Assembly (NCBI RefSeq): GCF_964355755.1
Contig: NC_092675.1
Span: 1,183,001-1,247,000, forward strand
Length of the DNA: 64,000 nt
Direction: 5' to 3'
From: Antedon mediterranea
Lineage: Eukaryota > Echinodermata > Crinoidea > Comatulida > Antedonidae
Part shown: positions 1 through 64,000 of the stretch, in pieces
Layout: every line of letters begins with the position of its first letter
Numbering within the stretch: position 1 is the first letter of the stretch
Notes under the pieces: generated by a model
Told to the model about the DNA's origin: nothing
Databases searched by the model: none
The model's input: only the letters and a program-made list of their open reading frames with translations
Program-made: the position numbers and the translations under genes

Positions 1-92
1 ATACGCATCCAACAGCAAGCACCTTAACCACCAAGCTACAACTCCACTACATTTATACCAACATTTGTATATTTTTCTTTTCTGTGTGACAG

Positions 93-2079
93 AGGGCCAT
101 TTGTGTCTGCTGTGGGTAAGAATTGGCATCCAGATCATTTTGTTTGTGTTCATTGTCACGAACCCCTCCAGAAAATTGGTTTTGTCGAAGAGAAAGGCAA
201 AATGTATTGTGAGAAGGACTATAGTACCCTGTATGCTCCTAAGTGTAGCAAGTGTCTTCAGAGTGTTGTTGGGGTAAGTCTTTAAACATTCCTTTTTATC
301 TAGGCCTAGCTCACTGACTTTCACTACTAGTATTATCACAAGGCGTAGCAATTCCAATGGATTTCTGTAAATGCACTCTTCTTTTGTATGCTGCAACCAA
401 TGCATCTGTTTCTGGCAGATGATTGTCAAATCATACCAAATTATCACCATCAAATAAAAAACTCTGTAATGGAATGATATGCCCATACCAATCTTGTAAA
501 TTCCATAGCCTGAAACAACTTGTTTCCATCAAAATACAAATATATTCTACACTATCAAACTTGACAAAAAAATCTGATGTGCTCAAATATGGTGGTGATA
601 TGCCCAAATGTGGTAGTGATATGACATCATCATGTCCATATATAGGCACATGACATTTTTTTGTCACGTAAAGTTTGATAGTTTAAAGTTTAATATTACT
701 ATTTAATAATGATTTTTCAGAAATGTGTGAATGCCCTCGGAGGCCAATTCCATCCAGCCTGCTTCGTCTGCTTTCACTGCAATAAGCCAATAGAAGAGAG
801 TGGATTCCATACAAATGAAGGAAAAGTTTACTGTACTGCAGGTAAACTTTGTTTAGGATGCCTTAATTCAGCCACTTACGCTCTGTCTACATTGTCAAAC
901 AAAAAAATGTGATGTGCTCAGATATATCACTACCATATTTGGACACATCACTCTTTTTTTGTAAAATAGTTTGATAGACAGGGCTTAAGATTACAAGCTG
1001 ATCCCACTGTATATGTATACAATCTTGCTGAATCTATCAGTATAAACTAATTTTCTGCTTATGAAGGGTATTTGAAATGGAGAGATGGACTGAACTCTAG
1101 TTTGTGTGTTTATATAAACTGTATTTATTCACGAGACTGATCTACAGTACAACTTGTTCAATCAACATTGATTGTTTTTACACAAGTTTGTGATATTACA
1201 AATAATCCATATAAATATGAAAAAAAAAGAAATAAAAAAATTAAAATTGAAAAGAAAAGTTTCTCTATATATCGACAGCTGCAATTTAGGCAGCTCAAAA
1301 CATTGTTATATTATTGATTTAGCATTTCTCTACACAGCAATAAAGATTAATGTTTTTCTCCTATTTAGACCACACTGCCTTATTCTCTGTGATGTGTGCT
1401 TCCTGTGAGTTTGCTATTGAACCTGGTGATGAATGGCTTGAAGCCCTTAGTGCTAGCTGGCATTCAAATTGCTTCAACTGCAATGTAGGTTATCAATATT
1501 TAATTTTTTTTAATGCTCTGTGCATCAAACTTTACTTAACAACACGAAGACACGACAATGCCATATCACTACCATATTTGGACATATCACTACCATATTT
1601 GGGCACATCATCACTTTTGACAGAGCTTTACACACATGAATGTTAATTACAGAATGAAAAGTAAACTTTCACTGAAGATGAGACTTAATTGATTGAGTTG
1701 TTGCCCTATGCTGCACCAGTTCAGAAAAAAAAAACGAAGTCAATGTTTCCCACGCGGCTATACACATATCGATTGGTGCATATCCGCATGTAGCATCGTG
1801 AAAACAAAATACTGAGGTTTGATTTTATTTGCCAGAGCCGAAAGCTAGACCCTTTAGGAGGTTTCAGACTTGCAATGTAAATTGTTAAATTTTTAACCTT
1901 TTAAATGTTATGACATTTCTATTGAATAAATTCTTCAATTTGAATTTATTGGACGAGGCAGACATTTTACAAATGATCAAAATTATTTTTTTATTTATTT
2001 CCAGGCTTGTCAGATCAACTTAGAAGGTCATGGATTCTACGCAAAAAATGGTAAACCATACTGCCCCCAACATGCTTAA
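93..2079 (+). CDS. PDZ-LIM (ALP/Enigma/LDB3-type) protein, 3' part: C-terminal LIM domains
   Basis: Exons 93-273, 721-841, 1369-1484 and 2005-2079 (stop TAA 2077-2079) join in one frame with AG/GT borders. They encode the end of LIM-1 (GPFVSAVGKNWHPDHFVC then YCEKDY), LIM-2 (CSKCLQSVVGKC, then FHPACFVCFHC) and LIM-3 (CASCEFAIEPGDEWLEALS, WHSNCFNCNAC, C-terminus PYCPQHA). LIM-3 has the C-x2-C, H-x2-C, C-x2-C and C-x2-H zinc ligands. The order of three LIMs and the ending INLEGHGFYAKNGKPYC match the ALP/Enigma family (PDLIM5, PDLIM7, LDB3), which anchor signalling proteins to actin and Z-discs. The N-terminal PDZ and the start of LIM-1 lie upstream of the window, so I cannot say which vertebrate paralogue it matches best. 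Each of the three introns holds a copy of one MITE family. A poly(A) signal AATAAA sits at 2262-2267. Confidence 0.9.
545..682. mobile_element. MITE family 1, copy a (intron of LIM gene)
   Basis: Inverted ends: CTACACTATCAAACTTGACA on the left and its near reverse complement TGTCACGTAAAGTTTGATAG on the right. The interior carries TATGGTGGTGATATGCCC-like and GATATGACATCATCATGTCC motifs seen in all family members. It ends 38 bases before a LIM exon. Confidence 0.8.
880..987. mobile_element. MITE family 1, copy b (intron of LIM gene)
   Basis: Starts GCTCTGTCTACATTGTCAAA and ends TTTGATAGACAGGGCTTA. Interior ATATCACTACCATATTTGG is shared with other copies. It begins about 40 bases after a LIM exon. 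Confidence 0.8.
1514..1632. mobile_element. MITE family 1, copy c, degenerate (intron of LIM gene)
   Basis: GCTCTGTGCATCAAACTTTA at the left, TGACAGAGCTTTAC at the right, and two interior copies of ATCACTACCATATTTGG. It begins 30 bases after a LIM exon. Confidence 0.7.
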
Positions 2080-4072
2080 ATATTTGAGTTAATACAGTAG
2101 TATCTATACATTTGGCAACATAGTTTTATAGCTGTAAAAATAGTATAATAGTGAAATGCGGATACGTTTCGCTGAATTACAAGTTGTTTCACTAAAAAAA
2201 TATGTATAAAAGGTATATTCATTTAGATTTAAAAGTGTCTTCCATAATTTATATATTATAAAATAAAATATTTTTGTGCCAAGCACTTCAAAGTTTAATT
2301 GGTAGATTTTATAGTTTAGTATATTCTTCTGCAGAATTTCTTTAAAATAATAGCTTTATTGTTAATTAGAAGCTAATACCTTTATATGTCTCCTTGAGTT
2401 TAGTGTAAAGACTAAGTCAAAAGAGATTCAAATATTATATTTTATTGATTTATATTTTAGTAATTGTTCGTTTAGTAGGTATATTAATTGTTAACAATTT
2501 GTGTGTAAAAAATCACCATAGCTCTTTACTCTATACTTTGTGAATTTCCCCTAAATTTTGCAAATTGTAACGCAAAAGATAGGACACAATTAAATCAAAT
2601 TAAGCTCAGCCCTTCATTTCACTATTTATAGGCACTGTCTCCAACCCTATTTCAAAATCCTGTATCCGCCACTGCAAACTTTACAGTGAAATGTTTGATA
2701 AATTAATACATGCAACTCTCCAAAAACTGTGCACCTAGATTGGCCTAACAGAGCTGATCTGATACAGGAAAAATGATTGGTGGGGAAATATATTGAAGTA
2801 TAGGTAGTCTCAGTATTACACTTAGTTTATTTATATGTTGTATTGTAGACCTAGAGATATTATTATTCTAAATCTTCAATCAGTATTATATTATGTGCAG
2901 AGCTTATCTAATGCAATAGATGTCACTCTTTTCAGTTAAATTTAGGTTATTCACATTGGCTTTGTATGCATAATTACTATAGAAACAATTTAAAGTTGTT
3001 TTTTAAGTAAAATAGAGTCAAATTTGATTTTTTTTATCACTATTTTACGATTGAATTGCTGTTAACTATGCTGTGGTTGTTTTTTTTAGAATCAATTGTT
3101 AAAAATTGAAACTTAATTGAGAAATGGAATGTTTTACCATCAGAAGAGTGGTTACTTTCTATTGTAGTATTCACTTATGCAATTTTATCAACAAAAAAAA
3201 TATAAAAAGCTAGATTATGTAGTATTTATCCTAATTAGTTTCTACTTAATATGTGTTTAACAAATTTACATACACTGTGGATTCAAAACTAATAAGATTA
3301 ACCAATTGTAATAATATGTACAGTAGTATTAACAAATAATGCATTTTGCTTTTTACCATTATAACTGGTATATGTCAAGTTTATAACAGAATAAACAGAA
3401 AAGTCAGACTGCCGGGTGACAAATAACATGTTAAAATATCACTAATCGTGTGACATATCCAGCATTGTCACATTATTTTGTGACAATTTGTTTATGGTAA
3501 AGACAGAATACCATATTATGATTATCGCAAATACCACGTGTCAATTCTTTTAATATGACAGTTTCATGACACGCCATATTCATTGTGACAATCCTATGTT
3601 GTTAATAATTGTCATATCTTGTGACATCATATCAAACACTGTCACAACTAAGTATCTTGTTGAGTACAGGTAAGAACAGTCAAACATATCATTAGTACTA
3701 TGTTATATGTGTCATCATGTTTATAATACTAAATTTGCCAGGTAGAAATAAACCAGCTTTGTAACTAATTGTGTCTTCATGTCTTATTTTGTTGTTTTGT
3801 TGAGTACAAAAGTCCAAGTAAAGATGAAAATGCAAGGATACACTTTAAAGCCGTGTTAAAAAATCCTGTATAAAATAGTATGTATATTCAATATTTTTGA
3901 TTTTTGACTATTTAATACAAATTAAATAACATTATATAATGTAATAACATTTCTTAACAAATAAAATCTGAAAAATTGTTTGATGAAGTATTAATAGAGA
4001 AGGCCTACTATAAACAGAGTATTTATTTACAGTACTGTATTTATTAACGCACATGAATATTAAAACGGTACT
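2080..4072. other. 3' UTR and intergenic spacer
   Basis: No coding exon seen. It holds the 3' UTR of the LIM gene (AATAAA at 2262-2267, another at 3390-3395) and AT-rich spacer. Between about 3430 and 3650 the motif TGTGACA/TGTCACA recurs on both strands at irregular spacing. Confidence 0.6.
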
Positions 4073-6570
4073 TTATAGCCTTACAAGACTCGTGAATATT
4101 ATTAGAGTACTGTACTTATTAGGGTTCATGAAAATTACCTGTATATAGTACAGTACGTACAGTGCAAAGACACAAACTCTCCATTTTGGAAGTGAAGATT
4201 TAATCGTGTTAAAATCTTTATCATCAAGACAAAAGTCAAATATCTGTGAAAATTGAAATAAGGTAATCACTTGGGCATAAGCCATACATTATGGTACGTA
4301 TTCCTTTAATCACAAGTTATTATATCAATAAGTTTGGCCTGTTTGTTTAAACAATATTATTTTATTTAACAAACCTGGAAATTCTCAGCTATTCGTCCAG
4401 GGTTTACACTCTTTGGAATGGCTACCACATTACGCTGCACTTGAAACCTGAAAAGAAATTTTGAAAAACAGACAGGTAAAATTTTGTTTTTTTGCTCAAT
4501 GATAAACAGATACCATAAAAATATCACTATTTATACACACAAACCTTAGAGCTATTTGGGCCACAGTCTTGTTATATTTCTTAGCCATCTCTACCAATTT
4601 AGGCTCAGAGAAAAGGTCTAAATCGCCTGGGTACTTTGCATTTTTATCGCCACAGCAAAGTGGACTGTATGCTTCAAACACAATGTCTTGTTCATTACAA
4701 AACATTACAAGTTCATTCTCTGGCAGGTAGGGATGAGACTCAACCTGTATAATAAATGATGTTGCTTTCGTTCAACATTATCTGTGTTTCACTTCAATAT
4801 AATATGTAGTATTACAAATGTATGTATAACATAGATAATAATATAAGGTATAAAAATGAGGGATTGTACTGGGAAGTGTTTAAACTACTGGGGCAGGGTG
4901 GGAGATAGGTACCCTCAGGCTCTGCGTAGGTATATTTTCTAGTTTGTAATAACTGAATAATTGTACTGTTTTTATCCTAATCTGAAATAATAATTTCTTC
5001 ATTTAATATTAATAATAATAATAATAATAATATCCTTGATTTATATAGAGCATAATGTTGTGAAACCTCTAAGCGCTGTACATAAACTAATACGATTAAA
5101 GGGATTTCAACCATGCTAAAAAAAACCCAAACCGAAGTAAGGAGATACGCCTTCGTCGCTAACCAGGGATCATTGAACACCAGTCGGTCATCCCGGACTC
5201 AGGCGGCACCCCCTGCCCTACTTTAATTAGATCTACAACAATCTAGGTGACATAGTAAAGGAGAAAAAAGGGATTAATATGCTTTTTTAACAAGTATGTC
5301 TAAAGAACCCCTAAAAAAGAGCCACCGACTGTGCATCTTTAATATATTAAAACCTCACTTGCAATACAGCTGGTTTGATTCGACAGCTGCTGCAAATATC
5401 TTCAATTTGTTTACTGTTGAAGTTTGAAACACCAATTGCTTTAACCAATCCCTCGTCCACAAGTTTTTCCATTGCATTCCATGTGTCTTTATAATGTACA
5501 TCAGCATACATAATGTTGTTATCAGAATCATATGGAAAAAAGGATCCTCCATTTCTATTAAATTCAAAATTTGCTAATTTTTTAAATAAGAAATAAAAAG
5601 ACAGATAATGCAGTTTAATTGTTTTAGGAGACTACTTACTGAAAAGATATGGGATAATGCATAAGGTACAGATCCAAATAATCTAGTTGAAGATCATTGA
5701 GTGTCTCCATTAAAGCTGGTTTGACATCCTCTGGGGCATGTCTGGTATTCCATAGTTTGGAACACATAAATATTTCCTCTCTTGACAAATTCTAAGAGAG
5801 AAAAAAAACAAAATATCACAATCGTAAATGCCAAGTCAGTCTATCTTTTTAAGTTTGGGTTGAATAGAATAAACTGATCTGGCCACCAACCAAAAACCAA
5901 GGTAAATAGGTCAGTCTGATTCACCTTTAACACATTTGCATAGTGGAAAATAGGCTTAAAGATGTATTGTCCACGTGAAAAATATTTATTACACGTTTTT
6001 TGTTGAATATGCCATTATAATGTCGCATAATAGTTATCCACTTTGACTAAAAAATAGAGCAAAAAAAAACCATTTATTTACCAGTGAAAAAACTGTAATT
6101 TAAATAGTCATAACAATAGTTTCATAAGTCAAAACACTAATTTTTTTCGTTTGTTTTTCTACAGAAGTGATTAACTTTGGAAACTACAAAAACTATTCAA
6201 AGTCAAATTTAATTAATCTTCATTTTTCATGTTTTTGGAGGACAATACATCTTTAAAAGACGATGATTAACAAAAACATTTTTTTTTAAATGTAATCAAA
6301 GTAGCCTCTATCCTCTTATCCAGAGCCTGTGGCCTCCTGTACCTTATCTTTTTTAATGTACTGTATTACCATATCTTTCATTGCAGCTTTTAGGGCTAGG
6401 CCCACTTCTTTTTCATTTTTATATACCATAGCACTATCAAAATGCCGGTAGCCCACTTCAAGTGCTGATCTGATTGCTACCTCAACTTGGTCAGGCTTCG
6501 ACTTCCATAGGCCTAACCCAAGAAGTGGCATAGATGCTCCAGTATATAAATGTACAGTTTTCATATTCAT
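4073..6570 (-). CDS. Aldo-keto reductase A, AKR1A1-like, with altered C-terminus
   Basis: Exons (minus strand) 6570-6370, 5791-5640, 5554-5359, 4744-4545, 4447-4375 and 4243-4073 join in frame to 330 residues. AKR1 enzymes reduce aldehydes and ketones with NADPH in a TIM barrel. The catalytic tetrad is visible: Asp45 and Tyr50 (HFDSAMVY), Lys79 (CSKLW) and His112 (LYLMHYP). The family signatures [13 protein letters not shown] and [15 protein letters not shown] are intact. The odd part is the end: after PKWRVCV genes B and C splice to a last exon resembling the AKR1A1 tail, but here no such exon exists downstream. The frame runs into a hydrophobic tail and stops at 4073-4075. It may be a working gene with a new C-terminal loop or an early pseudogene. 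A donor-like GTAATT after YYIQ could lead to an unseen exon. It is the most downstream of three tandem copies. Confidence 0.8.
5005..5225. repeat. AAT microsatellite plus dispersed repeat
   Basis: About nine AAT units at 5005-5032, followed by a stretch with TAAGCGCTGTACA and CGGTCATCCCGGACTCAGGC that looks like a truncated dispersed element. It lies in an intron of reductase gene A. Class unknown. Confidence 0.4.
5955..6256. mobile_element. MITE family 2
   Basis: About 300 bases bounded by TTAAAGATGTATTGTCC and GGACAATACATCTTTAA, a near-perfect terminal inverted repeat. It lies in intron 1 of reductase gene A. Relatives are at 8288-8496 (one end only) and 57713-57980. Confidence 0.85.
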
Positions 6571-7303
6571 CTACTGTGATCTCTGTAGGCCTACTACTCT
6601 TACTAACAGCTAAAGAATAATAATAAGGATTAGTAGTATTGTATCATGAATGTTTTGATACTGCAACTTAGGGTGCTGCAACAACCAGCTGATAAAAGGT
6701 GAATGACCTGAGGATGGCTTATACGCGGTCACGCGCACCCCTGGATTGTGGATGAAAACATTGAGGGCAGCAGATGGTTAAAATAAAATTGACTGTACTC
6801 TAAATGTAACTACAGTACAGTACTACAATAATGCTCAGGATACCATAAATATATCACTAATATTCAGTTCTGCCAATTTTATTTAGTAACAGTAAAGTAT
6901 TAATACAGTAATATAAAAACAGTATTCTTGACAATTTGCAGATGTTAAATTTATAATCTTGCTGCTCAGACAAAGAGCGGTAAAACTCTATATAAAATAT
7001 ATCAGAGATCATATATTTTTTAACATTTACTAAACAAATTAAATATTTTAGATACAGTGTAATTAGTATTTCTTAAAAAATAAAATTTGAAAGTTTCTTT
7101 TAAAGAGTACTGTACTTTTAAGGCTTATGAATATTTATTAATATCTACACCAGCCTCATGAATATTTATTAATATCTACACCAGCCTCGTGAATATGAAT
7201 AGAATACTGTAGTGCTGGGTCTGTACTAATAAATTAAATTTTTAATTTTGTAATACTTTTAAAATATTATACTTAAAGTGTATGTAGTATTTTTATTTTA
7301 AAA
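6571..7303. other. Spacer between reductase genes A and B
   Basis: Upstream flank of gene A and downstream flank of gene B. No exon seen. A direct duplication of about 31 bases (CTCATGAATATTTATTAATA and following) lies at about 7137-7190. Confidence 0.5.
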
Positions 7304-10300
7304 TCATTTAGATTCCTTAGGCACATAGTGTGCATAGAGTGGATGATGTAGGTCCCTGGCAACTGGGCGGCCATCTTCTCCAATAATTGGCTTATTATCA
7401 GGTCCCTGGAAATAAAACAAAATTGTATTTTAAACTTGTGAAAATGAGTTTCTTGTTCATAATCTAGAAAGGATATGAAATCTGCAAGAGTGGAAATGCT
7501 TGAATTTAGAATTTGCAGACACTATACAATCACTACTACATGACAAATTGTTCACTTTTGAAAATGTTCCCAACTTCAACATTTAATGTTTACTTCATGA
7601 TGTTCTATACCCTATAATACCTTTTTTCTATTCATACCTTATAAATATAGTAAAGCACATTTTGAAAAATATTGAAAATTTATTGGATTTAAAAGTATTG
7701 AAAGTGTATTAAATTATTATATTCAGAATTCTAAGCCCAAACTTTTACCAAATTAATATTGATTAAAATTAGGGAATAGACGAAACTAGCTTAATAATAA
7801 TAGTATGGTAATTAATTATTACTTTTTTCTTAAACTAATTTAATATCATATTTTTGAATAAATGTAGTTAAGAAATAAATTGTTTACCTTTTTAGCTCCA
7901 ACACAAACTCTCCATTTTGGAAGTGAAGATTTGATTGTGTTAAAATCTTTATCATCAAGAGTAAAGTCGAATATCTGTGAATAAGAAGGTAAAAAAAGAA
8001 CATAAAAATAAACACATGATGTACCGCAAACCAAACTTTACTAAGGTAATGATTACATCCAAACCATTATCTGACAGAGGTGTTTCATAAATTTTGAATA
8101 TATTCGAGTTGTAGCTCTCTTCTCGTAGAGAATAGGCCAATGTCGGTTTTTCCAGATAAGCTAGGCACGAAATAGACAAGGAAAGTATGTGATGTCTGCT
8201 TTTGGTGAGGGTTTTATCCATAACAAATTACATTTTGGCTTACTGATCATGGGATTAACTAGTTACATTGCTCAGTATTTTTGGATCAAAATTATTTTAA
8301 AGATTTTGTTGAACAGGCCATTTAAATTCTCATAATAAAGAAATTGGATCGAAAACTAAGAAAAATCGTCTGGAAGTTAATGTGTTTTTGGTACTGTTTA
8401 TTTGCAAGTAAGCAACTTTATTAAAACTAAAAAATGGCATGTTCAAAGTTTGATTTTGTTTTAAGTTTTATGTTTTGGGGGACAATACACGTTTAAATAA
8501 AATAGTTGTATTCAACAAACCTGGAAATTCTCAGCTATTCGTCCAGGATTTACACTCTTTGGAATGGCTACCACATTACGCTGAACTTGAAACCTGAAAA
8601 GAAAGGAAATTTAGAAGGTAGTATTTCATGTGACTTCACTTTTAACAAGGTTTGCTCAATGATAAACAGATATCGTAAATATCACTATTTATACACACAA
8701 ACCTTAGAGCAATTTGGGCCACAGTCTTGTTATATTTCTTAGCCATCTCTACCAATTTAGGCTCAGAGAAAAGGTCTAAATCGCCTGGGTACTTGGCATT
8801 TCTATCACCACAACAAAGTGGACTGTATGCTTCAAACACAATGTCTTGTTCATTACAAAACATTACAAGTTCATTCTCTGGCAGGTAGGGGTGAGACTCA
8901 ACCTGTATTAAAAAAGAAGTACCTTTATTAACATGATAATGTGTTTGATTTTAATATAATAAAATATGTGACTTCAATAATTACAATGACTTTATACTTT
9001 AAGTATTTTAAACTCAGTCATAATACATATACAACATAGGAAATGTCACTTGTCTTGTTATACCAATGATCATAATCAACATTTTTATTAAATACATTGA
9101 TCAAATATATTGATCAAATAAGAATAAGATACATAAAAGATATGTTTTATCAAATAGTCCATGGGATTTAGACTTTTAAATCAAATTGCAATGAAAGGTT
9201 TTTTGATGAAATGTTTTCTTTATCAACGTTAGGACTTTTTTTGACAACGGGAAGTAGCCTCTTTGCATAATAAAAATGGTGGACATTTTTAATAATTACT
9301 CTATATCTTAAAAACCTTGGTCAAAGTGATTCAACATAGTGTTAAACAAAGGTGCTGAAATGGACCAGAGCACTTGGGTAGACATGTTCTACACCAGAAC
9401 TATGACAGAGAAGTGACTTGAACCTGTGATGGTATTGGTTCGGCCACTTGATGACTCAAATAAAAATGACAGAGAAGAAATTACTGTTATCAATGAAACA
9501 AACATCTGTTGTGATTGTATAAATAACAATTATTTGTGCTGTTATGCAACACAAACCAAACGTACGTATTGATTTTATGAAATGAAATTTTACCAAACTA
9601 GTAATAATGTTGACATACTGTAGATACTTTATCTGCATAAATTAAGAACGAATGATGATTTCAAATAAAGTAACAATAATATGTGTAGGCCTAGAGTTCC
9701 CAAATAACTGGACTGGACACTTTTAAGCAAAACATATCATTGTTTTTTGGTTATAAATTAAACAAAGCCTGGTTTTGTGATTATGTATTCATCAGTGTTG
9801 TTGCAAATCAAATTGTTAGGTGTGATTGTGGAAGATGTCTGGTTATTTTATGTATTCATCAGTGTTGGTGCAAATCAAATTGTTAGGTGTGATTGTGGAA
9901 GATGTCTGGTTATTTTATGTGTTCTTCAGTGTTGGTGCAAATCAAATTGTTAGGTGTGATTGTGGAAGATGTCTGGTTATTTTATGTATTCATCAGTGTT
10001 GGTGCAAATCAAATTGTTAGGTGTGATTGTGGAAGATGTCTGGTTATTTTATGTGTTCATCAGTGTTGGTGCAAATCAAATTGTTAGGTGTGATTGTGGA
10101 AGATGTCTGGTTATTTTATGTATTCATCAGTGTTGGTGCAAATCAAATTGTTAGGTGTGATTGTGGAAGATGTCTGGTTATTTTATGTATTCATCAGTGT
10201 TGGTGCAAATCAAATTGTTAGGTGTGATTGTGGAAGATGTCTGGTTATTTTATGTGTTCATCAGTGTTGGTGCAAATCAAATTGTTAGGTGTGATTGTGG

Positions 10301-12182
10301 AAGATGTCTGGTTATTTTATGTATTCATCAGTGTTGGTGCAAATCAAATTGTTAGGTGTGATTGTGGAAGATGTCTGGTTATTTTATGTGTTCATCAGTG
10401 TTGGTGCAAATCAAATTGTTAGGTGTGATTGTGGAAGATGTATGGTTATTTTATGTGTTCATCAGTGTTGGTACAAATCAAATTGTTAGGTGTGATTGTG
10501 GAAGATGTCTGGTTATTTTTCTAGTTTAATTCTTTTTGTGTTCAGTATGTATTGTTATATGAATATACTATCTGGAAAAATAAAGGAAATGATTGAATGA
10601 ATTCAACGGTGGCTTACAGCTCTGTCTACACCATTAAACTATATGTGACAAAAAATGTGATGTGCCCATATATGGACATGATGGTGTCATATCACTACCA
10701 TATAATTTTGGGTATTTCACCACCATATTTAGGCAATTCACACTTTTTTGTCACACTAGCTTGATAGTGTAGACAGAGCTTCACAAAATTTACAATAAAT
10801 TGAATTTGTACACAGATTTTGTGATTTTTATTCCCTATACAATACTATTTGTACTGTACTGTGTATTTATTCTAAAATATTGATTAACTTCATAATTATT
10901 AAAACCTCACTTGCAATACAGCTGGTTTGATTCGACAGCTGCTGCAAATCTCTTCAATTTGTTGACTGTTGAAGTTTGAAACACCGATTGCTTTAACCAA
11001 TCCCTCGTCCACAAGTTTTTCCATTTCATTCCATGTTTCTTTATAATGTACATCAGCATACATAATGTTATTCTCAGAATCATATGGAACTAACGATCCT
11101 CCATTTCTATGACATGATAAATTAATCAATTAATTACCAGAATATATAAAGATAGATCCTTTGTGCTGAGATAATGATTAAAAATGAATTATAAACGGAA
11201 AATTTAAAACAAATACAGTATGTATTTTTTAATGATTATATAATAAAATAGATTTATTTCAATTTAAAAATATAATATTTTTGTCAATTTCAATAGACAT
11301 ATGGATATGTAATTTTTTTTTTAAAGAACCTTAAACCTTACTGAAAAGCTATGGGGTTATGCATCAGATAGAGATCTAAATAATCCAGTTGAAGATCATT
11401 GAGTGTCTCCATTAAAGCTGGTTTGACATCCTCTGGGGCATGTCTGGTATTCCATAGTTTGGAACACATAAATATTTCCTCTCGTGCCAAATTCTGGAAA
11501 AAAAACCAAATACAATAATTAACACCAATTAAAAGGATGATAAGAATTAGATATAGGCCTAGGGTCTGATTTGTAAGTTGAAGAATGACCTAGGATACAG
11601 TATATCTCATGTTTTAGCCATGGCATTCCTTTGTCTGTTATACCTTGCATTTTTTAATTATTTGTAAATAATATTAATATACTCAAAATTTTATTGATTG
11701 TAATAATTTATTTATGCATTTAAAAACATATATGAAACTCATTGATGCTCCATACACTGTGATCAAAATGTAAAAGGAATAGGCCTAGGCCTATTGTCCT
11801 GCAACATGGCCATGCAGACGGGTATACACTCAGTCTAGTGATACATTGTCAGAATTGAGAAGCAACATTTTATTTTCAACATTTAGTAAACTGTGCCGAC
11901 ACCACTTTTGCACATCAAAACTACAACTATCCAACAAATCAGCCAGTATCTAATACTTAAAAAAAAAGACTGTTACCATACCATATCTTTAATTGCGGCT
12001 TTTAGGGCTAGGCCCACTTCTTTTTCATTTTCATATACCATAGCACTATCAAAATGCCGGTAGCCCACTCCGAGTGCTGATCTGATTGCTAACTCAACTT
12101 GGTCAGGTTTCGACTTCCATAGGCCTAAACCAAGAAGTGGCATAGATGCTCCAGTATATAAACGTGCAGCTGTCATATTCAT
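7304..12182 (-). CDS. Aldo-keto reductase B, AKR1A1-like, complete
   Basis: Exons 12182-11982, 11493-11342, 11106-10911, 8902-8703, 8593-8521, 7974-7888 and 7405-7304 have consistent phases and give 336 residues, a normal AKR1 length. The start is [20 protein letters not shown]. Asp45/Tyr50 ([11 protein letters not shown]), the Lys of CSKLW and the His of LYLMHNP-type strand form the tetrad. The last exon encodes [20 protein letters not shown], close to the C-terminus of vertebrate AKR1A1 (alcohol dehydrogenase NADP+), which supports that subfamily. The likely role is cytosolic NADPH-dependent aldehyde reduction. Intron 3 is 2 kb and carries a 67-bp minisatellite, a SINE fragment and a MITE. 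Exon lengths equal those of gene C except the last, so B and C arose by tandem duplication. Confidence 0.92.
8107..8177. mobile_element. MITE family 3 fragment
   Basis: One end only: TGTCGGTTTTTCCAGATAAG CTAGGCACGAAATAGACA in two parts, matching the ends at 34400-34575, 41805-41885, 27541-27597 and 49655-49690. It lies in an intron of reductase gene B. Confidence 0.6.
8288..8496. mobile_element. MITE family 2, partial
   Basis: The right end GGGGGACAATACACGTTTAA is preserved. The interior AACAGGCCATTTAAATTCTC resembles the other copies. The left end has decayed. It lies in an intron of reductase gene B. Confidence 0.55.
9345..9460 (-). mobile_element. tRNA-derived SINE fragment
   Basis: On the minus strand an A-box-like TCAAGTGGCCGAACC is followed by a B-box-like GGTTCAAGTCAC. 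The trailing GTTCTGGTGTAGAACATG matches the tail of the better SINE copies at 25037 and 32355. Confidence 0.5.
9781..10518 (+). repeat. 67-bp minisatellite, 11 copies
   Basis: Eleven head-to-tail units of exactly 67 bases, containing GTTGGTGCAAATCAAATTGT and GTGATTGTGGAAGATGTCTG. Units differ mainly at TATGTATTC versus TATGTGTTC. It lies in intron 3 of reductase gene B. Because 67 is not a multiple of 3, it yields overlapping false frames about 64 residues long. Confidence 0.97.
10618..10781. mobile_element. MITE family 1, copy d (full length)
   Basis: The best-preserved copy: AGCTCTGTCTACACCATTAA at the left, TTGATAGTGTAGACAGAGCT at the right, about 164 bases. It lies in intron 3 of reductase gene B. 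Confidence 0.85.
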
Positions 12183-13093
12183 CTACTGTAATACTAATAA
12201 TAATATTGCTAAAGAAAAATATATTCTACAATAGCAATTATATCATTTATTATGTTGATACTTGTTAATTAAAAAGTAACGTGTAGGCCTACGTGTCTCA
12301 TGTGCAATGAATAGCTAGCAGCAGCTGAAGCAGCAATGCGTATGAATGACCTGGGGATGGTTTACACGCCCCTGGATTTTGGAATTAAGAAAACGCGAGG
12401 GCAGCAGGAGACCTAATTACGTTCATATAAAATAAAATCAAAAGTCAAACTTTTTTTAATTGTTAGCATTTAATGTGAATGAATAATTTGTTGCCAAGTT
12501 AGTAAACATATATCATTTAACTTAACACAGTTTTCGATGTCTGGCGAGTTATTGTAAAGGTATTACACGGATTCTATGTAGGCCTAATTCTAAAATTGCA
12601 ACAAGCACACACTGATGTATATAGGAAACAGAGCAATGACACATCATGGTTAGATTCCATTACCATTTTAGTATTAGATATTTTCCGATTGAAGTTACAC
12701 AATTGGATTACAATTAATGCATAGTTATGGACTTATGAAATAGTATTTCGAAGACACGAATTAAAAAAAATGTCCCTCCGTTATAATATAATAGTCTTTA
12801 ATTACTGTCCGTATTCATCAAAGTCCGTTTTAATAGTTTAATGTTTAAACAATGATTTGTACAAATATTCTCCATGTATAATGTATGCAAGTAATTACAA
12901 TAATTGCAAATGATTAAAAATACATACTATATTAACAGAGAATTAACCCACAGCCGTGTTTGTGACAAAAAAAAGAATAAAAATGCATGTGAAATCGTAA
13001 TAAATCTATGACAATCAGAGATGAATTCTGAAATATACAGAAATTCAATGACATTATTTAACGAAAATTCTATAAAAAAAATCTAAATAGCAA
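12183..13093. other. Spacer upstream of reductase gene B
   Basis: AT-rich. No exon seen. It is expected to contain the promoter of gene B, but I recognise no specific element. Confidence 0.4.
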
Positions 13094-13516
13094 ATAAGTA
13101 TAGACATAGACAATACATTCACCACATTAAAAAAACAGTAGGGCCTACCGTAAACCATTTGTAATAATAATACATTCATCACATAAAAAAAACAGTAGGG
13201 CCTACCGTAAACCATTTGTAATAATAATACATTCATCACATTAAAAAAACAGTAGGGCCTACCGTAAACCATTTGTAATAATAATACATTCATCACATTA
13301 AAAAAACAGTAGGGCCTACCGTAAACCATTTGTAATAACAATACATTCACCACATTAAAAAAACAGTATAGGGCCTACCGCCGTAAACCATTTGTAATAA
13401 TAATACATTCATCACATTAAAAAAACAGTAGGGCCTACCGTAAACCATTTGTAATAACAATACATTCACCACATTAAAAAAACAGTAGGGCCTACCGTAA
13501 ACCATTTGTAATAATA
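13094..13516 (+). repeat. 57-bp minisatellite, about 7 copies
   Basis: Units contain ACAGTAGGGCCTACCGTAAA and CATTTGTAATAATAATACAT. One unit is about 61 bases long through small insertions. The core GTAGGGCCTAC is palindromic. It sits just downstream of the stop of reductase gene C. Confidence 0.95.
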
Positions 13517-13578
13517 ACCCAAATTATATAAATATGATAATAGTATTGATAGATAATAATATATAAAAGTTAACTAGA

Positions 13579-16263
13579 TTATTTAGGCTCATAACGAGAA
13601 TGCAATGGATGATGAAGGTATCTATCAACTGGGCGGCCATCTTCTCCAATAGGCCTAATAGGTTTATTATCAGATCCCTGTAAATAAAACAAAATCATAT
13701 TTTAAAGGTAAAAGTGTTAGATGACTACAATATGTTATATTATATATATCATTCATATGTTTCATATTTTATTCGAGGATCCTTAATCATTAATCAGTTC
13801 CCACATTAAAGATGGTTATGAATGAATGAATAAATGAGGGAGCGAGCGAGCGAACGTATAAATAAGTAAATGATACAACAATGTTACTTAATGTTCTTTT
13901 ATACTATTATTCTATTTTTAAACAATTTCTGTTGATCATGGGAGTATGATATTTTACCTTGATATGGTAATTTACTGGATTTACTGCATTTGTCAATTTT
14001 AAATTATTTTAATTAATATTAATTATCTTAATTTAAAATACATTAGATTCTATTTTGCAAAAAAAAAATGTTTAGAATAAATAAATAAATTACCCTTTTG
14101 ATAGAAATACAAACTCTCCATTTTGGAAATGAATATCTAATTGTACTCATATCTCTATCATCAAGAGTGAAATCAAATACCTGTGTAAACAAAACAGAAA
14201 CAATTAGAATAGCTTAAGAGTGAAATCAAATACCTGTGTAAACAAAACAGAAACAATTAGAATAGCTTAAAGTAATAATTGCAACACAATATACAAATTA
14301 CTAATATTACATTTTGTTAGTTTTCTCCATATGACGTTTGGCTTTCTATGTTGAATTACATTATCAATTAGCATACGAATCAGGAAAGAATCACTACAGT
14401 ACAGTATACTTTTTAAATAAATCACTCATATTCCAAAGTCAGCAGTATAGGTATTAGTAACGATACGTATACACTTATTTCATTCCAATATTTATTGTAT
14501 TCAACAAACCTGGAAATTCTCAGCTATTCGTCCAGGATTTACACTCTTTGGAATGGCTACCACATTACGCTGAACTTGAAATCTGAAAAGAAAAAAAAAA
14601 CAGAATATAGAAGGTAAAATTGATGTCGTATAGGCTTCGGTTTCTAAGAAGGCTCTATATGTCTAATGTCACACAAACCTTAAAGCTATTTGGGCCAAAG
14701 TCTTGTTATATTTCTTAGCCATCTCTACCAATTTAGGCTCAGAGAAAAGGTCTAAATCGCCTGGAAATTTGTCATTTTTATCGCCACAGCAAAGTGGACT
14801 GTATGCTTCAAACACAATGTCTTGTTCATTACAAAACATTACAAGTTCATTCTCAGGCAGGTAGGGATGAGACTCAACCTGTGCAATAAATAAAGTATTT
14901 ATGTGTGTATAATACTGTTATACATAATTATTCTTATTATTATTTTTCTTAAATATTTAAAAACTATGTTCATTTTTAAATAAAATATACCAATGCTTAA
15001 ACATGTTCCTTTATTGTATGAGCATGTAGCAATGGTACAGTTTTAATAAATGTAATACAGGTATATCTATATTAATTATATACACTAGAAAACTTTAGAA
15101 ATGTGTTAGGCAATAATAATTGGCCAAAGTTTACTAATGTAGAGCAGTTGACAAACTTCGGCAAACTGCAAAAGACTAGCTTGCGAGAGTTAGGTTATGC
15201 ACCTTTTTGAACAGTATGGTGGCCTATGTTCTTAATCATGATAATAAAACCAGTAACTAAGTTTGCTGATATTTGTGAACTCAGTGAATCAAATTACAGC
15301 TTTGAAATTTTGATTCTGCAGGTGGACAGTACAAAAAGACACACTTTTAATTTTAAAACCTCACTTGCAATACAGCTGGTTTGATTCGGCAGTTGCTGCA
15401 AATATCTTCAATTTGTTTACTGTTGAAGTTGGAAACACCAATTGCTTTAACCAATCCCTCGTCCACAAGTTTTTCCATTGCGTTCCATGTGTCTTTATAA
15501 TGTACATCAGCATACATAACGTTACCATCAGAATCATACGGAACAATTGATGCTACATTTCTATAGAATTACATTTATGTTTAGTTTTTTCCCGTAATGT
15601 TTTTCTAATTATTTTATTTAGCCTAAATTCCTCCGATTTTATTTTCTCTAGAACAGTAAAAGCCAGATGCAAAAATAATATAATTACTCTAAAATTATAA
15701 TTTAAAAAAAATAATAACAATAAACATGCAATATTTCTTTAAATCAAAACCTTGGGTCAGTTTCCTTACTTGAAAGCTATGGGGTTATGCATCAGATAGA
15801 GATCCAAATAATCCAGTTGAAGATCATTGAGTGTCTCCGTTAAAGCTGGTTTGACATCCTCTGGTGCATGTCTGGTATTCCATAGTTTGGAACACATAAA
15901 TATTTCCTCTCTTGTCACATTCTATTAGGAAAACACAAACAAAAGGGACAAAATAGGTCAAGAATAATAAGCATACGCAAATATTGTTATTATTTTTGAC
16001 TGATATCTAATATTTGAATTTGTAAGTAGGACTATAGTAAAAAAAAAGTACTGTTACCATACCATATCTTTAATTGCGGCTTTTAGGGCTAGGCCCACTT
16101 CTTCTTCATTTCCATATACCATAGCACTATCAAAATGCCGGTAGCCAACTTCAAGTGCTGATCTGATTGCTAATTCAACTTGGTCAGGCTTCGTCTTCCA
16201 TAGGCCTAAACCAAGAAGGGGCATAGATGCTCCAGTATATAAACGTGCAGCTGTCATATTCAT
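13579..16263 (-). CDS. Aldo-keto reductase C, AKR1A1-like, complete
   Basis: Exons 16263-16063, 15921-15770, 15560-15365, 14878-14679, 14582-14510, 14180-14094 and 13677-13579 join to 335 residues. The start is [20 protein letters not shown], as in gene B. The catalytic Asp45, Tyr50 (DSAMVYGNE), Lys79 and His112 are present. It diverges from A and B in the sixth exon ([20 protein letters not shown]) and in the last, where an in-frame insertion at an AGGCCTA motif gives [13 protein letters not shown]. The AKR1A1-like tail ([11 protein letters not shown]) is kept. The likely function is NADPH-linked aldehyde reduction with altered specificity in the C-terminal loop. The intron 5 acceptor region is duplicated just upstream of exon 6. 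Confidence 0.92.
14163..14270 (-). repeat. Tandem duplication copying a splice acceptor
   Basis: About 52 bases, including the exon 6 acceptor of reductase gene C and its polypyrimidine tract, are repeated directly (TGAAATCAAATACCTGTGTA occurs at about 14168 and 14220). Only the copy nearer the exon keeps the frame. Use of the distal copy would bring in a stop. Confidence 0.85.
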
Positions 16264-16984
16264 ATTGTAAATGCTGTATAATTGCTAATGAAAACACAAT
16301 ATATAATACTATTTATTGTTTTTATAGAACTCTATTTGACCAATTAGAGTACTGAAATATTAAGAGGTGGTATCATATTGAATATCCATGCTAACATTTA
16401 AAAAAATAATAACAGGGGGTTTTCTACTTTTCCAAGCTATGCATTTTTAATGGAAATAAAGAAGGGTAACCAATAAAATCATTGGAATCTTGACAAGTGA
16501 CTGTCTTTAACAAATCAGATTACTAGAATCTTGTGAACTGGTTTTAACCAATGAGATTATTGAAAACTTTTAACCAATGATATTTCCACGGAAAGCTGCA
16601 AGGAATAGAAAAACGTAGATTTTACCTTACACTTGGAGAATCTGTTAAATAAGGAAACCGTATTCTATACAATCAAGCCTGTATGACGTGACAAACTTTT
16701 GCCAAGCGAACAATGTGATCCCCAATCCCAAGAAATGTACTAGTAGTATACTGAGGATTAATTTCTTTATTAGTAGGAGCTTCTCCCTTAGTGGCACTGA
16801 ACTCCAAGTTGTGGCCAATGCCGGCCGCACTTAACGATGAAATGTAATTATTTGAGTTACATTCGCCCTGTATTGGAGTAGGCCTACGCTTGCTGTAAAA
16901 ATGGTGCTATCACACAACGTCATATCTACCTTTATTGAATGTGTTCAAAAAGTAAAGAATCCTAACAATTATCCTTGGCCCTAA
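16264..16984. other. Spacer upstream of reductase gene C
   Basis: Promoter-side flank of gene C. The phrase TTTTAACCAATGAGATTATT and variants of AACCAATGA/CAAATCAGAT recur at about 16460-16590, giving CCAAT-box-like motifs. No exon seen. Confidence 0.4.
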
Positions 16985-17200
16985 CTATATAGTTCGTATA
17001 AATTAGCATTCGAACGTTTAAATTTACCTTCGCTTGAAGTCAGACGTAATTCTTTTGTACTGACATTTAGCAAGAAGTTGTGGAAGTCGGGGAAATATAG
17101 TATTCCTTGTGTGCTCCGAAGCAATGGACCAAGATACTACCAATTCAAACCGAGAACCGAAAGAATTAAAAATCACCCATCCTTACAATACGGTAGTTAA
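16985..17200 (+). pseudogene. LINE (non-LTR retrotransposon) reverse transcriptase C-terminus, decayed
   Basis: Reading from about 16985 to the stop at 17198-17200 gives YKLAFERLNLPSLEVRRNSF and, near the end, GPRYYQFKPRTERIKNHPS. This is the typical tail of CR1/L2/Rex-type non-LTR polymerases (LERLNLPSLxxRR, then RxxRTxRxxNSxI). Just upstream TIILGPNY is in another frame, so the copy is frameshifted. The rest of the element is absent. Confidence 0.75.
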
Positions 17201-20200
17201 TATATTCTAAGCTTAGTTCATAGAGACAAAGTGAGCGATTTTTGTGTAATACCTTTTTATTCGTTTTTATTGCATTTTTTACTATAATTTAAATTTTGCA
17301 GTACTATTGTTTGTGAACACAATGCTTTTTTAGCCATACGGCTACAATTGTTAGTTTTTTTTATATTTAAATAAAAAATGTTGAAAAAGTGATAAATGTA
17401 TGTATGTCTGTCTGTCTCAACACCAGTTTATTGAATAATCTCTCTGAACAGTACTGACGCAAGGTTAACGATATAATGGGATGACGTAAAGAGTTTTTTA
17501 ACGTACAAATTATCTAATACAAGCAAATAGAGAGCAACCAAACCAGCAATTAAGATCATTACATCATTATATATGGTATGGAAAGGTAATTGTGATGTTT
17601 ACAAAATGGTTGGTGTTTTGAAACATAGTAAATACAATGGTTGTGATGATGGTGGATACATTATTTACTTTGGTAGTAGTTGTGGTGATGAAATAACGAA
17701 GGTGGTCGGTGGTGTTGGTGATGATGACACCGTCTGACAGATATACTATGATTAAACAATGCATTTGACGCACAACAGTGAACTGTGCCGATAGTAGTAT
17801 CCACAATAAATATTGGTCGTGCATGTAACAAAAAGTGCCGTGCCGATAGCCTCCATATAGACTAGTATGCCTATACAATATATTCGCCAAAGCTCCCGCA
17901 ACTTGGCAGGCGTGCTTGTTGCTGTTGTTGGCGAGAAAATCAAACATTATCATGGACAAGTCTTGGGGTTTCTCCATTTTTTAATATTATACAGTATACT
18001 ATCTTTTTCTATATACATTGACACAATTATTATAGCAATGAGAAGATGCTGATCATCGACATTAAATAGACGTTTCAATCCGTTTAAACGTACGTATTAC
18101 TAATCAATTGGAATGGATATAATCCCAAACGACTCAATTACAATGCACTTAGTGACTTAGTTCTTTTTGAAAACAAAAGCAAACATTAGCGAAACTAACC
18201 TGCTTGACAGTTTCACTGTCCTGCTTAGTTTTTCAAAAAGAACTACTAACTCATGGAAATTTTTAATAATAATAATGCACTTAGTATTAATTAATAATAC
18301 AAGTTGCATTTAAAAGTGTACTCATTTCAATTTCTTTCATTACCTAATAATTTGATGTATAAAAAGATTCTATAAAATTAACTCTCCATTTATAATGTAA
18401 TGCAGGGAATTTTTATTAATTGCACATTAATTCATACAGTAAATAACAAAGAAAGCTGTGATATACTAATAAATTGTGATCATATATATAAGGCTTACCT
18501 ACTACTATACAAATTTAGATGAAGGCCCATAACTATAGTCTGCTGTGACAAAGATAAAAGGTACATGTTTGTCAATAAAATGAACTCTACAGTTTACTAA
18601 AATGTTACCTAATGATTATTTGAAATATTAACATCTAAACACCAAGTTAGTAAACCCACTGAAGAGGAAAAATAATGTAAACACAATAAAAGCAGCAAGT
18701 ATATAAACTCGCCAATTACAAGTTGGAAACAAACCGTTTAAAAAAAAAAGTTTTGTGTAAAATTAGGAATCATCATTTCTATATTTTAATCAATTTACCT
18801 AGAATAGACAATTACACAGTAGCGCTCACTGGCAAAACACATGGGTCCCGGAGCTTATGGGGTCCCCTGGGCAGGGCCCAAAGAAAAAAAAAACGGGCAT
18901 TAAAATATGCCGAAAAGGCTAAAACGCCCGAAGCCTGCAGTGTTAGAACTTGGAGGGCCACTTAGGTTTCCAAAAACATGGAAACTAACAAGAATGCTGT
19001 AAATGATGCAGGATTTTGTGCGAGAGACCTCAGCACCTTAGCAACATGCATCCCACTTCCCACAACGGCATCCACCTCAGAATATAGATCTATATGGAAC
19101 TGGATAAATTATTATTCTATATGACTTTAATGTTAGATAATTAATCAATGAACTTAATTAGTATTAGCATGGCCTTATGCATTATTCAATGTATAGGTCC
19201 ATGGTAATAGTCATTAAAAATAGTGAATTATTTGAATCAATAAATCATATTCAATATAATTCTAATTATTAAAAATAGTGTTAATGAACCAATTTGTATT
19301 ATTTTTATTAAATTGTTTTATATAATCTAAATGTCAGTAGGACCTATTTTAACATAACAATATTAGTTATAAATTATTATTTAAAAAAGAGTGTATTATT
19401 TTAATCCAAATGTCAGTATAGTTAATACATGCATAAACACAATCAATATCAATTATAATTTATTTTAAACAGTTTATTATTTTTATAAAAAGTAGTGTAT
19501 TGATTTACTAAATAAATTATTGTATTGTTTTATACAAATTATCATTAAAATTTAAATAACACATAATATTTATGATCAATATCATTTAGTTCCAAACAAT
19601 AAAGGATCAAATATGTGTATGAATTGAATTAAATACATATTTTAATTATTATATTAATATCAAAGTAATATATTGATCAATTGAATATTTAAAAATATTC
19701 TTTTCAAATATTTTTTTCCATAAAAATACTAAATTGTATTGAGGCAAAATATCACTGATTCGCCAACAAACGTCTAGCAACAATTTTATAATTCTTTATA
19801 ACTAATATTAATTAAGCAAGTAAACAAGAAGTCAGTTGAAAAAGATATCTGATAGAGATCGAAACTTTCAAAAAAGATATATCTTTATCTATCTATAAAC
19901 ATAGAAGCTAAATGAAATTATTTGATGATTTAATATTAATTATCTATTAATTCAAATATTACACTATTTTTAATAACTGTTAAATATTACTAATATTTAT
20001 ATATTTATTAATTCTAATATCATTCAAGATGCATAGAAAAATAACAACAATGCAATGTTGAACACTTTTAAATAGGCTTATTAAGATTTGTAAATTTTAG
20101 GCCTAAAGAACTAAGCTACTCCGAGAGTATATAAGTAAAGTTTTATAAGAGCTGTTGTTTTCAAGATAGATAAGATCTACTAAACTCATGTGACAAGACA
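17201..20200. other. Gene-poor AT-rich spacer
   Basis: No coding exon recognised. It contains the hairpin at 18155-18248, an A-rich tract near 18885, and very AT-rich sequence from 19130 to 20050. Confidence 0.5.
18155..18248. repeat. Hairpin / short inverted repeat
   Basis: TTAGTTCTTTTTGAAAA at the left and TTTTTCAAAAAGAACTA at the right enclose about 50 bases. It may be a small MITE or its remnant. Confidence 0.6.
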
Positions 20201-20211
20201 AATGCAAAGTA

Positions 20212-20467
20212 AACAGGCTGCAGTGTTATTACAAGCTGCAGTGTTATTACAGGCTGCAGTGTTATTACAGGCTGCAGTGTTATTACAGGCTGCAGTGTTA
20301 TTACAGGCTGCAGTGTTATTACAGGCTGCAGTGTTATTACAGGCTGCAGTGTTATTACAAGCTGCAGTGTTATTACAGGCTGCAGTGTTATTACAGGCTG
20401 CAGTGTTATTACAGGCTGCAGTGTTATTACAGGCTGCAGTGTTATTACAGGCTGCAGTGTTATTACA
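20212..20467. repeat. 18-bp tandem repeat, about 14 copies
   Basis: Units of GCTGCAGTGTTATTACAG, almost identical. The length is a multiple of three, so both strands are open across the array (plus AAVLLQ repeats, minus PVITLQ repeats). No flanking start context, splice site or homology supports translation. Confidence 0.97.
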
Positions 20468-20819
20468 TAAGGCAATGCTTTTGGGGATCGTTTCAATATT
20501 CAGTGCTTAATACTTAACTTAAAGAGTATTGTCGGAATTTAGACTTTGATTACTCAATTATATAACAGCATTAATGATTTGTGTTTCTGAAATTCTTTCC
20601 TAATATAATTTAGGGGGGGGGGGGGGGTTGATCACACTGTGTGAGAGTGAGAATGTCTGATATATATACATATAGATAATCTAACTATTATGTACTAAAG
20701 AATAATTTAATATTCACATCATTTTATTCTTTTTGTGTTTGCATCCTTTTTATCGACCGTATTGCTTTATACAATGAATAAATTTGATGTGAAGGTTTGC
20801 AATGATCCTTTTAGATAAG

Positions 20820-23800
20820 TCAATCCTTCAATATTTTTGTCCTCTTTGCGCACTTCCACATAGAGTAAGAGATCTTGGCTAGGCCGACTTCTTTAGGCTT
20901 GTCCAAACCTCGCATGACACGATTTTTCATCACAGATACAAATTCATGGTGACTTAGCTTGTTGTCATCTACAAATAAAAAGTTGAAATAAATTATATTG
21001 TTTTGTGCATTCACTGAACCAAAAGACAGCAGCCCATTCTCAGGATTGTATCTAAAATTGGGCTGTATCATAGGCATATTCTGTGATACGGTGTCAGATA
21101 TGTTTCATATGTGATATGTATTAACAGTACCTCTTAACACTTAATTTAACCTGATAAAAGCATCACATGTGATGCTGTGTTACAGAATATGCCTATGAAA
21201 CTGGACAAATGTTGTCATATGTTGAGATACACCACTGATAATATTTGGCTACGATGATATACAATAATTCTCCAACTAAACAAACATGGCAGGCTTATGA
21301 GTGTCGTACTTGGAAAAAATGGCCCCTTGAAAAAAAAGATTTACTCTTAATTTTGTTTCACCTACCATCTTCATCAAAAAGTGTAAAGACAACATCTGTT
21401 AAATGATTAGATAGTTCTACATTGGCAACCATCTTGGCAACATGCTTAAATGTTTCTATGGAAACAATTACACAATAATATTGTTAATAATATGGCAATA
21501 CAAATTATAAATAATAAAAAATCCTTAGGATCAGGGTTTCAGAAGAGATTATTAACCATTTTGTTAGGATTAGGGTTTCAGATGAGATTATTAACCATTT
21601 TGTTAGGGTTTGCCAATTTTAAAATTCTAATTCAACTTGGATTCCTTTCGAGATTGAATTTTGTGATATCTTCATTGTTCTCACTATAATATCTCATAGA
21701 CTAACCTTTATCAACAGACGCACCAGCCACGTGATAGAATGACAATGCTAAGTCAATGTCATTGATGTTCCTTAGCATTTCATGAAGGTTGAGGTAATCC
21801 ACCAAGCTTATGCCCTAAAATGAACAACATACTCAAGTAAGTCTGAAATGGCTTCCATTTTGTAAATGTAAATGGGGAAATAACCTGCGACTTGCAGCCT
21901 ACTGGGCTGAATTGTCAGGTATGGACAACACATAAAATAACTTTTTCCTATTTAAAGGGTCCAAGACGACTTGTTCTACTACCAGAACAATGGTTGGCCG
22001 GCAAGCATATGAACACATAAAGTTTAAACAGTCAACAGTTAATTGATGTTTTTAATAATAATGATTGTTTTACCAGAGGATCGTCACGGTACTTTTTCTT
22101 GACTCGTTTCATCATCTTAATTTCTCTTTTGCGTGTTATATTGGCGTACACAAGTAACAGATGAGCCACATGTTGTTCAGTTATCTTGCCATCCACTGGA
22201 CCACAACGCTCAAACTAAATATTTTGATTATCAATTTTTAAATGATGTACAAATACATTATAAAGTTTCTGCTATAAATTAGTAAAGAACACTTCATATA
22301 AATCATATTAATGTGAGGATTATTTCTTTTAAAAATATCAACATCTCAAAAAATTAAAAGAACATTATCAACTTTGGAATTATTGTACAGATAACGTTAA
22401 TGATTATGAAAACTCAAAAAAGCCTCATAGTACCAAGATTAAAATCATCCTCATTTTAATAGTGAGGGTTATTTCTTTAAAAAATATTAACATTCCAAAA
22501 AGCTAAAGAACTACAATTTACCTCCATTCTTAGAAGCTCAAGTCTAAGTTCTTTCTGAAATTGAGCAAAGTCTGCTGTGGTCAATTTGCGATCTAGGTTA
22601 GGCCCAAAGAAGTATGTAGACAGTGAGCTAGCCGCAGTATGTTTGTCTAGTGTGTTGCCTGTAGTGCTGCGATCCCGATGACGTTTACCAGTAGCTGTTT
22701 GAGCTCGAATAACATCAGTCACCTAAGAAAAGATTGTTTGAATCTAAATATTAAAACATTGTCAATTTAGTTTAAAGTTCAATTATATATAATATATTAA
22801 GGCATACAAGCAGACTCCAGGATTCCCAACATCCATAAATTGACATTGAGTTATGTTCAGCACTTCATTTTACCCTTTTAGATACTACTTCACATCCTCA
22901 ACCCTCAATTTCAAAGTCCTGAATCCAATAATATTCTATAAGTTACATAAAACAAGAAATATACCTTAGAAAATTCATCATTTGACACAACACCATCGCC
23001 GTTTAGATCAAACAATCGAAAGGCAATCTCAAAATGTTTACTTGGAGCTGGAAACAAAATTTAAAAAATTACAAGACTTTTTGTTTAGTTTTTTCTATTT
23101 ATTTGCATGTCTTTAGGCCAAGGATTACCCATAGTAAATTAATCACAGCCTCTAACCCATGCCGATATTGTTGGCTCTTTAATTTGTATGTCTTTAGGCA
23201 CATGTGGCCAAGGATTACCTATAGTAAATTAATCACAGCCTCTAACCCATGCCGATATTTTTGGCTCTTTAATTTGTATGTCTTTAGGCACATGTGGCCA
23301 AGGATTACCCATAGTAAATTAATCACAGCCTCTAACCCATGCCGATATTGTTGGCTCTTTAATTTGTATGTCTTTAGGCACATGTGGCCAAGGATTACCT
23401 ATAGTAAATTAATCACAGCCTCTAACCCATGCCGATATTGTTGGCTCTTTAATTTGTATGTCTTTAGGCACATGTGGCCAAGGATTACCCATAGTAAATT
23501 AATCACAGCCTCTAACCCATGCCAATATTGTTGGCTCTTTAATTTGTATGTCTTTAGGCACATGTGGCCAAGGATTACCTATAGTAAATTAATCACAGCC
23601 TCTAACCCATGCCAATATTGTTGGCTCTTTAATTTGTATGTCTTTAGGCACATGTGGCCAAGGATTACCTATAGTAAATTATTCACAGCCTCAAACCCAT
23701 GCCAATATTGTTGGATCGTTAGGTACGATAAACGGCGCTCTTGCCTTAACCGCTTGGCTATTTGACTCAGTGAATGACAGACTACTGGTGTTGAAATATT

Positions 23801-26800
23801 ATACTTACTAGATAGAACAGTTAATAAAAACATATAATCAACAAATGATATAAGACCACACTCTCCAAGATTGAAAAAGATGCTGTTTTCTTTCAGAGAA
23901 ATGTACTTCTGTTTAAATGTCTGTAAGCAACAAAAGCATTAGTATAATGTAATATATCTAAAAAATAGGAGATAAAAAATCTCCCTTTAATCATTAGATG
24001 CTACTGTAGGTGCTGATAACTGAAACGAAATTTTGAATTCATGAAAAAGTTTGTAATATTCAATAAGATGTTGACATTTTAAACTTGAGCCACTTTAATA
24101 TCTATTTTTGCCTGCTTTTGTACTTAAGTTCAACATGCAGATTATTAATGTTAATTCAATGTTTATGTTAACGTAGATATTTTTTTCAAGACTAATAAAG
24201 TATGCATGATTCTTTTTGTTTTTAATCTACCAGAAAATGTATTATCGTCCATATTATGACATCATGCATTTTACTGATTTTCATGAATTTGCTTTTATAC
24301 CAGAATAAAAACATAATTTTTCAGAAATGCAGATAAACTTTAAAAAAGTGAATTTAAAATGTGTGTTTTCGTAGTCCGACTAGACTACAAAGCTACTTGT
24401 CTAAAAGACATTCTGCATAGCATACTCTGTGAAACCCATAGACAGTACTAGACCATCAACTGTATAGACAGCAAGTGATTCCAACAAGAGAAGGGGGGGG
24501 GGGGGGAGACACTCAAGATGGTCACCGTAATTAAATAATTTAATGCTTTAAGCATATAAAGATTTTTTCTTACAGATTAATATTCTAACTATACCAGGTA
24601 TACAAGGTATTATTATTAATTAGCATAACCCATACCAGTTGCTATTTTACATTTGAATCCATAACACCAAAAGCGATACCCATTACCAGTGTGTAATTCA
24701 TAATTGATCTAGACTTGCCCCTAGTCTTTCAAATTAATCATAATAAAAATTGTCAATATTTATTTATATTAAAATATATTGCTTTAAAAGAATTCTGTTT
24801 TAGTGAATTTAAAAATAATTTGTGTAAAGAAATGATATAACAAACTAGCATAAAATCACAGAAGAAATTGTAATTTGGTAACTACCTTATGATTACTATA
24901 CCTATTTTTAGTTTGTTTTTATTTTCCCTGTACATACTTTTTCTCTTGTTGCATCCTCTCTTTGGTATGAACTCCCACAATCAACCTAACCTCCTACAGT
25001 ACTCATTTCGAAAGATACTACATTTTAATATATGTTCTTTAAATTGCACATGAGCTAGATTTGTACACTGAACCTAGAGTTTATAGAAGACTTGTTCTAC
25101 CACCAGAACCATGGAGTGAGTGAGTCTCAAACCCTTGCCAATGTTATGGCTACGTAATTACAGTTCCAATTTCTTAACCGCTCGGCCACTCACGGTGTTG
25201 ACCAGTGTATAGTACTTCTGGCCAAATAACACTAATCGTCGAATTGTAAGCAATGAATACTACAAACAATACAAACTAAAGTGAAAGCTTTTTAAAATAA
25301 AACATGCTGTATTAGTATAGAAAAAACAGAACACTACAACATTTTTAATTAAACAAAAACATATAAAATCTAATATTTACAAAATCAGGATTAATAACAA
25401 CAATTAGATATATTGTGAATTTAAGAAAAACATCACTACAGTATAAACTGCAAAATTTTATAAAAATAAATTATTTTTATATTTTACTAAAAAAAAAATG
25501 CAAAAAAACAAAGAAGCAATAGGGTCGTGTTGCAATACTTTTGATTTTAATAAATTATAGTGTAGCTGTATAGCTTTAAAAAATGAATGTCCACTTTCCA
25601 AACTTAAAAAGTACTGTATAGTATAATGTATTTGACTATACTGTATAGGATTTTTTATATACAGCAGAACATCTGCCTGCATGAATAATGATAATAATAT
25701 TTATTTATTTTTGTAGGCCTAGCATCTAAAAGAAAGCCGGAGTAAAAAATATCCAAATGATCAAATATACAGCCTACATTAAACAACATAATTTTGCGGA
25801 CGTTCCACTTCTCTTTGATAGTAAAAGTTCCATTCTAAGTAGTTATTATGAATATAAACAGACAGGCAAAGATGCTTTAAATATAATTATTAAAAATAAA
25901 TAAAATATGCCGATCTGTGTTGGGAAATTTGGGTAGGTGGTTAAAATTGGAAATTTCAGATTGCCTCGTCTGCCTCATGCTGGCTACGGCCCTAATGAAT
26001 ATGCTATATTCATGAATTTTTTTTTAATGAAGTCTAGTTGCTGTCATTTTCATTCTACTCTATATAATAGTTACTTTGTTTGTGTGTGTGCAGCATTTTT
26101 TTTTTTGTGAAACATTATGAGGCTTTTTTTAAAAACCTTGAAATGATTTAAGGATTTAGGCATATAGGATACTTTTTTACGCTTGAATGTTTTGATGTTA
26201 AATAATATTAATTTGTATAATACTGTATTCGCTATTGTTGAAGGATAGTTATAATAAAAGTGGACATTCGTTAATAAGATATATATAGACCATGTAACAA
26301 GAAACACACAAAACAACCGATACAATTGAAAATATATATAAAAATATAACAATATTTAGTTTAATAAAAACATTTAATATGTGTTGTGAAGAGTAATATC
26401 AGTATAAAATATACATGGTCTATAGAATGAGATAAAAAAAAAGATTTTTTTGATCAGCTAGATGCTTTGGAAAAAATTACAGCAAAATAAAAGCTATGTT
26501 TTTTTAATAAACACAACAACCCAACAAACAAACCTGTTGGAACGTCGCCTTTTCATGTCTTAATTGCTATAAATATTTGGGTGAAAATTTATCAAAAAAT
26601 TACTGATTTGTGTTTTTAAAAAAATGAAGCAAATTTTTCAGTATACTGTATTTGATAAACCGATATTAAGATTTCATAAGTTTGTAAAAGTAAAAAAATC
26701 ACTAATAAAAATAAAAGATATAAATAAATATATAAAATCAGGGATTTGAAAGATATACTTTTTAAAGATTGAAAAATAAAAATTAGTAATAAAAATAGAA

Positions 26801-29012
26801 TTATTGAAAAAAAAGAAATTGTTTACGTTTACATTCCTCTGGTATCATAAAGGAAAGTGGGCTTATTTTACTCATTTTACTTTATATCCAACTATGTCCT
26901 GTCAAAGAATATGGGGACATAAGCGTACTGAAAGAAATTTGACCAATCATGACGCGATAGAACATTTGAACTGTCGCCTGTGATTGGTCAAGTTATTTAC
27001 GTCCTGCATCATTGTGTTGCATCCAAGTAGTAACCAAACGTAACATAAACAGTACAGTAAGCAAGCATAATTGTTAGTGACAATGCTATGGCTTTCGTAT
27101 CCAATCTGCAGACACTGTTTCAATCTTATTAGATCTCGTCAGTGATATTACTCTTTTAAGAAAGACCAAAATGATTTCCCAAAAATACTGGTTTCCAGAA
27201 TACATTTAGGAACAAATTTCTACAAATATCTGTTTCAGGGAGAATTTACAGTATTTATGGAGCCATGTTTTGGAATAATCGATTAAACTACTTTTTTCAA
27301 TCTACTGAAAATCAAGAAAATACAATTATATTAAAAAAAACTATTAAATGAATTACCTTGGGTGAAATTTTGATGAATTGGTCAAGCCCAAGCCCTGTAA
27401 TTATAAAAAAAAAACCATATAATCCTCCTGATGTAATGATGAATTCAGAGTTAAAATAACAGTACATTGTGGACTGTCCCACTGATTATGGAGGTGATCT
27501 ACTGCAAAATTATTCTTTTAGTAATTGTCCCCACTTTGTGGAGAAAGGGCTACTGTCGGTTTATCCAGGTAAGCAGGCACGAATTAGACAAAAGTAATTG
27601 GAAAATTTTAATTGATTAAATTGTTGTAATTATATAAATAATTTAAATAACAAACATAAACAGTGTAATATTATTGTTCATGATTTAAAGCTCTGTGATG
27701 TCTCCAAATATGACATCATCATGTCCATATTTTGGCACATAAAGTGTGATAGTGTAGTAGACAGAGCATTGTGACTTTTATTCCACAACTACCAAAGTTG
27801 TTTGTGAAATTGAATAATTATCACATGTAATGATTTTTTTAAAGTAATTTCATTCTCATTGGCTTTAATAATTGAACAGCTCACCATCAGGCTGTTTTTC
27901 ATCAGGTGTAATTGACCTTATGAAATCTTCTGGGGTCATAAAGATCTCGGAATCTCCGTGATCATCAACCATCTTGATCGTAGCAAAGTACCGAAAGATT
28001 TTATCGGGGGTTGAATAATGGCGGATACGATTTTCATATTCTATTATCTAAGGAAATAAAGAAAGAAACATCTAACATGTAAATTATAACTGAACAAATC
28101 TTAAAAAGATAAGGTTTATTTTCAAATACCATTATATCATTATTATAATATACACACTTTAATGAGCAAAACAAATTTAAATAAATATATAAGAAAGATT
28201 TAAAAGGGAAAAATGCAGACTTTAGCACAATAACAAACAATCCTGCCAAAAACAGACAAATATGGAAACAAATTGTGGAATGATGGAAAACATTTTCAAG
28301 AAGATATTTGATACTAAATGTTTCCAGGGTGAATGACCTGAGGAAAATGCTGCGTTTCAAAGAATTTTTTATACCTTGCGATCTCGGAATCCTGTCCTCT
28401 TCTTTCCTTTGTCTTGTCCATCTTCCTCTTCAGAATCTTCACCTTCTGACAGATCTTCATCCTTCTGTTCCTCATCAGATGTTTCTGTTACTGTTTTATC
28501 TACAGAGGCTTGAAGTGATCTTAAATAACAAAAGTGAGAAACTCAACAGTTATTTTCAGAACTGCAAACAGTACATGGTGTATCGTTTCAGCAATTAAAT
28601 ATCATAGAAAGTCCATTTATTTTGGGCATGTTCTGGCTGAGTTACTTTCCCGGGGCTAATTATCACTAACTTTAATGGGGAGGTCATCAACTAAACTAAA
28701 TCTTAACACAGGGTCCTTTAAAAGTCATAATTTGTTAGTATTTACTGTTTATTAGAAATTCATACTGATGATTCCTGTTCAAATAAAATAATACAGTATA
28801 AAAAGTGATGTGCTGTTAAATTCATAAATTCTTAGAATTTACCGTTTAATCGAAATTGAACCCCCTATGATTCCTGTGCCAGCACCAATCAAATAGTATA
28901 GAAGGCGTCGTCTATTTTGAATTTCATGATGGTGTTGTGTTATGCATCTTCTACCAAGTTTTGGAACTTGTGTTAGAACGCAATAACCACTTCTTAAAGT
29001 TCTTGCAAACAT
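20820..29012 (-). CDS. MICU1: Mitochondrial calcium uptake protein 1 (MICU1)
   Basis: Eleven exons on the minus strand: 29012-28843, 28519-28375, 28047-27885, 27394-27357, 23920-23809, 23047-22965, 22722-22522, 22214-22074, 21814-21706, 21455-21366 and 20968-20820. All phases agree and give 466 residues (human about 476). MICU1 is the calcium sensor in the intermembrane space that gates the MCU channel. Visible: basic N-terminus with RRR at 34-36 and a hydrophobic stretch 37-55; acidic linker then [33 protein letters not shown]-hand 1 at 223-234 ([12 protein letters not shown]); [13 protein letters not shown], specific to MICU1; EF-hand 2 at 415-426 ([12 protein letters not shown]), where the usual Gly at position 6 is Asn; C-terminal MWKCAK with the Cys used for dimerisation. 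A poly(A) signal lies at 20723-20728 (minus). It is divergent from MCU. Confidence 0.96.
21515..21612 (+). repeat. Short direct repeat, two copies
   Basis: A unit of about 42 bases (AGGGTTTCAGAAGAGATTAT then TAACCATTTTGTTAGG) is repeated twice in a MICU1 intron. Confidence 0.7.
23105..23735. repeat. 90-bp minisatellite, about 7 copies, SINE-derived
   Basis: Units of exactly 90 bases (start points such as 23161, 23251, 23341 and so on to 23701), containing ATGTGGCCAAGGATTACC and CAGCCTCTAACCCATGCC. Units alternate between GGATTACCC and GGATTACCT. It is in a MICU1 intron. A long plus-strand frame through it exists only because 90 is a multiple of three. The minus strand joins a tRNA-like head at 23700-23765. 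Confidence 0.95.
23700..23765 (-). mobile_element. tRNA-like SINE head next to the 90-bp array
   Basis: On the minus strand, AATAGCCAAGCGGTTAAGGC is an A-box of the tRNA-Leu/Ser type. A B-box-like GGGTTTGAGGCTG follows where the 90-bp array begins. Confidence 0.65.
24493..24507 (+). repeat. Poly-G tract
   Basis: An uninterrupted run of about 14 G in a MICU1 intron. A similar run lies at 20613-20628. Confidence 0.9.
25037..25200 (-). mobile_element. tRNA-derived SINE (Leu/Ser type)
   Basis: On the minus strand GAGTGGCCGAGCGGTTAAGA is a clear A-box and GGGTTTGAGACTCACTC a B-box, followed by a body with GGTTCTGGTGGTAGAACAAG. A second copy is at 32355-32518. Confidence 0.75.
26935..27021. mobile_element. 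MITE family 4 fragment
   Basis: GACCAATCATGACGC, AACTGTCGCC and GTGATTGGTCAAGTTATTTA form the interior inverted repeat also seen at 51745-51884 and 43341-43737. Outer ends missing. In a MICU1 intron. Confidence 0.55.
27541..27597. mobile_element. MITE family 3, one end
   Basis: Contains TGTCGGTTTATCCAGGTAAG followed by CAGGCACGAATTAGACA. In a MICU1 intron. Confidence 0.6.
27687..27768. mobile_element. MITE family 1, copy e (truncated)
   Basis: AAAGCTCTGTGATGTCTCCA at the left, GATAGTGTAGTAGACAGAGC at the right, interior GACATCATCATGTCCATATT. It lies about 117 bases from a MICU1 exon. Confidence 0.7.
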
Positions 29013-30187
29013 CTTTTTTCATGGAATGTACAGTTACATCTGAAATCAATATATTTGGTACTATTACATTAATATTGTATATTATGTCTTTTAACATATT
29101 AAAAGTAATCTAGGGCATTTGACAAAGTGATTTAGTCGGTTGGAAGTATATATAACCTTCGGGATAACAGACAATCAGCAACGTCCATGGACCTGGTTGT
29201 CTTTCCGACCCCCCCCCCCCCCCTTCCCCCCCCTACTTTGGCAATAAATGGTGAGTAAAGACGATTTTATCAAAAGCGCATCTATCTAGCCTGGCACTCA
29301 ATGTAAACAAAATAATGCAAGCATTTTCATCTGTCACCTCTACATACTCTATAGTCTAACAAGTTACAAGGCTAGATGTTTTTAGCTAGCCTATAGTAGC
29401 AGACGGTCAGTTTATATGAATATGTAGCTAGCCAACCCTCTCTAGTGACTAGTCCAGCCTAGAGGCCTAGCTTAGCTAGACTCGAGTAGGTCTACCTCCT
29501 CCTCCCCTCTAGATATAGCCTACTAGGCCTAGGCCTAAATACAGAACCGGCCTAGGCTAGGCTAGGCCTTAGGGATCTCCGGCCTTAGTTAGCCTTTATT
29601 TACATCCAATGGCTTATATTATTCATTATACTACAAACTTCTGACTAATATATCTGTTTATAATCAGTAACTTTATAATTGGTCCGAAAACAAACAAAAA
29701 AAGGAAACACACCTTATTTTTCTCCCAAATCCATTACTAAAATCATTGTTTTCTGTTTACAATAACAGCGCCACCAAGAGGTAGGCATGGAACAACCAAC
29801 ATTAACAACAACCATATCCGCCCACAAACAACTGCAACAACCAAAAGAAAATAATTCACGGTTATTATTTTTGTTGTAGGAAAGGTACGTATAATTTGTG
29901 GTTCTTATCACTGAAAACATACAATAATAAAATTACCAGTTGAAAACATCATTAGCCTAGGCTAGTTAAATTGGTTGCTTCTATTTCACTTGTTGAACAT
30001 ATTCAAGGGAGGAGAATCGACTGCTCACCCACCACACACACAGTACAGAGAGCAGCAGTCAAGGAAAAACCTATTGAAAGTAGCACGGTAAATGTGGCCT
30101 CGCCTCCAAAATTTTGTTCAAAAATAAGCTAGTTTTATCCTTATTTTATTTGCTACCCTACTTTCAGGTGGAGAGGTCCTTTTAGAT
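29013..30187. promoter_or_regulatory. Divergent MICU1/MCU promoter region with likely 5' UTR exons
   Basis: The two start codons face away from each other across 1175 bases. Both first coding exons begin with a splice acceptor inside the 5' UTR: minus strand TTGATTTCAG 20-30 bases before the MICU1 ATG, plus strand CTACCCTACTTTCAG ending at 30167. So each gene needs an upstream non-coding exon here. A candidate MCU donor is AGCACG/GTAAAT at 30087-30088, and a candidate MICU1 donor is CAACTG/GTAATT near 29934 (minus). No TATA box is evident. Part of the region is rich in TAGGCCTA/CTAGGCCT words (29370-29590), and a poly-C run lies at 29212-29233. Confidence 0.6.
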
Positions 30188-33100
30188 ATGACTGGAAGAA
30201 TGATCGTGCGTGATATCTGCTTCAGATTTCAACCTTTGCATCAAATTATACTGAAGAAAAAGGTAAAAAAAAATGAGGACACCGATTGATTGATATCAGG
30301 ACACTGATTGATTGATATCAGGGGCGGATCTAGCATTTTGAATTAGGGGGAGGGAAGGTGGAGGCGCATACTTTGCGACAGGAGCTAACAAACCTTGGAA
30401 GGGTAGAGTGCCAAGGGGTCTGACATTATAGCACATTGCAAGAACAATGTACAAACATTTCATACCGTCATTTTCAGATACACTCTACACTCAGTGTAGG
30501 GTCTTTCACACATGTTCCGGCATCATGGTTCCGGTACGGAGAAGCGAACACCAATGTTTCATTTGAGTGGTGTGAATGAGTGGTTGGGGTCAAAGTTGTG
30601 ACAGGGAAGGGCGTGTGGTTAGCAGTGTGTCCATGCATGTCGATTTCTTTGAGTTGTTCCGAAATCAACTATTTTAAAATTGTTAATTAACGACTAAAGG
30701 ACACAATTTAATAACAATACAATGCTTAGTTCCTTGTTATTAAATCCTTTATAACTTTTGTTACTTTTATATTTTGTATTTTTTTTACATTTTCTTATAT
30801 ATACAGTAGGCCTATTGTAATTTAATTTATTTTAATTACTCTGGACACACCTTCACTGAAGAAGTGTGCCACTGTTTCTCAATGTGTAATTTCCAAATAA
30901 ATTATTATCAGCAGGAAATTGGTTGTTTGTTATCTCTAATTAACTAAATAATTAATGACTTTAGAGATAAACAAATTTTCCTTATTACTAATTAGCTATG
31001 AGTAGTGGTATATTATTTACCAATTATAGCAAATTAGGAAACTCATAGATAGAAAAGATCAATTCAATCCATGTGGAGGAATTATAAATAGTTTTTTGTA
31101 ACTAAAAAAGATCGAATAATGAAGGCTAGCTCTACCAAACAAATTCATCATAGCATTTTTCTGAAGTGGAATTCTATTACTTATTATTATTACTTATCCA
31201 ACTGGTACAATATAACCATTGACAGCGTTCAGTATTGGATTTGGTTTTAAGGTCATTTTCACAATTACATTTACTGGTACAATGGTGTATTCAACAATTT
31301 ACATTATTATTACAATTTCTAATGAAATGTTAATGGTTATTTTGATTAAAGATCCATATAATGTATTTCTCTAGGCTTAATTATTTTTTAGTTATAAAGT
31401 CTAGATTCATAAAAGCATTATTTGGGCAAAACTACTTGATGATAAAGACAAAAAGGTTGAATTACAGCTATGCGCATATTGGGAAAAGATTGGCACATAG
31501 CCGCATGGAGCATCGTGGAAACGAACCATTGAGTTGCGATTTTATTTTCCTGAGCCGGACCGTAGCAGGGGTGAAATGAATGAAATCACTGTTGATATTG
31601 TTCAGGTTTTATGCAGAATTTTGAAATAATTTGTATTAATTAATAATCATCACTGACTGGCTGATTTAAAATGTTCAATTACGATTTTATTGTAGTATTT
31701 TTCTTTATACAGTCAACTCTCCCAATACCGGACTCTCTGAAAACCCGAAACTCTCCTACTACCAGACTTTTCTTGAAGTCACAAATTCATTTTTACCACT
31801 AAAAATGCATTCCTAATACGATACTTTTTGAAACAAAACACATTTGGCCAGCCCAAAGGTGTCTGGTATTGGGAGAGTCACATTTGGCCAGCCCAAAGGT
31901 GTCTGGTATTGGGAGAGTCACATTTGGCCAGCCCAAAGGTGTCTGGTATTGGGAGAGTCACATTTGGCCAGCCCAAAGGTGTCTGGTATTGGGAGAGTCA
32001 CATTTGGCCAGCCCAAAGGTGTCTGGTATTGGGAGAGTTGACTGTAGATAACGAACACTATTCCTGGTATGCAACACAGAGACCATAGTTTTATTTACTG
32101 TAACTAGTTTTTATTTATTTATTTTTTTTTTCAGGATCTTGCTGTTACACCTTTCAGGATTTCCTCTGCTTTCTATTGTACAACATCAGTTAACCAAGGT
32201 TAGACTTTGTAATATTATTTTGTTATTATTTATGTATTGGATGGCCTCTTCAGTCAAAGGCTGGCCTCCCAGAGGGCCCAGTTATGAACAGTTGCTGTGT
32301 GTGCGTACTACCTGTAGACCGAGGTATCCTCTACTTGCTTGAAAGATGTACTGGATTCTTTAAATTGCACATGAGCTAGATGTGTACACTGGACCTATGG
32401 TTTATAGTCCTTATCCAAGAAGACCCGTTCCACCACGAGAACCATGTAGCTAGTGAGCCTCGAACCCTAGCCGATGTTATGGCTACGTAATTTCGGTTCC
32501 ACTTGGCCACTCACTTGCTGTTGCAAGAAAAATTACAATTTTTATGTTTTCATGTGAATATTTACTAGTATATTCATGTGATATTTTAATTACTCAGATC
32601 AATATATGATCTGCACGATGCCCTTTACTTTTTCTAAGGCATAATTAATGCATTGCTTCTTAAACTATGTTCTACTTGTGACTACAACATGCTGACTTCT
32701 TGTAACTAAATGACATTTGTCATTAAATTGTTCTCTGGAATTGAGACAATAAATTGATGACCGTGCTGTTTCAACATTCAGAATGTAAACAGATTGCAGC
32801 TTAACTAGGTTGAATATTCTATGTCCTTGAAAATTTGAATAATACTGTTTACTTTACATACATTAATATTGTATACTGGTAGCATTACAGTATTTTATTT
32901 TAGCTATCAATTGACATCCATGTACATGTTCATGTTTATTGTGTATTTACTCACAAATGACAAAAATGTTATTTAACAAATTCTGTTTGAAAACATTACT
33001 GACTAAAAAGAACATTATAGTTCTAAAATGCAACAAGAAGTTTAAATTCACTAATTCCCCTAGAATTATTGTATAACTACCGGTACCCATAAAATCAGAG

Positions 33101-36100
33101 GGCCTTTGACCTTTTTTTTGTTTCTAGTGTAAAGGATCTTTCACACCTGTCCCGCCACGGTTCTGGTCCGGCGCCGGAAAATCCAATCGAACGTCAATGT
33201 TTCGTTTTCACGCGGCTACGTGCATATCGATTGGCGCATAGCCGCGTGAAAACGAAACATTGATGTTCGATTCGCCGGACCGGAACCATGTCGGAACAGG
33301 TGTGAAAGACCCTTTTACCTCTAAAATCAAGGAAGATCGAGTTTAATTCTATCAAAATACTGATGGAACCATTTTGGAATCATTTCATCGCCCCTGGAAA
33401 ATGATAAAAATAAATAATTTCATTTTAATAATACCGTAATTCTAAAAATGAACTAACTTTTCATCATTATTCAGAAACTTTACAATATGGCAATATTTAA
33501 ATATACTGTAAAATATAAGTTATACATGATCGATACTATGTATTTATTAATAATACTAAGATTCTGGTTGAAATGACTTGTATGTATTAGAATAGTGATG
33601 TTGAATGATTAGTCTTGCTTTAATATAGGAACATCAACATGTTTTCTTATAGACATACTGTATACTACATAAATATATCTACAGTAAGTAAAGCTCCAAT
33701 TGCAATTTACGAATTCATTGAACAAATCAATCATTCATTAAAAAAAATGTACATTTATTTATTGCAATGCCTGTTATGATGGTGTAATGATGATAATAAC
33801 GGACTAGATCTTTACCATACTGATTGCATACTTAGGCAGGATGCTTTACCCCATTGCCTCGTCATTCGGATGGGATGTAAAACCATTGGTAGACTATTCG
33901 AAAAGGGTAGGGGATCGTCTCCCGGTGTGCTGATCTGGTAGGCGCTGCACAGCTAGCTGCCGTGTGTCTGTGGAGGACCTAATCCGAATTTCTCCAGTTA
34001 AGATTGAGGACCGAGAATAAATACAAATTTACCATTTATTTTTATCTCCAACAAATTCTTGTAGGTTTCTTAGTATTAAAAATGCTCTAATGATATCAAT
34101 AATCTATCTAATTAAAATGTGAGTAGTTCAATATCATTTTAATAATTAACTTGAATTGAGATAAAGTTCACAGTTTGAGGAAGTTATTATTGGCTTTAGG
34201 GATCTGCAACCTGGATGGATGAGGGATTTTAAACTAATTATAATCTCTCTATTTAATAACCAGCTAATGACAATTGAATTTTTAATGTAGTTGTCCAAAC
34301 CATATTGTCTAGATTAAGGCATCTATTTAATTACCAGAGCCAAGAAGTAATTGTGCTCAGATAAAAAAATTCATGGACCTGTAACATGATTTGAACTAGT
34401 GTATTTCGTGCCTAGCTTACCTGAGGGCGCTCTGGTAATGGACTATTCCACTATCCGACGGGGGTGTGGTATTTTAATATACTAATGTTCTTTTTTTCGT
34501 AATGTATTCTCTTCGGAGAGTGAGACTAATGTTGGTTTATCCAGGTAAGCGGCAACACCACTGTTGGTTTGTGTAATTACCCTTGGATTGAAAGCATGTC
34601 AGCCACACTCTACTACTATTGATTTATAAAAATACCATTTACAGAAAAATAGCACAATTTATGTGATGTGACTGTCTGAAAAATCTGGAACTATTATAGG
34701 ATTTGACCAATTACTCTAGGATTAGTACAAGCAATCTCTCCTCCCCCCCCCCCCAAAAAAAAAATCAAACATAGCAAACCCCATTTAACCAACATTAATG
34801 TTATTGAATTAATCAAAACAATTTAGTGTATGAGTTGCTGTGGACATGATCTCTATCTAGATACTGTATAATTCAGCTTGTAACTAGTATAAATTATATT
34901 TAGATACTGTATGTAACTACAGTAGTATAAATTATATTTTACAACAAAAGTCAAAGCAATAACAAGAAAATCCACAATAAGCACATACTTGACTTCTTAA
35001 TGAATTCAGTAAGTGTCACAGTGTACAGTCGTTGAGAATCCCTGCATGGCATACTAAACTGCAATGACGTTGAGTTACAGAAATAAATAAATTGCAGCAA
35101 TAATCTCAAGTGGACTCAATTACCATCACGCATATTACGGTACAGAAGCAAATATTTATCATAATTTTTGATGAATTTTGAACATATTTTAAAGACAATT
35201 TGTGAAGATGTTAGGGGGAAAACTTGAATCTGTAGTTTGGAGTTAAGGCGCCAGGGAGGACATAATCCAATTCCAATGTTGGACAAATAAGTGAATTGAA
35301 TATGAATTCTGAGCATTTTTTAGCTGATAGTGATAATGATGATAATTTTGTTAGCATACACATTACAAAGATCGCTTTTGTTGTTTTTTTTATGATAACA
35401 GTTGAATGCTATAAGAGACACCTTTAGGATCCAACAGGGTGTCTCCTTGTTTTACTATGGTTTCCTCTGAACAAGGATGTGACGTCCTATAAAGAGGATC
35501 AATCAAATGTTTAATACTAAACAAGTATTGGAAGGGTTTATTATCAGCAGCCATTTTAGTACACATAATCTAGCTTGTTTTGTATTCAAGCTATCCTATT
35601 GTACTCCATGTTTGTATAGCATATTGTAATACTTGTTTTGATGATGATATTGATGATGGCATTGTTCTATTCTTCTACAGTAACTATTTGTTTGATCTAC
35701 ATACTAGTAATGTATTATTTATCAAAGCTAACTAAAATAATTTGATAACACTTAATACTGTATGTATATATATTTCCTTCTTTTTATGTTTCTTTAAATA
35801 AAAATAAATTCATATTTTACAGTGTTTGAAGGTGATGTTAACGTTCTTGGGTCCAGTTTAAGGTTTATAAATGAAATTCTTTCTCACAGTAAATCTATAT
35901 CCCTTGAAGAAGCAATTTTACAGTACTGATTATATAGAATAGTACGTAGGCCTATCATTAGTACTGTACACTGGAGTATGCAAGTTATAACATAGAATTT
36001 GAACAAATATTGACTAATGTACTTCTCATGTGTACTTTTATAATACTACATCTACAATTTCGTATTCAATTCAATTTAACAATATATCTTATTATACACA

Positions 36101-39100
36101 GTATTGCATTTTTAAAGGACCCATCTATTATTATGTTGACCATGCTGTCTAGTTATTTGTCCAACATTTTTATTGTTAATGTTGTTGTATTCACTAATAT
36201 TAGTATAGTACAGTAAATAGACATAATCAAATCTAGAGGCTGTCAAAATATTGAAAAGCATGACAACTGTTATAATGGTAACATAATCAGGACATTTACT
36301 TGACATTTAATTCAGTGGAGGTTTGTTTGTGGTAATTGAGGGTGCACTATTTCAGTATATGAACACCTTTCAAAACATTAGCCCATAGCCAATAGAATAA
36401 CATTAGTATGTTTTTTAATTAGATTTTACAATACAATATATGTTCATTTTTGCTCAGCTGGGCTAATTCAATGAATTGGTGCATATTGTTTTAATAATTA
36501 TTATTTGTTTAACAAACATAGTGTGTTTCCTATATATTATGTGGTTTTAAAAGATAAACTAGGTTTTATTGAATATTATTATTAGAAACTATAAATTATT
36601 CAAAGGAGACAATTTTTCCAACTTGTAGGTAGTTACTATTCACAGTAGATTACATTGTAGGTAGTTACTATTCATAGTAGATTACATTGTAGGTAGTTAC
36701 TATTCACAGTAGATTACATTGTAGGTAGTTACTATTCACAGTAGATTACATTGTAGGTAGTTACTATTCATAGTAGATTACATTGTAGGTAGTTACTATT
36801 CACAGTAGATATACATTGTAGGTAGTTACTATTCACAGTAGATTACATTGTAGGTAGTTACTATATTCACAGTAGATTACATTGTAGGTACAGTAGTTAC
36901 TATTCACAGTAGATTACATTGTAGGTAGTTACTATTCACAGTAGATTACATTGTAGGTAGTTACTATATTCACAGTAGATTACATTTTAGGTAGTTACTA
37001 TATTCACAGTAGATTACATTGTAGGTAGTTACTATTCACAGTAGATTACATTGTAGGTAGTTACTATTCACAGTAGATTACATTGTAGGTACCGTAGTTA
37101 CTATTCACAGTAGATTACATTGTAGGTAGTTACTATTCACAGTAGATTACATTGTAGGTAGTTACTATTCACAGTAGATTACATTTTTCTTGTTGAATTA
37201 TGTGCAGCCAGTTCAGGTTTGAAATCAAACACCAAATATTGTAATATACCAAGTTTCAATTTGATTTACAGACATGACTGACAAAAAACAAACTGCATAA
37301 TGTGTTTCTTTTGAAAGAAGTTTCATATTAATATACATACTTCTTTTAGCATTACTCCTATACTGTAGATATGAAAATACTGAACTACTTAACTGCTCTA
37401 CATACATTAATATTGTTCACTAGCTTAAAAATTTAATTTTTTGTCGATTTCTTAAATTGTAGCAATAATTATTGGCTGTAGAGATACAATATCTTATAAA
37501 TATCTTAATATATAAATGTTCATTATTAATTAAGGTACTTTATTATTAGTGAGGATATTGAGTCATATTTATATTTGAATAATATGGTAGTGATCGGCCC
37601 TAATTGGTTTGTATGTTCACTTTATATTAGTAATAATTCTTTGTTTAATAGTATAAAGTATGAAGGCTTGCGGTCACCAAAAGGAGTTAAACATACTCTG
37701 TAACATTGACAATATTTTATCTAAATAATAGTTTCGTCCAGGCCCATATCAACATTTTTAATTCCAATCTTTATCTGTTTCATCGTAATTTAAGTGTTTC
37801 TGAGTTGTAATTATCTTTGTATCTGTTAAACCAAGCTGTAAGTGGCAGATTTGTTTTTGCTGTTGATTCTGGATTAAAAATAAAATAGAAAAAAAAAATC
37901 TCAACACTGGTTGTTTTTAGGGCAAATAATAATAGTCAATTTTACTCTAGTAGCTAGATCAACTTTCGTATGCACTTTGAGGTCCAGAGAATTTGACTTC
38001 AGAAATTAGTTTAGGGTGGTCAAACAATCATTTTTGGCTTGGTTACACATTTTGAAAATGTGGCGAAAGGTCAAAAGGTCAGGGTGAAAGGTCATAAGAC
38101 CAAACACCAATATGTCCTTAAATCTGAACAACCACTGGTCACAGCGAAGTAATTTTGGTCTCAAATTGATCAGAAGGTATACATTTATATTCAGTCTAAT
38201 GGGACATTTTAGTTTAAAATGACCGGAAATGCCATTTCTGACCTTTGACCCACAACCCATGGCATGTATTTATCTCCGTAACTACTGGTCGTAGACACTT
38301 GAATTTGGTTTTAAATTGTTCGAAATATATATTTTGTTATATGAAAAACATTTTGAAAAATGTTACAAAACGTCAAAGGGTCAGGGTCAAGGGTTATATA
38401 AACAAATAAATAAAGGTACTTGTATCTCGGCAACCACTGGTCGCAGCAAGTCAATTTTGGTCTCAAAATGTTCAGAAGGCATGCATTTATATTCCGTCTA
38501 ATGGGGCATTTTAGTAAAAAATGATCAGAAATGCCATTTCTGACCTTTGACCCACATACCAGGGCATCTTCATATCTCTGTAAGTACTGGTCGTAGAAAC
38601 TTAAATTTGGTATCAAATTGTTCGAAATATACATATTTACATTCATTGTAATAGAAAATGTGGTTAAAAGATGAACAGAAAATACTATTACTAATGTTTC
38701 AAACAAAAAACATATCTCTACACAACTTATCCTTAGACAGTAATGTTATGCAATATGATACTTTAAATTGTTTCAATTTCAAGTAGGCCTACTAGTTATT
38801 GCTGTCCACGAGAACATTTTGATATAAACGTCAGGCTCAACAGTTCTTTTCAGAATGCTAGAAGTAACTTGCCATGTGTATCCGATTAAACGCCCCGGGC
38901 ATTTATTGTTCAAAAGGGTTTTTAGGGGGAGGGGAGGCATCTTTATTTGGGGTATAATATGGTAACATGTATAATCAAATAAATACCACCTAGATGTAAA
39001 AAAATACAGCACAATTAATATAAAAAAATGATAACATTATGTCAAAATGCTTGGTAAATTGTAGATTATGGTAATTAATGAAATGTGTTGTGATACAATT

Positions 39101-42100
39101 ATTTTGTAAATGCATGTGGCGGAGCGTTTATTCCACATGATGTTCTATTGGAGGGAATGGAGGCTTTTATTCAAAGCGGGTGTTAATTCGAATAAATACT
39201 CGAGCTCAACAGTTAAGAATGCTAGAAGTAACTTACTATAGTTACCCGAATAAAAGGTCCGGGCATTTAGTTATTCAGAGAAGGCGTTTATTTTGTTTGG
39301 GTGTAATAATGGTAACATGTATAATCAAATAAATACACCCCAGATAAAAAAAAAAAAATTAATATAATCTGAATAATAACTGGATTAAACCTCATTCTAT
39401 CCTGTTGCAAGTACAATCATGTAATATAAAAGGTATCACAGACAACTATAATAGACCAATTCATTGTCATTATTCCGTAACACTGTTGCATAATATTTTT
39501 GAATGTTACCGACAAAACTTATACATAATATGTATAAATTTTGTCGGTGTATATTATACACGTCTGTTCCCAGTGTAGATAATAAAACAATATATGTTTC
39601 TGGAGATTTATTATCAATACCACTAGAAACTTTGACATGTTTTAGGTACTGAATTCATTGACAATAAAAGCATCAGAAGTTATCATGATAAAATCATACT
39701 ACAACACTGTACTACAGTACACAAGGGTGTTTTCAGGAAAGCTGGACATATTGTACAATAGTAATGAAGCTATGTATTGGCATTTAAAAATATGCAAAAG
39801 ATTGTTGTCAAATTGTAGTCACAAACAAACAGATGATAGAATGAAGATCCATTATGAGTGCAATTGTGTCAGGATAATGATGTGTCATTGTTTTATATCA
39901 TTATACTGGCACCTGGAAGAGAAGATCCATTTAATGTTATCTATGACAGTGTCACTTTTATTCTAAAAGACAGAAACATTTCGTTAAAAAGCATAAAGAA
40001 GAAAACGAATCATGTAAAGTACCTTTTATCAGTTGAGAAACGAATTATAATTATTAAAATTAGAGTATTTATTCGAATTAACACCCGCTTTGAATAAAAG
40101 CCTCTCTCAAATAAACGCCACCATTCCCTCTAATAGAACACCGTGGAATACGCCCGCCACATGCATTTACACAATAATTGTATCACAACACATTAACTAC
40201 CATAATCTACAATTTACCAAGCATTTTTTTCACTTTTTGATATTAATTGTGCTGTATTTTTTTTTACATCTAGGTGGTATTTATTTGATTATACATATTA
40301 CCATATTATACCACAAATAAAGATGCCTCCCCTGCCCCTAAAAACCCCTTTGAACAATAAATGCCCGGGGAGTTTAATCGGATACACATGGCAAGTTACT
40401 TCTAGCATTCTGAAAAGAACTGTTGAGCTTGACGTTTCTATCAAAATGTTCTTGGGGTCAGCAATAACTAGTACTTGAAATTGAAACAATTTAAAGTATC
40501 AGTTATTGCATAACATTACTGTCTAAGGATAAGTTATGTAGAGATATGTTTTTTGTTTGAAACATTAGTAATGGTATTTCTGTTCATCTTTTAACCACAT
40601 TTTCTATTACAATGAATGTAAATATGTATATTTCGAACAATTTGATACCAAATTTAAGTTTCTACGACCAGTACTTACAGAGATATGAAGATGCCATGAT
40701 ATGTGGGTCAAAGGTCAGAAATGGCATTTCTGATAATTTTTGACTAAAATGTCCCATTAGACGGAATATGAAAGCATGCCTTCTGAACATTTTGAGACTA
40801 AAATTGACTTGCTGCGACGAGTGGTTGCCGAGATACAAGTATCTATTTTTATTTGTTCATATAACCTTTGACCTTGACCCTTTGACCTTTTGTAACATTT
40901 AAAAAAATGTGCTACAAATAATAAATATTTATTTCAAACAATTTAAGACCAAATTTAAGTGTCTACGATCAGTAGTTACGGAGATACATACATGCCCTGA
41001 GGTGTGGGTCAAAGGTCAGAAATGGCATTTCCGGTCATTTTTGACTAAAATGTCCCATTAGACTGAATATAAATGTATACCTTCTGATCAATTTGAGACC
41101 AAAATTACTTCGCTGTGACCAGTGGTTGTTGAGATTTAAGGACATATTGGTGTTTGGTCTTATGACCTTTCACCCTGACCTTTTGACCTTTCGCCACATT
41201 TTCAAAATGTGTAACCAAGCCAAAAATGATTGTTTGACCACCCTAAACCAATTTCTGAAGTCAAATTCTCTGGACCTCAAAGTGCATACGAAAGTTGATC
41301 TAGCTACTAGAGTATTTTCCATGCACAGAGACAGAAAAGCGGAGAGGAGCATGCATAATATGACTCTCCATGTGGATTCACCAAAGCTGTACTTAATTTA
41401 TATTAATAATACATTTATATAGCACTACCTTGTGAAGATCAGAGCGATGTGGACTTACTTTATTGTACACTGTAACCCTTACACATGAAATTCTACTTTC
41501 ATTATTATATTATTAATCCTACTAGGTTTCTAAAAATAGTCATCTTTCAGTTAGTAGATAATGATTATAGTAATGCTCAGGGCTAAAAGCAAATTAATAA
41601 GCATGTGATCCAGATCTTCATCTTCAACTTTAGTAATTCAGCCTAGAGGTAGGGTACTGCAAGCATTGCTTGATGAAATTTACACTAATTGTGTTTTTCA
41701 AGGCTGGCCAAACTTTCTAATGCCTATTCTCACATTTGACTGAGAATTAATTGTGTACAGTCAGCAGTGTTTTACATTGAATGTCATGCAGGTGATTAAC
41801 TTGTCTATTTCGTGCCTAGCTTACCTGGATAAACCGACAATAGCCCTTTCTCCTCGAAGAGCGAGATTTTAACTCGAAAAGTAGAAAGTTAAAATTCCTA
41901 CTTTTTCTTTCTTTGTAATGGATTCTAGACATGTTCCACTTTTAGCCTCTGTATCCAGGATAAAAACTTTTTTCTGTTTACAGTTGAGTTTGTTGTTTTA
42001 TTGATCATAATTATTTTATATCATGTCTGTGATAACTATTAGTTGTTTATTAATATTATCTGAATTAATGTTTTAGTGTTTTCATTAATTTTTATATAAT

Positions 42101-45100
42101 GTTCAGATTTCTGGTAGCGTTTGTTAATTTGTTTTTTCTTCCTCAGGTGTAACTTGTCACTATCGTAATGGTTTACCTGTTTTGCTGGTTCCTCTGCCTT
42201 CTCGACAAGAGCTATGCCAGTTCACATTGAAACCTATTACAGAGAACGTGGGCGATTTCATTAACCACTTAAAGCGTGAAGATGGTGGTGTGGAGACTGT
42301 TGCTGTCTATAGTAATGGTAAGTTAATTGATAGAAATTAAGAGGGCTTTTACAGCACTAGCCACTATTCATCAATAATTGAAAAAAGATGTAGGAATTAA
42401 AGGGCAAATCCAATGTCCTAATGCAATGGTCAAAGGCTGATCCTAGTTTAGCACTCTTAATGGGCCCTCCAACACTGGGTAGTCACATTGAACTCTCATA
42501 CTCTGGGACCCCTTAAGCTTGGTATTCACATTGGACTCTCATACTCTGGGGCTCTCCAACACTGGGTAGTCACATTGGACTCTCATACTCTGGGGCCCTC
42601 CAACACTGGGTAGTCACATTGGACTCTCATACTCTGGGGCTCTCCAACACTGGGTAGTCACATTGGACTCTTATACTCTGGGGCCCTCCAACACTGGGTA
42701 GTCATATTGGACTCTCATACTCTGGGGCCCTCCAACACTAAGTAGTCACTTTGTACTCTGGGGCTTCTTAAGCTGGGGGTTTAGTCAGTCAGCGCTGATT
42801 GACGTTACGCCACTGGGCATACCATTTTCCTAATATAGAAACTATGATGGAATTTCTGCAGCACTCTCTCTATTAGATACAGTAGAAACTAGTGACGATA
42901 CAAGGTAATAAAAGTTGTTCTTAATGAATTAGTGACTGAAACAAGATAGCCTTGCTTATGATTCCTAAACCTGCAACTTGTACACACAGTCTAGAAATCT
43001 AATTGAATTTTAGTTTCTCTGATATCATTACTATCAGACAAACTAAATTATGATTATAGATTATACGAGAAACATAATGCTAAAATAACATAACCTACAG
43101 TGATGATAAATGATGTTAATTGATGTAATATCGCAAGTGTATGGAATTTGATTCTGGTAATAGTAATGAACTCTGCATGTAACGATCAGTTGTTCAAATT
43201 TTATGTTTGCTGTCAGTCAGAGCAACATAACAACATTATGTACAGAGTACCATTGTGCATGTTTACACTGTTTAGGAGTACTTTGAGGTTTCTAAATATG
43301 AAAAGTACAGTATTAGAACTTAGTGAATTTATAACTTATTTAAGCTTGGTTCCCACTAGAACGTAACGCAAGGACGTAAACGCAATCACAAGCGTTTTAA
43401 CCAATGACAAGCGAAGTTATAGACAGTAAAGCTTGGTTCCCACTAGAACGTAACGCAAGGACGTAAACGCAACGCAAGCGTTTTAACCAATGACAAGCGA
43501 AGTTATAGACAGTAAAGCTTGGTTCCCACTAGAACGTAACGCAAGGACGTAAACGCAATCACAAGCGTTTTAACCAATGACAAGCGAAGTTATAGACAGT
43601 AAAGCTTGGTTCCCACTAGAACGTAACGCAAGGACGTAAACGCAATCACAAGCGAATAAGCCATAGCTTGTGATTGGTCAATTCACTTGCGTTGCGTTAC
43701 GTCCTTGCGTTGCGTCGCTAGTGGGAACCACGCTTTAAACTGTGGCATTATTTTGTATCAGTAAGTTTGCTCAGTTGTACAATTTTGTTAAATGCTGATG
43801 TTAACTGTCGGTATAATGTTTGCAACATTATGTAGCAAGGTCCCCTGGCAATATAATCGGTCGTACGATATTAAATATTGTTCCCTTTCTATTTATACAT
43901 ACAGTACTGCAGTGCAGTTTAATATAACTCCTCAAATCTAACCTTTTTAATTTCACTTTTATTTTATTCTTTTGCTCTTTTCTGTTGATATATAAAATAT
44001 AAATTTTTAAAAATATATTAAATTTTATTATTAATATTGAAATATAATACTGTAGGTTCTGTCATATCATGATATTATGCACATTTTAAAATCTTTACTT
44101 TAACAAAAGAATCTTTATTGCTTAAATTTTAAAATTGCTAGAGACAGGAATGTCTTTATGAGCTAGTTTTCCTGAAATACCACCATTCAGAGCTACATTT
44201 CTTGACAATCACAATATATCATGATAATACAAAATACCCATACTGTGACATGAACACTGTTTATTAAAATCTATACTCTGTGTGAAATATCTCAATATAA
44301 CCCAATAATAATTTGCCAAGTTAATCAGACATGATATACTTTACTTTGTGATTGATTTAGAATAAATGGTGTCTGTACTGTGGTTTGTAATATCATGCTA
44401 ATGATATGTGCTACAGTACTGTATGTTGTATATAAGTTGATTTGTATTTTACACTTGACAGATTGCAGGTTATAGTGCTGTTCATTGCATTTGTCACTGT
44501 GGTTGGTGGCTATTTGCAATGTTTACAGCGTTCGCGACCCTGGCTCGCGTAGATTTTTATTTAAAGTACTATAGAAAGCTAATTGTGTTGACTAATGTCA
44601 AAATTAGATGTTGGTGAAAGGAATCATGAAGAGAATGTGTGTGTATGTTTGTCCACTATACAAAATATTAAATATCAAACAACAGTATCCATACACATGG
44701 GGTATCAATATGAACAGAATTGTACTACTGTATATGAAGATTTGACTCATTTTATACCTATATAAGATAGTGTAGTAGTAGTCAGTGGTTAACATTCACT
44801 GGTTTCCAAAAGCATCAAATCCTAGCATTGCATACATACTTGTAGGCCTACTGTAAATATATTAAATAAAGCACAATTTTAGTAGACATTCGAGTCAAGA
44901 AAATGTCCGAAGTCATTTCTAAGTAGCTTTACAAGTTACACAATGGACTGGTGGTTTGGAGTGTGGTTGTGATGCTTGGCTACCAATCCAACAGTCCTGG
45001 GTTCTAATCTAATGACAAATTACAACTCTTTATCCCAAAAACCTGAAATAAGACTTTGTTTATGTAGAGCATCTTGTGTATACGTTTGTCTTGTAAACAG

Positions 45101-48100
45101 GATTGCCACCTTTAAGAAGGATTATGAATGAATTCGCTTATGGATCTTACAATTTGCCTAAATATATAAAAACGAAAATAAAATCAAAAACACATTGTAG
45201 TCATCATTACATCATCACCATACCAACTACAGAATCATGTTTTTTTTCCTTGATTGACCAAGAAATTAAGCAAAGTACCAGCTACAAAATGCCTCTGCAT
45301 CATCACTATGTTAAAGACAACAGAAAATGAATGGAAGAAGATATCATTAGTCATTATAATTAATAAAATGATTGATTTTTAAACTACTTTAATGCATCCA
45401 ATTAAACTTCATAACATTCATTGGAAATGCTTGTTAATCATAATGAGAAGTTTATTACGAAGATGCTTGTTCATATCAATAAAAATAAACTCTTAATACC
45501 ATTAAAAAACATCTTCAGGTCGTCATTTTTTTATTCTAAAAATAATTCTTTTTATGGTTGGACAAAACTAAATATGCAATATAAATAAAGCAATAATTTC
45601 TTCAGATGTAACAACGTTACAGGGCTTTCATACATTCTAATTATGATATTAGGCCCTTTTTAGAGCCTCTAAACATCAACTTAAAGATTACGTCTGTATG
45701 CGCACACATATGCAAGGTCCCATGCTAATCAGATCATCTTGCTTATAGAATATTAAATTAAACCAATGGGAGGCCTTCATAATGCACTGTACAGTACTTC
45801 AACTGGATTTCAGCCGAACATCTTTTATCAAGTGTATTTTAATGTCATTTATGTTTACTGTTTATTAGTGTTTTGTACATTCCAAAAGATGAAATATTTC
45901 GCCATTTAAGATAATTGTTTATGCTAGCCAGAAAGATAGGAATTTGTTGGCCCAATGTTTTATCAAGATAGGCAACATTAGTTTTGTAATAGCACTAAAT
46001 ATATAACACCCAAACTTTTTCCTCTACCCATAGCCATAAGAAGACATGAATATTTGAACAACTGACGATCTTGTTCTCAATTCTTTCACCCAGGGTGGTG
46101 ATTGTCAAAGTGTCTCCTAATACAACTAATAATATCAGAGACATTATGAAAGCAAATTAAGATTTTTTGTCTATTTTAAAAATGAAATATTTTTAAATCA
46201 TCATACTGCAGTACTGTTTGTTATCTCATAAATATACGTCTTATTATGTGAGAATACACTGTATCATATTTTACCATAATTTTTCAGTAATTATCATCTT
46301 TTTCAGATGGCATTAAGATTGCAAAATCAACAAGTATAGACGTATTGATGAAAGACAATTTTCAGCTTAAGATCAATGAAAATTCTTTTGAAGTCAGTCC
46401 ACCAGAAACAGGTATGTGGCATGTCACTGTATGCATAAGTTCTGTCTACATTATCAAACTTTATGTGACAAAAAAATGATGTCATATCACTACCATATTT
46501 GGGCACATCACATTTTTTTGTCACATAAAGTTTGATAGAACTTATGAATGCTTTATTATGCTCATGTTTATAAAGAGAGTCGGAGAGAGATAAAGAATTT
46601 CGCTCTTAAATAGCAAATATTTGATATTTAAACTCTATGACATTGTCTTATTTTAACAGTTTGAAATCAAGCCATTACAGTGATGATGTATCCATTTACA
46701 TTGCAATGAGACCTACTTAGAAGCTACATTATGCAGTTGAATGAATAGAGAGTTTGAATAAATATTAATGGATTTTGAACCACAGAGAATAGCAAATAGT
46801 TCATGCTTCTCTAGCAGCCATACCGATGTCCTTGCATTAGACCCCATGCCCATTAACAATAATTATTACCAGGGTAGCCTGTATTTTAGTGGCGCTGTGG
46901 CTTGGTGGTTGACATTCTTGCTTACTAATCCAAGGGTCTTTGGTTCAAATCCTGTTACGGTTCCAGAATTATTCTGATGTGATACATGACACTACCTAAG
47001 CATCATATGAGACTTAGACATCGTTATTAACAACTTTAAAACCTTTGGAACTAGAGATCGGATTGAAATAATTTATTTTTATTCGGATGTGTAATATTTA
47101 TTTTCAAAGTAAGTTGTAATCTAATAAATGATTTTTCAGACTTCCGACCGTTTCCTCCTGAGAGCGTATTATATGAGGTTTAGAACAAATGGGGTTGGAC
47201 ATTGTTATCTTTATTAGTTCATTTGAATAAATATCAATTAATGTTGTCTTTGTTTGTTTTTTCATTGTAGTTGCTGCAGTTAGTGAGGATAGTACTAATC
47301 TGTCTGATGTAAAGTCTATGGTATATCAGTTGTATTCATCACTACATGTGGAAGAATATCAACTAAACCAAGAAAAGAAACTTGTCCAACATCTTGAAGA
47401 TCTTAAACTTGAACTTCAACCTCTTGAGAAGGTATATTTCATTTTCATTTCATTTAATTCATTTCGTCTTTTTATAAATAATAAAAAAACAGGTCACAAG
47501 GTACAGGGCACTTTAGGGGGTAGACGGGTTTGTCAAAAAGTGAAACAAAGCACTATTGAGTGACTCTCCGACCCCCTAAAGTGTAAAAATTAAATAAACT
47601 TAAATACAGAGAAATTGAAATAGTCCTCAAAATTGATGATGTCATCAAAAAAATATCGACAATCATTTTTTTATATGAACTATCTATAACAAAAACAATT
47701 ATTAATATCCAAGTATGCAATGAATGATAATTAAGATAAAAATCAAGCGCAAGTCTTTATTTAAATCATTGTTTGAATATTAAAAATCTATTTCAAAACT
47801 ACAAATTGATGGTCTAAATATTTTTGGCAATTTTTCTTGAGAATTAAACATTTCAATTGTTCAATTATATAACCTTTTGAGTTTTAATTGTCTGCACTGC
47901 ATTTACTGTACCTTGTTCACTGTCTCTAAAGATTTAGTTTTTAGTGTGACGGAGCGATGTCGAACTCATAAACACGTTCTAAATTTTATTTTATTTTTCA
48001 GATTAAATTGGAGCTTGATATCCGTGCATCAAAACGAACAAACCTTGTGATCTGGGGCGGACTGGGGTACATGGCACTACAGTTTGGTCTGTTAGCGCGG

Positions 48101-49457
48101 CTAACTTGGTGGGAATACTCTTGGGATATTGTTGAACCAATCACATATTTTGTTACTTATGGCTCGGCTATGGCTTTGTATAGTTACTATGTACTTACAA
48201 AAGAAGTAAGTCTGATAGTACATTTTGATTGGTTACAATTTTATTGCAATATCAATATACTGTGGGTACCTTCTCCTTATAGGAAACCATTAAGACCCAA
48301 AATTAAGTGAACCCTGAGTTTTATACCCATGCCTAAACCAACCAATTTTTGGACCATCTCCTTGAATAATTTATTCTATTGAATAATATTTTTATATTAA
48401 CTTTACATTATTATCGAAGAAAAAAGTAGGAGATTCTTAAATTTTAAGACAATGTCTGTTCAAATTTCAGCTAACCAAAAATGGTTAAAACATGGCAATC
48501 AAGTATGTTAACCATTTAATTAATTGGCAACTTCATTTATCAATATTTCAAAATTGTTTAATTCAACAAAGAGATATTATATTCAAATGATTATTCCATA
48601 TTCTAGACTGACAAAAACTTGCTTGTTTGTAAACTGTAAAATATTAATATTTGATGCTTCATATCTCACTTATTTTTTTGTAAAAAGATTAATTCTAGGT
48701 TGGGTTATGCATTTGATGAAATAAGTGTTTGGTATCTATGGATGGGCAAGCATGTTAACAAACATTCTGCATTGCAAATAATGATAATTGATTTGATGTT
48801 TCAGGATTACACAAACCCTGGTGCTGCTGATCGTCAGTATTTAAAGTTCTTTCATCGATTTGCTAAAAGGAAACAGTTAGACATAGCAACATACAACAGC
48901 CTCAAGGATAAAGTAGCACAAGTGAGAATTACATTACATTAGAACCCCTGCTTTTGGACCCCCTATTAAGGGACAATTTTAAAGTGTTATGAGCGAGGCT
49001 GCTTATATGTTATAGCATTTCAGTTAACCCAGGGGACACGTTGTTATGTCCTGAAGGTGTACTCATCTACTGTGGGTTTTACTGTATTACTCTGTTTTAG
49101 GAGTTAAGCCGGTTTTCTGTTGTATGAAATGTCATAAAAATTAGAATCTACCTGTCACGTCACTCAGAAAGTTTATAATCGGAGGAATAGAATAGGAATA
49201 AAATATGATTTCCAGACCTTCTTATTGTGATTTTTCATGTTGGAAACAATATATTTCCACTGTGTACAATATATAAAATATTAAAAGGTTTGTACACCAA
49301 TAAAATCTTTTGTGGTGGGGGGAAGTTCAAAACACCACATTTTTTAGCCTAATTGATGTGATTTTTTTAACAGGTGGAACAAGATCTTAGACGATTACGT
49401 GATCCCCTTGCTCTTCACCTTCCAATAGCTCCTCCTCTCCCACAAGTTGAAGAATAA
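30188..49457 (+). CDS. MCU: Mitochondrial calcium uniporter pore subunit (MCU)
   Basis: Exons 30188-30262, 32135-32198, 42147-42317, 46307-46411, 47271-47431, 48002-48205, 48805-48921 and 49374-49457 join in frame to 326 residues (human 351). MCU forms the calcium pore of the inner mitochondrial membrane. Exons 1-2 give a basic, acid-poor presequence ending [20 protein letters not shown], which aligns with the human mature N-terminus. The matrix NTD ([26 protein letters not shown]) follows, then coiled coil 1 ([20 protein letters not shown]), TM1 about 205-223 and TM2 about 238-256. The selectivity motif between them is [10 protein letters not shown] at 233-242, so DIME reads DIVE. The Asp and Glu that coordinate calcium are kept, as are the Arg and Glu of [10 protein letters not shown], which argues against the MCUb paralogue. 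Intron 2 is 10 kb. Poly(A) signal at 49712-49717. Confidence 0.96.
30475..30570. mobile_element. MITE family 5 fragment
   Basis: TAGGGTCTTTCACACATGTT CCGGCATCATGGTTCCGG and CCAATGTTTC match one arm of the complete hairpin at 33131-33316. In MCU intron 1. Confidence 0.6.
31470..31570. mobile_element. MITE family 5 fragment
   Basis: GGCACATAGCCGCATGGAGC and GGAAACGAACCATTGAGTTG, then GAGCCGGACCGTAGCAGGGG, correspond to the right arm of 33131-33316. A similar remnant is at about 1745-1860. Confidence 0.5.
31710..32044. mobile_element. pogo/Tc-like non-autonomous element with internal 40-bp array
   Basis: Terminal inverted repeats of 24 bases match at 23 positions: left CAGTCAACTCTCCCAATACC GGAC, right GTCTGGTATTGGGAGAGTTG ACTG. 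Both ends are flanked by TA, the target duplication of Tc1/mariner/pogo elements. From 31841 to 32038 the interior is five 40-bp units, each ending with GGTATTGGGAGAGT, a copy of the inner terminal repeat. No transposase frame. It lies in MCU intron 1, about 90 bases before exon 2. Confidence 0.9.
32355..32518 (-). mobile_element. tRNA-derived SINE, second copy
   Basis: On the minus strand: AGTGAGTGGCCAAGTGGAAC (A-box), TAGGGTTCGAGGCTCACT (B-box), then the same body as 25037-25200, including CTAGCTCATGTGCAATTTAA. In MCU intron 2. Confidence 0.75.
33131..33316. mobile_element. MITE family 5: near-perfect 186-bp hairpin
   Basis: The left half (GGATCTTTCACACCTGTCCC, CGTTTTCACGCGGCTACGTG) is mirrored by the right half (CATAGCCGCGTGAAAACGAA, GGAACAGGTGTGAAAGACCC), with a loop of about 15 bases near 33222. 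Locally GC-rich against its surroundings. In MCU intron 2. Confidence 0.9.
33830..34025 (+). mobile_element. SINE-like dispersed element, class unsure
   Basis: A GC-richer block with GCCTCGTCATTCGGATGGGA, GGGGATCGTCTCCCGGTGTG and the A-rich end GAGAATAAATACAAA. The CATTCGGATGGGA phrase is common in invertebrate repeats, which is why I flag it. No A- or B-box is clear. Confidence 0.4.
34400..34575. mobile_element. MITE family 3, both ends present
   Basis: Left ATTTCGTGCCTAGCTTACCT, right TGTTGGTTTATCCAGGTAAG with GCGAGTGAGA-like GGAGAGTGAGACTAATG before it. About 175 bases. In MCU intron 2. Confidence 0.65.
34741..34764 (+). repeat. Poly-C/poly-A tract
   Basis: A run of about 13 C directly followed by about 9 A, in MCU intron 2. 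Confidence 0.85.
36626..37184 (+). repeat. 32-bp minisatellite, about 17 copies
   Basis: Unit GTAGGTAGTTACTATTCACA GTAGATTACATT (32 bases), with occasional 2- to 5-base insertions such as ACTATATTC and GGTACAGTAG. In MCU intron 2. Confidence 0.97.
37943..41314. mobile_element. 3.4-kb foldback element with 1.26-kb inverted arms
   Basis: Left arm about 37945-39208 is mirrored by right arm about 40056-41312. Outer ends are CTCTAGTAGCTAGATCAACT and AGTTGATCTAGCTACTAGAG, each flanked by TA. The spacer of about 850 bases (39209-40055) has no recognisable transposase. Part of the left arm (about 38830-38950) is repeated in the spacer start (39210-39330). Arms carry many TGACC/GGTCA half-sites, including four exact TGACCTTTGACC-type sites. 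It lies wholly within MCU intron 2. Confidence 0.9.
41805..41885. mobile_element. MITE family 3, one end
   Basis: ATTTCGTGCCTAGCTTACCT then GGATAAACCGACAATAGCCC, followed by CCTCGAAGAGCGAG. In MCU intron 2 close to exon 3. Confidence 0.65.
42455..42765 (+). repeat. 44-bp minisatellite, about 7 copies
   Basis: Units contain CCAACACTGGGTAGTCACAT and TGGACTCTCATACTCTGGGG, with minor variants (GGCCC versus GGCTC). In MCU intron 3, about 140 bases after exon 3. Confidence 0.95.
43341..43737. mobile_element. MITE family 4, with the left half amplified in 87-bp units
   Basis: AAGCTTGGTTCCCACTAGAA CGTAACGCAAGGACGTAAAC begins units at 43343, 43430, 43516 and 43603 (period 86-87). The right end at 43690-43737 is the inverse (GTTGCGTTACGTCCTTGCGT, GTGGGAACCACGCTTTA). 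Each unit carries AACCAATGACAAGCG. In MCU intron 3. Confidence 0.9.
44945..45035 (+). mobile_element. tRNA-like SINE fragment
   Basis: GTGGTTGTGATGCTTGGCTA followed by CCTGGGTTCTAATCTAATGA, a B-box-like motif. Related to 46890-46975. In MCU intron 3. Confidence 0.4.
46438..46541. mobile_element. MITE family 1, copy f
   Basis: TTCTGTCTACATTATCAAAC at the left and TGTCACATAAAGTTTGATAG at the right, with ATCACTACCATATTTGGGCA inside. It begins 27 bases after an MCU exon. Confidence 0.85.
46890..46975 (+). mobile_element. tRNA-like SINE fragment
   Basis: A-box-like TGTGGCTTGGTGGTTGAC and B-box-like TTTGGTTCAAATCCTG at tRNA-like spacing. It does not fold with a matched acceptor stem, so it is not a tRNA gene. 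In MCU intron 4. Confidence 0.5.
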
Positions 49458-51099
49458 AACTACTGGTAAATAACACAACAAACAAGATAGGCGTAAGAAA
49501 GATGGTAGAACAAAATGGTGATCAGAACATATATAAATAGACTCAGGAAAACAACATGATATTGTACATAAAAATGCAGTTATGCTTGTTTATGTTTAAG
49601 AGAAACAGCCTGTAAAGATTTATTGCCAAACTTTGATTACAAATCTATTAATCCAATGCCTAGCTTACCTGGATAAACTGACATTATCCAGGTAAAAAGA
49701 CTACAAAACAAAATAAAAGCTTGTTTGTGTTTTAGGATTTTATTTTAATTTTGTTGGTTTTTTTTTACTTGTTACTTTTTCTACTTGTTTCTTTTTCTAG
49801 TATAATAATATATAATTTATATAATATAATTAATTTTAGGCAATCCAAGAATTTTTTTTTTTATCATACATTTAGAACATTTTACAGTAATTTGTTTTCT
49901 CATATGACCCTCCATTCTGGAGTTATGATTTGTTATGATTTTTTAATTAACATGGTGTCTGAAAAAAGGTGTTATTTTTGGGGGTTTTTTTTACGTATAG
50001 CTAGTCATGACGTTTGTCATCTCTGCAAGATGGCATCCATAAAATTTTTTGTTCAATTTAGGTTATTGTAGATTATTAACTGAATGATGAAATGTGTATA
50101 ATATAACAAAAAATAATATAGATATAGAACAATTGAGAAGAAACAGTAAAATCTTTATATTATTTTGCTTAAAAGTACTTTAGTGTATAACTGCAAATAT
50201 TGGTGTTATAATGTGAACCAAAAAATACAAAATAAAATAAAATAATAAAAACATTTAAGGGGAAGTATTTTTATGGTGGTGGTTGACAAAAACAAGCAAG
50301 TAGCAATACATTAAAGTACTCTTTGATAACATTTTTTGAAGCATATTAAATTGAGTTAATCCTGAGACTATACTAAAACAAATCAAATTTAGCATCGAGA
50401 AGTTGTGATTGGTCCAATACATTAATATAAAAAAATTAATATTTGTATTCAATAACGATAGATTCCAGAGGTAGAAAAACAGTATTTTATGTTCATTCCA
50501 TAGTTTGATTGAAAGAATGTTTCTTAGTAATAATTTATGCAAAGCAAATAAATGGTGAGATGCAAGTGCAGAATATTGTGCACAAAAGAATATATTAAAT
50601 AAGCAAAATGTACATAAATATCACCAGAAAAAGAAAACGTATTCAAATTCTATTTCATGAATTAAATATCATATCATATATTTATAAAAAGACTGCTAGA
50701 ATATTGTATTACACATAGCAGGGAGTTGTTAACAACTCCCTGCACATAGCATAGTCTTGTATGTCTAATTCTGTTTCTAAATCACAATAGACTATTATAC
50801 TACTTGATCTTTCCCACAACGATGCCGAATTTTCATGATAATTACTTGTATATGTATTATAATGTTTATTAATGTATTCTTTGAAATTATTAATAACTCA
50901 GTTTTGAATCAATATTATATAGGTACTATAGGTTATTCAAATTGTAATGTAAATTTGCTACAGTAAACTAGAAGACTATATCCTTGAATTAAATTACTAT
51001 TAAACTTACTAAAATATTTCAAATTTTTATATACAAATTAGAATTTATAAAAAATACTCGCGCTCCTCCTTTCAATCTTGCTTAGTAGTTTTACGGGAT

Positions 51100-51250
51100 T
51101 ATCGTCGCGTTCTATTGGTCCTGATGCGTGGATAGAATTAAATTTGACCAATCACGACGCATATATCATCTAAACTGTCGATTGTTATTGGTCAACTGCT
51201 TATTTCGTTGCTTTGGTTACGCAAGGACTAAGCGCAACGCAAGTGAGTTG
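51100..51250. mobile_element. MITE family 4, diverged copy
   Basis: TTGACCAATCACGACGC, ACTGTCGATTGTTATTGGTC and GTTACGCAAGGACTAAGCGC are all family motifs. The ends are decayed. Confidence 0.55.
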
Positions 51251-51744
51251 AATGACAAAGACAAAAATTATATTAGTGAGCATGCGCGCTATGAAATAAT
51301 ATCAGTGAAGGTATAATAATGGTCGTTTTTTGTTTTAAAATTTATAGCGGCGTTTTCTTGAGACATTGTGCATATTTTTCAATTTAAACTGACTTGTATT
51401 TACTCACTATAAAGTGATGTTATTAGTCCTTACAACTAATTATATTTCTACGTTCTGTGTGTAAAGAAAAAAAACTATTAATTAAACTATTAATTTGCAA
51501 AACTTGACTTAAGATATTAATTACGTGCCTTTGTATTTAGGAATGGAATACTAAATTGTATCAGTTATTTTATTGTAAATTCTGCACTTCAATTTTTACA
51601 TTTTGGTTTAGATTTAATATTGCACTGTAAATTTGTAGAAAGTTAAAATTCGAAATATTTTCGAAATCTACATATAATATTCTATTTGTAATTATTAATC
51701 CGTGTTCTCTGCGTCAAGTGTTGATGACAAACTGGTGCTTTATC

Positions 51745-51884
51745 AAGCTTGGTTCACACCAGGCACACGCAACGCAATGACGTAAGCGCCACACAAGTAA
51801 TTTGACCAATCACAACCGATGAATTATTCGAACAGTCGCTTGTCATTGGTCCTTGCGTTGCGTCCTAGTGGAAACCAAGCTTTA
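51745..51884. mobile_element. MITE family 4, complete simple copy (140 bp)
   Basis: Left AAGCTTGGTTCACACCAGGC, right CCTAGTGGAAACCAAGCTTT. Inner inverted repeat TTGACCAATCACA and TGTCATTGGTC. This is the unamplified form of the family. Confidence 0.85.
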
Positions 51885-52061
51885 GATCGTTTTTAGGAAC
51901 TTTGCTGGCATTTTGAACTGCTTTAAAATGCCGGCTTAGAAATGCTCAGAACAAATCATCTAAAATCTACAACCTTATTATGAAAGTACAATACTATCTA
52001 TATTATATTATCCGTACCATGTTATTGAAAACGGTTTTGTAATAATAATAATCTTTTATGC

Positions 52062-52138
52062 GACGAAAGTGGTCTAATGGTAAGGTGAATGTATATGAAT
52101 CAGAATGTTCAAGTTCGATCCTCGGTTTGTTATGGAAG
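52062..52138 (+). mobile_element. tRNA-like fragment
   Basis: AGTGGTCTAATGGTAAGGTG resembles an A-box and AAGTTCGATCCTCGG a B-box. Acceptor-stem pairing is poor, so this is a SINE head or tRNA relic rather than a tRNA gene. Confidence 0.4.
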
Positions 52139-52409
52139 ATTTGATATCTGTTTACGAATTCATAGTATGCTATAAAATAATACTGATTTTACTTAAATAC
52201 TCTATTATACTGTATGTTGAAATAAACATTATAAACTTGTTAAACATTTATAAAATGTGTTCTTGTATAAATTGTGTACAGTACTTTAATTGAATCAAAA
52301 TAACGTATAAGTTTGCCATTGTCATTTTACTCAATACATATTTATCACCAAACACAACTTAATAAAGTTAAAGAAAGCACTGATGAAAAAAGGTCTATTT
52401 GGTGGTGAC

Positions 52410-52410
<1 letters not shown>

Positions 52411-52446
<36 letters not shown>

Positions 52447-52535
52447 TTTATTCGGTCATCAATGTAAAAATAACCAGGAATGAGAATAGGCTAAAGCCCA
52501 AACAGATTCTGCACTCACTCTATTAGAATGGTCTC
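52411..52535 (-). mobile_element. LINE 3' tail with AAT microsatellite
   Basis: About 12 AAT units (52411-52448) followed by AATAGGCTAAAGCCCAAACA. The reverse complement of this order occurs at 54770-54856, so the two are copies of one retroelement 3' end. Confidence 0.5.
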
Positions 52536-53059
52536 GAGACTATATGTCTGATTTTTATTGTACTGTTCTAATGATTTGAACATGTTTCAGATTGCACTGC
52601 TTATGTTCCGATTGTCTACAAATACTTTGCCTTCTCTATTTTCAAAAACTGCTGAATGTCACACAGACATAACACTTAAGTTCGACAAATAATTTCATTC
52701 CTCCTGAGAATTCGTTATTTTAAGCCCGTCAACAAGTGTTTTGTAAGAAATTTATTTATTTATGATTCCATGAAAGTAAGTACAAAGCGTAGTACTACTA
52801 GGAAACCTATGCTGTAAGGTGACAAGAAGAGAGTTCTAATAACATGAAAATAAGAATTGTATTGATTAGCGGTACGTATTTATTCTTTTGTAGACTATTC
52901 GTGGGTTCACAATAAGCCATGACACGTGACTATACCTTTGTTACTATGAAAGAAATTATACATTAATATCAGTAATTAAAAAGTGGCCAAAGCATTTTTG
53001 TAGTGTCGTCACAGTATAGGCCTAAGGTAGGAGACGAACACAAACTTCATGAATCCACT

Positions 53060-55177
53060 ATGGTATTTGTAATTTGTCTGCTTGTTTTGGTAAACAATTT
53101 TGTTATCCAGACATTTCAATGTGATACCGGTAAGTTTGAATATATTGTGATTGGAAATTGAAGAACGGTAATTGATACTGAACAGGTACGGTCGCTAAGG
53201 TAAAAATGAGATCGTAATAATGATTATGTTTTTTTTTGGTATTGTAGATGTGGTGGATTGCTATTATAGCACAATGAAAATGTCAAGATTGTTCAATAGC
53301 AGCAGTCTATACGGTCGTCATCTACATCAGACACCAGCTAGAAGTTTGATAGAATGTCAACAAATGTGCATGAATCATTATTCTAGTTGTACATACATCG
53401 CATATGATAAAACCAAAGGATCATGTGATGTATTTACAACAGAAGGGCCAAATGATGTTTTTCCGTTCGCAAAAGATGTGTTTCTGTATGAACGTGTACT
53501 TAATAGCGACTGTACAGATGCTAAGAATCAACCAGGTGCCGTAAGTGGTGTTTATCTAATCCACCAGCCACCGACTAACGCATTTCTTACTTACTGTGAC
53601 ATGAGTACAGATGGTAAAGCTTGGACAGTAAGTTTCGTTCGTATATTGGAAAAAACTGTTTGAAAAATGCGAAGATAATTGTAAATGTCCACCAAATTAT
53701 TATAGGCAATGTACATGTACTGTATTAATGTCGGTGGACGTTGTCATACAATAGCTCAATTTTTGTAATGAAAATTTAATTTTAATATTTACATTTTACA
53801 AACTGAATTGGAAAGACCAGAGTCAACCAGGGTCAACCTTTCTTTCTTTGTCTTTCTTTCTTCATGTTTCTCTATTTCGTACTTCTTCTTTTAGTTCCGA
53901 ATATGTATTTTTATAACATAATATTTCTCAACACATTGTGGTACAAAATATTATAAAAGACGGTTTAAGAGATACTATAGGCCTAGGGTTGATTTGTCTA
54001 TTATTTATATTTTTCAGAAAAACATATTTTATAAGAATTGAATTGATTATATACATTTATAATACTCTATAGGTATTCCAACGGCGAATAAGTGGAACTA
54101 TTGATTTTAACCAGAATTGGGAAGCATTTGCTTTGGGTTTTGGCGATATTTGCGGTGAATTTTGGATGGGGAATGAGAACATTTATAGAATGACGTCATC
54201 CGATTCGTATGAATTACGTATTGATATGATTGATACAGAGGGGTCTAAACAGTATGCCGTTTTTAACCAATTTCGGATTGGAAGTGAATCAGACAAATAT
54301 AGAATTCATTTGGGAAAGTTCATACGAAGCCGCTCCAGTTTTGGTGAGGCTTTTTATGTTGTACTGAATGTAAATTGATTGATTTAGATTGTTAACATGT
54401 TATCAGAGAACGGTCTAATGTCATAAAACCAATTCATACAGTTTAATATAACAAGTTATTTTTTAATTGCTTGACCTTAAAAGGTCTAAAATCCGAGCGC
54501 CGTCGATATGACATAGTGTGTACAACAATTCAAAAAGAAAGCTGAGTTTTGTTGATGAGGATGATGATGACTAACTGAAATAACTGATTAACAATTTGTT
54601 TTTGTCATAAAACAAACAATGAATGTTTTCGTCGTTCAATAAAGAATGATAATATTTTCATTGTTCAAAGATACAACTTTGTTTTGATTTGTTTTTAATT
54701 AATTTGTACTACTTAGTTTTGTTATTTTTGTATTTTATAATAATGATGGAGTAAGAGCAGTTTTCTGTTTGGGCTTATGCCTATTACTTACTCCTGGCAA
54801 GATGAAATGTAAATCGTACTTTTAAGAACTTTTGCCGAATAAATATTATTATTATTAACTGATTCACCTAATGTAATTTCTTCCATTTTTCACTATAAAT
54901 AATTACTTGTATTTATTTTTAAGATCATCGAGATGCAACTGGATTTTCATTGACTACTAATAAACCCAATTCATTCACCACCACTGACCGAGACAATGAT
55001 AGAAGTCAACGAGATATTAACTGTGCTAATACACAGGGTGGCGGTTGGTGGTATAGCCAATGCGCCTATGTTAATCTTAATGGAGATTTTAAATCTCATT
55101 TTTATTGGAAAACGCCTAAGCCTAACAAAGATATGCATTTAACATTTTCAGAAATGAAAATGCGAAGAATAGCTTGA
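53060..55177 (+). CDS. Secreted PAN/Apple plus fibrinogen C-terminal domain protein
   Basis: Exons 53060-53129, 53248-53627, 54073-54343 and 54924-55177 join in frame to 324 residues. Exon 1 is a signal peptide ([20 protein letters not shown]). Residues about 28-103 are a PAN/Apple domain ([26 protein letters not shown]). Residues 111-324 are a fibrinogen-related domain: [56 protein letters not shown], the calcium loop TDRDND, and [15 protein letters not shown] with NLNG. All four usual cysteines are present. Such proteins act as secreted lectins in invertebrate immunity or coagulation-like reactions; the ligand is unknown. The usual CHxSNLNG sits here as CAYVNLNG, so acetyl-group binding may differ. 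Poly(A) signal at 55415-55420. Confidence 0.92.
54770..54856 (+). mobile_element. LINE 3' tail
   Basis: TGTTTGGGCTTATGCCTATT, GCAAGATGAAATG, then an ATT-rich end GAATAAATATTATTATTA. It matches 52411-52535 in reverse. In the last intron of the fibrinogen-domain gene. Confidence 0.5.
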
Positions 55178-55914
55178 ACGATGGTATATTGGCAGATTTC
55201 AAAAACTGTTCTACTCAGAAAAACCGAGTCGTTGTTTTTTTCAAACTCAAAAAATATCAAATAATATTTTTTGAAACTGTTTAGGCGTATGTTTATATTA
55301 ATAGTATTTTGCATTTTTTTGTGCACATGGAAAAATGTATTTTTGTGTTCATTGAGAATTTAAGAACCCAAGTAGTTTTTTAGATAACGTTTATACAACT
55401 TGTATAATTATGATAATAAATAAATATAGTAAAACAATATTTATGAAACCAGTACGTTTTAGGAATGATCACTTTTTTACACGACGCACTATTTTGTGCG
55501 GAACCAAACATGCACTCTGACTGCACTATCGTCATCAATTGGTTTATTTTCTTAGAAAATATTATTATTTAAAATTGTAAACCTTCCTTATAAGCATGTA
55601 AACAAATTGTTTGTAATTAATTAGTTTTGGTTTTCTTTTTAAAATGTTTCACTTCTGATCTGATCATCAAAAACAGTTCAATTAAGTTAGTAAGTTCTAT
55701 AAGCATCGCTATTTAAGGTAATATTATTACCAAATAAGTAAGACTGGATCTTGGAAGTTTTGCCAATTTGTACTTATAAGGAAGGATTGGTAAAAAAATA
55801 TTATTGTTATTATTGTAATTTTGGTAACATCATCATTATTATACTATAATAGTCATAGCCATATTTGGAAGAGATGAAAACAATATACGATTGAATTTAA
55901 AACAAGGTGTATCC

Positions 55915-56205
55915 AAATTATTAATTCGTCATCGTCAAAGCAAACTCTGATCAAAGCGTGGCTACTTTAAGAGTATTCTGAAACCATCTCCTGTCTTCTG
56001 TCATCCTAAATTATTAATTCGTCATCGTCAAAGCAAACTCTGATCAAAGCGTGGCTACTTTAAGAGTATTCTGAAACCATCTCCTGTCTTCTGTCATCCT
56101 AAATTATTAATTCGTCATCGTCAAAGCAAACTCTGATCAAAGCGTGGCTTCTTTAAGAGTATTCTGAAACCATCTCCTTTCTTCTGTCATCCTAAATTAT
56201 TAATT
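55915..56205 (+). repeat. 93-bp tandem repeat, 3 copies
   Basis: Units begin AAATTATTAATTCGTCATCG and contain CAAAGCGTGGCTACTTTAAG and TCTCCTGTCTTCTGTCATCC. Nearly identical, so recently amplified. Confidence 0.95.
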
Positions 56206-56429
56206 AAGTAGGCTAAAACAAAATTATACATTAAATAACAGCCAGGTGTAAACAAAATAATGCAGTAACTTTTGTATACACATTAATCACGTGACGATGA
56301 CACATTGAAATAAAATTGTAAACTTTCAAAGATTGCAAGATCAAAATTGACTTTAATAAAAACATGCATATAAAAATGTACATAACTATAATAAAATCGC
56401 TCTGTACTGTATCTAGATTTCTCCAGTAT

Positions 56430-56600
56430 CATATAAATATTCGGTAATATTCGGTAATATTCGGTAATACAGTATTGCCTAGTTCATAGACCACCTGACC
56501 TCACATGATACAACCACCTGATAATGCTGTATTACCAAATATTCTTGTGATACTGGACAAATGTCGTATGTGGAGATACAGCACAGATAATCAGGTAATC
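56430..56600. mobile_element. Diverged MITE-like element
   Basis: Three TATTCGGTAA units, then CTGTATTACCAAATATTCTT and ACTGGACAAATGTCGTATGT. The last part resembles ACTGGACAAATGTTGTCATA at about 21200, where a TCACAGAATATGCC-type inverted repeat spans 21060-21240. Confidence 0.45.
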
Positions 56601-56644
56601 AAATACAGTAACAAATGTGTTCTATCTATAGAATTGATTATAAA

Positions 56645-57372
56645 TTATTCTATCTGTAAGGTCCTCCTCCTCAATACTTAAGTTTCCACAAACGTAACTC
56701 AAGCTCTTTCTCAATTCGCATCCCATCAAACGTATCCATGTATAATGAAATTTAGCTTCACAATAATATATACATAGCGAGGTAAAAAGCATCGTATTCA
56801 ATAAGACAAATTACAATAAAAAAACAATATTCTATCTGTAAGGTCCTCCTTCCCCATTACTTAAGTTTCCACAAACATAACTCAAGCTCTTTCCCAAATC
56901 GTATCCCATCAAACGTATCCATGTATATTGAATTTAGCTTCACAGTAATATATACATAGTGAGGTAAAAAGCATCGTATTCAATAAGACAAATTACAATA
57001 AAAAAAACAATATTCTATCTGTAAAGTCCTCCTTCCCCATTACTTAAGTTTCCACAAACATAACTCAAGCTCTTTCTCAATTCGCACCCCATCAAACGTA
57101 TCCATGTATATTGAAATTTAGCTTCACAGTAATATATACATAGCGAGGTAAAAAGCATCGTATTCAATAAGACAAATTACAATAAAAAAACAATATTCTA
57201 TCTGTAAGGTCCTCCTACCCCATTACTTAAGTTTTCACAAACATAACTGATGCCACATGCTCTTTCCGAAATTGTATCCCATCAAACGTATCCATGAATA
57301 TTGAAATTTAGCTTCACAATAATAATTATATACATAGGGAGATAACAAACCTCGTATTCATTAAGACAAATT
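56645..57372 (+). repeat. 181-bp tandem repeat, 4 copies
   Basis: Units start TTCTATCTGTAAGGTCCTCC at about 56649, 56830, 57011 and 57194, and contain CATCAAACGTATCCATGTAT and GCATCGTATTCAATAAGACA. Confidence 0.93.
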
Positions 57373-57380
57373 TGCGTATA

Positions 57381-57558
57381 TTACGTTGCGTCGCTAGTGG
57401 GAACCACGCTTTAGAGACGCAACACAAAGACGTAACGCAATGTAAGTTAGTTGACCAATGAAAAGCGATGGATTATTCAGGCTAACCCTTGTCATTGGTC
57501 AACACGATCGCGTTGCGTTTACGTCCTTGCGTTACTTCCTAGTGGTAACCAAGCTTTA
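57381..57558. mobile_element. MITE family 4, full copy
   Basis: Left TGCGTCGCTAGTGGGAACCA CGCTTTA, right TAGTGGTAACCAAGCTTTA, interior TTGACCAATGAAAAGCG and GTCATTGGTCAAC. A further end fragment lies at 57690-57716. Confidence 0.75.
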
Positions 57559-57712
57559 CAATAAAAAAACATTACATAATTGATTTTAATAAGCAAGTTC
57601 TATACAATTTTGTAAGCTTTACAATATTTATTTCCACAATGTTGTGCTTAATCACAACAGTTGGAATTAAATACATCACTTTTCAGTAGTCAGCGTCCTA
57701 GTGGAAACCAAG

Positions 57713-57980
57713 CTTAAAGATGTATGTCCCCAAAAAACATGCAAGAAAAATGAAGGTTATTTTTTGGTTTTAATAAGGTTGAAAAAAAACCCAGTAAAAC
57801 TTAATGGTTAAATCTAATCAAAAACCCATTGACTGGCAGACATTTTGACTATTTTTCCTTTACATTTTTTTACAAGATTTTTGGGTAAATAATTTTTTTT
57901 CTATTATGCGACATTAAAATGGCATATTCAACAGAATTGGTTTAAGAATTATTTTTTCAGGTGAACAATACATCTTTAAG
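57713..57980. mobile_element. MITE family 2
   Basis: Left TTAAAGATGTATGTCCCC, right GTGAACAATACATCTTTAAG. It abuts a MITE family 4 end at its left. Confidence 0.8.
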
Positions 57981-58538
57981 GTAAAAATATTATAATTATA
58001 ATGCAGTATTCCTTTATTACGTAAATTAGGCAAAATATTGATAATTATTTATTTATATGTTCTAAATTGAAAACAAGTAATAACAATTATTACCACTAAA
58101 TCTGAATGAAATGCATTTCTAATTGGTCTAGCGGAAGAAGAAGAATGATTAGTTATCCATTGATGATATTTTTCGATATAGCTTACAGTGTACGTAGAAA
58201 GTATCACAAGCAATGTTTAAATCCCATCTATGGTGTAGGATGGGGTCGACGGGTGGCCACACTAAAAAAGTAATAACATTTTGTTTTCAACATGTAATAG
58301 ACGTATACCAACTATTAACGTCACGTCACCATACGTTAACCATGGTCTTACCGAATGTTTCGGTTCGAGTAATCATTAATTGGGATGCACGGTAACCCAC
58401 TCTTCCTACCCTACTATACAGTAACATCAATAATACAGGATTTCTGTACACTGTACTGTACATCTAAAAAGACTTTTAATCACTATGGGATAGGAAATAG
58501 ATGTTACTGTGTTTACATTTTAAGATCTACTATTCATT

Positions 58539-61325
58539 TTAAAGTGCGTCTGCTGGCGTCATTGATATTGGATCAAACCATCTGAATAAAATTACCTTGT
58601 TTTTATTATTATTTCTGCCTGTTTCAGCTTGGTATGTTGGTCCCCAATCACTCCACGACTTATTGTGAAATCGTGCGCGCGCTTGTATCTTGTACCAAGT
58701 GTAGGGCGCAAGTTTACCAATTTTAATTTGATCACAATGCCGATTGTTATCAGCTGAATCCTGAAAAAAAAAATGTATTTGATAAGTATAGGCTACAAAA
58801 CAACAATAGTACAATTTCGATTTAGAACTGTATTGACTTACGTAGGCCTGTAAACTTTTTACTACGTCATCCGACTCTGAGTCATCATCTAGCTCTATAA
58901 ACTCGATTTCGTCAAAGCATATGTGCACCAAACAGGTGCAACTTCTCTGTGAGAACGCAATCTAATTTCGTTACCTGGACCTATAATCGACCAAATTAGG
59001 TCCAACGAGCCAAACGTCTTTTAACGTCCAATGTCATAAGTCCTAAGTCCCTAATTCAGATACTTTACACTCAGCTCTGCATTCTCTGCACGACAATACA
59101 TCAATACAAATTATCTCTCTAACTATAACACTATATACAGACAACATAGAACGTATCTGAATGGTATAAACCATACCAGGGCTGTTAATTTGTCTATAAA
59201 AATGTCGAAAGATACATTTCATTGGCATGCAGATCATATATTCTAACTGCAAAAGTAAATGGATGTATAACGTGCGGTGATGGACCGTAGCCAACGACTA
59301 ACCAAATTCTTACCTCTGTCCAATTGTCATCAGTATCATTCTTGCAGTAACGGATTTGGTAACGTAAGCTGGACTTTTCAGTAATATCTGGTTGTAGTTC
59401 AACCTTAATCTCCAAGTATCGTTTTCTTTCCTTTACCTTCTTAATACTAGGCGATAGAGGTATGGCAGCTAAAGCAAACAATAACATGTTGAATGGGGTT
59501 TTTGTTTGTTTGTATATCCACAAATTAATATCTATTATACACATATATAAATTGATTATTCCATAAAACACATACATAGAAGTTATTGGAACAACAAGCA
59601 GTGGGATACTCTATAAAATGCCAATAACATATTTGACTTAAACCTTCTTCCACAAAAAAAAACAAAAAAAAACAGTGTCTTTATAACCAGTAAAAATCCT
59701 TCTTACCCATGCTAGGATCAAAATAAATTTCGGTTGAGACACTGCCAAGATAATTGGTAACATTTACTCTAACACGATGGCCAATTCTACTGCCGTCTTC
59801 CCGTGGAACATTACACCTAAATTCACGATCAGGTTCAGGGCAGGTTCTCCAAGAACTTGAGAAAAACAAGAATTATAGAATCCGTTGATTAAGTGTATAC
59901 ATGTTACTAGGCCTATTACAAAATGCATAAATATGCAGCTTTTGCAATGTTTAAAATGAGTGTGTCAATGCAAGTAAGTTTTGAGATAAACTGCGGTGTA
60001 TTTCAGGGCTAAATGAAGATACACTTACACATGCCTGGGTACTGAATGAACTGATTGTCAAAATTGTTTGATTGTCAAAAAGCAAAAATAGTTCGAGAAA
60101 ATAATGTTTTTGATAAACTCCTTATGATTCGTTGTTTCTTATTAATAACATCTACATAACGTTAAACACTGTACTTACGATTGATATTCATATTCGAATG
60201 TGTATGTATCTCTTAAATTTGTGTTCTCGATCTCTGACCACTCACACCAGTAATCATTAGTGTTTGTTGAAAAACAGTTGAGTGTTGGCTTAGTTGGTGC
60301 CACTGTAAATAAGTAATGTATCTATAACTTAATCTTTTAATGTCATTTACTGCTAGCAAACATAAATGCACCAGATCAAATAACATTGGCAATAATATAA
60401 TGCAGACGATTAAATGTTCTTCTACTAAATATTTAATCGTTTTCCGAAATTTTAAAGTAAACTTACTTCCTACGTATACATATGTTCCATGCCATGACGA
60501 CGAATCAGGTAAATAACAATGATATTGATCTTTGTAATTTGCCATCGTTAAGTTCTGTAATCTTAGCATAGCCTCTGAGTCTGATATGATATCTATCTGC
60601 GATGGGTCTATTCTATCAGTATCTTTACCAAAACTAGTCGTCCATATGATATCTCTTGAGGTATACGTGGTTGATGCATCTAATGTACAAGTCAGATTTA
60701 AATCTGATCCAGCAGCTATGATAGGGTCCATTGGCGTTAAAATGACTAATAAAGTAAAAACAACGCTAAATGAAACTTTAAAAAATTTAAAATAAAACAG
60801 TTTTTAACACTTAAAAGATAATAATTATGGCTGAAGTTAGTAAACAAATCGAACCCGCTCTAAATCCTAGTGAAAAAAGTAGGCCTACATAACTCGATTG
60901 AAAATCCTTCATTTAGTCGTTCAAAGAGAAAAATTTGAAACAATATCGTATAGTTAAAGTAGAATCTTACTTTACGCGGAAAATCTGTCAAGACGGTTGA
61001 TTCTAAAATACCTAATGCATTGTGTCCACCGCCTTATGGTCAAGTATAATAATAATATTATGGGTACGTCCGCTCATTCGTCATCCGAAATTAGAAGTTT
61101 TCCATAAAGAGATTACACAACTATTGAAATTTCAAGCTAACCGACAAGATGAACACGTTTTAAGCTCTGTCTACACTATCAAACTTTATGTGACAAAACA
61201 TATTTGGGCAGATCACTACCATATTTGGGCACATCACACCTTTTTTTATCATGTATTTTACCTGAACGAGCATTGGCAAGAATAAACAAGCTTGCAAGTA
61301 TATAGAATGTATCCAGTGCAGTCAT
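58539..61325 (-). CDS. Class I cytokine receptor-like protein: Ig plus cytokine-binding module
   Basis: Minus-strand exons 61325-61262, 60745-60467, 60302-60179, 59855-59707, 59468-59314 and 58760 onward join in frame. Residues 1-21 are a signal peptide (FYILASLFILANARS). Residues 22-114 form an Ig-like domain (Cys41, Cys98). Residues 115-205 match cytokine-receptor FnIII-1: Cys124, Cys134 in WCEW, then Cys161 and Cys170. Residues 206-312 are FnIII-2 with YKIQARARFHNKSWSDWG, i.e. an arginine ladder and a WSxWS-like box reading WSDWG (293-297). The order resembles IL6R, CNTFR, EBI3 or the gp130 N-terminus. After LNNK-type sequence (residue 312) a donor GTAATT at 58595 could splice on; if not used, the frame ends at 58539, giving a 330-residue soluble protein. 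No membrane segment or Box1 is seen. Confidence 0.85.
61162..61252. mobile_element. MITE family 1, copy g (right end lost)
   Basis: TAAGCTCTGTCTACACTATC AAACTTTATGTGACAAAACA, then ATCACTACCATATTTGGGCA. It stops about 10 bases from the first coding exon of the cytokine receptor, inside its first coding intron. Confidence 0.8.
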
Positions 61326-62034
61326 GTTTGTTTGGTCTGTGGAAGAAATAACTATTATCATTAACAAACAAGAAAAAAAAAACACATCTCAATAACAAGA
61401 AAAAGGAATCTCACTACCAAATAAAGTGCATACCTCGAACTAAAATATGATTTTACTACATAAAAATCGTCCATTGTGTGTGATTATTGCACTAAAAACT
61501 AGTGAATAGGACAGACAGACAAAATGGGCAAAGGTAATAACAAACAAGTTAGAAATCTGTAATAATCTCAATTATTTAATCATATCAATTTATATCAATA
61601 AAATAGTTCTGTTAGAAAGCTGAAAGCAGTAATTGGACGTAGAAACTCGTTGCCACTGAGCCCAACATTTTTCGGGCTCTGCGTTCATTCACAGAATCTA
61701 AAATGAACTCTAGTTTTACCCTTTTTTTTACCGGGTTGGAATCCGGGATAAAGAGACGAATGTTATTAGATATCAATAACAATTATAAGTACACGGTTAG
61801 ACTACAAGGTATAAAACATGGTATTCTTCAAATGTTACATTTTACCATTTTTTAGATAACATAATTTTAAAATAAATTAAAATATCAAAATGCAAATTAT
61901 AATAAGAATAATAATATAATATAAATACTAATTATAATACAAGTTGTAAAACAAAGATAACTAAGAAAGCCACTCCGAGAGTGCATACCTCCACCTCTGT
62001 AAAATTCTCCTACATAAGATTTCTCCGGGAAAAT
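61326..62034. other. 5' flank of the cytokine receptor
   Basis: An acceptor TTATTTCTTCCACAG (minus strand) about 15 bases before the ATG implies a non-coding exon upstream of about 61340. No promoter element recognised. Confidence 0.45.
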
Positions 62035-64000
62035 ATGTGTATATAATTTATATTTGTGTGTCTTAATCTGTTTGTGATTTAGGCTAATTTCACTACAAGC
62101 AGGTTTATGCGAGTTTGGTGTAATGGTTATGTAACAAGCCTTTCAATTAACAATAGCTTCAGTTGACTAACAATAGAACAGCAACGCAAAAATCAAACGA
62201 GTGAATTTGAAAAGAAATAGGTTTTTTAAACTACTCGCATCAAAAAACGTGCACATTAAATCAAATTATGTATCAATTAAATTAAAATTACAAATCAAAA
62301 ATTATAACTCTTTGCCTCTTGTACAAAAATGAAGTTTTTTGGACAAGTAGTTCTCGAGAAAATGCAATTACAGTTTACTTGTTACTTTAAGACTGCTCGC
62401 CGGCTTTTGAAAAATTCTGTCCTATCTTTTAACACTAGCAGGTCTGAAAGTATACTAAAAAGTGGTCCAGAATTGGGACCGTGGTCCCAAATGGTTCCAA
62501 AATGTAATGGAATGGTCCTTGAACACATTTCTATCTGTATATTCATTTTGGTTAATTACTTTTTGAGTAATCCTAACAAACAAACTAGCCTTCGCGCATA
62601 GCGCGATACTTGGCCAAATCAAAATTGGCCTCCTGACCATGACACGATTTTCACCAAAAGTGTGTGTCTTAATGCTGTGTTGATTTATTCACTACAATCA
62701 TGTGTATACGAGTTTGGTGTAAAGGTTATGTTCAACTAACAATAGCTTCAGTCGACTAACAATAGAACAGCAACGCGACAAACACACGGGTGAATTTGAA
62801 AAGAATTAGGTTTTTTAAACTATTCGCATAAAAAAACCTGTATATTAAATCAACTTATGTTTTAAAATTACAAATCACAAATTATAACTCTTGCCTCTTG
62901 TACAAAAAATGAAGTTTTTTGGAGAAATAGTTCTCGAGAAAATGCAATTTTAGTTTACTTGTTAATTTAAGACTGCTCACCGGCTTTTGATAATTCTCTC
63001 CTATCTTTTAACACTAGCAGGTCTGAAAATAATTTTTTAAAGTGGTCCAGAATTGGGACCGTGGTCCAGATTTTAACCAAAATTAGGCAGTGTCGTCCTT
63101 GCACCAGGTGACATGTATGGTAGTAATTTGAATCAAAACTGTGAGCGCTAGAGTGATGATAAACAAACAAACACACACAAACCAAACAGATCAACATACT
63201 TGGCCAATTTTCAATTTGGCCAAGTAACTAGCCCTCGCGCATAGCGCGATACTTGGCCAAATCAAAATTGACCTCCTGACCATGACACGATTTTCACTAA
63301 AAGTGTGTGTCTTAATGCTGTGTTGATTTATTCACTACAATCATGTGTATACGAGTTTAGTGTAAAGGTTATGTAACCAGTCTTTCAACTAACAATAGCT
63401 TCAGTCGACTAACAATAGAACAGCAACGTGAAAAACTCACGGGTGAATTTGAAAAGAAACTATTCGCATCAAAAAACCTGTATATTAAATCTAATTAAGT
63501 TTTAAAATTACAAATCACAAATTGTACCTCTTGCCTCTTGTACAAAAATGAAGTTTTTTGGACAAGTAGTTCTCGAGAAAATGCAATTTAAGTTTACTTG
63601 TTACTCTAAGACTGCTCACCGGCTTGTGAAAATTCTTTCCTATCTTTTTAACACTAGCAGATCTGACAATAATTCAAAAAGTGGTCCAGAATTGGGACTG
63701 TGGTCCGGATTTTAACCATTTGGTCAGTGTCGTCCTTGCACCAGCCGACATGTATGGCAGTAATTTGGAGTCATTCGAATCAAAATTGTGAGCGCTAGAG
63801 TGATGACAAACAAACAAACAAACACGCAAACACACAAACACAAACCAAACAGATCAACATACTTGGCCAATTTTCAATTTGGCCAAGTAACAAACACACA
63901 AATCAAACAGATCAACATACTTGGCCAATTTTCAATTTGGCCAAGTAACAAACAAACAACAAACTTGGCGGAGGTAAATAACACCAGACAAATTCAAACT
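62035..64000 (+). repeat. About 600-bp tandem repeat, 3 copies, running off the window
   Basis: Landmarks such as AACAATAGCTTCAGTCGACT recur at about 62150, 62742 and 63391, and GTGGTCCAGAATTGGGACCG at 62463, 63042 and 63680. Units contain GTTCTCGAGAAAATGCAATT, AACACTAGCAGGTCTGA and, between copies, the palindrome ACTTGGCCAATTTTCAATTT GGCCAAGT. The last copy is followed by CAAACAAACAAACA runs and two more palindromes (63862-63889, 63919-63946). No coding frame. Confidence 0.9.

Follow-up and report, generated by a model that had tools for sequence, protein, structure and literature searches.

MICU1 and MCU, the gatekeeper and pore genes of the mitochondrial calcium uniporter, are single-copy neighbours in the genome of this crinoid, where they lie complete and head-to-head with their start codons 1175 bases apart. 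We consider it fairly probable (roughly 60%) that the two genes have formed a divergent pair at least since ambulacrarians and vertebrates last shared an ancestor, and that the arrangement most likely works as a bidirectional promoter within the 1.2-kb interval between them. The window that we analyzed is a stretch of 64,000 nucleotides (bases 1183001-1247000 of contig C6, NC_092675.1) that contains no N bases, and it belongs to a compact genome of 354 Mb in 18 contigs. Positions given below are counted from the first base of the window.

Structure and linkage of the gene pair

Spliced models were complete for both genes, with MICU1 on the minus strand and MCU on the plus strand. The gap between the start codons was read directly from the sequence and confirms the divergent orientation and the distance of 1175 bases given in a preliminary description of this DNA.

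20820..29012, minus strand: MICU1 gene, 11 coding exons, 466 codons, from spliced alignment to human MICU1
29012-28843, 28519-28375, 28047-27885, 27394-27357, minus strand: MICU1 coding exons 1-4
23920-23809, 23047-22965, 22722-22522, 22214-22074, minus strand: MICU1 coding exons 5-8
21814-21706, 21455-21366, 20968-20820, minus strand: MICU1 coding exons 9-11
29013..30187, no strand: interval between the start codons, 1175 bases, which would hold both transcription starts
30188..49457, plus strand: MCU gene, 8 coding exons, 326 codons, 378 bits to full-length human MCU (phmmer)
30188-30262, 32135-32198, 42147-42317, 46307-46411, plus strand: MCU coding exons 1-4
47271-47431, 48002-48205, 48805-48921, 49374-49457, plus strand: MCU coding exons 5-8

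The MICU1 model runs from an ATG at 29012 to a stop at 20820, with GT-AG boundaries at every internal intron. Its assembled exons presented 317 bits to human MICU1 (phmmer) relative to 75 for MICU2 and 74 for MICU3, and this similarity identifies the minus-strand gene as MICU1 rather than MICU2 or MICU3. The assembled protein contains two canonical EF-hands, the first of which was matched by Pfam EF-hand models. An in-frame TGA is located 6 bases upstream of the ATG, so the start codon at 29012 is secure. In the human guide sequences used for spliced alignment, the parts that matter agree with PDB alignments. On the plus strand, the MCU exons in 42-49 kb scored 332 bits to human MCU; the pore exon matched PF04678 (114 bits) and encodes the DIME-type selectivity-filter motif WDIVEP. 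The stop codon falls at 49457, exactly where the preliminary description had ended the gene.

Across the 354-Mb genome, MICU1 was found in one copy and MCU in one copy, the latter as the sole MCU-family gene, and the 1175-base interval is itself single, one 48-base match aside. Because each of the three is single, duplication or misassembly is unlikely. An origin of the interval from a repeat was also rejected, since the interval is single copy. We further considered a direct linkage of other parts of the uniporter and rejected it: EMRE is located on C1, and not on C6 with MCU, and a MICU2-like exon (a weak match) is located on C5. In the fly, uptake has been reported to require EMRE as much as MCU (PMC6506686).

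The adjacency of MICU1 and MCU is found in independent lineages, as given by published gene lists for human and duck. The human 10q22 list, ordered along the chromosome, gives DNAJB12, MICU1, MCU, OIT3 (PMC4256931), and the list for duck chromosome 6 reads Oit3, Mcu, Micu1 (PMC13255704). A homozygosity study also reported CBARA1 and CCDC109A, the old names of MICU1 and MCU, in one peak of chromosome 10 (PMC3129671). Any genome browser likewise shows the two genes side by side in human. Nevertheless, no head-to-head order, synteny or shared promoter of MICU1 and MCU was described in the open-access literature that we searched, and no map positions of mcu-1 and micu-1 were found in worm papers on the two genes. 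The preliminary description had also placed the human genes at 10q22.1 as divergent and widely spaced; their side-by-side position stands on the published list. We take the human genes to be divergent, the published lists giving order only, and we assume a gap of about 66 kb, which differs markedly from the 1.2 kb of the crinoid.

The 1.2-kb interval and its possible regulatory role

We searched the interval for splice sites that could belong to non-coding first exons. The main candidates are:

30167..30168, plus strand: predicted acceptor of the MCU 5' UTR, CCCTACTTTCAG/GTGG
29040..29041, minus strand: predicted acceptor of the MICU1 5' UTR, TTGATTTCAG/ATGTAACTG, in the top 3.5% of AGs by PWM, a ranking that is unreliable for 5' UTR acceptors
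29712..29713, minus strand: top-ranked candidate donor for a MICU1 5' UTR exon, AAG/GTGTGT, in the top 0.3% by donor PWM

The preliminary description held that a splice acceptor directly precedes both ATGs. This is plausible as a prediction. The predicted MICU1 acceptor ends at 29040, 27 bases before the ATG, and the AG immediately 5' of the MICU1 ATG scores poorly by PWM. The predicted MCU acceptor, TACTTTCAG, ends at 30167 and ranks in the top 2% of the window's AGs when a simple pyrimidine score is used, but only in the top 18% by a 15-site PWM; the acceptor PWM was trained on 15 acceptors of MICU1 and MCU and the pyrimidine score is ad hoc, so these rankings of 5' UTR acceptors are unreliable. 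Good candidate 5' UTR donors were identified inside the interval on both strands (plus strand: 29251, 29885 and 30088; minus strand: 29712 and 29936). Together, the predicted splice sites are consistent with the interval containing a non-coding first exon for each gene, and the two transcription starts would most likely both lie there, near 29.7-30.0 kb.

Read most simply, a divergent interval of this size would be a bidirectional promoter. We infer that the start sites lie in the interval, that the promoter is shared and that the genes are co-expressed. Both transcripts would begin inside the 1.2 kb, each with a first exon that is non-coding and is joined by splicing to the exon bearing the start codon. 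The bidirectional promoter would then be a single nucleosome-free region from which transcription starts in both directions, and it would lead to broadly correlated transcription of the pore and the gatekeeper. The final MICU1:MCU ratio would be set elsewhere, by the strength of the promoter on each side, by distal elements and by the stability of the mRNAs and proteins. Comparable layouts are the divergently paired (bidirectional) genes known in human, such as PREPL-C2ORF34 (PMC2713978) and SERPINI1-PDCD10 (PMC1796892), protein-coding genes that lie head-to-head with starts about 1 kb apart.

Alternatively, it is possible that the adjacency was inherited but is neutral, the pair having simply remained unbroken with each gene using its own promoter in or near the interval. 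This is a serious rival, although we consider it on balance the less probable explanation. The interval presents a CpG o/e of 0.43 relative to 0.57 for the window; it contains no CpG island and no match to NRF1, ETS, YY1 or CRE motifs. The sequence thus does not point to any particular type of promoter, and the lack of known motifs speaks for neutrality. In addition, with a human gap of about 66 kb, as we assume, a short shared promoter would not be what mammals kept. The two genes are also regulated apart in mouse lung, where injury raises MICU1 and leaves Mcu unaffected, and the Micu1:Mcu mRNA ratio shifts during differentiation (PMC8876408). These observations do not support the preliminary claims that MICU1 and MCU are co-regulated and that gene order sets the stoichiometry of the subunits. 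More generally, whether microsynteny reflects functional constraint or low rearrangement is unsettled (PMC8851819).

Several results argue against neutral retention. The gap of 1.2 kb suits a shared open region, and two tested former neighbours, ECD and MRPS16, are now on other chromosomes. Moreover, the partners of human divergent pairs mostly differ in function (PMC3815023), whereas MICU1 and MCU form one channel complex, which is unusual for such pairs and constitutes a point in favor of function. A stronger form of the functional reading states that the pair is at least of deuterostome age, perhaps older, and was kept because pore and gatekeeper have to be driven jointly by a regulatory region common to both, thereby avoiding unguarded pores; flies and other lineages in which the pair was broken would compensate otherwise. 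We regard this version as doubtful.

The activity of the uniporter depends on the MICU1:MCU ratio. If a promoter region has indeed been common to both genes for half a billion years, as the bidirectional reading would have it, the pair would represent a natural test of gene order constraining the balance of subunits, and such a test would be far easier in an animal whose interval measures 1.2 kb than in a mammal.

The leader of MICU1 presents a further feature. If the predicted acceptor at 29040 is used, the leader (28951-29040, minus strand) opens with a minimal start-stop, ATG-TAA, followed by an out-of-frame ATG located 10 bases ahead of the main start, which begins an overlapping frame of 23 codons. 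With that acceptor, these ATGs could possibly exert translational control on MICU1.

The first exon of MCU

The shared interval requires that MCU starts at its edge. Spliced alignment to human MCU began only at 42.1 kb, which initially left the ATG at 30188 proposed by the preliminary description without support. The exon at 42147 needs a phase-1 donor and the exon 30188-30262 ends in phase 0, so a further exon was required between them. In 30.3-42.1 kb, only four internal exons combined a compatible phase with acceptable splice sites, and 32135-32198 was the best by far. This exon encodes AFYCTTSV, which an independent search aligned with human AVYCSTVV, and its homology to human MCU fixes the reading frame.

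30188..30262, plus strand: MCU coding exon 1, with a basic, mitochondrial-targeting-like N terminus; targeting peptides are beyond homology testing
32135..32198, plus strand: MCU coding exon 2, newly found, aligned to human AVYCSTVVPSDD

Upstream of the anchored exon 2, the exon 30188-30262 is the only phase-compatible ATG-to-donor exon in 29013-32130 (about 3.1 kb), and its basic product resembles mitochondrial targeting sequences. The start codon at 30188 is therefore well supported, as a prediction. It is conceivable that the true first exon of MCU and its promoter are located elsewhere, in which case the genes would be divergent neighbours without a short common interval; the predicted exon encodes a targeting peptide, for which homology offers no test, and MCU carries a second intron of 9.9 kb. 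Given the anchoring of exon 2 and the absence of any other suitable ATG exon in those 3.1 kb, we consider this improbable.

Age and surroundings of the pair

We then analyzed the descent of the linkage. Against 8snb, a sperm doublet structure from sea urchin, the tektin-1 of this genome scored 613 bits, and against mammalian tektin-1 at most 417 bits; exon 1 of tektin-2 presented 238 bits to sea urchin relative to 147 to mammalian sequences. By these two tektins the animal is an ambulacrarian, very probably an echinoderm. The tektin-3-like gene carried no phylum signal; the sea urchin structure 8snb is without that paralogue. Since the animal is an ambulacrarian and the pair is also found in vertebrates, the arrangement plausibly dates from the deuterostome ancestor. 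Assuming about 25,000 genes, we roughly estimated the probability of head-to-head adjacency by chance for a given pair as (2/25,000) x 1/4 = 2e-5, which makes inheritance from the deuterostome ancestor far likelier. We therefore infer common descent of the linkage, and MICU1 and MCU have probably stayed side by side for more than 500 million years. Regarding the "ancient co-regulated pair" of the preliminary description, the age is supported by the human and duck lists and by the chance estimate, and the co-regulation is not.

The linkage is not universal. In the fly, a single and derived representative of the protostomes, the published neighbours of MCU are sfl and javelin (jv), and not MICU1 (PMC6506686). 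The linkage is thus dispensable in at least one animal, and it may have been lost in the fly line or may never have been present there. The fly gene sfl is an NDST gene. In the crinoid, NDST is located on C6 with MCU, 25 Mb away (contig positions 26518679-26535604), and NDST2 is found with MCU in the human 10q22 list (PMC4256931). This weakly suggests a common ancestral chromosome for MCU and NDST, and possibly a very old link. Despite the separation seen in the fly, it is highly improbable that the genes were joined independently in the crinoid lineage and in vertebrates, given how rarely chance would produce this adjacency in this orientation, and given the presence of NDST on MCU's chromosome, which would follow if MCU had remained on the chromosome of its ancestor.

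A broad synteny with human 10q22 was not supported by ECD (C1) and MRPS16 (C11), both human 10q22 genes, and was weakly supported by NDST (C6, as MCU). Either the inherited pair outlasted its neighbourhood or these genes moved in the vertebrate line, which would have the same appearance. The pair resembles the ancient microsynteny blocks of metazoans, in which local order is kept across phyla, but those blocks were defined with at least three genes (PMC8851819) whereas MICU1-MCU is a two-gene pair.

The immediate flanks also differ between the two species: the human pair is bordered by DNAJB12 and OIT3, the crinoid pair by aldo-keto reductases and a fibrinogen-like gene. An Rfam scan of the window yielded no match. 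By eye, we identified three or more aldo-keto reductase genes in tandem, recognized from repeated exons, downstream of MICU1 (4496-16284, minus strand), and exons of a LIM-domain protein at the window's left edge (28-1646, plus strand). Downstream of MCU, we observed a secreted fibrinogen-like gene with an apple-like and a fibrinogen-related domain (53199-55177, plus strand), followed by a cytokine-receptor-like gene with exons of the immunoglobulin and fibronectin type III types (58539-60803, minus strand; both by eye). The latter contains the motif WSDWGPTYQ, which resembles a WSxWS box. Finally, tandem-repeat arrays with long open frames were found at 9695-10529, 20161-20510, 23007-23765 and 31777-32088; these arrays sit in or beside genes, including the introns of MICU1 and MCU.
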